Assembly: GCF_023278565.1 (NCBI RefSeq)
Contig: NC_064682.1
Location: 3,410,001 to 3,474,000 of the forward strand
Direction: 5' to 3'
DNA: 64,000 nt
DNA from: Colletotrichum lupini
Lineage: Eukaryota > Ascomycota > Sordariomycetes > Glomerellales > Glomerellaceae
Part shown: in pieces, positions 1-64,000 of the stretch
Position numbering within the stretch: the stretch's first letter is position 1
Layout: each line of letters opens with the position of its first letter
The notes under the pieces: model-generated
The model's database searches: none
What the model was told of the DNA's origin: nothing
What the model saw: the letters and a program-made list of their open reading frames with translations, nothing else
Position numbers and translations under genes: made by a program

Positions 1-2040
1 AGAGCTTATATTTAAAAAAGACTAAATTATTCTTTTAAATAAGCTATTTTTTAATAATACTCTTATAAAACGTTCCCTATTATAAAGTATAATCTAGACC
101 GTAGTACTAAAGTACGCTCCTATTTAATAAAGTCTCTAAGACTATATTAATATAAAATCCCTTAATATAAGCGACGTTTTAGAGCTTTAGATTATAAGTT
201 CTCTTTTTCTTAGGTCTATTTAAAACGCCCTTTATAATACGAATACCGCGTATAATAATAAATAATATAATAGTTCTTAATTTAATATAATCTTTATTAC
301 TTAATAATACGTAACTCTTAGGTTTAAGTAGGCTCTTATTATTAACTAAATATATTACTTTATAACTATTTATTACCATACTTTAAAAAAGAGGGTAAGT
401 ACTATTTATAAGGGTATTAAAAATTACGTTTATTTTTAAATCCTAACTCTTTATAAATATAATAACTACGTAACCCTTATCTTAGTTTATTAATAAGCTC
501 GCTATAAGTTAGTTAGAAGATCCTTTTAAAAACCTAGGTTTCTTAAGGGTTCTATCGTTCCTTAGCTAATTAGCTTTTTTAAGCTTATTATAAAATAATT
601 TCTATTTACTTAATTTAATAGCGGCGAGGACTTTTTTTATATAGCTCCTTAGTATTCGTATTACTAACTTATTAACGTTTCGGCTTATAAGTGCTTATTT
701 TAATTTTTAATATGCCGTAGGGCGCTATAAGTATACGTAATTATAAGGGTATATAACGTTACCCTTATTATTTATATTATTAACTAAATTAAAGCGTTTA
801 ATAAAAGTAAAATAAGCCCCTCCTTAACCTAAAGGTCGTTTAGTATATACGTCCTAAGTTACTAAGCTAAATATATATATAATCTCCTCGAGGGTCCTTA
901 TATACGTTTTAAAGGCTATTAATTTACTAAAGGTCTTATATATACGTTAGCCTTATATAAAGTTAAGTTTAAACTTAATTATAATTAAGAAGTTAAGTAT
1001 AGTAATCTCTTTATTAATTTCTAAAATATTATATAACTTAATTTAGAAATAAGTAAATTATTACTCTTTATATTAGCGTTAAGAGTTAATTTTAGTCCTC
1101 GTTTTATTAAGAGCTTATTAATATTCCTCTTAAACCGCATTCCTTATTACTAGTTCGGGGGGCGTAAATTCCTATTTTAAATATCTAACGATTCGCTATA
1201 TACTAAACTTAGCGCCGTTCTTAATAACTTTTTAAAATATATATTTATATAATATAGCGTTAACTAATTTTACTAATTACTAAGCGAGGATTTTAATATA
1301 TATATTAATAATATTACGTTCGTAAGTGATAAGTTACTTATATTTAGCGTCGAGCTCTTATTATTTTTAAATACTCTTAAGTATATAGATCCTTTTTATA
1401 AGTATAGTATAGGGATAGATTTATTTATATAAAGTAAGTAATATAGCTAGCTTTATAAAAAAAAACCTAACTTAGTTCTATAAATTACTTATACTTAAAA
1501 CAATTAAAAAGTTCGTATTAAGAGTTATATTTAAAAACTACTAATAGAGGATTTCTTAATTTCTTTAGTTATTCTCGAACGCTTTATAACGGGCTTAATA
1601 AGCTCGTAGTTCTTTTTTATTACGGGTCGTAACTAATTATCCGAATTCTAAGGGTAAAATAAGCGTTATAAAGGGGTCGAGGAATACGTTAAAATCTAGA
1701 GCGTTTAAGTTAACGTATTTCTAAACCCTAACGCCTTTATTTATAATACGAAGTACGTTAAACTATTTAATCTAATTATTATAACTAATTAGTTTAGCTT
1801 AGGCTAAAATAAGTATAAATAAGTTAATTATTTTAAAAAAATTATAAGAATCGTATTAATAAGTACGTTATCGTAGTATAGGGTCTTAATTAAGAGCTAA
1901 GCTTATAATTATTATAAGTTATAGTACGTAGTAATAAGTATATAGAGTATAATAAAAGTAGCTTAATTATTAAAGTAGAAATAGATAAAAAAAAAAGGTC
2001 TATATATATAATATTTAAGATAGATACGTAATTTAGCACA
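1..2040. repeat. AT-rich RIP-mutated block, identity unresolved
   Basis: The block is extremely A/T rich, saturated with TA and nearly free of CA and TG dinucleotides, which is the signature of repeat-induced point mutation on repeated DNA. No open frame of credible composition survives on either strand. It runs off the left edge of the window and stops sharply near 2040, where normal base composition resumes. No terminal repeat or copy of the 205 bp LTR seen later was recognised in it, so it may be part of a different transposon. What it was before mutation cannot be said. Confidence 0.75.
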
Positions 2041-4801
2041 TGACGGGCACTTTGTGAGGTGCGATTACTATCCCTATTACGTGACACTTCTTTACCGATA
2101 TAAGCAAGCAGTAGTAACAACGTGCAGCAGAGCCAATCAAAGGACCATTAATAAGTAAGATGACGGGCGTATTGCCAAAGATCCTAGAAGACTGCTGTTG
2201 CTTATTCTACTTGATCCGTGAATCGCACTGTTTACAGCTGAGACCGGTGAGAAGGGAAATCGACTAGCATTGACCGTGAAGCGAGGCGAATTACAGGCAG
2301 GCGGTGCTTGGCTGCGGGTGCATGGTCCGATGTGGAAGGTCGATGCAAGTTATTCTTACTGGAGCGACGACGTTCTCGCCCTTTGACCAAACTGTTGGGG
2401 GGTAATTGGTCCGGGTGAGAGGAGGAACGCATCGAGGCGGTCAAGGTTGCGACCGGAGTACTGGCATCCAAAGAATCATCAAGCCCAATGACGGGCAGGG
2501 AATGCTCATATGGATTCAGACTGCTACGCGCGTCATTCTTCCAGGGCGAAGCTCTTCCTGCAGCTGCAGGCTCTGTGTACGGGTATGATGCGCAACCATG
2601 AAAGGCAGAGGACCCGGTGAGAGGGGCGCGATCGGTCTGTCTAGACATATGTGATCGCCATTTAGAAGAAGCTTTTCTCTATGGTACCATCCCACGATCG
2701 TGGTGGTTTGTTTGTAGTGTTGCAGCCCCCTGTGGTATTTACATGGCGTTGGGCGTTGCTGGTGTTGGGCAGGTCTGCCGTAGGATCCTCTTGAATGTGC
2801 TTGAGACACCGGAGACTGAATTGGTACTGTGGTATGCAAGTGGTCTGAATCCATTTTACTTTGAGGTGCTACAGCTACTGAGTGAGGGATTGAGACAGCA
2901 ACTAGTCTCAACTCTAGGTATGCAAATCTTGGGAGAGTGCCCTCTCAGCTTTCGCTGCTATACGGCTTCTGGTAAGAAATCTGGTACGATCGGGCTGGAA
3001 AGTACTGTGAGCCTGTGAGGAAGGTAGCTTTGATCATGAGATGGCCTGCAGCGGAAAGGCCACAAACAGGCAAGAGTCTAAAGGACTAGGTATGGGTGCG
3101 TCTTCGACGCCTTGCTGATCACCAAAATGCACAATCAGGCCTTGGGACTCCCTGCAACACGTGGCCAGGTAGCACTTTGTCGCTGGGACCAAAGTGCTCT
3201 AGTCCCAAGCTGTGATTCGATACGAATTACTTGGGACACCTATCCTGTCTCGCGGGAAACCTCCGTTCTCATGAAGAATAATCAGTGGAGCCACGATGTC
3301 GGGCGATATGATTAGAGCCGTGGCAATTGGTCGTGATCGGGTAAGCGCGAAGCTGAGGCGAACTAGCTCAACGTCGCTTCGCATGAGTGAACCGCCGGTG
3401 TCAAGGGCGGCGATGATTGTCTTGATTTCACATGATGGCCTGTCAAAAAGTGACTGTCAAAAAAGTGGTGGCTTCAGGCTTGTCAAAGAGTGATGAGAAA
3501 GTTTTTCCACCTCCACATTCTGCCTCTGGTCTCAAAAAGAAAAGGGGCAGATTACTCACTTACTAGCATTACATTCCTGACGGATATATCTATACCTGAG
3601 GTACCCATGCAGATATTAGGCCAGGAAAGGAAATGGTGAACCCCCCTGCATCCCTCACCGAGGCTCGACGTCAAAATTAGTATCGGTAATCAACTCCCAC
3701 CGATTGCTCTTGGATTGATTAATGCTGCCATAATGCAATTGTTTGATATGTACTCCGTACTTTCATGGATTTTCTCCTGATCTCTAAGAGACATTGAGGC
3801 GCAGACATTATCAATTTCCCTAAGCTTTCCCCGTGTTCCCGCGCAAGGATTATATCTTACGTGACGGATATCCGGACCCGTTCCCCGTGTAAGGAGACAA
3901 CGAGGCCGAAGGTTTAGCTTGTTTGTGCGCAAACTTGAGTTATGTACGGATTAGGCGGAACAAATCGTGTATTGATGCGGGTTGACTGCTATGATATCTG
4001 CAGTTGGAAGCAATCTGAAACCGAGAGACTGGGGGAAAACTGAAAGAAGAAAAGGGGGAAGTGTATGTGCGGACGCCATCTAGCATTGGAAAGGATAGCA
4101 GGTCACTTTAGATCTCGTCTTGTAAGCTGTTGCAGCTGTGCAAACACTGCTCCTTGTGCGGTCGACTGCCCTTGCCTCCACCTTGCTATTTCGATTGCTC
4201 GGGACCCAGTAGCCGTTGCAGAAGCATACTCCGTGGGAACATAAAATAAACTCAGGGAGCTCCGCGGCTGCCCCACCTGAACACCGGGCTCCTACCATAT
4301 GTGATGCAGAGTCATTGTCAGGTGATCAAAAGTTCTTTTTCTGAATCGTACGGATGCAGTGTCCGTTTAGATGTTTCGACAAACAAAAACGCCGTATGTT
4401 TTGCCGCGCGTTGTGACAGGCAATCGCATTCTCATGACACGCTCTTCAAATACATTCAGATTCCTGACACAGAGGCCCAACATTGTATAATATCCCATTG
4501 GTCGCCTTTGGAGAGTAGGCGACCCGGGACGCCTGGCCAATCTTCGCGACAGTGTCTACACCACCCAACCCTCCAAGCCTGGATGTTCACCGCCCTCGAC
4601 GCCTAACATCTTCAGGCCGCCCTGTCTTGCTGGCCGAATTGTCCGTGTGATCATTTACATGGTCTCCAGACACACCATATGCAAAGATAACCCAATAGCG
4701 ACTGCAGAAAGGTGTTCTAGGGGGGTTGGAACGTGGGCGACGGTAGATTCTTGGTTGTCTTTAGAGAGGAAACTTGGAAAGAGATCCATTACCTCCCAAA
4801 C
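2041..4801. other. Gene-free interval left of the first cassette
   Basis: Base composition is normal but no reading frame shows convincing coding character. Frames up to about 135 codons overlap on both strands around 2230-3020, with no conserved motif and no credible intron structure. Around 3437-3490 a short motif resembling TGTCAAA(A)AGTG recurs three times. I see no decayed copy of either cassette gene here. It presumably contains the promoter of the micro-protein gene starting at 4802. Confidence 0.5.
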
Positions 4802-5193
4802 ATGGTACATAATACGCCCTTCTGTCTATGTTTCCGACTCCCTTTGTCATAGACTCCCTCATATATCAATTCTCAGCCACTGACGGGCCGTCCCGCCAAC
4901 AGCCGCCTCGCAAAAAGTATGCCTTTCGCTGGACCTGTGTGCGTCATTCCTATCTCTAGCTCTTTGCTTGCAGGTTCCCTCTCAATACGGGCGCCTAACC
5001 CATATTTCTGGTCAAATACTGACGATAGGAATAGTGTTATTGTGGTCAGGGAGGCATGAACGTGGTCACCGATCCCTGTGTCAATTGCGGATACCCTAGG
5101 TGTTCGCGTTGTCGCGTCGACAAACTGCACGTTCGGCAACACTTACACCACGATACTTCCCACAGTCAACATAGTCACGGCGGTTGTACGTAG
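4802..5193 (+). CDS. Zinc-ribbon-like micro-protein, cassette 1
   Basis: Three exons are proposed: 4802-4804 (the ATG only), 4903-4938 and 5035-5193, giving 65 residues. The ATG has A at -3 and G at +4, and is followed directly by a GTACAT donor. The intron carries a CACTGAC branch-site motif just before the CAG acceptor at 4900-4902. Exon 2 reads PPRKKYAFRWTC and exon 3 begins CYCGQGGM. Three CxxC knuckles are visible (WTCCYC, DPCVNC, PRCSRC), followed by a histidine-rich tail ending GGCT. This suggests a small metal-binding protein; the metal and partner are unknown. It lies about 420 bp upstream of, and on the same strand as, the large gene at 5613. The alternative start at 4828 reads through the intron and gives a sequence not conserved in the other copies. 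Exons 2 and 3 are much more certain than exon 1. Confidence 0.7.
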
Positions 5194-5250
5194 CCACGTT
5201 CGGCAACTCCTACATCACGATACTTCCCACGGTTAGCGCAGTCACGACGT
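5128..5250 (+). repeat. Imperfect direct repeat, 67 bp offset
   Basis: The segment beginning CACGTTCGGCAAC at 5128 recurs at 5195 with the same order of motifs (CACGATACTTCCCAC, then AGTCACG). The first unit lies in the last exon of the micro-protein gene and the second begins just after its TAG at 5191-5193. Because the offset is not a multiple of three, the second unit is in another frame. It looks like a local duplication of the 3' end of the gene. The other cassettes do not show it. Confidence 0.7.
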
Positions 5251-5612
5251 CATAGGTTGCAGAGGGAGGGCAACGCGGGCAACTCTTCTGTTCTATCGCA
5301 AGATATTTACTCGGTATCGTACACAAGACCGTCATTGGAGTTTCCGGCAATATCCCACGCATCGGGATCCTAGCTTTACGAAAAACGAAGACAACGAGAG
5401 ACGAATCGCAAAACAAACATCCAGGTCTGAAAGACGAAAGACAAGATTAAGAGTAATAATTGTAGTATCGCAGATTGGCGGACTTTGAACATTTTACTAT
5501 TTATAATTGAGAGAGTTGCGGAGCAAGACGCTATCAGAAATCGCTTCATCGCGGCCGAGGTGATACGAGTTGATAGAAACAACAACAAAGTCAATACGGG
5601 AGTGCACTAAAC

Positions 5613-8095
5613 ATGACATTACACCTAGAGAAAACAGCTTCAAGCTGTTCTCTCTCATTCCAGCCCGCGGATCACAGGACAGAAGCAGTTGGGCCGACTA
5701 AACTACCGAAGCCACTCGACGTGCAGGTACCCAACAGGGTCGAGCAAGCGGGAGCATTTCCCTGGCCAGAGCGATTCTTCAACAGGAGGAAGCTTCCTAG
5801 AGAATGGGAGAATACCCCATGGCTTTACGCTACCCTTCGAGATATGGAACAAGACCTGAAGTGGCCCGAAGAAGAAGATATACTGCGCTCCTTACGGACC
5901 GAAGAGAACTGGGCCCCGGACCAATTCCGACTTGATATTTTCCTCGATATTCTTCGTGGAAGAACACTCCAGCAGCTGGAAGAGGGTGCATACGGGGTGC
6001 CGGAAACCAAAGTTGCCCTCCTCATTGATAGCAACACCCTCGGCAGTGAACCGGTATTGCGACCCTTTCTTGGAGGCCTATCGGCAAGGCAGTTGTTGAA
6101 AGAGGCGGCCAAAGCGGTATGCAATTTTGACTTCCGAAAAGCAGTCGAAAAGTCAAGTCTGACGCTTTCAAACATAGCGCTACGAACTCGATGATGAATC
6201 ATCTACTGTCAGCGCATCTACTGTCAGCTGTGGCTTTATCGAAGCAGAACGCAGGTTGATGTGAGTCAAGCAGAAAACATGTACCTGTTTGTACACCTCC
6301 AGACACTTATATTCTTGCTGCTAGCTACGTGGTTGACCTAGATTCTTGGTCCATTCTTTCTCTTCTTGGATCATCTCCGGAGTCTCTTTACAGGGAGGTG
6401 ACCGAGTACATACTAAACCACCTCTCAGCTAAGAGTGAAATTGGAGTTTCTTTCGCTGTAAGTGGTGGATCTACATGTCTACCTTGTTCAAGGTTTATGA
6501 GTATGGCGTACTTACATTTTGGGTAGACGGAAGGACCAGAGACGTTTTTACTTAAACTTTCCCTACCGGTCAGAGCCTTACGCACAACATCCGAACTAAG
6601 GACTGACGATCGGAAGAAAAGGTCAAGTGAGGAACCTCTAAGATCATCATCAGACATCACGTTTATGAGAAGATTCACCGAGATGTCTACCGACGCCACT
6701 TCCTTCGATGTGATATACTCAAGCCATACGAGTACAATTGTCACGGGTTATGATCAACATCGCTGGACCGGAGTGGCCTTTCTTGAGAGCTGGTACGAAG
6801 ACGTGCTCGACGACGAACCACATCCCGACATGGTAGCCCGTTATGATAACGATAAAGACTATGGATGGATTTCCGACCCACTTTGTAGAGGTAGAAACGA
6901 CGTAATGAGGTCCTCACAGGAGCCTCGCAGCTACTTCATTCGCATCCTTCAAATCCGTCTAAACCAAATCAATGGTGAATGGGAATCCCTGTACTCCCAC
7001 TTAAACAAGGCTATTACAGCAGCGGTAAGAGAATTTCCTGTATCTCTCGATTGACAGATGAGCTTTCAGACTGATGGGGCGAACGTGTCTAAATTACAGC
7101 TAAGACAGCACAAGGAACTTCTTGATGGCGTTTTACGAGTGTCTCGTAGCTTCAGAGCTCAACAAGAAGCCGAGAACAAGCTCGACGAGTTTGAAATGAT
7201 CCTCAAGGAAGCTGCAGACGTTCTGAGGGATCTGAAAAAAAAACTCGGCGAGACCCTTAGTAGCGCCGCGGTTTTCACGGAAACCGATGTGAACTACTTC
7301 CTGCATCAAGATGGCCGAGTTGGAGATGCCATAGATTGCATGATGCCCTTATCCCAGATTCGGAAAACATTGAACAAAATGGGACGAACCCACCGAGATA
7401 TCGGCGAGCTGCAAGGAACATGCGAGTCCATGCTCGAGAGTGGTATTAGTGGGAGAAACAAGGTAGATTCACGCGTGACATCCTTTTTACTACTCTGAGA
7501 TAGTGTACGCTGATTTCTCTTTAAGTCTATGTTGAAAAAGAATATGAATGCGATGAATTCGATGGAGATTAGAATGCTGTCGTGGACAACTATGGTAAGT
7601 CGGAATCATAAGCTCAAAAGGTCCGTGGTCAATCGCTAATGTGAACGACAGATGTCTCAACCGCTCCTCAATGTAGCCGCGATCTTCAGCTGCGATGGTA
7701 TCATCACTTTCCCGCGGACATGGTACAATTTCCTCTACGCTCTTTTCATCATGGTAGCTGCTATGGGGTTCGTTGTAGTCTTCTTACTCCAGTTGGTGGA
7801 ATCTGGCGTCAGCCTGTTTGAAAGAAAAGCTGGAGGTGAGACTTCCACAAAAGAGTCCAGCCAAAGACGCGGCGTGACGGGCCCGGTGAACACCAACAGC
7901 CGCTTGCCACCCCGCAGATCCACATGGTGCACAAGCGGGATGGGGCACTTCCAGAGACGACACGCAGACATTGGCCTTCTTGATTTATCGGGACGGAGCG
8001 TGCTGGGTCAGCCGGCGATAATAGAGCCGAGTCTTCCCAAGCCTCCCATCGCTATCTTGGCAAGCCATAAAGGCTATACTGAGCCTCTTGCTTAG
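5613..8095 (+). CDS. Large CorA-like membrane protein, cassette 1 (intact)
   Basis: Seven exons, 711 residues: 5613-6116, 6178-6260, 6325-6457, 6527-7024, 7058-7462, 7526-7594 and 7652-8095. Intron phases are 0,2,0,0,0,0, the same as in the paralogues. Residues 1-168 form an N-terminal module with AGAFPWPERFF and a PFLGGLSA motif. Residues 196-240 hold YVVDLDSWSILSLLG. Residues 241-406 form a middle domain with IVTGYDQHRWTG. Residues 407-541 are helical with a probable coiled coil and the signature TDVNYFL. Exons 6-7 form a two-segment hydrophobic hairpin (about 554-577 and 592-611) built like the C-terminus of a large fungal group of CorA-like proteins. No GMN loop is present, so ion transport should not be assumed. 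A basic, low-complexity tail follows. The family is known to me only as uncharacterised fungal proteins. Location in a membrane is inferred. Confidence 0.75.
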
Positions 8096-11000
8096 TTGAC
8101 GTGACGTGTTCACTTGGAGTCTTCTTTGAGAGAGCTTATGTCCACGGTCACACTTGTCCATTCGAAGGTAAGGTACAAGGTACCTCGATAAGCAATAGTC
8201 TAATATACTTAGCCAATCAAAGAACGCCGCCCGAACCTTAAATTCTCAACCCCATTATCCTACCGACGAGCCACGTGGCGCTTCGTCATAATTCGAAGCG
8301 CCTGCGCCACAATCATCGCAAGTGCCTGTCACCCGCCGGCCGTACCTTCGGTACTTAAGGCACTCCGTACACACTGATCGCATTTGTTGCATTGGACCAC
8401 CTACCTTAAGGTAGTTTCAGTCAGAAATCAAAACAGATATATGTGGGGCACGTATGCTTTGCCAAAGACGGGCGGCTTCGATTGATGTTACGTCCAACTG
8501 GTTTAGTTGGCATTGCATATGTCCCCACGTGTTACCTTACCCAGGGTAGAGCTGAAAGCTCCGATTGACAGGCAACGTCTTGCTCTCATGTAGACTGGGA
8601 TCGAGTCTCGGTAAGAGCCAAAAGGTAGAAGACGGCAATTCTACCCTTCGAAGGTCATCTGATCGATAAAGGCTGGACTGCGCAAGAAGCTGTTCATTGG
8701 GCTATCGAACGTCGATGCTTTCCGGTAAAAGTGTTGGGGTCTGGTTAAACTGGATTCTTATCCGTACCAACTTTAGCAGCTGCCAATTGGTTCTCTGAAG
8801 TTCTGGGCACCAACGGCTCGTAGCCGAGGTAGCGTGCAACAGCACCAATGGAATCACTCTCAAAGTACGATGATGGTGTGCCACGACGATGAAAATCCGG
8901 GGTGAAGGAGACTTTGGCACTGGTGTTGCTTGAGCATGGTGCGGCATCCGCAGTATCAGCCGACCCTGTTGTCGTGATTTCCTTTCATTGGGCACAGTAT
9001 GTCGTGCAGGATTCATTGGGTAAAATCGATGCCGTCGCTGTGCGCCCCGTGACGGGCAAATTGAACTGCGTTTGGTGCGCCGCTTCAACCATCGGCGAGT
9101 TGACGTCTGACGATGCCACCCATTTGGCAAAACGGCCCGTTGAGCAATCGAGGCTGTAGATTTGAGTGGTAGGCACACGTTGTATGCGCCTACCACGGAA
9201 GCACCCTCCCAAAACAGGCACCACCCCAAGCAGAAACGTCACATGGGATGACATCGCCATTTCCACTGGGTGAGGTGCTAATTTCTCGTTCGTGAATCGC
9301 GGTATGAGCCGATCGAGACGTTGATGGCGCTACACGTCACTAGAGATGTTTTCGGTGAGGATTGATGAGTGCAATATCTAGGCAGTCGTTTTCCTCGTGA
9401 GCGGTTGGTGAAGCTCATCTCACGATGTTGTTTACTTGGTCGTTAGGTTTCGCAAGTAATGCAGCCCAACAATGGCGGTGAGACATGTACACAGCCTCAT
9501 TGGGGCCGAAGTCGGAGTGAGTTATGTCTCATTTAAATCAGTGAGACACCGAAAATATTGTCGTGTTGCACAAGACGTGACGTGCCCGCGGCGAGAACGC
9601 TTTCCTGCGCTTGGGAAATGATTGACGCATGTTGGCGGAGGACAATCGAAATGGGCGGTCAATATGTGTTCGCTATCAGATTGCCCAGTCGCAATTTGAG
9701 GAGATAGGGGTCATATCCGAGAATAAAGATAAGCTCACGTCGGCCCATCGGGTGGGTACGGGTTCGAACTGTGGCTGTGTGTCTGATTTTGTACGGATAT
9801 ACGTAGTAAGGCGACGGCAGGCGGCCGGGCCAGGATATACAAGCCAGAATATCATTCGCGGAAATGGGGTTGAAAGTGCAAAGTTAGGCCGCGCCCCCGC
9901 GACTCCAAAGGCTTCTGACGCAGCTTGAGATCGAGCCAAGGGCTCGCGTCACATGCTGCCTTTGTCTTTCACGGATATCGTGTGTGAGTGCCATCGGCAA
10001 GAGGAAAGTACTTTGGCGGAGCGTCTCGATTGGAGCCACGAATCCACGATGTTATCGGGCGTACGCTTCACAATACAGTATTGGGCACAACTGCTGGCGA
10101 GGCAATCGCAAAAGTGACCGAGGACAAGGGCAAACAATGCCTCGATGAATCGGCTTCTCCGACACTGAAAAAGAAAGATGTTGTTGGTAAACCGGTTGTC
10201 GGATGTATGGATCTCCCTGCCAACTTTTGCATGGGCCACAAAGGTGTAAAATTGTAACCAATTCTCCGGGACGGAAGGTGGATCTTTCTTAGCGAGGTCC
10301 ATCACGTGCCTCCCTCATGGGTGGAAGCCACCAGTGACAGCCCTGAGTCCTGACAAACTGATGACAAGGTGCTACGGATCAAGCTGCTTGTCATTTCAAC
10401 CTCCCATCTGCACCGTCTCCTTTATGCACACCCCCGATCGCGTCTGCATTGTACTTTTTCGACAAAACTTTCCGGCATGGCCTCTCAACCGGAATCATTT
10501 GCCAATAGTGGCCACACCGACCATCTTCTCTGAGCCATCCGCTCGACCGTTGCTGTTATCTCCGCGACGGGCCCTTTGGCCCAGGTGATCACACTCCAGG
10601 AAGCTCTCAGGTCTGGCGTCTTTCGCGCTGTCGAGTTCCCAGGTGATTGGAATTTCCGATCCCTGCAAACCTTACCCTGCACGACTCCTGCATTTCGGCT
10701 TTGAGAACACTGAAGTCTGTGTTAATCGCGTAGATTCGATTGCTGCTTGATATGCCTATCGAAATATGCATGAGGCGGAGGCTTGCTGGCTCGCAGCCAC
10801 AGCAATCTACCACCGCAATTGACCGACTTGACTGACCGGCCCACGTCATGTGACCTCCAAAAGTCAGACGGAATGTCTTGGGGATCTACCGGATGTCTTG
10901 ACGCGTCGTGGATTCCAGCATGTTTTGTACGCCCTTCGTTCCGCTGCACCAGGTTCAGGCCAATTCACCTGCCGATGAACGGCGCACTCAATTGGTGTCT

Positions 11001-11322
11001 CTGACGAGGTTTGCAACAAAACGGGCACGCCCAGCCAGGCCCAATCATCCCCGACTCTCCACGACCGCATCCTCCACACCACCCTCCACCTTAGTTCGCA
11101 TCTTCAGTCGAATCCCAACGCGTGTTGTTCGCCTCACATATATCCCACCTGACAGCTGTGGACTTATTCGAATTCGGTCAAGGGTTGCCAACCTGCATGC
11201 AGGCGCGCCTGACGTTTGAAAGCCTTCGAAGCAGGCAGGGGGGGCTCCGAGAAGAGAAAGAGGCAAGGCGACGCAGCTGCAGCCGACAAGTCATAAAGCC
11301 CACGCGAGTATCAACCGAGACC
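8096..11322. other. Intergenic region between cassettes 1 and 2
   Basis: About 3.2 kb without a convincing gene. Several frames of 65-175 codons overlap on both strands around 8700-9270 and 9630-10310, but they contradict each other and carry no recognisable motif. No degraded copy of the cassette genes was recognised. The last few hundred bases before 11323 should contain the promoter of the second micro-protein gene. Confidence 0.45.
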
Positions 11323-11729
11323 ATGGTAATTACCACTTGCCATCTTTCAATGCCCATCCGACTCTCCATATAGCTCTTTACAACCACTCGCATGATATCC
11401 ACCCAGCCACTGACGAATCGTTCCACCGAAAGCCACCCCGAAAAAAGTACGCCTTCGTCTGGACTTGCGTACGTATTTACTTCCTCACCTACTGCTTATC
11501 CAAAGCCTAGAATGACTGAATTTGCAACCCACCTTATTACTCATTACAGAATACTAACAATGTTTCTCGATCACAGTGTTGTTGCGGACAAGGCGGTATG
11601 ACTGTGGTCATTGATCCTTGCCCCAACTGCCGCTATCCACGCTGCTCTCGTTGTGCCGTCACTAGAGTCCACGTCCGCCACCACGATCATAAGCCTTCGG
11701 ATCACTGTCAGAATCGTAATACAACCTAG
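11323..11729 (+). CDS. Zinc-ribbon-like micro-protein, cassette 2
   Basis: Exons 11323-11325 (ATG), 11433-11468 and 11577-11729 give 63 residues. The start context ACCATGG is ideal and a GTAATT donor follows at once. The intron ends with a CACTGAC branch motif and an AAG acceptor. Exon 2 reads PPRKKYAFVWTC and exon 3 begins CCCGQGGM. Knuckles are WTCCCC, DPCPNC and PRCSRC, followed by RVHVRHH and a His/Asp/Asn-rich tail. This copy gives the best evidence for the ATG-only first exon: reading upstream through the proposed intron in the exon 2 frame shows no methionine before a stop near 11216. It ends 337 bp before the large gene at 12067, on the same strand. Function is unknown; metal binding is inferred from the cysteines. 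Confidence 0.72.
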
Positions 11730-12066
11730 AGAGAGACCATTGGCTGGACGCACATAATTTGTATCAACATTTGGGGATTGTTAGGAACGGTTTACAAAAA
11801 GCGATATCTTTGCGGAGCCTAGACACTTCTGTACAACAAACTGCAAACACTACACCGACGTGTATAATTCGGGAATCGGGAACTCAAAAGTTCATAACAG
11901 GCTGGGAAAGAAAAAAAGCAAGACTGTTGGTTTATGTTCGGGCGTTGCTCATTCACAGGTTGAAAAGAGCACGAATCTCTTCACAATACTACTGCCAGTC
12001 TTGAAGACTGTGGCATTTTTCTTGATCTCCTGGTCCCCATCTTAGATATCACGATTACACGAAGCA

Positions 12067-14748
12067 ATGGGTGTGTCCGCCGCTGGACCCGTAATTTCAA
12101 CCTCGACCTTACCGCACCGTTCTCCATCACGGGAGCCAAGGGATGGTCGGATCACGAATGAGAACTTGCCCGGGCACGGACAAAGTCATGGGCAAGCCGG
12201 GGCATTTTCTTGGCCGCCTAGGTTCTTCAGGCGAGAGCCTATCTCGAAGAACTGGGAGAACACGGCCTGGGTTACGGCCCATGTAGAAACTAAGCCTCCA
12301 GAAGAAACTGAGGAGGTTATCTATCTAACCCCGGGAGAACCCGAAGAGGAAGACCCTATTTTTTTCCTCAGTACAGAACACAATTGGGCAGCGGACAAAT
12401 CTCGTGTCGCACCTCTTGTTGCCTTCCTTCAGCGCGCAACGCTGGAGGAGCTCCAACAAGGACACCATCACATTCCGACTGATAATGTTGCCATACTCGT
12501 TGACGGCAACATTTCGAAGAACAAGGTCCATCCACGGCAGTATCTTGGCCCCTTGTCGGCACCTAGATTACTAGAGGAATTGCAAAGAAATGTGAGTTAT
12601 TAACGTCTTTTCAGAACGGCTACCTCTAGGCTTGCACACAATCAATACTAACCACTCGTAGCGCTACCATGAAGACGACAAGGGAGGTGACTCCATTGAC
12701 ACTGAAAGTGGACATGAAGCTGACGCAGAACGACGCCTGATGTAAGTATTCTCACGGTCTCCGAAGAATAGTGGGAAGAAATGAAAGAGGCGAGGAAGCT
12801 GATGTGTCTGTCTAGCTACGTCGTTAATCTCAGTCGGTGGGCCGTCCTCGCGCTCGTGGGATCTGCTCCAGAATCACTCTACAGGCAATTACCCGACTTC
12901 TTGCTTAATTATATCCTATCAAGACCTTCCCTTGGAGTGCATTTTTCGGTATGTGAATGTAGCTCCAAAGTCCCTGACCAATTCAAACAGCTGAAGTAGT
13001 TTAATTCATTCTAGACTGATGGTCCCGAAACCTTCGTCATGCAGTTTTCGTTTCCATACTGGGTATGGCGGACGTCGAAAACCTTGATACGAGACGACCG
13101 AGCCAAAAGTTCAGACGAGGACTCCCTGAGATCTTCACAAGATGTCACATTCTTACGCGCTCTTTCAGGCGCTCAAGCTGGTGGTGAGGGTGTCGACGCC
13201 ATCTACTCGAGCCACATCAGCTGCATTGTGACTGGGTACGATCAGTTTCGCTGGACCTGCATACTGCTATGCGAGGCCTGGTTCGAAGTCGAAGTCATTG
13301 GCTTGCCAACTCCCGATAGCATCGCACGATATGAATGTGAGATGCAGGATGTGGTGGACACGTTTGGCATGGTTGATGTGGTAAATGCGCTTGAAAACTG
13401 CCCGCTTTCAGATCCTCTAGTTCGTGGAAGAAGTATGATGCTCGACTCATCAACTCTAATGTGGCTCCCTCGCCCCTATTTTCTTCGCGTCTTTGAGGTT
13501 CGCCTGGGGCAGATCTATAAAGAGTTCCAAGGAATATTCTACAACTTTGACAAGTGGGTAAAGGGTATCGTAAGTCAGATCCGAGATTCAGTATAGGGTC
13601 ACACGGCTGATCTTACAATGCGCTACAGGGCGTGGAGCATCAGCGTCTGTTGCAACGCCTGCATAAGGCTGCGGGTGATGATCAGACTACCATAAGAGTG
13701 AGAGATGTCTTGGATGAATTGGACAATTTCGAAGATGGCATCCTTGAAGCGGAAAGGATAGTCAAATCACTGTCGCAGACTGTGGAGGGGATCGTTTCGA
13801 GCGGTGACCTGTTCATGACGACGGACGTGAATTACTTCCTTCATGCGGAAGGCCGAACAGGCGACGTATCAGCCTGTTACGCTTATTTATCGCAGATACG
13901 AAGGGCATTCACGGACCTTCGACAACTGCGCATAAGATTTAGGGACCTACAAACCCAATATGAGGAAATGATTAAGAAGGGAGTAGCTGCGAGGGACAAG
14001 GTAACGACCCCCGACGTACAGGCAGACACTGACGCTGGATCTTTCAACTGACAAGGTGAAAAGGCCTTCCTTCGCTTTAAGTTTCGGAAAGCTCAGCCCA
14101 CTCCAGATCCAGCCCCGATTCCCGCTTCCATCGTTGTGCCCCAACAACCTTTGGTGGTTTGCGTCTCAGCTTGGATGACAGTTGTATGTGTTTCTTTCAC
14201 AGAATCCCACCCTTTCTCAACGTAACATAGTTTTGGGACAATCTTCTTACACATCTTGCCAGATTTCTCAACCGCTTGTCAACATAGCCGCCATCTTTGG
14301 CTGTGACGAAATCATCAAATTCAGTCGCACGCCTGGGAACTTTCTGATCTCTCTCGCTCTAATGAGCCTGGGCATGCCCATCATCATCTGGGCTTGCATA
14401 GGACTAACCTCTGGCGGATTTGAATGGTCATTCATCAACTGCTCTCGAGAAAGAGGGAACGCAACCAACGCGAATCCCAATCTCAGAGACAGCTTGCAAG
14501 AGCCGATTGATGGTCCCGCAACTCACCCAATTCGTCGTGCAACATTGCACACAAGATTCATGAACTGGTGGCAGAGATACCACGTTGAGGAACGTCTGCC
14601 TTTCAGAGCGGCTGTTCCACTGGCGCCACCTCCCCAGGCGGGTGTTGATCTCAACGTTTTAAATTTCCGGGCTGGGGCCGATGCAGAGGAGCAACATCAT
14701 GCTCCAAATCAAGCAGGGCCAGTTGCTCGAGCGCGCGAAAGAGCTTGA
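12067..14748 (+). CDS. Large CorA-like membrane protein, cassette 2 (intact)
   Basis: Exons 12067-12591, 12662-12741, 12816-12948, 13015-13569, 13629-14000, 14082-14183 and 14263-14748 give 750 residues, with the same intron positions and phases as the cassette 1 gene. Conserved blocks are QAGAFSWPPRFF in the N-terminal module, RYHEDD then AERRLI at the exon 2/3 junction, YVVNLSRWAVLALVG, IVTGYDQFRWTC, TDVNYFLHAEGRTGD in the helical region, and SQPLVNIAAIFGCDEIIKF leading into a hydrophobic helix at about 617-637. Exon 6 is longer than in cassette 1 and proline rich. The tail of roughly 110 residues is not conserved. Donors and acceptors are canonical, and no stop or frameshift was found. A second exon 6 acceptor near 14053 was rejected because it leads to a stop. 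Function unknown; a membrane-anchored protein is inferred. Confidence 0.75.
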
Positions 14749-17313
14749 GACGAGATCATGACAAGATGGCGCGCTGAGTTTAGTCAGGTTGGGACCTAAG
14801 GTAGGATTCAACAGCTTGGAGGCAAGGAACACCCGCAGGCGCGTGGCTGGAAGAGACACAGTCTCAGCTTCGTCGCGAAAATCTAGTGGACCGATCTTCT
14901 GGTGAGCCCAGAGCTCGGGCGCTACTATTATCTGAAGTAGTGGTGGGATCTCGAGACTTCCCAGGGGGCGGATGGGCACATGAGGACTACACGAAGAAGG
15001 GCTTGAGCTTGACGTCAGATTATGGTCGTCGGGCATCCTCTTGACTATTGAAGTTGAGGGTTACGGTGAACCCTTACTCATGTTCTACTTCAGCTTTAAT
15101 CCCCGCGAAGGGTGAAGCAGGCATCATTTCGGGGCGAATCGATATGAGATATTTCACTGTGACATCACACTGAAAAGAGCATTAACTCGCGATGTAATTC
15201 CGCCCGACCACCACCTCTTTCAAACTTTATGCATAGTCACCAGTTTCTTCACCACCTGATGGTGATTACCGTTATCTCGCCTGATAAACTGTTCCGCAAC
15301 CACGTAGCTGTGTTTCGTTGAAATGATCACGGTCAGCGGGGTCCTGTGTGCTGGCTGGTACGGACATGGACTCTAGCCATATTCCAAGCTCTATGCACGG
15401 TTAGTAAGATTCTCGAGCATCGCCAAAACGAACAAGTAGGGTGCTCTGACTACTTTGCATGGGAGTATTAACCCCAAAGACTTGGCATACCGAGGATACT
15501 ATAAGCCCTCTTCCCCCTACCATATGGAAACCTCTTTCAGAGGATGGCCCAGCACCCCAGTGCAGGATCCCATCTGAACGTGATGGCCACCTGTGTCAAT
15601 CATAACGGTAGCTCGCTTTCGAGTTGCTCAGCATCAACTCAGGATTGGTGATTGCCGTAGGCAAGCTGGAATGTCTCGGTCGTATTGAGACATCATCTAC
15701 TCCGTACTTCGGAGTTCGGACTCGTTGAAAGTAGCCATCCACAGACCCCAAGCCGCGGCAGTTACGCGGGAGCTGGCTTGATCTTCGACCCACGGATGAC
15801 GGACCAATTTCTCTCCCGAGTCAATAAGACATGGGTTGACGAAGAGATCAATTGAACTATATGAATTTCTGCGTAGGTGTAAAAAGGAGGTTCCAACCAT
15901 AGGTTGGGCAGGCCGCGATAATCAGAAGTAGGGGCCGTAATTGGCCCCTGCGCGGGCGGCCGTACGCCGAGGTCGAATTGGACTTCCGATCCGACAGTGC
16001 CCATGTCCATCCTTCTCCTATGTTCAAGCTCCAATTATTACGAGAACTTCGGACGATACTCCGTGATATTCCTCCTTTATGCACATTTCGTCCCTTTATG
16101 TTCAATGAACCGAGGATTTCACTCCGCATCCGAGATAAGATCCCACCGCGAAAAGGGGAGGTTCAATTTGGACATGGTAAACCAGGAGATCCTCAGAGCA
16201 GAATTTGGGGCAGTTCTAACTCATAATCAGCCCATTCGCCATCACCGAGTCGTGGATAGTTGCATTCTGGAGGGGGAAGAAAGTTCATCAAAGGTATGAG
16301 CTCAGAGCTTGGCCAATCGACAAGGAACTGGCTCAAAACGGCTGGCGCTATGGCAGAGGAAGGACGTAGCGTCTTTGAAGTTCGAAAACTTCCCTGTTGG
16401 ACACGCTAGTGTTTGTCTTGAATTTTGATTCATTCCGAATTCTGACCATCCTCCCTGCTATGCAAACCATGAACCCTGTGTTCTTGGCCAACCGTCCTTA
16501 CTGCATAGATGTTGCAATACCTCAGCGGGATCTCGGCCAGCAGCGGAAGGAGCAGAATAACCAAGGCGCATGCCTATCGCCTGAGTATCAAAGAGGAGGA
16601 GAGGTTTTACTTATTGCAAGCCGTAGAGATTATTACGTGATTCGACGCAGCCTTTAACTTTTTGCGGAAATTGGCTGTGTCACCGAGATGCAAAAACGGA
16701 TGTAAGACAAAAGGGCAGTCAGTGCCCCTAAAACGACGTTACCGAACTATAACAGAATAAGCAATTGGGCACGCGGGCACACGAATGCAAGGACGGACGA
16801 GGTAGGTCTTCAGTATCATTCTTGAGTGGAAGACTGCGATCAAGTGGAAAGGAAATTTTGTCAATCACGTCAGCTCTACGTCGAGGTACTTAAGTCTTCG
16901 TTAGGCAATATTGTTGAGTCTAACCTTCCACCTTTGCTGTCCAACTTTCCACTTCTGCTGTCCATTCACACTCGTTTCGCCTCAAGGCACTCACAGTCTT
17001 GACCGACCCAACCACGCTCACTTTTCCTATTGGTTGCACAGCCTTCCTGGATCAAAAAGTCAGGGCATCCACTTGGAGCTGTGATAGCAGCCTTAACGAC
17101 CAAAACATCACTCTCGGCCAATCCTAGCAACCCCCTACTCGGTCAATGTGACTACTTTGCTGGCTGCCTTGATTAAGGTAACCGATGCATGCGGTCCTGT
17201 CCAATTGATTATCAAAAGAAGACGACGCCTCAGAATCGTCACCAGGGAGATATTTGGGACCATCCGGCAGACGGGGGAAGGACGTCGCCTGTATTGCAGA
17301 ACTCACTGAGTCA
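14749..17313. other. Intergenic region between cassettes 2 and 3
   Basis: About 2.6 kb. The only recognised content is an LTR fragment at 15830-15996. The remaining frames (for example around 14660-15040 and 15980-16660) are short, overlap frames on the other strand and show no motif. Normal base composition is kept throughout, so RIP has not affected this stretch. Confidence 0.45.
15830..15996 (+). repeat. Truncated, non-RIPped LTR fragment
   Basis: From about 15830 the sequence follows the 205 bp LTR of the two retrotransposons from roughly LTR position 38 to its end, but with C and G where the other copies carry T and A: for example GGTTCCAACC against GGTTTTAATT, and GAATTGGACTTCCGATCCGA at the end. 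The first ~38 bp of the LTR are missing and no target duplication was found. It probably represents the pre-RIP sequence of this family, spared because the duplicated tract is short. Confidence 0.8.
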
Positions 17314-17628
17314 ATGGTACATTTACCACTGTTCTTCTCTCGTGATACGGACTATAAATGTATCGTTTCTCGCCCATCAGTCACTGATACTGCGCTTCTT
17401 GTCCAGCCTCCGAGAAAGAAATATGCGTTCATGTGGACTTGTGTAAGTACTTGATAGTCCGTCCCGCTGCCTTTCCAGCTCGCTAGCCTTGTTCCCTCTA
17501 TGACTAAAATTGATATAAAGATACTAATATCAATCTCAGTGTTGCTATGGACAAGGCGGTATGACTATAGTTATAGATCCTTGCCCTAATTGCCGCTATC
17601 CGCGTTATTCGCAGTGCAGGGTAGAAAG

Positions 17629-17633
17629 GGTTC
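17629..17633. repeat. Target-site duplication of LTR element 1 (left)
   Basis: GGTTC lies immediately before the left LTR and is repeated exactly at 25053-25057 after the right LTR. A perfect 5 bp duplication fixes both ends of the element and shows that it is a complete insertion. Confidence 0.9.
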
Positions 17634-17838
17634 TATTAGTATCCCTATTATAAGGTAGTTAGTTCGAACCGTAGTTAACGAAGAGATTAATTAAACTATA
17701 TAAATATCTACGTAATAAGTATAAAAAAGAGGTTTTAATTATAAGTTAAGCTAGCTATAATAATCGTAAATAGGGCCCCTAATTAGCCCCTATATAGTTA
17801 GCTATATACCGTAGTTAAATTAAACTTCTAATTTAATA
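17634..17838. repeat. Left LTR of element 1 (205 bp)
   Basis: It begins TATTAGTATCCC (RIPped form of TGTTGGTATCCC, which survives in copy 2) and ends TTTAATA (RIPped form of CCGACA). It aligns over its full length with 24848-25052 and with both LTRs of copy 2. Confidence 0.88.
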
Positions 17839-20800
17839 CTAACTTTTTTTTTTATTAATTTAACCGCTATAGTTAGAAATATAATTCGACCTCGGGCCCG
17901 TTTATTAAGTCGTCTTTTTTTTCCTTTTTCTTTTACTCTTTTTATATAACCTATCCCTTTATTTATATAATAACTTTTCTATTATTTATAAATTACTCTA
18001 ATCCCTTATTTAGTACTATTTTTATAAAAGCGTTTACGAAGTTATTTTTATTATTAATCTAACGGATCTTAAGTATTTTATACTTTTTGTACGATTACCT
18101 AAGGGCTATAATATCGATTATAAGCCTCTTTTCCTTCGTCGTTCTTAATTTAATAAGGTATTTATATAGTAAGTAAGAATCGGTATAAATAACTATTAAA
18201 ATAAATAAAAAGCTAATTTAATTAGTAATCTTCCTTAGCGTTATTAAAATTACGTAAGAGAGGTTAATGTTATTCACTATATTATAAACTTTTAATACTA
18301 ATATACTTCTCGTTATTTACTTATTTTTAATTAATAAGTAATAGATTCTATTACTATATATAATAAATTCGCTTTTACTTATACTCTTATTAGCTAGGAT
18401 AATAATATACCCTAATTACGAAATAAGGTCGTTATTATTTATAAATAACTTATTAATAAAAACGTAGAGCTTATTAATTACAAAGTTAATTAAGTAATAA
18501 ACGAGACTTTAATTAAGATTCGTTTACTACTACTTAAGCTACTTATTAAGTACTTTAATATCTCGTTTAGTTAAATTTATAGCTTATACTACCCTAGTAT
18601 AATTAAAAATTATTTCGGGCTAATAAATATTTATAATATATACCCCTCGTATAAGCTTAGCTTTATATTATTTTTTAATATTAATTATATTTAAATTAAC
18701 GAGGTTAATCTTCTCGCCCTACCCCTTTTATTAAAAAACGACAGTTTTTTTTTTAATTATAAGAATCCCGCTATTAAATACTAAGGGGGTATTTATTATA
18801 AGGACCTTTTTTAGCTTCGTTATAAAGCCCGCTTTTTAAAGCTCCTTATCCTCCTTTTTTATAAAATTAATATTAAATAGGCTTAATATATTATTAGTTT
18901 ATATTCTAACGATCCTAAATTAGTTACTTTTATACTCCGCGATTAGTAAGTATAGGTTATATATAAAAATAATTATTAATAATTAATTAATATAAAAATT
19001 ATAATAAGTAGCTTATTAATAAGTACCCGATTTTATGAGCCTATATAATAGCTTAAGTACTTTAATAATCGTACTTTTTAAGTACTTATTAGCTATTTCT
19101 TTTAGTAAATAGGCTAGGATTTTCTTTATAAGCCCTATAACTAATTAAGTATAGGCCTAGGTAATATTATAACTCTAAATCTCGTATCCCTTTTTCTATA
19201 ATAATATTATTAGTATTATTATTAATCGTTAGCTATAGCGTTATATAATAAGTAATTATATAAGTAGCGTCGCTTTTTTAACGTCGCCGTACTTTTAAAT
19301 TATATATTTAGACTTTTTATATAGCCAGGGTATTCCTTTCCCTTTAATTTTATAAGCTATTCGTAATTTAAATATATAGAGGTTTATATATTTTTCTAAG
19401 TTATATAAGATAAATCAATAGACCCCTCGATTATAAAAAGTATTTATTTTAATAAGATCTAATCCTTTATACAGCTTTTTAATAATTATAATTATACTTT
19501 CTTTACGTAGTTTAACCGCTAGCTTAAAATTAGTTTTTTTTTTTATTATATAAAAAGTATTAATTACCTCGTTATTAGTAATAAATTATTACGTTAGGGC
19601 TTACCGTCGTAGTTTTTTATAACGTCTTATTAGTAATATTCGTACCCTTTTAGCAATTTCCTCTTCTTTATTATTTATTAATATTATTACGATAACTTTA
19701 TTAAAAATAATTTTTTATACCTTTATTACGGGTTATATAGTTTCCCCTAGCTCTTTTTTTTTTTATAAGTTAGAAATTACCTTATTAAGATTTATATAAT
19801 ACGGTCTAACTATTATAATTAATATTTTAAATAGCTAGTCGTAATTTCTTATAACTATATAAAAGCGCTCGTTAATAGAAATTAACTTATATAGCCTAGC
19901 TTATTATTAAGTAATTTCGCGCTATATTTATATATTTAAATTTAGTAATATATTTAGATTACCCCCTATATTAGGCTTATTGCGCGTAGTAATTACCTCG
20001 TTAACTTATTTTTTTATATTTACCTCGCGCAGTACTTATATTACTTTTTTAACTACTCGGGCTCGTTAGCTTATACTTAATAATAATAGCGAGGCTAAGG
20101 TCGTTCTTAAATATACTCTAAATACTAATAATATTAATATAAATCCGTTAGGCCCTATAATATCGTTATAATATTTAAGTACTATCTAGAGGTATTCGTC
20201 GTTAATAAAATCCGGATTTCTTTTTTTAATAATTCTAAACGCCCTTTTTAATTACTAATATACCCTTTTTACTTTTTTAATATTATAGTGCGCTTTAACG
20301 GGTACGACTTTTAGTTATATATTATAGGCCGTTATATTATCCTTAAATTTTATTAACTTAAAGCTAGTATTAGCGTCGGTTCTAATATTATTTAGTAGTC
20401 CTTAATATATATCGATCTAGCTTTTTTATAGGGCTACTTATATTATTTTTATTTATAAATCCTAGAGGAATTACCTTACTTAAAAAGATATAGCTACGTT
20501 AATTATATATAGTACTAGCCGACTATTTAAATAAAAGATATCGATAACGATTTCCTAGTTAAAATTAAGCTTATTACGTAATTTAAACTTAAATTTACGT
20601 AGGCTTTGCGTATTTATTTAGTATTAGTAATATACTTTCGTTAACTACTCTAGCGCCCCTATTTCGATATTATTATTATTTAATTACTTTAAGAGGTTAT
20701 ATAGCCTTATAACTAACGAGTACCCAAATCTTTAGTATAGTTTTCTAAGCTTATTTTTTGTTAAGTAATTAATTAACTTCGTATTATTAATAAGCTTTAT

Positions 20801-23800
20801 AAACGTATACCCCTATTATTATTTAATTATTTTAAAGTACTTACCGCTAGAGATTCTATTTTTTATATTATTAAATATAATACTTAGTCGATCTATATTT
20901 TTTAAATATAAGAGAAATAGGGTATTAATAAGTAGAATATAAAAAGTTATCGTTCCGAAGTACGTTTTTACTTTTATTATATTTAGGGCGACGATTTCCT
21001 TATTTAGGCCGAAACTAATCTTTATAATACCTATTATTAACGTATTAAATATTACTAATACGATCTTTTATAATACTTAAAATTACCTTTTTCTTTTAGT
21101 TAACTATTATAATACCCTAATATTTAAAATAATCCTATAGAAATTATCCAAGCTATACTTTTTACTTATATAAAATACTTATATAAGCTTAGTATTTAAA
21201 AGATCTAAGTAATATAAAAAGGACCCCTCTAGCTACCCCTAGATTTACTTAGTATTATATTCTTTTTTTTTTAAATATTAAAAAAAATAGCGTCTTCTCT
21301 TTAATTATTAAGAAAATAGGCTTTGGCCTTATTAAATTTACTTTTTTAGCTATTTTTATATCCGTTATTTAAAAGACCTTCCCTTATTATTTATAAATAA
21401 AAGCTTACTTATTAAAAGCTTTCGCTACCCTCTATTCGTTTAGCCTCGTATATTCTTTAAAAGCTAATAAGGTAAAAAAAGAGTAGTTAATATTATTAAT
21501 TTCGTTATAATTTAATTCGTTAGTATAAGGGATAAGATCTTCCTTATTTTCTAAATCTCTTATAAGAAGTATATACTTTAAGTTATTATTTTAACTACTA
21601 TTACCAAGTTCTATACCCTTAGATTTATTTTTATATATAATAAGGAATTAGTTAAACTAATAAGGGCTAGTTCTACTATTTACTACCCTCGACTTTTTAT
21701 ACTATTTATATAATTTAATACGCTCTTTTTTAAAATAATTACTTAACTAATATCTATCCTTTTTATAAATATAATATTACCTCTTTTATTACCCTATTTA
21801 TAAGTTAAATCTCTACTTATTTAATAAATCTAGGCCTCTTTATTAGTAATTATTATATCTAGCCTCTTTTCCTTTTTTATTATACATTTAATCGACTTAA
21901 TATTATTAATAAGGGCCGTTATATACTTAGAAATAGGTTTAGTATAGTATTTTTATTTTAATATTAAAACTAGATCTTAGCCTCGAGTAAAGTATTTTAT
22001 AGTTTTTAAGTACTTAGTATAGGGTTATTTTTATTTTTAATATACGTTAAATTATAGTAAAAAAATATCCGACTTTCTATTTATTTATCCCCTTATTTAG
22101 CTAGGTTTTCGCTAGCTTATTAATTCGATTAATAAGCTCTTTAAGGATCTTTATTTATAATTTACCCTCTATTATCTTAGCTATAAATATAAAAGAAATC
22201 GCTCGTAGTTTAAATAAGAGCTCTAAGTTCTTATCGTAAGTCTTAAAGCGGCTTCGGATTACGTTAATTATATTAAAAAAGTCGTTTTAATTAAGATTAC
22301 GTACTACTTTATAATAATAATTAGAGGCTTTACTTATAAATATAATATTAATTACTAAATAGTATTAATATTCCCTAATTTTAATTTTTTTATAATAATT
22401 ATAAAATATTATTAGGGTTTTTTATAAGACCTTATACTTCCCCCTAAAATACAATTTCTCTTTTAAAAAGATCTTTTTAAAGTTTATAAATTACTTCGTA
22501 TTTACTACTAGATTTTTAGTATTTATATACGATCCTTACGTCGCTATATATGATTAATAACTTCGGGTTATTTACTTTTTTTTTTATTAACCGATCGGCA
22601 CCGAATTTCGTATTAGTAGCGATAACGAGTTATAAATTAAAATAAATAGAATTATTAATTATCGTACTTCTAATACTATATTTTACCCTAGTATATTCTT
22701 TTATAATAATAAATTTTTATTAGTAATTATAAGGAGGAAATCTAAGTCCTTTACCCTTTTTTTAAATTCATTAAAACGATTATACGCTCTATTAACTTAT
22801 ACTTAGTTCTATAATACAAATTCCTCCTTTATAATTATTATTACTAATATTTTATATAGCTCTTATAATTATAATTACGTTAATAATACCCCTTACTTAT
22901 AAAAGAATTTATTAACTACTTTTATAATTCCTAAGCTTGCGCTTATAAACTATTCGTTTAGTTAGTAACTAAAGTTATTTATAATTTTATAAAATAGGGG
23001 TTACCCCTATAGCCCCTTTTTCTTATAGACCTTAGTTAAATAAATTAATACTATATTAATTTACTTACCGTTAGGCTAATTTATAATTTTATATATCTAC
23101 GTTCCTTAATAATCTAGGTTAATATTTACTTACTTATAAAGGATTAAAATTCTATTTAAAATTAGGTTTCGTTCTCTTTTTCTTTACCCTAACTCGCTAA
23201 GGGTCGTACTCTAACTTATACTTATATCAATAATTACTAGCGTATTTAATCTTAATAAGGATATATTTAATCCGCGCGCTAATTATAATAAATCCGTACT
23301 TTTACTACTTAACGAATTTATTAAGGTCTAAGAGATTCTTATTTTTTCTTACTATCTCGCTACTATTCTTATTTTTATTATTATTAATAATTATTATTTC
23401 CCCTTTAAATCGCTAATTATTATACTTATTAAGATCCTCTTTTTTATTTAGTATAAAAGGATAAGTTTTAGTAGTTCTTTTTTATAATAATAATAATAAA
23501 CGTTTATATTATTATAAAAAGATATAATAATTAGTCTCGGGATTTTTATTAGTTACCGATTTCCGTTATCCTATATACTTTTAGCTTCTTAAGCCTTATA
23601 TTCTTTATAATCTCTAAATAGTTTCCTTTTTTAACCTACCTCTTTTAAGGTAATATTCTATAAAAATAGTTAAAAATAAATACTAAGCGGCTCGTAAAGG
23701 AGCTATATAAGCTATCAAGAACTATATAAACTATTAAATATAGTTAATAAAATTAAGCCCTCTTTTTTATAAAATCGTAGATTTTAAGGACTTATTAAAA

Positions 23801-24847
23801 AATACCTACTTATTACTCATACGTAGTAGGGTTAAATACCTTAAAAAACTTATTTTTTATAACCTCTTAATACCCTATTTTATCTTTTTTAAATAGTCTT
23901 TTTCGTAGCTTAATTATAGTTAAGTAATTATTACTTATTAATAATCCCTTTTATTACTTAGTTAATTTCTTAAAATTAGTAATTTCGTACTAAGAGTTAA
24001 TATAAAAAAGAGCCCTTTAGTAGCTTTTTAAAAGATTTCTTTTTTCTTTTTAAATCCTTATTTTTTTAGCCTTTTCTTAAGCTAATAATAACTTTAATAA
24101 GAGGTTATAGGATTATTTTAAAATAGCCGCTTTTTTTTTAAGTTAATTTCTAAGATTTATAATACTCTTAACTCGATATTATTAAAACTTCTAAATCCCC
24201 TCCTCTTTTATTAAACCGTCCCCTATATTATATTTTTAAATAATACCCGGGGGGTAGTTAAGGGAGCTATAAAGAGGTCGTTTAAATTATGGGCTTAAGG
24301 TTATATTTATAAAATCCTTATAATAATAAACTTTTTTATATACTTTAAATCTCTTAGTTTAATAACTCTTATAAAGTTACTTTTATTACTAAATAAGAAT
24401 ATTTATATTTAAAAATCCCCTTTTTTAATTACGTAATACTCTTTTATATTATATTATTAAGCTCGTTTGTCATACTAATTAATTAGGTAAATAGTCGTTA
24501 TATAAGTATTTCTTTTTATTAATTTAACTAGTTAATTTCTAATTACGGGCCGGCTATAGAAAAGTTATTTAATAAAAAAGCTACTTACGGTAATAATAAA
24601 AGGCTAGTTATTTAAGTAGTTCCGCTAATTAACGTATTTTAATATAATAAACGTTAAACTCTTATAAATAATAAAGGGCTATAATTACTTAATTCTATAT
24701 ACTATTTAAAAATCGCCTCCTTTTTCGTTTACTTCTATAAGGTTAATTAATATAAATCTCCTATCCCGTATAATATTAAGAAGTCGTCTCTTCTGTATAA
24801 TAAAATACCTTACTAATCTATAATAATAGAATTTAATTACTAATTAG

Positions 24848-25052
24848 TATTAGTATCCCTATTATAAAGTAATTAGTTCGAACTATAATTAATAAAAAGA
24901 TTAATTAAACTATATAAATATCTGCGTAATAGGTATGAAAAGGAGGTTCTAACCGTAAGTTAGGCTAGCTACGATAATCGTAAATAGGGCCCCTAATTAG
25001 CCCCTGCGCAGTCGGCTGTATGCCGTAGTCGAATTGGACTTCCAATCCGATA
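24848..25052. repeat. Right LTR of element 1 (205 bp)
   Basis: Starts TATTAGTATCCC and ends GACTTCCAATCCGATA, followed at once by the GGTTC target duplication at 25053-25057. Its last ~60 bp are much less mutated than those of the left LTR, so RIP intensity fades toward the element edge. Confidence 0.88.
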
Positions 25053-25110
25053 GGTTCAGATACGCCAGCAGGAACAAAGTCTGCAGTCACCTAATAGCCC
25101 AGTTGTATAA

Positions 25111-25715
25111 GAACGTCTCTACTGTAAAACTTCCATTCTTTTCTGTTCAGATCTCAGTCAGGGGAATTGTGACGGCAATGAGCCGGGGGTTGACTACCTA
25201 TCATCAAGACCTCAGCTAGGTACGAGGGCACATGTAGTGTACACTCTTCCCAGGCTTCCATCCACGCACTCATGATAACCAACACTTTTGTAATTAACAC
25301 TCCATTCCTTTTGTTTTACACTTCTTGTATCTTAACCGCATTCATTAATTCAGTTTCTCAATGCATACTTGTTGTAGTCTGGGGTTACCTGCTTGTAAAC
25401 CCCATTCGTTGTAGACAATTCTCGCTTCAACGCTTTCTGTCACTTTCTAGCTTTCGACTACTGCTCACGGAAAGTGATAAGGGGAAAAGATAGAGGCTAA
25501 ATTGCTTGTTTACAGTGATTGGTGCGCTCTGTCTCATTGGAGCTTCAACACCATACGAGCTGTTGCTACAAACACAGGATTTCTGGAGATCTGTTGCACG
25601 GCTTATGACTAGAGTATCTTATCTTGAAAGCGGAGTTTCGGCTTCAATCTTAGGACTAACATCTTTTTCAACACACGACTTAGTATTGGGACCTACCTCT
25701 ACTTCTCCGAGCTAG
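25111..25715. other. Spacer between the cassette 3 genes
   Basis: About 600 bp of normal-composition, pyrimidine-rich DNA that should hold the promoter and 5' leader of the large gene. The short frames in it are not conserved between cassettes. Nothing else was recognised. Confidence 0.4.
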
Positions 25716-27474
25716 ATGAGTAGCAACATAGACGCGGAGGTCGCTCTCCGGGTGGTGAATGGCTCATATAAGCCTGCCGGACTCCCGAAGCCGAAAGACG
25801 TGCAGATTTCAAGAGTGAACAAGCGCTCTGGAGCATTCGCTTGGCCGTCGAGGTTCTTCTTGCGAGAAAACATATCAGTCAGCTGGGGAAACTCGCCCTT
25901 TATCGCCGAGGACCTCAAGTCGACCGCCGCAGAGCTAGAGGGAGACGATGTCGGTTTCATGCTTAGAACCGAAGAGAATTGGGCGCCGGACCGATATCGG
26001 ATTGACTGTATTCTTGACATCGTCCGGGAAGCTAGCCTCAGAAAGCTTCGGGAAGGAGATGAAGGTGCACAGAGAGAGAAGATCGCACTCCTAATCGACG
26101 GCAACAACTCCGGGGCACAACCAACTTTCCGGGAGTTTCTTGGCGGCCTCACCGCGCAAGAGCTGCATGAAGAACTCAGGAAGCAGGTTAGTGGTCTTCT
26201 TCGCACGAGATCCCCCGAAATCATGAATGCTCCTCAGACACTTTATTAGCGCTATGGTGATGACGACGAGGTCCCCATTGTTAATGCTGACCGGAGATTG
26301 ATGTGAGTTGCAAGTTAAATATGAATTTTCGCTTGATAGTTGTTGAGAGAATGATCGAAACTGACTTTCTACCAGCTATATATCTAATTTGGATGCATGG
26401 GGCATTCTCACACTTGTTGGGACTGCACCTGAATCTCCATCTCGTCTTTTGGGCGACTTCATGATCAACTATATATGTGCAAGCCCGTCAATCGGAGGTT
26501 CATTTTCTGTGGGTCTGACTTCCTTAACATTGTGTTGTTTTGGCGCTGATAACCCAACAAGACTGAGGGGCCAGAGACATTCACTATGCAGTTTTCCTTA
26601 CCATTTCGTGTATGGAGATCTAACAATGGATCGATGAGTGACAATCGTCAAAAGAAGCCTCCAGGAGAGCCACTTCGAGCATCGAGAAATGCCACATTCT
26701 TGAGGTGCCTAGCGCAGTGTCAAGGGCCTCTGAACTACACGGATGGCATCTACGCTACTACCATGAGTTGTATGGTCACTGGCTATGACCAATGGCGTTG
26801 GACCGGATTGGTTCTCTTGGAAACCTGGTTCGATGAGATCCTTGATGACCCGTCGCCAGATATGATAACTCGATACGAGAACGATTTCCAGGATGGAATG
26901 ATCTCAGATCCTCTGTGCAGAGGAAAGGATGATGCGACCAGAACCGAGTGGTCTCCTCGGCCTTATTTCATCCATGTTCTCGAGATACGTATTGTACAGA
27001 TTTATCGAGAGTGGACTTTTCTATTCGCGAGACTTGACGAAAGATTGAAGGGGATAGTGAGTGTTTGCCCCCAGTGTTCCTCCGTTGTCATCAGGCCAAA
27101 ATGTCGCTTACAAGTCCCATCTACTTAGACCAGGCGGCAGAAAGATTTGATAGTACGTGCCCGGGTACCAGCAAAAGAACCACGAGAATTCCAATCGAGA
27201 CAGGGTCAGATCCTGCGGGACTTCGATGAGTTTGAAAGGGGCTTCAGCGAACTTAAGGACATTCTAAAAGAGCTCGCGCAGGATTTGAAAGAGACCGCCA
27301 GAAGCGGCGAATCCTTCATGAATACGGACGTCCGCTATCTTATCAACGATAACGAACCAGAAGACACATCTCTTTGATTTGCACACTAGACGCAAATCCG
27401 AAACACGTTCACCATTCTGATCGAGCCACTAGGGATGAGACTTAGAGACATGCAGCAAAAGTCCAGAGACAAGA
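25716..27474 (+). pseudogene. Large CorA-like protein, cassette 3 (broken 3' part)
   Basis: Exons 25716-26186, 26250-26302, 26376-26508, 26562-27056 and 27141-27377 match exons 1-5 of the intact paralogues in position and phase. The N-terminal module (SGAFAWPSRFF, EFLGGLTAQ), YISNLDAWGILTLVG and MVTGYDQWRWTG are all well kept. After 462 residues a TGA at 27375-27377 and a TAG four codons later fall in the same frame. Beyond them the frame goes on matching (QIRNTF, then RLRDMQQ) up to 27473, where the donor GT has become AT. The stops replace the Cys and Leu of the paralogues without gaps. No exon 6 or 7, hence no membrane hairpin, was found downstream. If expressed it would give a soluble 462-residue protein, so recruitment of the short form cannot be excluded. 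Confidence 0.75.
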
Positions 27475-27851
27475 TAAATGAGGCTACGCCGAGTTAACTG
27501 GCAAGAGCGAATAGTATCGTGTTCAAATTCCGCCCGTGGTACCATCTCGTAATGTGCATCTCTACGAGCCTTGCGTGCTAGTATAAAGTACGATTGTAAT
27601 TTTGCCTTCGTATCGCTGCTGGGTTTATCAAGAACTGACATGAGATTCAGTCTTAGGACGTCATGAGGACCGTGGTAAGGAATTCTAACCCTAGGGGCCA
27701 AGTAACGAAGCTTGAGGAGGCAAACCAGAATTGAAACATCCTCTGCCTTTAGGGGGCAGTGAAGGTAAGGCTTGATTGCCGAAATATGGAGGTAATACTC
27801 ACGCCGCGAAGGAGAGAAACCAAATTCATAACCACATAGGACACCGGTCAA
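27429..27851 (-). other. Possible minus-strand coding fragment, unknown
   Basis: An open stretch of about 140 codons with protein-like composition, including AEDVSILVCLLKLRYLAPRV and the charged, helix-like segment FILARKARRDAHYEM. No family was recognised and no flanking exons were found. Its end overlaps the decayed 3' end of the cassette 3 large gene on the other strand, so it may be a relic of another gene that replaced the missing membrane exons, or simply a chance frame. Confidence 0.25.
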
Positions 27852-28361
27852 TAAGTGAAGGTATCCTTCTAAACGATAGCTGTCCTCCTTCTGAGGGGTT
27901 TATTACGTCTTGCGAGGATGTCTTTCTATAAATGGTAAGTACAAGTAGCAGTGTTTGGGCCGGAGTCACGATTATCAACACTTTAAACTGAGATGACTTT
28001 TGTCAGAGAACGCTAGAGCACTCTCGATAAGTATGGGCTAAGAGAATTTCATGTCCGTATCTTTCTGAGCACTGCCGAATGAAAGTCAAAACAATTTGAG
28101 GCGCTGTTCGCCCCTCTTCGAACCAGGCGACCAAGACTTAGCTCCAACCCGAAAGGATTGGCCTTGGTCCTTTCATGATTGCAGCCTCATTATCTGCCTT
28201 AAGTACCATGCATTGATACCTGAACCTTGTTTGAACATGCCAAGGATCAATCGCAGTTGAGAGCGACAGGTGAATTTGGAGTGCGACCCTCTGCCCAACT
28301 TTTTGGAGATTGAGTATTTATGGCAGGGAAGTAGCTAAGAAATAAGTTCCCTCCTGACTTT
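27475..28361. other. Interval between cassettes 3 and 4
   Basis: About 890 bp. The exons expected at the 3' end of the cassette 3 large gene are not found. A minus-strand open frame lies within it (27429-27851, listed separately). The rest shows no recognisable content. Confidence 0.4.
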
Positions 28362-28612
28362 ATGTCTCCCTTGATTGTATTCGCACTTCCTTTTCTTGTT
28401 TGTTCCTCAGCCTCGAACACGAAAGAATTTGTACTCATGTGGATAGTTGTATGTTTCCTTCGATTCAACCAACGGAAAAGAATAGTCTCTACAGCCCTAG
28501 CTGCTCAATTCAACCGATTAAGTGCTACTTTGAGCAGTTTAGCATGAAGGTAAGCAGTCATAGACCCTTGTGTTACCCTTCGATACTGCCGTTGCCATCG
28601 ATGTCACGCTGA
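28362..28612 (+). pseudogene. Decayed zinc-ribbon micro-protein gene, cassette 4
   Basis: The order of parts is kept but every functional point is damaged. The ATG at 28362-28364 is followed by TCTCCC instead of a GTA donor. The CAG acceptor at 28408-28410 precedes CCTCGAACACGAAAG, matching exon 2 of the other copies, but the exon is 38 bp instead of 36 (28411-28448) and runs into TAG. After a GTATGT donor, an exon at 28523 reads CYFEQFSMKV against CYCGQGGMNV of cassette 1; the later CxxC knuckles are lost. It lies about 470 bp upstream of the cassette 4 large gene, exactly where the paired gene sits elsewhere. Confidence 0.6.
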
Positions 28613-29078
28613 CAGACTGCAGACACAGCATCAGCATCATTACAGTAACTCACACAAATCATCTCACTACCAATAGCCTGAGTGCTTAGTACTTGAGAGA
28701 TTGGTGACGATTAGGCAAGACAGTAAGGGACAACGCACGAGCATAGAGTGTGCGCATGAGCAGTCACTACAGTGGTGACAGGGAACATCGCGATATACAC
28801 TGTTTACTCGAGGCGAGAATCAAAATTGCTGAAGAAGCACTTGAGTTAGCCAAGGAGCACGTATAGCTCTTATATTTCCCGATATCAGAAGGTCTCCAAG
28901 TTTTATAGTAAGCTCTTTTCTACCCAATAAGAGTCCAAGACCGTTGTCATGTATATTCAAAAGCTCGTGCCGACCATTATCTTGAATGAATGCTTGTCAG
29001 CACGGTCCTTCGAAGTTTTGATTGTGTTGTATGATATCTGATGTTTATTTGCAGGTTTTCTCTGCATGAATTCTCTAG

Positions 29079-31699
29079 ATGTTGAACGATAGCCAGCTTC
29101 ACAGCGGCTTTGGTTGGCCTCAGCAATTCTCGCAAAAAGGAAAGATAGCCAGGAATTTTGAAAATGTACCGTGGCTAAGCTACCAAGAAGAGTTCAACTC
29201 ACCGAGAGACGCTATTAGCTTTTTTTTCCAATTTGACGATGATGACGTGAGGTATCATGGGCGCGTCCGTCCTGTCCTTGATATTTGTCAGAATGTGGAC
29301 CTTCGCGACCTTCCCAGCATCGACTCTCTCGACGGGGAGAAGAGAGTGGCTTGGTTGATAGAAGGTCAGCTTGTTGATGGCGTCATCAATCTTCGAGATT
29401 GCTTGGGATCATTAACTGCTCGCCGACTCGCTGAAGCTTTGTCGACACCAGTAAGTTCCTGCGGAGCACCAATCTGCAGTATCATCATGACCAATGGAAG
29501 TTTATAATTGTCAGTGCTCTGACAGGATCGATAGCGCTATCGGAATACTACAACTATCAACAGACAAGAACAAGACAATGCCCGAGAAATGAACCTGGAT
29601 AAAGAAACGCCAGCTTTTGATGCTGAGCGTCGCCTACTGTAAGAACCCGCGCCTACCCCTCAAATCATTTCACTAGAAGCAAAGAGACGGTCGAGACATT
29701 TTTCCATGGATCGAGATATTCATAGCCAATGTAGTTATCTTACCAACTTGGATTGTTGGAGTATTCTCGCGCTGGTGAGAACTGCTCCTATCTCACAGGC
29801 TCGGCTTCTTGGAGACTTTTTTCACAAGCATCTGAGCTCCAGAGCGTCAATAGGGGTCGCATTCGAGGTGAGACTCAACGTATGAATTTTTAGGCTGTTA
29901 TAAGAGTGCTAATGAGTTTGCCTATGGTTCTTCATCAGGTTCAGGGGCATCCATTGTTCTCCCTTGAATTTTACCTGCCGTTTCGAGCCTGGCGGAAAAC
30001 CAAACGTCTTCTCAGAGATGAAAGAATCAAGATATCGGACCAAGAATCTCTCCGATCATCAATGAATGTCACAAACTTGATGCCTCCGGGAGGTGGTGAC
30101 GAGGCGAATCAGGTTCACGGTATCTACGCAGGTCATATTGCTTGTTTGGTCAGCGGGCATGATTATTGGCAATGGACAGCATACTTCTCTATCGACACTT
30201 GGTTCGATGAAGATGAAGGCATAAATGACCAGGTAACACGTTATGATAATGACATGGAAGATGAAAGCGGATGCGACTTTGAGCCGGATCCTTGTAGCGG
30301 TGGACAAGACGACGCCAGAAAGCCATACTGGAACCCACGAGTTTGGTTTCTTCGCATATTTGGCATTCGACTTGATCAAATCGAAGACGAATGGGAATGT
30401 ATATCCCTTCACTTAGGAAATAGTATTGAGCGACAGGTATGATCCCACTACGAGGACCCAAAACCGGCGAAATGATAATGTATCCTCTAGGATCGGGAGC
30501 ATAAGATGCTCCTCCGTGAAGAACGACTATCACTTGGACTTACTAGTACTGAGCGGCATGGATCTAGGGTCAATTCCCTGAAGACCTTGATGCTAGAGTC
30601 TAGAGATATTCTGCAAGATCTTCTGAGCGTCGTCCGGGAAACGGTGAAGATTGGGGCATCTTTCCTGTCAACGGAAGTGAACTTCTTTCTTCAAGTTGAC
30701 GGGCAGGCTGGAGACACGTCGGAGTGCTACCCTTATCTTAGGGACATCAGGCGGATATTCAATGAGCTAGATCAGCTCAGCTTTCGACTAGAAAGCTATC
30801 AGGAGAAATGCAACTCCGTGATACAATGCTGTGAAGCACTCAAGAATAATGTGTGGCCCGAGTACTTGTCTCATACACACTGTAGTCACTGACAGGTCTT
30901 AGAATCCCCTAAGAATATTCTCACCAATCTCAGACGAGCGATCTGCTGTCAGCTCTGTAGGTGTAATCTTGTCCGAGTAAGGATTCCTGGAACTCGTCGC
31001 TTACGACACACAGCACGGCATGCTGCAAGTACAGGTAGAGATGGAGAAATTGCGAAGCGTAAGGCCCCTCACTTGTGGAAGAAAAGCTAAGGGCTAATAA
31101 AATAAGCAGGAGTTGATACAACTGAGGGTGAAAAACGAACAACTTATTGCCATCGAGCCAAAGGATGTGGAGGAAGTTCGCGTCCTCGCATTTAGCACAC
31201 TGGTCCGTCTGAAATTCTATCCCGCCCATTTGACAAAGATGCGCAAGAGACTACTAACAAAATTTGGCATTCGCAGCTTACGCAGGCTTTCTCGCAAACT
31301 ACTGCACTTTTTAGCGCAGAGGGCGTTATCGCCTTCACAAAGAACTGGCAATCATTTCTAATATCACTTCTCGTAGCGTATGGCATTAACTTTTCGATTG
31401 GAACCGCCTTTCTTATTTGGATTCGAAGGGCGCGCCGAAAATTGCAAGATGCATGTGCCTCGAAGTCAGAGCCGTTGCTGCCTGTCGTGCAGCCTACACA
31501 GAATCTCGACGCTGCCTCCGCTATCACGTTGAGATCAAGAAGTGAGCCTGTGACTCAAGGCATTTCCACACACATTGCTTCGATAAGATTCAATGAGGGT
31601 GACATCACAGTCCACAACCGGCGTCGATTCTCAGACAGATTCTGGTCAAGCTATAGGCAGCCGGAGAGGGTGGATGTTGGTATCCCTATTATAAGGTAG
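29079..31699 (+). CDS. Large CorA-like membrane protein, cassette 4, truncated by LTR element 2
   Basis: Exons 29079-29450, 29535-29638, 29735-29867, 29939-30436, 30491-30850, 31110-31202 and 31286-31699 follow the family pattern (657 residues to the stop now used). The N-terminus is about 40 residues shorter than in cassettes 1-3; the ATG follows CTCTAG, so an upstream exon is possible. Conserved blocks: YLTNLDCWSILALV, LVSGHDYWQWTA, STEVNFFLQVDGQAGD, then VRVLAFSTL and ALFSAEGVIAF leading into a hydrophobic helix at about 544-565. The retrotransposon enters the last exon at 31675, so the final eight codons and the TAG at 31697-31699 come from the LTR. Without the insertion the frame would run on from 39101 to a TAA at 39150-39152. 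The intron 6 donor is GTCCGT. All named domains lie before the insertion, so a protein may still be made. Confidence 0.65.
31670..31674. repeat. Target-site duplication of LTR element 2 (left)
   Basis: GTGGA precedes the left LTR; GTAGA follows the right LTR at 39096-39100. The single difference is G to A in a TpG context, the change RIP would cause, so these are read as a 5 bp duplication altered after insertion. Confidence 0.8.
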
Positions 31700-31879
31700 T
31701 TAGTTCGAACCGTAATTAACAAAGAGATCAATTAAACTATATAAATATCTATATAGTAAGTATAAAAAGGAGGTTCTAACCGTAAGTTAGGCTGGCTATA
31801 ATAATCGTAAATAGGGCCCCTAATTAGCCCCTACGCAGTTAGCTATATATTACGGTTAAATTAAACTTCTAATTTAATA
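31675..31879. repeat. Left LTR of element 2 (205 bp)
   Basis: Begins TGTTGGTATCCC and ends TTTAATA. It provides the coding end and stop codon now used by the cassette 4 large gene. Confidence 0.88.
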
Positions 31880-34800
31880 CTAACTTTCTTTTTTTTTTAT
31901 TAATTTAACTACTATAATTAGAGGTATAATTTAACCTCGGGCCCGTTTACTAAGTCGTCTCCCTTTCCTCCTTTTCTCTACTCTTTTTATATAACCTATC
32001 CCTCTATTTATATAATAGCTTTTTTATTACTTATAAATTACTTTAATTCTTTATTTAGTACTATTTTTATAAAAGCGTTTACGAGGTTATTTTTATTATT
32101 AATCTAATAAATCTTAAGTATCTTATACTTTTTATACGATTACTTAAGAGTTATAATATTAATTATAAGCCTCTTTTCTTTTATCGTTTTTAATTTAATA
32201 AGGTATTCGTATAGCGAATAAGAATTAGTATAAATAACTATTAAAATAAGTAAAAAGCTAATTTAATTAGTAATCTTTTTTAGCGTTATTAAAATTACGT
32301 AAGAGAGGTTAACGCCGTTAACTATACTACATACCTCTAATACTAATATACTTCTTATTACCTACTTATTTTTAGTTAACGAGTAGTAAATTATATTACT
32401 ATATATAGTAAATTCGCTCTTGCCTATACTCTCGTTAACTAGGATAATAATATACCCTAATTACGAAGTAAAGTTATTATTATTTATAAATAACTTATTA
32501 ACGAAAACGTAAAGCTTATTAGTTATAAAGTCGATTAGGTAATAAATAAGATTTCGATTGAGATTTGTTTATTACTACTTAAGCCGCTTATTAAGTACCT
32601 TAACGTCTTATTTAGTTAGATTTATAGCTTATACTACTTTAATATAGTTAAAAATCGCTTCGGGTTAATAAATACTCGTAATATATACCCCTTATATAAG
32701 CTTAGCTTTATACCGCTTTTTAATATTAGTTACGTTTAGATTAACGAGGTTAATTTTCTTATTCTACCCCTTTTATTAAAAAATAACGGTTTCCCTTTTA
32801 ATTATAAGAATCCCGTTATTAAATATTAGGGGGGTATTTATTATAAGGACCTTTTTTAGCTTTATTACGAAGCCCGCTTTTTAAAGCACCTTATTCTCTT
32901 TTTTTATAAAATTAATATCGAATAAGCTTAATATATCGTCGGTTTATATTTTAATAATCTTAAATTAATTACCTTTATACTCCGCAACTAATAAGCACTG
33001 GTCGTACGTAAAAGTAATTATTAATAATTAATTAATATAAAAATCGTAGTAAGTAGCCTATTAATAAGTACCCGATTCTACGAGCTTATATAATAACTTA
33101 AGTACTATAATAATCGTACTTTCTAAGTACTTACTAGCTATTTCCTTTAGTAAATAGGCTAGGATTTTCTTTATAAGCCCTATAGCTAATTAGGTATAGG
33201 CCTAGGTAATATTATAGCTCTAAATCTTATATCCCTTTTTCTATAGCGATATTATTAATACTATTATTAATCGTTAGCTATAGTACTATATAATAAGTAA
33301 TTATATAAGTAGCGTCGCCTTTTTAACGTCGCCGTACCCCTAAATTACGTATCTAAACTTCTCGTATAGCTAAAGTATTCTTTTCCCTTTAATCTTATAA
33401 ACTATTTATAATTTAAATATATAGAAGTTTATATATTTTTCTAAGTTATATAAAATAAATCAATAGACCCCTCGATTATAAAGAGTATTTACTTTGATAA
33501 AATCCAATCCCTTATATAGTTTTCTAATAATTATAATTATGCCTTCTTTACGTAGTTTAACTACTAGCTTAAAATCGGCTTTTTTTTTACTATATAAAAA
33601 GTATTAATTACTTCGTTATTAGTAATAAACTACTACGTTAGGGCTTACTATTGTAACTTTTTATAATATCTTATTAGTAATATTAGTACCCTTTTAATAA
33701 TTTCTTCTTCCTTATCGTTTATTAATACTATTACGACGATTTTGTTAAAGATAATTTCTTATACCTTTACTACGGGTTATATAGTTTCCCTTAGCTCTTT
33801 TTCTTTTTATAAGTTAAAAATTACCTCGTTAGGATTTATATAGTACGGTCTAACTACCGTAATTAATACTTTAAATAACTAGTTATAATCTCTCGTAACT
33901 ATATAAGAGTGCTCGTTAATAAAAATTAACTTATATAACCTAGCTTATTATTAAGTAATTTCGCACTATACTTATATATCCGAATTTAGTAATATATTTA
34001 AATTATCCCCTATATTAGGCCTATTATATATAGTAATTACCTCGTTAACTTACCTTTTTATACTTACCTCGCGCAATACCTATATTACTTTTTTAACTAC
34101 TTAGGCTCGTTAACTTACGCCTAGTAATAGTAACGAGGCTAAGGTCGTTTTTAAATATACTTTAAATATTAATAACGTTAATATAAGTCCGTTAAGCCTT
34201 ATAATATCGTTATAATATTTAAGTACTATCTAGAGGTATTCGTTATTAATAAAATCCGGATTTTCCTTTTTAATAATTCTAAACGCTCTTTTTAACTACT
34301 AATATGCCCTCTCTACCTTTTTAATACTATAATACGCTTTAATAAGTATAACTTTTAGCTATATACTATAAGCCGTCGTATTATTCCTAAATTCTATTAA
34401 TTTAAAGCTAGTACTAGCGTCGGTTCTAATACTATCTAGCGGTCCTTAATATATATTAATCTAGCTTTTTTATAGGGCTACTTATACTCTCTTTATTTAT
34501 AAATCCTAAAGGAATTACCTTACTTAAAAAGATATAGCTACGTTAATTATATATAATACTAGCCAACTATTTAAATAAAAAATATCAATAACGATTTCCT
34601 AATTAAAATTAAGCTTATTACGCAATTTAAACTTAAATCTGCGTGGGCTCTATATATTTATTTAGTATTAATAATATACTTTTATTAACTACTCTAGCGC
34701 CCCTATTTTAATATTATTATTACTTAATTACTTTAAGAAGTTATATAGCCTTATAATTAATAAGTACCCAAATCTCTAATATAATTTTCTAAGCTCACTT

Positions 34801-37800
34801 TCCGTTAAGTAATTAATTAACTTTATATTATTAATAAGCTTTATAAACGCATACCCTTTTATTATTTAATTATTTTAAAATACTTACTACTAGAGATTTT
34901 ATTCCTCGTATTATTAAATATAATACCTAGTCGATCTATATTTTTTAAATATAAGAAAAATAGGGTATTAACGGATAAAATATAAACAATTATCGTTCTA
35001 AAGTACGTTTTTACTTTTATTATACTTAGGGTAACGATTTCTTTACCTAGGCCGAAACTAATCTTTATAATACCCGCCGTTAATATATTAAGTATTATTA
35101 GCGCGATTTTTTATAATACTTAAAATTACCCTTTTCTTCTAATTAACTATTATAATACCCTAGTATTTAAGATAATCTTATAAAAGTCGTTTAAGCCGTA
35201 CTTTTTATTTACGTAGAATACTTATACGAGCTTAGTATTTAAAAAATCTAAGTAATATAAAAAGGACCTCTCTAACTACTCCTAAATATACTTAGTACTA
35301 TATTCTTTTTTTTTAAATATTAAAAAAGATAGTATCTTCTCTTTAATTATTGAAGAAATAGGCTTTAGCCTTATTAAATTCGCCCTTTTAGCTACTTTTA
35401 TATCCGTTATTTAAGGGACCTTTTTTTATTATTTATAAATAAAAGCCTATTTATTAAGAACTTCCGTTACTCTCTATTCGTTTAGCCTCGTATATCCTCT
35501 AGAAGCTAATAAAGTAAAAAAAGAGTAATTAATATTATTAATTTTATTATAATCTAATTTGTTAATATAGGGGGTAAGATCTTTTTTATTTTCTAAATCT
35601 CTTATAAAAAGTATATACTTTAAGCCGCTACTTTAATTACTATTACTAAGTTCCGTACCCCTAGATCTACCCTTATATATAATAAGGAATTAGTTAAACT
35701 AACGAGGGCTAGTTTTACTATTTACTACCCTCGACTTTTTATACTATTTATACGATTTAGTACGCTTTTCCTTAGAATAGTTACTTAACTAATATTTTTT
35801 TTTTTATAAATATAGTATTACTTTTTTTATTACCTTACCCATAAGTTAAATCTTTATTTATTTAATAAATCTAGGCCTCCTTATTAACGAGTACCGTATT
35901 TAGCCTCTTTTCCTTTCTTATTATATGTTTAATTAACCTAATATTATTAATAAAGGCCGTTATACGCTTAGAAATAAGTTTAGCGTAGTATTCTTATTTT
36001 AATATTAAAGCTAAATCTTAGCCTTGAGTAGAGCGTTTCGTAATCTTTAAGTAATTAGTATAAGGTTATTTTTACCTCTAGTATACGCTAAATTATAATA
36101 TAAAAATATTTAACTTTCTACTTATTTATCCCCTTATTTAGCTAGGTTTTTACTAGCTTATTAATTTAATTAATAAGCTTTTTAAAAATCTCTACTCGCA
36201 ATTTACCCTCTATTATCCTAGCTATAAATATAAAAGAAATCGCTCGTAGCTTAAATAGGAGCTCTAAGTTCTTATTATAGGTTTTAAAACGGCTTCGAAT
36301 TATATTAATTATACTAAAAAAGTCGTTTTAATCGAAATTACGTACCGCTTCGTAGTAATAATTAGAGGCTTTGCTTATAAGTATAATATTAATTACTAAA
36401 TAATACTCATATTCCCTAATTCCGACTTTTTTATAATAATTATAAAATATCGTTAGGGTTTCTAATAAAACCTTATACTTCCCCCCAAAATATAATTTCT
36501 CTTTTAAAAAGATCTTTTTAAGGTCTATAAATTACTTCGTATTTATTACTAAATTTTTAATATTTATATACGATCCCTATGTCGCTACGTACTATTAATA
36601 ACTTCGGGTCGTTTACCTCCTTTTTTATTAACCAATCGGCACCGAATTTCGTATTAATAATAATAACAAATTATAGATCGAAATAGGCAGAATTATCGAT
36701 TATTATACTTCTAATACTATATTTTACTCCAATATATCTTTTTATAATAATAAATTTCCGTTAGTAATTATAGGGAGGAAATCTAGGTCGTTTACCCTTT
36801 TTTTAAATTCGTTAAAGTAATTATACGCTCTATCGACCTATACTTAGTTTTATAATACGAATTCCTCTTCTATAATTATCGCTATTAGTATTTTATATAG
36901 CTCTTATAATTATAATTACGCTAATAATACCCCTCGCCTATAAAAAAATTTATTAACTACTTTTACGATTCCTAAGCTTACGCTCGTAAACTATTTATTT
37001 AATTAATAACTAAGGTCGTTTATAATTTCGTAAAATAGGGGTTACCCCTATAGCCCCTTTTTTTTATAAACCTTAGTTAAATAAATTAATACCGCGTCGA
37101 TTTACTTACCGTTAGGCTAATTTATAATTTTATATATTTATATCCCTTAATAATCTAGGTTAATATTTACTTATTTATAAGGGATTAGGATTCTATTTAA
37201 AATCGGGTTTCGTCCTTTTTTTCTTTATTCTAACTTACTAAGGGTCGTACTCTAGCTTTTACTTATATTAATAATTATTAACGTATTTAATCTTAATAGG
37301 GATATATTTAATCCGCGCGCTAGTTATTATAAATCCGTACTTTTATTACTTAACGAATTTATTAGGGTCTAGGAAATTCTTACTTCCTTTTACTATCTCG
37401 CTACTATTCTTATTTTTATTATTTTTAATAATTACTACTACCTTTTTAAATCGCTAGCTATCGTACTTATTAAGATCCTCTTTTTTATTTAGTATAAAAA
37501 AGTAGGTTTTAGTAGTTCCTTTTTATAATAATAGTAGTAAACGTTTATATTATTATAAGAAAATATAATAATTAGTCTCGGGATCTTTACTAGTTACTAA
37601 TTTTTATTATCCCGTATATTTCTAGCCTCTTAAGCCTCGTACTCTTTATAATCTCTAAATAACTTCTTTCTTTAACCTACCTCTTCTAAGGTAGTATTCT
37701 ATAAGAATAATTAAAAATAAATACTAAGTAGCTCGTAAAAGAGCTATATAAGCTATTAAGAACTATATAGGCCGTTAAGTATACTTAATAAAGTTAAGCC

Positions 37801-38890
37801 CTCTTTTTTATAAGATTATAAATTTTAAAGACTTATTAAAAATACCTATTCATTATTTACACGTAATAGGGTTAGATATTTTAAAAATCTTATTTTTTAC
37901 GGCCTCTTAATACCTTATTTTATATTTTTTAAGTAGTTTTTTTTATAACTTAATTATAGTTAAGTAATTATTACTTATTAGTCATCCTTTTTATTACTTA
38001 GTTAATTTTTTGAAATTAGTAATTTTGCGCCGGGAGCTAATATAAAAAGAAGCCTTTAAGTAGCTCTCTAAAAGATTCTTTTTTTTTTCCCTTAAATCCT
38101 CGTTTTTTTAGCCTTTTTTTAGGCTAATAATAACTTTAATAAGAGGTCGTAAGACTACTTTAGGGTAGCCGCCTTTTTCTTAAGTTAATCTCCGAGATCT
38201 ATAATACTCTTAATTTAATATTATTAAAACCTCTAAATTCCCTCCTCCTTTATTAAACCGTCCTCTATATTTTTTTTTTTTTATAATACCCGGGGGGTAG
38301 TTAAAAGAATTATAAAGAGGTTATTTAAATCGTAAGTTTAAAATCGTACTCATAAAATCCTTATAATAATAAACTTTTTTATATATTATAAATCTCTTAA
38401 TTTAATAACTCTTATAAAGTTATTTTTATTACTAAATAAGAATATTTATATTTTAAAATCCCCTTTTTTAATCGCGTAGTACTCTTTTATATTATATTAT
38501 TAAACTCGTTCGCCGTACTAATTAATTAAGTAAATAGTTATTACGTAAGTATTTCCTTTTATTAATTTAACTAATTAATTTCTAATTACGGGCCGGCTAT
38601 GGAAAAGTCGTTTAATAAAAAAGCTACTCGGGGCGATAATAAAAGGCTAGTTATTTAAGTAGTTCTGTTAATTAACGTAGTTTAACGTAATAAACGTCGA
38701 CCTCTTATAAGTAATAAAGGGCTATAATTACTTAATTCCGTATAATATTTAAGAATTACCTCTTTTTTTATTTATTTCCGTAAAGTTAATTAGTATAAAT
38801 CTCTTATATCGTATAATATTAAGAAGTTATCTCTTTTACGTAATAAAATACCTTACCGATTTATAATAATAAAATTTAACTACTAATTAG

Positions 38891-39095
38891 TATTAATATC
38901 CCTATTATAAAATAATTAGTTCGAACCGTAGTTAGCGAAGAGATTAATTAAATTATATAAATATTTACGTAATAAATATAAAAAGGAGGTTTTAATTATA
39001 AGTTAAGCTAGCTACGATAATCGTAAATAGGGCCCCTAATTAGCCCCTGCGTAGTCGGCTATATGCCGCGGTCGAATTGGACTTCCAATCCGACA
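38891..39095. repeat. Right LTR of element 2 (205 bp)
   Basis: Begins TATTAATATCCC and ends GACTTCCAATCCGACA, preserving the CA terminus. It has the same length as the left LTR and is followed by the altered target duplication GTAGA. Confidence 0.88.
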
Positions 39096-39351
39096 GTAGA
39101 TAATATTAAACTCGGAAATAGGAACGCTTTAACTGTTAAGGAATTAACATAACGTTAGAAATCGTATGGGAAATAGCATGCTTTAATTTGGGCATTTGGC
39201 TTTTAATTAGTCGGCTATTATGTTTACTTTCTTTTATATAGGTATCTAAGGAGTACAGATAAGTCTCGATGATCTGGCTTATTTGAACTTCCAATTTGTG
39301 TACTGAAACTCACAGCTCGGCCGCTGCGACGACGGCTACGTTTCCATATGA

Positions 39352-39720
39352 TGTCTTCAAAATGACCTTTCAATCTCAAAAGCGACGAGACAGCGGCCGA
39401 GAAAGAGTCGATCGTTCGAGCCTGTGCCGTCGAAACGTCTTATGGATCTGTCCAAAAGCACCGCGGACATTGATGGGAGCGACCGAGGCAATCTCGACCG
39501 GATCTTTCATCGCATTGACGGGCTGTCGCCTCCGGAACGGACGGTAGGGATAGGTTTTGGTCTAGAGATTGAAGAAGGTTCGAATTTCGACCTTCTGTGG
39601 CTCATCAGGTGGACATCTGTGGTCTTTTGCGTTGTGTTAGGCGTCATATGGGCGGCTAAAAGGGTAATATCGAGAGAAGGTTCGCCATTCAACTTGCCTA
39701 ATAGCGTTCTCGATGGCTAG
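39352..39720 (+). pseudogene. C-terminal fragment of a fungal membrane protein
   Basis: A frame open from a TGA at 39349-39351 to TAG at 39718-39720. It reads a basic, disordered stretch, then LMDLSKS, IDGLSPPERTVGIGFGLEIE and one membrane segment WTSVVFCVVLGVIWAA with a short tail. A PPER-VG-GFE-type block before a single C-terminal helix is a pattern I associate with an uncharacterised fungal group, but no family name can be given. There is no suitable start codon and the expected N-terminal exons would lie in or beyond the retrotransposon, so I read it as the last exon of a broken gene. A short novel gene is less likely. Confidence 0.4.
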
Positions 39721-40387
39721 TGTGGCATTTTTGAAGTTTTCGGCGTCTAGGAGCTATTCGGGCAACGAAGAGACAGGCCAAAACGTGTAAGAGGGCTGTC
39801 TATCTCAAGGCCTGCAAATGTAAAGTCAATACATTTGGACTGGCATCTTTGAGGGTGGTAACGAGTAGTCTGCTAGTCCAGAGCTAGCTCAATCACATCC
39901 CTCTGTAGATGATTGCGAACTGGAGCAGAGCTAAAGAAAGACTGGAGCGGAATGTCATGATGCTATTTGACAGTAGACGGGATAGTTTGACGGCTATTCC
40001 TCGGAGACAAAGTCGCGGGTTATGTCAACAAAGAAAAGTATGTAAGATAGCTGGGAAGGACTGAGGCGAGGGATCGATGCGTTAGCAAGACACCTGTCAT
40101 CCTGGTAATGCCAATCCAAAGTTGTCGTATACCATGCGCGGTAGCCTCATTCAACGACTGGGTGATAGCATTTGCGTCTGCAAGTTTGGGAATCCAACCA
40201 ATCCAGCGACGCCGCGTTGGCTGCCTTCGGTGCCCGACCACACCAACGGCCCATTTCGTCACTCCGCTGCTATCGCTGAAGAAAGAGACAATTCTCCCAT
40301 CGTTTGTGATAGCGCTTGCCTATTTTCTTTCTTCCACACACACCAAAGCAGGTGGTCACAAGATACTTGTCAGATCCCAGTAACACC
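39721..40387. other. Promoter region of the arginyl-tRNA synthetase paralogue
   Basis: About 670 bp with no supported gene. Short frames on both strands overlap around 40020-40440 and are rejected. A CT-rich stretch (40318-40345) precedes the start at 40388, as is common in fungal 5' leaders. Confidence 0.4.
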
Positions 40388-42348
40388 ATGGCGACTTTGT
40401 CCATCAACGGCCTTCAATCTTCACTCGGGAGGCTGAGCCTCGAAAAGCCTCTTCCCTCCTTTCCGGTTGCCGATGTGTTAGTGCGCCCGTTAGATATCTG
40501 GCGTTCTTACTTAGCCACTATCGTGGCGGAGGTGGCAGGCTGCGAACCAGCTGTTGCGTATGAAGCGATTCAGTCTACGGCTGCCATTTCCATGGGCGAT
40601 CTAGCCATCATTCTGCCTCGTCTCAAGATCAAAGCGAACGCCGAGGCCGCAGCTGCACTGCTCGATAAGGTCATGACTCAAGTAAACTTGGAAGTACCTC
40701 CCTAGGCTGACAGAAATAAATGCAGTTTCCGAAGTCACCTCTATACACCTTTCCATTCGTCGACGGGGTTCACATCCGCATCTTTTCCTCCCCCTTCTTC
40801 CTTCCCAGACTTCTCATCCCCTTCATAGCCGACCGCAAAGAATTGTATGGAAGCGATGAAGTTTTTGGTTTGAGGGATGTGGCATCACCCGAGTCTGGTC
40901 GCAAAAAGGTCATCGTCGAGTTCTCGTCGCCCAACATTGCACAAGAGTTTGAAGGTAGGCACCTACGTAGCACAATCAACGGTGCTGCTATCGCCAACCT
41001 ACATGAGCGGATGGGATGGGAGGTTGGTCGATTGAACTTTTTGGGCGACTGGGGCAAGAACATCGCTCTTCTCGCCGTCGGCTGGAACAAGTTCGGCTCG
41101 GAGGAAGCCTTTGCCAAAGATCCCATTCGTCACTTACTCGATGTACACAACCAGATCAACGAGCTGTTCAAGCCTGAGCAAGAGGCAAGCGCAAAGGCGA
41201 AGGAGGAAGGAAAGAATACAGCCGAGATTGAGTCACAGGGCATTTACGCTGAACGTGATGCGTTCTCCAAAAAATGGGAGGAAGGGGATGCCGATGCATT
41301 AGCCCTGACTACCAGGTTCCGCGACGTTTATGTCGAAGATTACACCAAAGCCTATGCTCGTCTCGGCATCAAGTTTGATGAGTATGCCGGAGAGTCACAG
41401 GTAACGCCGGAGTCAATTGCGGAAGTTGAGACAGTCCTCAAGGAGAAGGGGATATCCGAGGAGAGCGATGGTTCGTGGCTTATCGACTTCAAGAAGCACG
41501 GCGCCAAAGGTCTCGGGACTGGTATGATCCGTAACCGTACCGGCACGACCATGTACTTCTCCCGCGACCTAGCCGCGGTACTTGATCGTGAGAAGAAGTT
41601 TGCGTTCGACAAGATGATTTATGTCGTCGCTTCGGAGCAGGACTCTCATTTCCGCTGCGTGATCAAAGCACTCGAGCTAATGGGGAGAGAAGATCTCGCC
41701 AAGAAGATTCAACACGTCAACTTTGGCAAGGTTCAGGGCCTGTCGTCCCAACTCGGCAACGCGCACTTGTTGGGGGACATGCTGAACCAATGCGCCAACG
41801 CAGTGAGAGACGCCATGGCGACGGAGGAGAATGCTGGGGCCCCTCTTGCCGCCGCGGAGCCTTTCGGCATCACATCGCTTCTTGCTCAAGACATGCACAC
41901 CAAGCGCAGCAACGGGTACGCGTTCGATAGTAAGAAGATGACTGAGTTCGAAAGCGAGACTGGCGCTCATCTCCAACTTCTTTACACCCGACTTTGTTTG
42001 ACCATCAAGGAGCTTGGCGCTGATCCGACTGTGCTCGGGGAAGTCGACTACGCGCATTTAGAAGAGGAAGAGTACACGAATCTCCTGAGACTCATGGCAC
42101 AGTACCCTGATGTCATCAACGCTGCGTACAAAACCCTCGAGCCCTCGGCTGTGTTGACGTTCTTGTATCGGCTGGCCGAACAGTTGTTGGTATGTCTCGA
42201 TGACGATGAGGGCGAGGGTGAAGACGAAGAGGAGGAGACTGCCGATGACCCGGTGCTTGACCTTGCACGAGCGGTGCTGTATGAGAATGCCAGACAAGTC
42301 TTTGAGAATGGTATGAAGGTCCTCGGTATCAGCCCTCTGTCTTCCTGA
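40388..42348 (+). CDS. Arginyl-tRNA synthetase paralogue with altered active-site motifs
   Basis: Two exons, 40388-40681 and 40726-42348, give 638 residues, about the length of cytosolic fungal ArgRS. The start is in CACCATGG. The eukaryotic ArgRS scaffold is clear: SGRKKVIVEFSSPNIAQEF, LGDWGK, ESQGIYAERDAF, FDEYAGESQV, DFKKHGAKGLGT, FDKMIYVVASEQDSHF, HVNFGKVQG, ARQVFENGMKVLGISP. However, the HIGH signature, normally HAGH after EF, reads EGRH. The block usually GMSTR reads GLSSQ, and DWGKQ(F/Y)G reads DWGKNIA. Near the C-terminus the tRNA-binding SH-LSSAY block is replaced by an acidic run (EGEGEDEEEE). The frame is fully open, so it is not simply dead. It may be a diverged paralogue without normal aminoacylation; a second, canonical gene would be expected elsewhere. 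Confidence 0.8.
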
Positions 42349-43647
42349 TATCGACGCTCTGACTTTTGTCATTGTTGTAGCTCGGGGGAAGGCAGTTTTG
42401 GTCATTGTTATATACCACGTTCAGTGGTAAGATTGTCAAGGAACATTGGAAGGCGCATAATTTGTTGAAGTGGCTTTGTCATGAGATCATGACTTGATGA
42501 CAGACATGGGAGCACAATAAGGATCCCAGGCCAGGTGGCAACTGTTTACTGTGTTGCATAGTAAACTCAAAAATAGTCAATATATTGTTCAGGCTTTTGC
42601 ATGAAGCCCAGTGAAAGTGACGCCTGATGTCTCTCACATCTAGTCATAGCAACGTACATATAATCTCTTTTCTTGAGCTTCACTTGGGCAGGACGTTCCC
42701 AACAATCAGCTGTTCTGTGCCCCAATAATATCCATGATATGAAATCCTTCACTGAGAACGCTCTTCAGCTTATGTGCTCATGACTTGGTGTATCAACGCG
42801 GCTCAGTACGCGGCCATGCCCGACGTCCTGGTTCTTCAGGCCCTCTCACTTCTGGCGGAAGACGAATACGTCGGAAACAAATAGAGAGAGGCAAGACGGG
42901 AAGGTAAGGATGCCAATGCCTGCCTGAACAGATGCATAGAGGAACCCACTGATGGAAATATCTTCAAGAGTCGAAGTCCTTCTTCTTGAGTTTTCTTCTT
43001 CACCACCACATCTCAAGTCAGCCATTCCTACCAACCACAATTTAGGTAAGCCCTCACTTTTCTTATCACTTGATCCCTCCCTCCTCTGAAGATACACCCA
43101 CTGCAAATGAATGGAATTTTTCCACATTCTAGCATTGAAAAAAAACTCTTCATTAGCCTGAGCCCAGTGGCTCCTTCCTGCTCTGAAGTGAGGCCATTGT
43201 TTTGTTTTTCACCTTCCACCACGACCGCGCCCCACCCTCTCGTCCTCCTTCGCCCTCCCTCGCGCTCACCCTCACCCTCACCCTCACCTTTCTTCTTATC
43301 TTCTTTCTTGTCTTTTCCTCACCCATCACTCTCGAGATTCGGCTCGTTCAGTCTTCAAGCTTCTCATTCTCGTCCAATCGCCTGTGTATCTCGCTCTGAT
43401 ACACCACTGACCGGCGAGATATAGCTAAGTGGCATGAACATTGTTGCCCTCATCGCTATCGTATCACGACAACGCGCGCTGTGAGAGCTTCCACAATAAG
43501 CTGAATATTGAGGTAGGTAATCTCATTATCTATTTTCATCCTCGAAGGTGGTTCTGACTTCTTTTAACGCAGATTCGTCCGCAAACAAAGAAATCCCTTA
43601 CAAACCACCAACCTCTAGTCGCTCATCACTCCATCGACTCAAACATC
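42349..43647. other. Intergenic and 5' leader region
   Basis: About 1.3 kb without a supported gene. It contains a pyrimidine-rich stretch (43200-43350), including four CTCACC repeats at 43265-43288, typical of a fungal promoter or leader upstream of the gene at 43648. Small frames on both strands here lack conservation signals. Confidence 0.5.
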
Positions 43648-45006
43648 ATGTCTTCCCGCTCGCGCGACCGCGGTACCACCGTCATCTCGGCCGAAGAGCG
43701 CGCCAGACGCATCACGGAGGCCAAGAGCAAGATTCGCGAGAACGCGACCTTCACTCCCGCCCTTCTGGGCCGCATCGAGTCTCGCATCGATTCCAACGCC
43801 TTTCGTCGTTGCATCTCGGACAACACCATCTACCAGTCCCTCTGCAACTCGCTCAAGGACAAGAACGTCCCCGAGCGCGAACGTCGCCCCGATCTCGTCG
43901 ACTTTCTCGCCCTTGAGGCCATCGTCGCCGTCAACTATGACGGTGAGTACAACAAGGTCCTGAAGGACCTCTTCATCCGCTGCAACACTGCCGCCTGGGT
44001 CGACAAGGCGGTTCTCGCGGCCAATCAGGAGTGGTACCGCGATAACCTCTCTGATGCCCGCAAGTTCATCAAGACTCTCATCAACAAGGTTGACTCCCAA
44101 CTTTTGGAGATCATCCTCGAGGACATCGATACTAGCTTCTGGCGTCAGACTCTCAACGACCATGTCCTCTACAAGAAGATTCTTGAGAAGCTCAAGAACA
44201 ACCGCGACCTCAGCCAGCGCGACGTTCTCACCGCTGTCGCCCTCAACGGCGGCAAGTACCCGACCGAGGTCTTCCGTCACCTCATCGTCCACCAGAACTC
44301 CGCCATGTGCCACTGGGGCAACAACGTCCAGGCCCAGCATGCCCTTTACGAGGATGATGAGTTCCAGGATACTCGAGCTCAGAACACCGTTGTCAGCGAC
44401 ACTATGGCCAACCTTGAGTCCTTCGCTGATGCGATGCATGATAAGGATAAGAGTAAGGAGATCCGAAAGAAGGTCCGCGAGCTGAAGGACATTATGAAAG
44501 GAGACCTCGGTCTTCTCCGTCACACCCTGGGTGGCCGCATTCAGAAGAATACTGGCGGAGGCGGAACAGTCGCCATCGGAGGCATCGGCAACGATCTTAC
44601 TCGCCTTAACAGCCTTACCGGCGGAGGCAGTACCGCTGGTGTCCTTGCTGGAGGTGCTGGAGATACTGGTGGTGTTGCTGGTGTCCATAGTACTGGCGGT
44701 ACTAGTGGTGTCGGCGGCGGTGGTGGTCACTTGGGTACCGTGGGTGACTTCCAGACTCAGCTTCGCCCTACTAATCAGCGTCATGACTCTATCACCTCTT
44801 CTGCTGGCGGTCTCTTTGTCGGCCAGGATGGAGCTACTCCCAGAGGTTACGAGACGCCCCAGAGCCAGATGCAGGGCAACGGAAGCCTTGGTGTCGAGGG
44901 TGGTGGTATGGGTGGCTTGGGCAGTGCTCGCCTTCATGTTAAGAGAGAGGCCTTCAGCCCCGGCTCCGATTCTAGGGTTCCTGACCCCTTTAGCCCTTCT
45001 TACTAG
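43648..45006 (+). CDS. Intronless protein of unknown function, helical N-terminus and Gly-rich tail
   Basis: A single exon of 452 codons with strong fungal codon bias (C- or G-ending codons), which argues for a real, expressed gene. Residues 1-290 are predicted helical and charged, with segments such as LEIILEDIDTSFWRQTL, VLYKKILEKLKNNRDLSQ and KEIRKKVRELKDIMKGD. Residues 295-375 are low complexity, rich in Gly, Thr and Ser. The C-terminus is disordered and ends PDPFSPSY. No signal peptide, membrane helix or catalytic motif is visible. The family is not recognised. The long frame on the opposite strand (43639-44937) is a shadow caused by codon bias. Confidence 0.8.
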   Translation: MSSRSRDRGTTVISAEERARRITEAKSKIRENATFTPALLGRIESRIDSNAFRRCISDNTIYQSLCNSLKDKNVPERERRPDLVDFLALEAIVAVNYDGEYNKVLKDLFIRCNTAAWVDKAVLAANQEWYRDNLSDARKFIKTLINKVDSQLLEIILEDIDTSFWRQTLNDHVLYKKILEKLKNNRDLSQRDVLTAVALNGGKYPTEVFRHLIVHQNSAMCHWGNNVQAQHALYEDDEFQDTRAQNTVVSDTMANLESFADAMHDKDKSKEIRKKVRELKDIMKGDLGLLRHTLGGRIQKNTGGGGTVAIGGIGNDLTRLNSLTGGGSTAGVLAGGAGDTGGVAGVHSTGGTSGVGGGGGHLGTVGDFQTQLRPTNQRHDSITSSAGGLFVGQDGATPRGYETPQSQMQGNGSLGVEGGGMGGLGSARLHVKREAFSPGSDSRVPDPFSPSY

Positions 45007-46059
45007 GAGGCTTCTTTCGTGTATACTTACTGCTCTGTTTGAGATCGGAAGGGACTAAGGACGGCGGCGGTGGAGGAAGGCTGACTTCTGGATTGATGCC
45101 GTTGACTACCCTCTCGGATGAGAAGAGCTGTGTATTGCCGAACTAAGGCAGAGATTAGTGCAACAAGAACTTGGCTTTCACTTCACCCTGCTCCGTGCTC
45201 ATCTGAATGTGTTTACAAGGTCAAAGCTTCAGAAACGTAAGGATGAGAAGCAGGGACGATGTGCTCTTTGTTGCTAGAGTTCCTTGTCTCTTCACCGTAG
45301 TGAGATCCTGGATTGAAACCTCGATTCATTTTTCTTACTTCACTGACTTCGGTGTTGCGCTTCCAGCCGTTTTCGATGCGCATCCTACAAAGCCTTTGGA
45401 TTTCATCACAATGGAAGGCTTTTCTTGTGAAGAAGGACTTTGATTGAACAACATGAGAGTCAAGCTGGTAATTGCATTCCCACTCGATTTGCCTTTTGCT
45501 CAGCTCGGGTCGGTCCGCTGACAAGTCTGTGATGGCAAACCTTCTCAATCGACTGGATGACCAGCCAACCCAGTCGACCTCAAACTCTATTCTTGTCAAA
45601 CGTAGGAATACAGGAGTGACGCAGCGAATGCCTGTTCCCATAGTCGTGAACAGTACAAAATGTCAAGTTACTGGGGCCCTGGTGGCCAGGCAACCAAAAG
45701 CTTCTGGCTAATCGATTGGGAGGCTATCTCCATAGGTGTATTAGGCAGCGCGAGTTCGACTTGCCACGGGGGCTGATAGATAGAGTTGACTCTCTCTCTA
45801 TCGACGTTTCGATGGCACCAATACCACATCGTTAGCGTTCAATATGGGAATCAGATAGGGAACTACTTCATCAACCACATGCGGGTCTGGGCATCGCGGG
45901 GTTCGGAATGTTGAGGAAATACACTCATAAACTGGGGAACACACGGCCTATGGTACCTGATCCCTGTAGAGTCATACGAATTATTTGTACTATGTAAATA
46001 AATACCCAGCCATCATCAATATACCAAGTCGTTAATGATTTTCCGCTCCCGGATCTCCT
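45007..46059. other. Convergent 3' region
   Basis: About 1.05 kb between the 3' ends of the convergent genes at 43648 and 46060. A minus-strand frame of 142 codons (45213-45641) shows no motif and no codon bias like its neighbours, so it is not annotated as a gene. Confidence 0.4.
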
Positions 46060-47474
46060 TCAAACAGCCTCCCCTGGCTCTCTGGGATTGCTCGTAACCA
46101 CAAACTCCGTCTTCTTCACAATAACCGGCGCGTCAAGATGATAATCGGCACTGCCGTCATCCGAGCCCTTCCCTATCCTTGAGCTCTGCACCCCAATATC
46201 CCGGTCGCTGTGGTCGATCCCGCTGCCGAGCGGCTGCATACCGCTCATCCCCGGCCGCCAGCTCTGTAGCGCGTACCTGCTTCCGACATTGCCGCTCTGT
46301 CCCGTTTTTCCGTAGCCGCTCGCGGCGCCGTACTTGTTGCTTCGGCTCCCGGATCTGCTCTTTTCGTTGAAGTATTTGACAAGGGGCGCGAGGGTCGGGA
46401 TGCAGCAGACGATGATACCGAGGTTGTTCTCGATGGCGGACCACATGATGAGGGGCGAGGAGTCGAGGTAGTTTGCGAGGGCGTGGACGGTTTGGATTCG
46501 GATGATTTGAATGACGGTGATGAAGGCGCCGAGGCCGAAGAGGCCAAGGAGAACGAACTTCTTGCGCTTTTGGATCTTGGAGGATGCGAGGACGGGAAAA
46601 GGGAGGAACATGCTAAAGAAAACAAAATATTAGCTGGCGTTTGAGTACATGGTTGACTTGGGTAACATACACAATGACATCAAATGCGATCGTTAGAGAC
46701 GCCATGCTCGTGTAGAAGGGAACTCCGGGGATGCAGGAGCCATTGGTGATCGTGGGGTCCCATTGCTTCGCGATCTATTCTTTGTTAATATCCGTTCTGT
46801 CTTGGAATAAGAGATGAATAAACTTACAGGCGTGCACAGATTTATTTGCACCAGCAGGAAGGCAAGGTGATACGCGACGCAGAGGCCAATGGTAACAAAA
46901 GTTGCCCACCTGTAGGGACCCTTCGGAATGAAGCGGAGATATGAGAGAAGCAAGCTGATCTTGAATCCGAGAATACTGCTGATGTAGCTGAACTGGATGT
47001 TAGTTCTGATTTCATCTTGACGAATCTTTCACAAGGATTTGAGCACTTACAAAGGAGCGCCGGCGTATTGCAGAAGACCAAAGTTGTAGAGATTCTGCGC
47101 TGGCATGTCCTCCAGCTTTTCGAGACCCAAGCCCCATTTCGTTTCTGTGGGTGATTGTTAGACGCAAGACGAGTGGTGAAGATTGGAGACCATCGTACGA
47201 ATAGTGCTGACGATTGCGAATCCGGCAGCCGCAAACCACGTTGCAAAGATGACCCAGTCATCTATCGCCGACAAGTTAGTGCTCTGTCCAAAGGTCAAAT
47301 CATCTAAGTTGTAAACATACCCGAGCCAGCGGCCTTGAGCATAATCACACGGACGTATAACCGCAGCATCATGATGATCAACGACAGCGCCGTAAACACC
47401 AACGCGATGGCCGTGATCTGGGGACCCGTGGACGGTGTCCCTGGCGGGGTGTTGTAGGTCCACGACTCGCTCAT
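46060..47474 (-). CDS. Fungal rhodopsin-like / Pth11-type seven-helix membrane protein
   Basis: Six exons on the minus strand: 47474-47321, 47261-47199, 47144-47051, 46987-46828, 46774-46671 and 46612-46060, giving 375 residues. They rebuild a typical member of the fungal extracellular rhodopsin-domain family: a short outer N-terminus (MSESWTYNTPPGTPSTGP), a first helix with LRLYVRVIMLKAAGSDDWVI, WGLGLE, YAGAPFYISSILGFKISLLL, SYLRF, KQWDPTITNGSC with FYTSMASLTIAFDV, then PFPVL and RRKKF-like basic residues before FGLGAFITVIQIIRI. About 100 disordered cytoplasmic residues follow. Such proteins are plasma-membrane sensors or receptors in filamentous fungi; the ligand is unknown. No CFEM cysteine cluster is visible. 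An upstream in-frame ATG at 47537 is possible but less family-like. Confidence 0.8.
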
Positions 47475-50400
47475 CGTGGGCTGAACTGTTGCGAATAACC
47501 TCCTTCGAAACCCGGTCGGTGAACGCGGTGAAGTCAAGCCCAGACAGACGTAAGGCTGATGGTCTGCGGGCGGACGTTGTTCGACGGGATGTGGTAAGAC
47601 GGGAAGGACGTTGCCGATCTAACCGACGAGCCTAGGTTAGGAGACTAGGAGGAAAGGGACGAGTGGACAGAGGTGGCGGAGCCGACTGGCTTTAGACCGC
47701 TTTATCTGGACAGGAGCTCGTCGTTCATAACATCATTAGACTAGGCCTTTCAGCTAGTAACGTTCGTGCCAAGAGGGGAGGGGGAAGAGTGGAGGGAGTA
47801 TCAATATACAAATAATATGCTCTTCCTTTCTGGCTTCTCTCCCCTTTCACATTTGCCTTTTTCCACATAGGCCCAACCTTATGGATTGGGTATCCTGTTC
47901 CGGTACCGAGCATCTGGGCCAGAAGGCATCCCCTGTCGGAGCAGGTAAAAGATATCACACTTGAAGTAACGGCCAAGCCGGGCTGCAAGCACGAACTTTG
48001 TGAGAGGTTCTAGGCCGGATGTGTGAGGTGGGTGGACTCTGGAGGGCTTGTCCTCCGAGCCTTGTCCCTCGGATCGTCTACAAGGTAACGTCCCCTCTTG
48101 CCTCGTGCACTGCACGTTTGCGAGAGCTCGGGGGAGCCACGAGGAAGTTGGGAACACATACGGGGTCAAACTCCGTACGAGGCCATTGGAGCAGCAGAGC
48201 CACAGAGTTTCCTTCCTCCCCCCGCCGGAAAGTGTGCCGATGTTGCATTTCAGGAGTGCTTTCTGGAGACGAACGTATCCATGCCTGCATCTTGCAAAAC
48301 GCACCGGGTTTGCGACCAGTCACCTCGAACTTTCGCTGAGCCACCGGCCGGAGAAGCGTCTGGGCTTCCTCGCCAGACCTGGGAATCTAGAAGAGACGTG
48401 GTCGTCGGCGGCCCCCGCTCCCTGCTGGCCGTCCCCCTTGTTGGCCGCATATACGGAGTTCCTGTAGTACACGCATGCTATGCACGCGTACGGGCATTGT
48501 ACGCGGCACTAATTAGCGCAGATCCAGGGATGATGGTCTTTCATAAGAGAACCAGTTGTTGGTTCCCCTGGCAGTCTGCCATATTTCGTAAAGCCCGTAT
48601 TGTGGGAACCGCTGCCCATGGGTTCTTCCATATTGTTATGGAAGTTGAATCCCGAGCACGGAACCCAGCCGAGGAAGAGAAATGAGCCGCAGTCTAAGCC
48701 AAACCCGAGGAGAGGTCCTTTATGTCACATGGCGTTACCGCGTATGATATATCACATTGGGGGCTAAAATGCCACAGTGGCAGAGGTGACAGCGGGAGAT
48801 TTTGACAACTTGGCGGGCTAGCTTCAACTCGAATTTACGCAATTATCAAAATTCATGGACCAAGGAGTGGACCACGCAACCGCAATGTGGCCAGACTTGG
48901 TCCGTGTCGCGATGACAAGTCAGTGATGAATGTGACATGCGAGGATATCCCTGTCCGAGACACGCCGGTTCGGGCAATTTGCCATGTGCGGTAAAGCTCT
49001 GGACTCTGGTATCGACATGCTATCCTTATAAAAGCAGGTTGTCTCATCAAGCAAAGGTTTCTCCCTGAAGCAAACTTGTTTCCACGTATAGGGTCGTGTT
49101 TGCAATTAGCTACTAGCCAGCGATGTGCTGGATGGCCCTGAAGTGTTGTATCGACCAAGAAACCTTCTGTTATCGAGCCAAGACCTCGTCAAAACGAAGT
49201 CGACTGAGACTTTGAGAGTTCAAGTTGCTGTGCCACATTCCGACCACGTGGGTCTGATATGCCGACTTGGCCTGCAGAGTGTGCCTGCACATCCATGCAA
49301 GTTGTAACCATGTCTTCAAGCGCCCCCACCGATGAGAAATAAGTTCCAGAAGTTCTCAACGCCATCCCGCTTTTCAGGTGAGCGTGTGTGCTCGAGCGCA
49401 AAGCGGCACAGCAAGAAACAATCGTTCGTGACTTGAATTTCTGAAGAATACGCTTCAAGTCTCTAACCCCAAACTCCCCCGGAACCGTATCCGTACCCAG
49501 CCGGCCAGCCTTCTCGGGCATATGCGGAGACGAGAAATTTTGGCTTTGGGACGTCCACGGGAACTGGAGAATGATCAGGAGAGGGAGGCGATCCGGGCAC
49601 GAGGGAACCACTTGAAAAAGGAGGAAAGGGTCCTCTTCGTGACTCGGGCACGCTGACATCGAACAATTTTCCATTGTTCCACGCCCTACGGAAAATTCTT
49701 TCGGATCCGAACTTCCCTCTTGCCAAGGAACCAAACCAAGGGAGCAGCCACAATCTTGGCTCCCAGTTACCACACACACCTTTCGGAGGAAGAAAAAAAA
49801 CGTTGATCGGGACGGGACGTTAATGTCTGTGCTGTCCTGCCGCCGGCGTCGTGGTGGCTGACTGTTTGTTTTGCTGCCCGCGCGGATGAGGCACTTTAAT
49901 GCCGATTTTGCACAACGGCCGCCAATCCTTTTTCAATAGTGTTTCCTAGCACCGTTGATCTCAACTACTAGATGGACTGTTATGTCATGAGAACGTTCCA
50001 ATAACGTTGATCCTATGACAGCACATGATCCAACTCAGCTGCACTGGAGTTTGGATGAACGTTGTGGTTCAACCACACCACTGTCTCATTCTTGAGTTCG
50101 TGAGACCCGAGGGGTGGGAGACCCTTGGACGAGATTCTTGGGGCGCACCCAGTAGTATTTGCAGACAATGTCGCAATCAGCCAAGCTTCGCAACTCGCAC
50201 CCTGTTCTCCGATCGAGCATGAACCACTTATCAAGATATTTATCAGACGTTACAGCGGCGGCCCAATTCCATGGACAGTTTGACAGCCCCTTGTTCTTCT
50301 ATATGTTGCCTCGTACGATGCGGTTGCTACCGAATCTTGGAGGAACCGAGGAACTTCATCTCATCGGCGTTTGGCGAGTTCAGGTTAGACCGCCGCGAGG

Positions 50401-51820
50401 CCCCTGCAGTTGGCCCCCCCTTGGAAGTCTGAAGGATGCATGGGTCTGCTTGATCGATCCTCTTTTCTTGCCAAGGATCTGGTGGCGAGCCCCCAATCGG
50501 GCCGGGGTTCGATAGACTTTGCTGAAGAACCCCCGCAGCTTCAATTTCCGGCCCAGGTTGCGCCCAACTATTGAAGATTCCTCAAAAACGCCGAGGAGAA
50601 GTCCGGGATATTGTCCAGTCCAGTAACCACCAGTTGGTTCAGAGGTTGGTTAGCAACCAGCAACCAGACGTTACGAGATTCCGAACCGAACCGCACCAAC
50701 GACAGGCCGGCCCTGGATATGAGCATCGACAGCATCGTCATTCTTGCGTCGATGGTAGCACCATCTCAACAGCCGGTTTCTGCCCATCGTCTCAGAGTAT
50801 AAGCGAACTGCACTCTGCAAGGAACGATGCGTGATTCTGCAGCGATTTGGAGTTGTTGGACGAGGGATTCGTCAGGGTTGCTGCCGGGAGCACTGCACCC
50901 TTTGATCTGCGAGCCACACTCGAGTCCCCGCTGAACAAGACTTTGGAAGAGCGAACAACCTGACCGCGTGGAGCCCGGCCGTGCAAGCCTGACCCGGCCT
51001 TGGCTAGGTATTGGAAGGCAGCGGACCACGGAACCCTCGTGGCCCGGATCTTCATCGCCTTGCGAAGTCGGGAGAGCCGGGATCGTGAGAGAGAGCAGGC
51101 CGCCAGAAGCGACAACGAGAAAGTCGAATGGAGCTTCAAGCGGAGATAGGTATCAGGATGTCCGGCGTCGACTGTCGAGTCTCGCACTCCGGTCTCCAGT
51201 CTCCAGAATCGCTGACCGTCCTGGCCACTAGTGGCCGATAGACCGAGGCACCCGGCATCCCTGGTGTCCGGCCGATATCTAGGACGATATCGACCTCGTC
51301 TCCCGCTCCACAGCCCGCAGCGCTTTACCGCCCCTGGCCAAGGATGGCGGGGGAACAAGAGGGAACCAGCCACAAACGGCACTGCATGAGAATCGACCCT
51401 AGGGCTTCTTCCCGATATTGTTCCCTTCTCGAATGATAGCAACACGGATTCATCAGCAACAGGTAACAAGTGCGGCAAACTTCCACTAGTTTGAGGGGGC
51501 GAAGTCCGCCTTCTATAGGACCCCAAATCTCGGTCGAAACCCCAGTCGGGAAGCGTCCTCCCTGTCGAGATGGACTCTCCAAACCCCCATGCCGTGGTCC
51601 CGGAGGTCGGGTAGGACACTTCCTGCAGCATACTAAAAGTAATGCCCATGGCCACCGGTAGGAAAAACTTTCTTTTGATGGAATGGTCCAGCGGCATTTC
51701 CCTCTCTTTTCCTCTGCCCCCTCCCCCCGCCCTCTCTCCCTCCAGCCGTCGATCTTTGTCTCACATTGCGCTGCCATTGCCTTTGCCCTTTCAAACCAGG
51801 TCAAAGTAAAGTAGTCCAAG
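47475..51820. other. Long interval without a convincing gene
   Basis: About 4.3 kb of normal base composition. Long frames exist on both strands (for example 48098-48685 plus, 49189-49779 minus, 50792-51697 minus, 51325-51996 minus), but they overlap in conflicting frames and have low-complexity Ser/Arg/Pro-rich translations with no hydrophobic core or motif. No tRNA cloverleaf or repeat was recognised. Its right end, with runs of CCTC/CCCC (51700-51760), should be the promoter of the oxidase at 51821. Confidence 0.4.
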
Positions 51821-53592
51821 ATGAAGAGCTTTGTCCTCCAAGCGGCCCTCGCCGGTGCGGCCCTCGCTGCTCCGAACCACCGAATCGGCACCGCCTTCAC
51901 TGAGCGCGCCGCCGGTGACTGCAAGTGTTTCCCCGGCGATGCTTGCTGGCCTGCCACGGCGCAGTGGGATGCCCTCAACACCACTGTTGGCGGCAACCTG
52001 ATCGCGACTGTCCCTCTTGGCGCGCCATGCCACGACCCCGTCTACGATGCGGCCACCTGCGCTACTCTGCAGAGTGAATGGCAGGATGCGGAGATCCAGT
52101 GAGTGCCGATCCCAACTTCATGATATTGACGACATCAAGTGACTAACGATGATGTAGCATGGGATCCTCTTCCTCCATTATGGCTCCCTTCTTCGCCAAC
52201 CAGAGCTGCGACCCCTTCCAACCGCAGTCTCGTGCTTGTACTCTGGGCAATTACGTCGTCTACGCCGTTGACGCCAAGACCCCCGAGCACATCGCGGCCA
52301 CCATCTCCTTCGCCGCTCAGAACAACATTCGCTTCATTATCCGTAACACCGGCCATGACTACCTTGGTCGCTCCACCGGAGCCGGAGCCCTCTCCGTCTG
52401 GACTCACCACCTGACCAGCACCGAGGTTGTTGACTGGAACACCGCCTCCTACACCGGCAAGGCCATGAAGGTCGGTGCCGGCACCCAGGGCTTCGACGTT
52501 ATGGAGGCTGCTCACAACGCTGGCCTTGCTGTTGTTGGCGGCGAGTGCCCTACCGTCGGTATCGCTGGAGGTTACACACAGGGTGGTGGCCACAGTGCTC
52601 TGTCCACTTCCTTCGGTCTCAGCGCCGACAACGTCCTGGAGTGGCAGGTTGTCATCGCCAACGGTTCTCTCCTGACTGCTTCTCAGACCCAGAATGCTGA
52701 TCTCTACTGGGCTCTCTCCGGCGGTGGCCCCGGTAACTGGGGTGTTGTCACCTCCATGACCGTCAAGGCTCACGCCGATGCCAAGTTCGGTGGTGCTACT
52801 CTCGTCATGATGGCTGCCGACAACGACAACACTGCATTCTTCAACGCCATCGATGCTTTCCACGAGGAGCTTGCCGGTATGGTCGACGGCGGCTCCATGG
52901 TCGTCTACTACTTCGCCGCCGGTTTCTTCCAGATCGCCCCCCTCAACGCGTACAACAAGACCGCCGCTGAGGTCAAGACCCTGCTCGCCCCCTTCGTCGC
53001 CCGTCTCGACGCTCTCAAGATGAACTACACCACTACCTACACCGAGTACGAGAGCTACTACAACCACTACGACAAGTACTTCGGCCCTCTGCCCATCGGT
53101 AATATTCAGGTTGGCATTGCCCAGTACGGCGGCCGCCTCATCCCCCGCGACAACATCACCAACATCGGCTCTTTCTCTCGCAGCGTCGCCGAGAAGGGCG
53201 TCACCTTCATCGGCGTCGGGACCGACGTTGGCAAGTTTGGCAACAAGGAGACCAACTCCGTTACCCCCGCCTGGCGCAACGCCCTCGTCCACGCCACCCT
53301 GACCACTGTTTGGAACTTCACCGCCCCCTGGGAGGAGATGATTGCCAACCAGGACCTCATGACCAACGTCGTTATGAAGGAGATTGAGGCGCTCACCCCC
53401 GCTGGTGGTGCCTACATGAACGAGGCTGACTTCCAGCAGCCCAACTTCCAGACCGAGTTCTTCGGCAGCAACTACAAGTCCCTCTTGTGCCTGAAGCAGA
53501 AGTGGGATCCTGAAGGATTTTTCTACGTTCGCAACGCCGTTGGCAGCGAGTCATGGAGCGTTGCTGACAATGGAAGAATGTGCCGTGTTTGA
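51821..53592 (+). CDS. Secreted VAO/BBE-type FAD-linked oxidase
   Basis: Two exons, 51821-52098 and 52158-53592, encode 570 residues. A signal peptide (MKSFVLQAALAGAALAAP) directs secretion. The FAD-binding domain of the VAO/berberine-bridge-enzyme group is evident: NTGHDYLGRSTGAG, with His159 for the 8-alpha link, and GGECPTVGIAGGYTQGGGHS, with Cys223 for the 6-S-cysteinyl link, so bicovalent FAD is expected. Several N-glycosylation sites (NxS/T) fit a secreted enzyme. The C-terminus has the usual LKQKWDPEGFFYVRNAVGSE block. Relatives include isoamyl-alcohol-oxidase-like and oligosaccharide-oxidase-like fungal enzymes; the substrate cannot be read from sequence. The very strong C-ending codon bias suggests high expression. 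It points toward the hydrolase gene at 54012, which lies on the other strand. Confidence 0.9.
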
Positions 53593-54011
53593 GTCGTTGG
53601 AAATACCCCCATAGTAATTGAGTAACTCTTTCGTTGTTTGTCAATGTATTGCCTCAGTCTCATCGGTGATCATGTGCAATCATCGGCCAGACCTGACGTG
53701 TGAGTCAACTGCACTCAATTTGAAATACCAGGCTTGAATTTGGTTGCGTTCAGGTAGCCAAAATACTATCGCCTGGCCATGGACACACTAAACGTGCAGT
53801 GATTGACATGGATGAGTCTCATGTCACCAAATCTTGGAACGCCTATCTTCTGTAGGGTGTGTGGAAAGCTTTTGGTTATATACTAGCACGATAATATCGA
53901 TCTATCTACAGAGAAGGGTACATATATTCGGGTCTGTCCTTTTGATGCCTCGAGGACCTTCAGCGGACCAGAATCGTTAAAGAAATAGGCTGGCAAGAGC
54001 CCCTCTCAAGC

Positions 54012-55500
54012 TTAGACGAGCTCAAAAGCGAATGCGGTGGAGTTAGTAGGTGGCTCGACCAGGATAGTAAGCTGTAGGACGAGGAATTAGCATTACTATC
54101 AAGCATGAAGGTTGTCAATGTGGGGTAAGGATTACTTACGGTGTCAGAAGCGGACGAAATGCTGGTAACACCCAAATCAACCGGTCCTCCAACCTCAGCC
54201 TTGGTGCCAGCCCAGTCGAAACGCAGAGTGCGGACTTGGACGGAACCGTCGCTGGGAAGACCGAGCCTGCTGAGTCCAGAGACCTTGATCTCGTAGTTCT
54301 TCTGAACGGTCCTAGTTCCCGCGAGGATCTTGACGCTGTTGTTCTCAACGGTGGCAAAGACATCAAACGTCCGGTCAGCTGAGGCGGTGGTAGCGACGCG
54401 CTCGCCTGTCATCTGGGCGTAGTACTTGTACACCTGCCACTCTCCATTGGGCTTGTACGCCCCGCTGGCATCCTTGAAGAGCAAGTCGGCCATCCAGTTG
54501 TGCAGGTCGGAACCGCCGCCCCAGTTGGCGCGGAGACCGCGGAGGTTGTGGCGTTCAAGTTGGGCGAGGTAGAAGACGCCGTTGGCAGGGTTCTGCTCGG
54601 ATGGCCAGGCGTACTCGTTCAAGTCGATTGGGCGGTCTGGGAGGTTGTAGGTGCTTTGGAGAGACTTGAAGTCGGCAACGGTTCTGTCGGGCTCACGCTG
54701 CCATTCACCAATTTGATGCCAGGAGTAGATGTCAGGAATGGCGTCATTGGCTGCCACCTTGGACATCCAAGCCTTCCAGTTATCCAAGTCAACGGCCGGG
54801 GCGTTGGCGGCTGATGGTCCGCTGATCAAAGTGCCCGGAAGTTCAGCCCTGAAGTTATGTTAGTTTACATCGAGGCGATGAATTTGGAGAGATTATCTAA
54901 CCTGATGATCTTGTGAGCCCTGACATAGTACTCCAGGTACTGATCCCAAGATCGAGCCCAGAAGATGTCAAGATCAGGCTCATTCCAGATATCAAAAACA
55001 AGGCCGTCGAGCATGTTATTAGACTTGATGTCATCAACAAGATGGTGAAGGAAAAGCTCTGTCTCTGTCCAGTTGCCATTGTCACCGGGGAAGATTGAGC
55101 CTCCTGCCTGGCCGCCGTCGGCACCCCAGAGGTCGTGGGGCAATAGGATGAAGTCAGCTCCGTACTTGCGCGTGGTCCGGTAGTTGGAGAGGGCCGAGTC
55201 GAAGCGCTGCTGGTATCCATCGATTCCGCCGATCCAACCGGGAGCTAGGATCTGGGCACCCCCGGCACGGCTGGCGTGGAACTTGATGTCGGTAACAAAG
55301 TGGTCGGGTATGGAGGTATCAATCTCTCTTCCGTTATCGGGGAACCCGTAGATGAAGCCGGAACCGAGGAACCTAGCCGGACCACTGGGATTCGCGATAT
55401 CAACAGTTGCGGTGCCAGCGGGCGATTGTCTTACTGCCAGACCAGTGACATGGCCAGCTGTAAGAGCTGCAATGGCAGAGAAAGCCTTGAGAAAAGACAT
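54012..55500 (-). CDS. Secreted glycoside hydrolase, clan GH-A, GH39-like
   Basis: Three exons (55500-54902, 54848-54140, 54071-54012), 455 residues, with all junctions in frame. The start at 55500 gives a signal peptide (MSFLKAFSAIAALTAGHVTG); an upstream ATG at 55566 would bury it. A TIM-barrel hydrolase is indicated by FDIWNEPDLDIFW, with Glu174 as the likely acid/base in the NEP motif, and by LNEYAWPSE, with Glu278 as a candidate nucleophile. WGADGGQ, SWHQIGEW and ANWGGGSDLHNW line the barrel, and a C-terminal beta domain follows from about residue 350. The layout suggests a GH39-like xylosidase or related exo-enzyme, but the family assignment is by motif only. It begins the minus-strand carbohydrate gene group. 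Confidence 0.7.
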
Positions 55501-56476
55501 GTCAATGAAGAAATGGTTGAATGATGTCGTGTCAAGGTGAATTGGCTGATGATTGCATGCTTTCAATCATCTTTTCATATACGAAACTTCCTACTATTAT
55601 ACTCACATCGCGATGCCTCGTCGCGATAAAAAGTCATTGTGAGTATGAGCCACCCCACCGGAGTAAACATCTCGACATATGTTTGCGCACGGCAGATCGG
55701 CGCATGTTGAGCGACGTTTGACGCTATCCTCCAATTCCCCGCATGCCAAGGTGAAGCTGCAAGAGCTCGTTCACAATTCGCGGGGAAGAGGCTAAGAGCG
55801 GGTGAGAACATCCATTATCAGCACGACGTTGATCCTCCTCCACCGGGAATTGCGACACTTCTGCGGGGTTCACAATAGGATCACAGACGGGGAAAAAAGC
55901 CCAGCCCGGAAGACGCGTCGCGTCTGCTACCGAATCTTTACTTGCCGCCATCGTGAATGCAGATCATCATTTACCGCAGCCATGTGAGATGATTACGGAG
56001 CTTCACATTTGGAACCCGATGCTAGGGTATTCAAGTCCATGAAAAGCATCAGGTGGTAAATTGCATCTAGAACCCCAATCTAGCTAATGGGTCAACTTAC
56101 ATCACTGGACCAAGTGCCTTAGATGGCTTGAGTACTTGCTGTACGAAGGAAAGGAATTGAAGTGATAACACGACATGGCGACGGTACTAAACCCTAGAAA
56201 CAAGAAGGAAGGAACTTAGGCTCTTGATCATAACTAAGTATTTAAGGCATGAGTTATTACTCGAGTGTTCTCGCTATGGCAAAACAAGTTGACTTTTAGC
56301 TGCATTACTAGTAGTGATTGATTCAGTAGTTTATATAGGATGGTATTCTCAAGTAAAGTTGTAATAGTAACAACATCCATCTATTAGGTCCGACTGCGAA
56401 AGTAAAGATTCTTAACGAAGGTATGATTCCAAATGCCCTACTCTAGAAGGACGGAATCAGTGGCGTGGACGAGAAC
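55501..56476. other. Intergenic region between hydrolase and transporter genes
   Basis: About 980 bp, containing the promoter of the hydrolase gene and the 3' region of the transporter gene. It is AT-richer near 56200-56400. Nothing else was recognised. Confidence 0.4.
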
Positions 56477-58093
56477 TCAGCCTTCTTTGGCCAGGACTTC
56501 GTCGCCACTGGCATAAGCATCGACCCTGTAAGATGCGAACTTGGATGCCTTGACGCGCCTTGCAAAGAGAATGTCTAATTCCTCAAAGGTCTTGTCCTTC
56601 GTCTCAGGGAGACGGAAGAAAGTCCAAATGAAGAAGACAAAAGCGCAACCTCCCCAAAAGAATCCCGTCTTTCCTCTCCAGTCACCGGCCGTTGGGTTGA
56701 GCATGTAAGGGTTGATGACATTACAGACAATCTGAGCAATGTAGTAGGCAATGCGGCTGAGGCAAACACTCTTGTTGCGGAGACGAGTCGAGGAAACCTC
56801 GGAGATGATGGCATAACAGATAGGTCCCACGGTGAGATAGTAGACACCGAGCCAACCCAGCATCATGCCAGCCTGAGCGTAGTTCGCACCATCCGAGTTA
56901 GGAGCGCCGGCGCTGATGGCACCGACGACGAGAAGGATCAGAGCCAATGCTCCAAGACCCCATAGATATAGCGTGCGACGACCAAAGCGACCAAGAAGTC
57001 CCCATGATACGATGGTACCGACAGAGGCAATCCCGAGGCCACCGACTGACATACGAAACGAGATCGACTCTGGCAAGCCGGCTTGAACGAAGAAGTAGGT
57101 GGGAGTACCTCCCATTGCGGAGCCGCAGAAAGGCTGCGCAGCAAATGCCATGCAGGCGATCTCGGTTCTCCGGAGGTCAACGCCGCGGAAGCAATCGAGA
57201 TAGGAGGTTCCGTCGTCCATCTGCTGCTCAATCTCGTTGGTATGAATCATCATGGCAACCTTCTGCTTCGAGTTGACGGCTTCGGACGCGGATCCGAGAC
57301 GGAGGACGGACTTCTCGGCTTGCTCGAAATCGCCGAGGCGGACAAAATGCCATGGGGACTCGGGCGCGAACCACAAGACGGCGAAAAGCGGAAGCGGCCA
57401 GACCCATTGAATCGCAAACGGCACGCGGTAGGACCACTGGTTGCTGCCATCGGAGAATCCTGCCTGAACGCCGGCTGAAATCAGCTGGCCGAGGGCCCAA
57501 CAGAGGTTGACGAAGACGGTGAGGTAGCCGCGCAGTGCCATCGGGCAGACTTCGGAGGCGTAAGCTGGAGCGGTTGTCGCGAAGACGCCCCAGGGGATAC
57601 CGCAGAGGAACTGGCCGACGAGGAGGACGGGGAGGTTCGGCGAGAAGAAGGAGATGAAGATAAAGGCGACGATGCTAGCCAAGGACGCGAGAAGAACCTT
57701 TCGGTACCCGAAGCGATGGGTGAAGTATCCATTTGCGAAAGCGCCGATAATTGTACCGACACTGACCGCATTGCTCAACCCATTCTGCCAGGATGCCGTG
57801 ATCTCGTATGTGCCCTTGCTGGGGAGATACTCGCCGTAGTGTCGTTTGAAAGCGGGCTGAGCAAAGAAGGACGAGATGAGGACGATGTCATAGCCTTCCA
57901 TGATGATGGCGGCAGAGATAAGGACAGACCACATGGCAGCCTTGGGATAGCGGCGGATAGCCTCCATGAAGCCAAGCTTGTGCTCGTCGTCTGCGGCCTG
58001 CTTGGTCATGGCCAGGTCTTTGATGGCATAGTCTCCGGTGGGAGCATGCTCGAGCTGACCGATCTCGAGCGGCTCTTCTTTGGTGGTGCCCAT
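56477..58093 (-). CDS. MFS sugar:H+ symporter, maltose/alpha-glucoside permease type
   Basis: A single exon of 538 residues. Twelve membrane helices of the major facilitator fold are visible with sugar-porter hallmarks: EGYDIVLISSFFAQPAF in helix 1, FGYRKVLL in loop 2-3, PAYASEVCPMALRGYLTVF after helix 4, PESPWHFVRLGDFEQAEKS in the central loop, FGRRTLYLWG in loop 8-9, and RLPETKDKTFEELDILF after helix 12. PESPWH and the EGYD start are typical of the fungal MAL-type alpha-glucoside:H+ symporters rather than hexose carriers. It acts at the plasma membrane. Neighbouring GH31 and regulator genes on the same strand suggest import of an oligosaccharide cleaved inside or at the surface. Confidence 0.88.
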   Translation of the reverse strand: MGTTKEEPLEIGQLEHAPTGDYAIKDLAMTKQAADDEHKLGFMEAIRRYPKAAMWSVLISAAIIMEGYDIVLISSFFAQPAFKRHYGEYLPSKGTYEITASWQNGLSNAVSVGTIIGAFANGYFTHRFGYRKVLLASLASIVAFIFISFFSPNLPVLLVGQFLCGIPWGVFATTAPAYASEVCPMALRGYLTVFVNLCWALGQLISAGVQAGFSDGSNQWSYRVPFAIQWVWPLPLFAVLWFAPESPWHFVRLGDFEQAEKSVLRLGSASEAVNSKQKVAMMIHTNEIEQQMDDGTSYLDCFRGVDLRRTEIACMAFAAQPFCGSAMGGTPTYFFVQAGLPESISFRMSVGGLGIASVGTIVSWGLLGRFGRRTLYLWGLGALALILLVVGAISAGAPNSDGANYAQAGMMLGWLGVYYLTVGPICYAIISEVSSTRLRNKSVCLSRIAYYIAQIVCNVINPYMLNPTAGDWRGKTGFFWGGCAFVFFIWTFFRLPETKDKTFEELDILFARRVKASKFASYRVDAYASGDEVLAKEG

Positions 58094-58606
58094 TGTGGCG
58101 GCTAATGAATGACTTGATTCTGAAACCGAAGGTAAATGGCAGACAACGAGAGTTGGTGATAGCTTCGAACTTTCACCAACGTGTTACAGTACAAGTATCA
58201 GCGTCGTCGTGAAGATGATCGACAAGCGAGGTTCGGAGATGGTGGAGAATATAGACATGATATAGAGACGCATGTAACGCCAGCAGGATATTGTTTCCGG
58301 TCACTGTCAGCTTCGTAGGGACGGTATCCCACAGCGTGGAATACACATTGTCCCCGCATGTTGTCAGTCGAAGATCCGGGGTAACATGCGGAGAGAGAGT
58401 TTGTGGTCATTAGCCATCCCGGCACAAAGGGGACGTCGTGCCATCTGATGGCTTGTTTGGGTAATTGTCTTTGCCATTTATGGCATGATGTCTCCACCCC
58501 CGCCGGAGTTTCCAAACTTCCCACTAGAATAACCACCCGATCCATGGCTATACCGGGCTGACGACTCCGGTGGAGAGTCCATCGCCCGCTCCCGAGAAAG
58601 GATAGC
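58094..58606. other. Promoter region of the transporter gene
   Basis: About 510 bp between the transporter start and the end of the regulator gene, both minus strand. It therefore acts as the transporter promoter. The small frame at 58198-58689 is not conserved-looking. No specific operator could be identified. Confidence 0.4.
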
Positions 58607-61600
58607 CTAGTCCGAGGTGGACTGAACAAGCGAGTCCAGGAGATCGGCGTATGTTCGTTCCACTCCCCAGACCGAGTATCCCCTGCCATTCTCGCTTGTA
58701 CCTCCGCTCCCGACGCTGCTTGCTGCGTCTCCGTTCAGCTCCGGTCTCCCCTTGAGCATCTGCATCCCTTCTTTGAGAATCTTCCGAGGGGCCCCATCAT
58801 TGCAGATATCACCTACCTTGGCCATGTGGCCCGCCATCTTATGGCCTAGCCTCACATAAGTCTGCACCATCTCGTCGTCACATGGCCGGTCGAGGTGGAG
58901 GAAGCTGGGCTCCGGGTCCTCTTCAACTTCCGCCACTGCCTCCATCGGGCTATCTTGCTGGCCAGGGCCGTCACTGGCCAAGTGAGACCTCGGGTTCTGG
59001 TGCCGCCTCATGAACAGCATCATTGTACTGTACGCCCAAACCACCAATGTTGCAGCGAATATGCCAAAGGGCTCGAGAAAGTTGCCCACACTATAACGAC
59101 GGATGTGCCAAAGCATTGCCCCGGCATGAACGACCGATAGTCTGGCTTTGTACTGATCACGCAGAGCCCACTGGGCGACGAGAGATCTCGCCTTTTCGAC
59201 TTTGGAATTGTCGACGTTGCGGGAGGATGCTCGCGCCGAGGCGGCAGCAGCTAGTGTCTGTAAGTGAGTTATCGGAGCGAGAAGGACGAGGCGAGAGAGG
59301 TGGAGATGTAAGATGACGGGATGCTCCCATCCACTGGCTTTGGCGATAATAGCGTTAGCGTTCCAGTGGAGGAGGTCGAGAGAGTCGCAGGCGCTGTTCC
59401 GCCACCTCGATAGGATAGGCAGCGAAGGGGGCCAAGTCTCTTCGACGGTATCGCCAGGACCACACTTCTGGACGTCGGCTGTCGGCGTCCATGAATTGAG
59501 CCTGATCTGGTTGTGGTAGATAGCCTCCTTGGTACGCCTGATGATAGCGTACGTGAGCACCATGGTGCTAAAGTCACCCAGGTTCGGTGGCAGCCTCTTC
59601 TCCATGTAAAGCATTTCCATGGCCTCAGGTATAGTCACTAGGGGACCCTCAATGTGTGAGCCTAAATGGCGCCCTGATGATTTTGGTGGGTAGAGTTACA
59701 CACCTGGCTTAGATTGCTGCTGTCCCAGTTTCTTAGCAGTAGGTTGGTCCCAGATAGAATCAAGACAGGGCATCTGGCCTTTTGCATCGCCCAGCTTGAG
59801 CAATACATCTTGGCCTCTCTCTAGGAATATAATAACATCGAGGATCTAGAGCACGGATGCCACGTCAGTCTATGGGCTCTGTGAAGCAAAGTTGGCGGCT
59901 TGCACGTACCCATATCATGAGACCTGTTCTCAGTCTGGACTCACGGTCCAACCAACTCCTATGAGCACTTGATCCATCCGCGTGTTGCGCTACCTGTGGC
60001 AAGTCTTCTCGTATACCTAGTAAGTCCATCTTCCGACAGGCATTGATCAAGAAGTGCCGTACTAGGAATGCCAAATCGTAGCGATCGCCGCGGACACCGT
60101 TGTGCAGGTCGTATATCAACCAGAGGATAGACATTTGAGCGATGACTAGACCCATTGAATCTTCCCCGGGGCTTATCAGTGACACTTGAGAAGATCCTGC
60201 CACATCATCCAGGGCACCCGTTGAGATGTAAAATCGCACAGCGCTTTCCAAAAATTGAAGAAACAGGTCTCTCAAGCCGAGATTGGTCTCGCCTCGGGAG
60301 TAGACCGAGCCAATTGCACAGACGGCCAACAGAAGAGGCCAATTCGCCGGCTCATGGTAGAAGTCGGTTGGTTTCTGCAGGAAGTTATAAGCGGGGTGGA
60401 AATGTTGAAAGTACAATCGGAAATAAACTCGAGCGTGAGCTATGGATGGAAGCGGTGTCGCGCTGCGGCCTTGAAGAAAAGGTTCGACGCTGATGTGTTG
60501 CAGAAGGTTATCGTAGGCCTGTACAGATAGATCAAGCCCTGTCCCATCATCAACTTCTTTGGAGGTGCCTGGAACCGCTGTGCTGGGAGTCGGAGTGTCA
60601 TCATCGGGCCTCGCTGCATTATCCAATACTAGACTTCTTTGCGACGGGCGACCTTTAAAGGGTGCCCTAGATGGGGCACCATCAACATAGTAAGTCGCCG
60701 TGGTGGATGATGATTCAACGGATCCAGTCGTGCTTCCGTTGGGTCTACTCCTGGGCGTTATCCCTGGTGGATTGAGCTGGTGTGCTGATGCTGGTGGAAG
60801 TGCGGCATTCGAAGTCTGGACTGGCTGACTGTTGAGGAGGTTCAGCCAGGGCCCTTGTCGTACGGCCTCATAGGCATTCATGACGGTTTGTACGCCGTCT
60901 AGGTTGGCCGAGAAGGCTTCTCTCTCGTTCACAGAAGACATGATGCCCCAATCAAAATCTGAATAATATTGAGGAGAAAGCCAGTTGATGGCCGAAATAC
61001 CAGCAGATTGCTCGGGAAATTCCTCGTTCTGAATGAAGTTGTCTATGGGATTTATCCCATAACCTACTTCGCAGTTGTTGACTGGGAAAGCCTGATCGTT
61101 GTCTCCTGGGACTTGCGGAAGAGTCCACGAGGTTTCGACTGCGCGCCTTTCTGACGCGTGATTCGGAGTCGGGAATGGTATCTCGGCCATCCCTGGAGGT
61201 TGTGGAACTTGTGCTGGGTCGGCATACTCCATGACCTCTCCCTGACTATCATGTCTGTCTCCGGGAGCAGTATTCTCATCCGGAGACCGTACTGCTGTAC
61301 GAGGACCTCGGCGGCGGCCAGATGGATATTTGCACTCGAGACCTTTACCCGTACAGCGACGACAGGGGCTCTCTTTTGAGCAGCGTGAACGGCTTACAGC
61401 GCAAGCCTGACATGCCCTGGAAGATGCCACGGGCCGCCGAGACTCGCTTGCGACCTCATCATGCGAGGTCGCATGACGAGTGAGAACATCTCTATACTTG
61501 CATTAGTGCATGAGATTAGTGAGAAAATAATGAGAACGTACAATCGGGAGAAGCTCTTGCCGCATGCCGAGCATGAAAAAGGCTTTTCTCTCGTGTGCGA

Positions 61601-61762
61601 TCGCTTGTGCCGAGTGAGATGCTCCTGGCGGCCAAAGGTGCTCCCACAGTAATCGCATTTGAACACTGGAGCATCAACCGTTGGATTTGCGACCGCGATG
61701 ACTTCCTCGCTATCGGACGTTGAGCCTGTCCGCTCGTTGCCGGTCTGTTCCGTCTCTGCCAT
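58607..61762 (-). CDS. Transcription factor with two C2H2 fingers plus a Zn2Cys6 cluster
   Basis: Four exons (61762-61542, 61491-59910, 59845-59704, 59637-58607) join in frame to 991 residues. Two C2H2 fingers span about residues 36-84 ([38 protein letters not shown]); the second is split by intron 1, which supports that junction. A Zn2Cys6 cluster follows with C101-x2-C104-x6-C111-x5-C117-x2-C120-x6-C127. After a long disordered Ser/Pro-rich linker comes a fungal-specific transcription factor middle domain: [35 protein letters not shown], then LGIREDLPQ and [17 protein letters not shown] around intron 2. The factor is nuclear by inference. Its place between the sugar permease and the GH31 gene suggests it controls them. 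The ends of introns 2 and 3 are inferred from frame. Confidence 0.82.
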
Positions 61763-62196
61763 TATGCTTTCATCTTACTTATGAACTAGACACAGTGTCA
61801 TGTTCAGCGAGTGAGCGCATCATGCTGGATCACTGAGAGCGATGGAAAGAGAAAAGGAATGAGCATCGAAACCTGCTGATTAGTGTCGTATTGTTTGAAA
61901 ATAAGGCGGGGAGCATGCACTAAAGACAATTGGGCAGTGGCGTGTTTACCCCGAGGAGCGCGAGATGAGATGAGTTCCGCGGTGACTAGCCGCACGCGGG
62001 GTAAGGAGGAACACCGTTCATTTGAGCGGCATATGACCCCTGTAGCTTATGCCGTTTCTCTTACTATTCCGCTGTAACTCTCCAAAAACATGGTGGCCAA
62101 CAGGAAGACAGCCCCGAATGTGACGGTGAATCTTGACCTTGTCAGTTTTAGCACCAGTACTCGGCGTCTCGAGTCTCTATTCAACTAAGATCTATC
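61763..62196. other. Interval between regulator and GH31 genes
   Basis: About 430 bp holding the promoter of the regulator gene and the 3' end of the GH31 gene, both minus strand. No gene or motif was recognised. Confidence 0.4.
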
Positions 62197-64000
62197 CTAC
62201 TCTGTTTTCTGCAGAACGACTTCTGCCTTTGACTTTCTAACAAACACTGGCATCCAGTCTAGAGGGCACTCGATCTCAATCTCCTGTCCGCCCTCAAAGT
62301 CTTGCTCCTCAGAGCCCTCGTGAGGAAGAGTTGTCCATCGCTCTCCACCATCCAACTTCGGCAGATAGACTTTGGCCTTGGTGATGCCGGGATTGACAAT
62401 GGGGCAGCAAAGATAGGCATCGCCATACATGTACTGCTCGGCCCCAAGCTGCCAGCACCTCTCATCTCCCGGGAACTCGTAAAACAGCGATCGGATCACG
62501 GGCGACCCATGTTCGTGGGCCTCAGCCATCAGCCTCCGCGTGTAGTCTCTCAACTTTTCGCGGATGAAGAGATACTTTTGGCAGATGTCATACACCGCCG
62601 GGCCATACGACCAGACCTCGTTGGCCGCTCCACTGCTCGAAGCCAAGCCGCCCGGCTTCGGTTCTCGGTCGCCGTGCAGTCTCATCACGGGGCAGAACGC
62701 GCCCCATTGGAACCACCGCACAAAGAGCTCACGGAAGGCCTCGTCTTCGGGGTTGCCGCCGTGGAATCCTCCAATGTCGGTCGTCCACCAGGGCAATCCT
62801 GCAATACCCATGTTCAGTCCGGCTGCCAGCTGGTTACGGAAGCTACCCCACGAAGACGCGATATCGCCGCTCCAGACGAGCGCGCCGTACTTTTGACTTC
62901 CGGCCCATGCGCAGCGTAGCAAGTTGACGATATTCTTCTGGCCGGCCTCCTTCTGACCGTCGAAAAACGTTCGGGCGTACTCTTTGGGATAGATATTGCC
63001 GACGGAAAGGTTCGGGCCGAGGAAGTAGCGGTAATTTTCAAAGTCGTAGACGGAATACTCTGGCTCGGCTTGGTCAAGCCAGAATGTCTTGATGCCCTTT
63101 GAGAAGTAGTTCTGCTTGGCCTTGTTCCAGACGTACTTACGAGCCCCCGGGTTGGTGGGATCGTAGTACACGGTAGAACCTTCGAACTCAAAGTTGGTGC
63201 GGACACCTCTCTCGGTGCGGACGAGGAATCCTTGCTCGAGCATCTCTTGGAAGTTTGACGATCTCTGATCCACTGTTGGCCAGATTGAGACCATGAGCTC
63301 AACGTTCAACTCGCGGAGCTCTTGGATCATGGCATCTAGACTTCGAATTAGTTGCTGTGACAGACATGAAAGGCCAGTGAGCTGTCCTTACCTGGATCGG
63401 GCCAATATTGAGGGTCAAACTTCCACTGGCCTTGCAACGGCCAATGGAAGAAGTCGATAACGATGAGATCAAGGGGAAGTTCCCGACGGCGGTATTCCCG
63501 GGCGACCTCAAGAAGCTCCTCTTGGGTCTCGTACCGGAGTTTACACTGCCAGAAGCCCAGGCCGTGTTCTGGCATCATGGGAGCTTTGCCAGTCACGTTT
63601 GCGTAAAGCTGCACGATATCGGCGGGCGTGTCACCGACCACGACCCAGTAATCCAGAATGTTGGTAGAGTACGCCTCAAAGGCAGTCGTATTCTTTCCAA
63701 AAACAACGCGGCCGATGGAGGGATTGTTCCAAAGGATCCCGTAGCCTAGAGAAGACAACGCGAAGGGCACACTGGCCTGCGAGTTGCGGTGTGCCAGCTC
63801 GAGGTCGAGGCCCTTGAGGTCCAGGAAGGGTTGCTGATACTGGCCCATCCCAAATATCTTCTCGTCAGGTCGCTGGCTCTCCAAGCGCATTGTGAGGTGA
63901 TAGTCGCCGCCCCGAAGAGGTTTGAACTCGCGGGCCTCAACCTCAATGGCGCTGCATTTGGCGTCGAGCAGGTCGCGACGGTTCCGGGCGTACTCTTCGA
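62197..64000 (-). CDS. GH31 alpha-glycosidase (alpha-xylosidase/alpha-glucosidase type), 5' end outside the window
   Basis: Exons 63392 to beyond 64000 and 63335-62197, joined by a 56 bp intron that splits the codon for the Asp of WPDPDAM. The frame is still open at the right edge, so the N-terminus is missing. The visible part covers the end of the N-terminal beta domain (GMGQYQQPFLDLKGLDLELA) and the whole GH31 barrel: GFWQCKLRYETQEELLEVA, LIVIDFFHW, the nucleophile motif TFWLDQAEPE, the acid/base motif WSGDIASSWGSF, GIAGLPWWTTDIGGF, and RWFQWGAFCPVMRLHG. The C-terminal beta domain ends with PVFVRKSKAEV. No signal peptide can be judged. LDQAEPE with WWTTDIGGF resembles YicI-type alpha-xylosidases, though alpha-glucosidase activity is also possible. 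Confidence 0.9.

What the first reader, a model, noticed from the sequence alone, without database searches (positions are those of the whole stretch)
4802..31699. Four tandem copies of a two-gene cassette: three-knuckle micro-protein plus CorA-like membrane protein
Seen in sequence: each of four large paralogues (5613, 12067, 25716, 29079) has, 340-620 bp upstream on the same strand, a copy of the same tiny gene (4802, 11323, 17314, 28362). Exon order and intron phases agree in all copies. Duplication has kept the pair together, so the two products probably work together, for example as a metal-binding regulator with a membrane effector. Inference: such multicopy, fast-decaying pairs next to retrotransposons recall fungal non-self recognition or cell-death loci, but nothing in the sequence proves this. 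I know of no described system of this make-up.
Basis: partly seen in the sequence, partly recalled or inferred. Interest (0 to 1): 0.85.

Follow-up and report, generated by a model that had tools for sequence, protein, structure and literature searches.

The report
Paired zinc-knuckle and CorA-like genes
In the lupin anthracnose fungus a tiny, overlooked gene for a cysteine-rich protein sits again and again just in front of a gene for a membrane protein that models like magnesium channels but lacks their signature motif; the pairing looks old, so the two products may well work together, but what they do is unproven.

Summary
The window lies in Colletotrichum lupini. Four CorA-like paralogues occur on the + strand, each behind a copy of one tiny gene. 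Pairs 1 and 2 are intact (about 420 and 340 bp apart). Micro-gene 3 is split by a 7.4-kb retrotransposon, micro-gene 4 is a relic, large 3 is truncated, and large 4 ends in an LTR. The micro-gene is real: exons are conserved where introns and upstream DNA are not, and pN is 0.11-0.19 although silent sites are saturated. Its first coding exon is only ATG, which may explain why it is missed. The large copies fall in four clades with relatives in other Colletotrichum species, so the array is old. A fifth pair lies on contig C1. As far as searched, 5 of 6 large loci have a micro-gene upstream; 5 of 11 micro loci have a large gene. The large protein models as a CorA/ZntB fold but lacks GMN at its membrane hairpin and any Pfam CorA hit. 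Best reading: an old two-gene module of a metal-knuckle regulator and a channel-like membrane protein, more likely in conflict or allorecognition than in housekeeping Mg2+ transport. That role is inferred.

The parts
4802..5193 (+). micro-gene 1, intact: exons 4802-4804 (ATG), 4903-4938, 5035-5193 incl. stop; 65 aa, three CxxC knuckles
5613..8095 (+). large gene 1, intact, 711 aa, 7 exons (5613-6116, 6178-6260, 6325-6457, 6527-7024, 7058-7462, 7526-7594, 7652-8095); GMN-less CorA-fold family
   Evidence: fold from its C. tamarilloi relative P0003; deposited as CLUP02_16884 in a fused model
11323..11729 (+). micro-gene 2, intact: 11323-11325, 11433-11468, 11577-11729 incl. stop; 63 aa
12067..14748 (+). 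large gene 2, open in the model used (716 aa; 12067-12591, 12662-12741, 12816-12948, 13015-13569, 13629-14000, 14263-14748); a possible short exon between 14000 and 14263 is unresolved
17314..17633 (+). micro-gene 3, damaged: 17314-17316, 17407-17442, 17540-17633; two knuckle cysteines are tyrosine and the last exon is split by a retrotransposon
17634..25052 (.). LTR retrotransposon A (7.4 kb, GC 23%, strong RIP signature) inside micro-gene 3; GGTTC on both sides
25716..27377 (+). large gene 3, truncated: 25716-26186, 26250-26302, 26376-26508, 26562-27056, 27129-27377 (stop); no membrane segment
28362..28661 (+). micro-gene 4, relic (knuckle part 28551-28661)
29079..31674 (+). large gene 4: exons 29079-29450, 29535-29638, 29735-29867, 29939-30436, 30491-about 30850, unresolved stretch, membrane exon from about 31270; 3' end runs into an LTR
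31675..39095 (.). LTR retrotransposon B, same family as A (87% over 3,671 bases); flanks GTGGA/GTAGA
39352..39720 (+). 3' fragment of a third membrane-protein gene; relatives of this sequence are run together with the large protein in the models P0016, P0017 and P0021

Best explanation
It is an old two-gene module. SHOWN: (1) a mostly unannotated micro-gene encoding a 63-65-residue protein with a W-x-C-x2-C...C-x2-C...C-x2-C pattern, under strong purifying selection; (2) downstream on the same strand, a large gene whose family models as a CorA/ZntB-type cytosolic domain, long helices and two C-terminal membrane helices, without the GMN motif at the hairpin. INFERRED: the micro-protein binds zinc through its cysteine knuckles and acts in the cytosol (by eye it has no signal peptide) on the cytosolic domain of its neighbour, as gate, partner or sensor; the neighbour is an altered channel or membrane effector rather than an Mg2+ importer. 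INFERRED, weaker: the birth-and-death pattern (deep paralogues, truncated and transposon-broken copies) points to a conflict role such as allorecognition or defence.
Against: Model confidence is moderate (pLDDT 64.5, pTM 0.61, 16 sequences), long helices inflate Z, and Foldseek's TM-scores by query length are only 0.22-0.28 for the CorA rows 1-14. The micro exists without a large gene at 6 of 11 loci, and large 4 stands beside a dead micro, so neither strictly needs the other. C3's large gene has no micro in the stretches read. Only 4 of 10 control loci were read. No expression, binding or phenotype data. The micro's own fold could not be modelled (pLDDT 49.6). No population data for any conflict role.
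Confidence: 0.45

Rival explanations
1. Metal homeostasis pair: the large protein transports Zn2+ or another divalent ion as ZntB does, and the micro-protein is its zinc-loaded chaperone or sensor.
For: The best compact structural match is a ZntB cytosolic domain; the micro-protein has three CxxC knuckles and a histidine-rich tail.
Against: No GxN motif at the membrane hairpin; classic CorA-domain loci exist elsewhere in the genome (10 over the Pfam cut-off), and the 5 kb upstream of the 4 that were read hold no micro; copies are freely broken, unusual for housekeeping transport.
Confidence: 0.2
2. One gene, not two: the micro exons are alternative first exons of the large gene, as deposited models suggest.
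For: The P0004 and P0023 models run from micro sequence into the large gene; the gap is short (337 and 422 bp).
Against: Micro copies 1 and 2 have their own stop; selection acts on the knuckle exon, most of which the C. orbiculare model skips; P0001 and P0002 are separate deposited proteins; solo micro-genes exist on C8 and C5.
Confidence: 0.1
3. Bystander linkage: the two genes were once neighbours, were duplicated together in one array, and have no functional tie.
For: Array copies share one origin; micro-genes occur alone; large 4 persists beside a dead micro.
Against: Adjacency also at the unlinked C1 locus with a large protein about 28% identical, and in C. orbiculare; silent sites of the micro copies are saturated, so the link has lasted very long.
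Confidence: 0.15
4. Selfish killer-protector pair: large protein as membrane poison, micro-protein as antidote, spreading as a drive element.
For: Two-gene make-up, multiple copies, decay, transposon-rich site.
Against: Related copies are shared among many Colletotrichum species, so they are not recent invaders; C. lupini is described as asexual (PMC11645255, title and abstract start seen, passages); large 4 persists beside a dead micro.
Confidence: 0.07

Closest known systems
CorA / ZntB / Mrs2 metal ion transporters
   Same: Predicted alpha/beta cytosolic domain, long helices and two C-terminal membrane helices; CorA/ZntB/Mrs2-type entries (with CmaX) fill ranks 1-35 of the VIA-align list.
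   Different: No Pfam PF01544 hit, no GxN at the hairpin but AAxFSCDxI-like sequence, extra N-terminal region, roughly 100-residue C-terminal tail, paired micro-gene.
mimpvic32 of Morchella importuna (CorA-like gene in a vegetative-incompatibility interval; PMC8940278, passages and sections 15 and 17 read)
   Same: Fungal gene with 8 introns, 765 (text) or 773 (table) aa, a CorA-like domain, most of the non-synonymous differences of the interval, linked to vegetative incompatibility by bulk segregants.
   Different: Linkage only, no gene test, and barrages also form between strains sharing the alleles; that protein was assigned to PF01544, ours is not; homology to our family not tested; the second candidate there encodes 1,311-1,324 aa, no micro-protein is mentioned in what I read.
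Two-gene fungal cell-death clusters (NWD2/HET-S, as described in PMC12881547, passages seen; het-Q1/het-Q2 recalled)
   Same: Small adjacent gene sets of a sensor or regulator and a membrane-active effector.
   Different: No NACHT, HET, HeLo or gasdermin family appears in the Pfam lists of the large and micro proteins scanned.
Zinc-ribbon proteins (ribosomal eL37, rubrerythrin/rubredoxin type)
   Same: Two CxxC knuckles at similar spacing; weak profile similarity (eL37 E 0.012 and above).
   Different: Third CxxC and histidine-rich tail; Pfam E-values of single members no better than 0.0023 and spread over unlike families; fold not modelled.

Membership tests
CorA/ZntB/Mrs2 superfamily | Overall fold of the cytosolic domain and two C-terminal membrane helices | tested here: met
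CorA/ZntB/Mrs2 superfamily | GMN (GxN) signature at the end of the first membrane helix | tested here: not met
   25 sequences scanned (22 deposited proteins P0003-P0024, large 1, large 2, membrane exon of large 4): 18 show the hairpin motif and none has G[MVI]N there; 7 lack the motif (other, partial or misjoined C-termini); stray GxN elsewhere in 7
CorA/ZntB/Mrs2 superfamily | Match to Pfam PF01544 | tested here: not met
   No hit in large 1, large 2 and 7 homologues scanned; none of the 6 large loci among the 22 genome matches of PF01544
CorA/ZntB/Mrs2 superfamily | Pentamer that conducts divalent cations | not testable with these tools
   needs biochemistry
Fungal heterokaryon-incompatibility (het) genes | HET, NACHT, HeLo or gasdermin domain | tested here: not met
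   Pfam scans of large 1 and 2, 7 homologues and 9 micro-proteins list none of them
Fungal heterokaryon-incompatibility (het) genes | Allelic differences that trigger death on hyphal fusion | not testable with these tools
   no strains or population sequences held
Zinc-ribbon / rubredoxin-like proteins | Paired CxxC knuckles | tested here: met
   Three CxxC in both intact window micro-proteins, in P0001 and in the C1 copy; C28, C31 and C39 invariant in 9 of 9 aligned
Zinc-ribbon / rubredoxin-like proteins | Zinc-ribbon fold | tested here: inconclusive
   model pLDDT 49.6; sequence profile to eL37 E 0.012

The most novel reading that the evidence does not exclude
A new kind of fungal recognition or defence module: a cytosolic zinc-knuckle micro-protein gates a channel-like membrane protein built on a CorA scaffold that has lost its Mg2+ selectivity motif, so that mismatch or infection opens it and harms the cell.
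Probability: 0.18. Interest if true: 0.85.

Novelty: new variant of a known kind. Interest (0 to 1): 0.52.

Why it matters
It adds a gene that deposited annotation mostly misses (a coding exon of three bases plus a tiny protein), a GMN-less branch of the CorA fold spread through Colletotrichum, and a co-inherited pair that makes a testable link between a metal-knuckle regulator and a membrane channel scaffold. If the role is in recognition or defence, it would be a type of fungal conflict system that the papers found here do not describe.

Tried and rejected
Considered and set aside: 'recent tandem duplication' (rejected: silent sites saturated; four clades with outside relatives). 'Micro-gene is chance' (rejected). 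'Micro-gene always goes with the large gene' (rejected: solo copies on C8, C5 and C1). 'Third gene is part of the module everywhere' (not supported: one genome match only, inside the fragment, window 39385-39657). Structure of the micro-protein: failed. PDB search with the large-family profile by sequence: designed helical bundles, keratin and the like, best E 0.015. PDB search with the C3 upstream frame: nothing. Search of prokaryote genomes for the large protein: no relative. Wider protein search with a profile listed 24 proteins, 19 named Colletotrichum and 5 unnamed; only the 7,995 candidates sharing most words were scored, and 6 proteins found were not listed, so this does not show absence in other fungi. 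First gapped-identity comparison of exons and introns was uninformative because gaps inflate identity; replaced by score z-values. The first splice choice for exon 2 of large 4 gave a stop; the acceptor that matches the other copies was used later. dN/dS is not quoted as a ratio because dS is saturated. dN/dS between species could not be done: no DNA of other Colletotrichum is held. Paper searches for a described pair or for CorA-like genes in allorecognition; no listed paper describes the pair. CorA-like mentions seen as single passages in PMC10754465, PMC12720139 and PMC12345182 do not bear on a pair.
Full report
WHERE. The window is bases 3,410,001-3,474,000 of contig C9 of a 63.4-Mb, 12-contig genome. 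C9 is 4,657,399 bases long, the contig length listed for protein P0004, 'CLUP02_16884 [Colletotrichum lupini]', so I take the genome to be the C. lupini CLUP02 assembly (named as IMI 504893 in a passage of PMC11645255).

THE LARGE GENES. Hand splicing gave large 1 (711 aa, 7 exons) and large 2 (716 aa) as open models, large 3 ending at a stop in exon 5, and large 4 open through five exons with a separate membrane exon and an unresolved stretch between. Intron phases 1-4 are 0,2,0,0 in 4 of 4. Exon-4 protein identity between copies is 36-49%. A tree of 24 proteins places large 4 with C. fructicola (support 100/99), large 3 with C. graminicola, C. destructivum and C. shisoi (100/99), large 2 with C. 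costaricense, C. godetiae and C. acutatum (100/100), and large 1 with C. tamarilloi (100/98) inside a group with C. acutatum, C. godetiae, C. orchidophilum and C. paranaense (100/100); the order of the deep forks is unresolved. P0004, P0009, P0023 and P0025-P0032 were left out of that tree as fused, partial or redundant. C. fructicola, C. graminicola and C. destructivum belong to other species complexes than C. lupini (recalled), so copies 3 and 4 at least predate the split of those complexes.

THE MICRO-GENES. In copies 1-3 ATG is followed at once by a GT donor, then a 36-base exon (PPRKKYAFxWTC), a phase-0 intron and the knuckle exon. Between these copies exons 2 and 3 align at z 9-32; introns and upstream DNA give z -1.5 to 2.0. 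In the coding frame pN is 0.11-0.19 and pS 0.86-1.09; in the two other frames this asymmetry is lost or reversed (pS 0.13-0.46, pN 0.28-0.44). A single-sequence search found only two deposited micro-proteins, from C. eremochloae and C. abscissum; the latter is 35 of 43 identical to micro 2.

PAIRING IN THIS GENOME. Protein queries found 6 large loci (C9 four, C1, C3) and 11 micro loci (C9 four, C1 three, C8 three, C5 one; sequences read); the tool calls such counts lower bounds. Five of 6 large loci have a micro or its relic upstream on the same strand. At C1 the micro has all six knuckle cysteines and its end lies 1,874 bases before the large start. The C3 large gene has no micro in the stretches read; its upstream part may lie 6.5 kb away, behind a stretch that looks AT-rich and TE-like, in a 767-residue frame carrying GDSGG (weak, profile E 0.19-0.24). 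No large locus was found on C8 or C5, and the two other C1 micro-genes lie more than 20 kb from the C1 large gene; both look decayed.

PAIRING ELSEWHERE. The C. orbiculare model P0023 begins MPPRKKYGFIWTC and continues into the large protein; the C. lupini model P0004 also contains part of micro 1's knuckle exon. The C. eremochloae micro P0001 and large P0016 are listed from a contig of the same length. I had no DNA of other fungi, so adjacency could not be counted directly.

HOW IT MAY WORK. The conserved cysteines argue for metal binding; the conserved order argues for a joint role. I infer a cytosolic regulator of a membrane protein. The conflict reading rests on multiplicity, decay, deep paralogy and sequence change (large 1 is 86% identical to its C. 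tamarilloi relative; large 2 is 74-80% identical to its C. godetiae relative by region outside the two tails; no housekeeping yardstick was available), plus one outside lead: a CorA-like gene was one of two candidates in a vegetative-incompatibility interval of Morchella importuna (PMC8940278, sections 15 and 17), where the authors note barrages also between strains sharing those alleles. Against it: no recognised death domain, micro-genes living alone, large 4 beside a dead micro.

DECAY. Micro 3 carries retrotransposon A; the end of large 4 meets retrotransposon B; the C1 large gene is cut by an LTR of the same family (91.5% over 213 bases). Both elements show strong RIP (TpA/ApT 1.50 and 1.55; second index 0.07 and 0.09), the genes do not. 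The same LTR also occurs in 5 of the 18 other stretches compared, so its hits here may only reflect abundance.

NOVELTY. Six paper searches listed no account of the pair. The module is a new variant built on known folds; a new kind of system is possible but unproven.

Noticed in passing
window 4802-8095: The deposited C. lupini model CLUP02_16884 (P0004, 859 aa) mixes upstream sequence, part of micro-gene 1 and large gene 1, and lacks parts of the large protein; it looks misannotated.
   Followed up: partly
L028 (G000:C8:996500-1006400), minus strand about 4853-4658, 2068-1764, 578-350: Three diverged micro-genes in tandem, each with the intron right after W-x-C, and no large gene within the neighbouring stretches read.
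   Followed up: partly
L042 (G000:C5:5272501-5282400), minus 4983-4876: A further solo micro-gene, nearest to one of the C8 copies, without a large gene in the 10 kb read.
   Followed up: partly
L034 (G000:C1:5265701-5275600) 1261-1437: A micro-gene relic contains an inverted 177-base copy (91.5%) of sequence in a neighbouring 538-aa reading frame: filler DNA or local duplication.
   Followed up: partly
L037 (G000:C3:1089600-1099499) 5521-7821 and L029 4661-6371: The C3 large gene may be split by a TE-like AT-rich stretch, and its first part continues a long frame with a GDSGG motif, perhaps a protease-like domain (by eye; no Pfam or PDB match).
   Followed up: partly
window 39352-39720: Fragment of a third membrane-protein gene whose relatives are run together with large proteins in C. 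eremochloae, C. simmondsii and C. destructivum models.
   Followed up: partly
window 52153-63387: By eye from reading frames: an FAD-linked oxidase, glycoside hydrolases, a sugar-type transporter and zinc-cluster/zinc-finger regulators side by side, looking like a sugar-use cluster; not tested.
   Followed up: no
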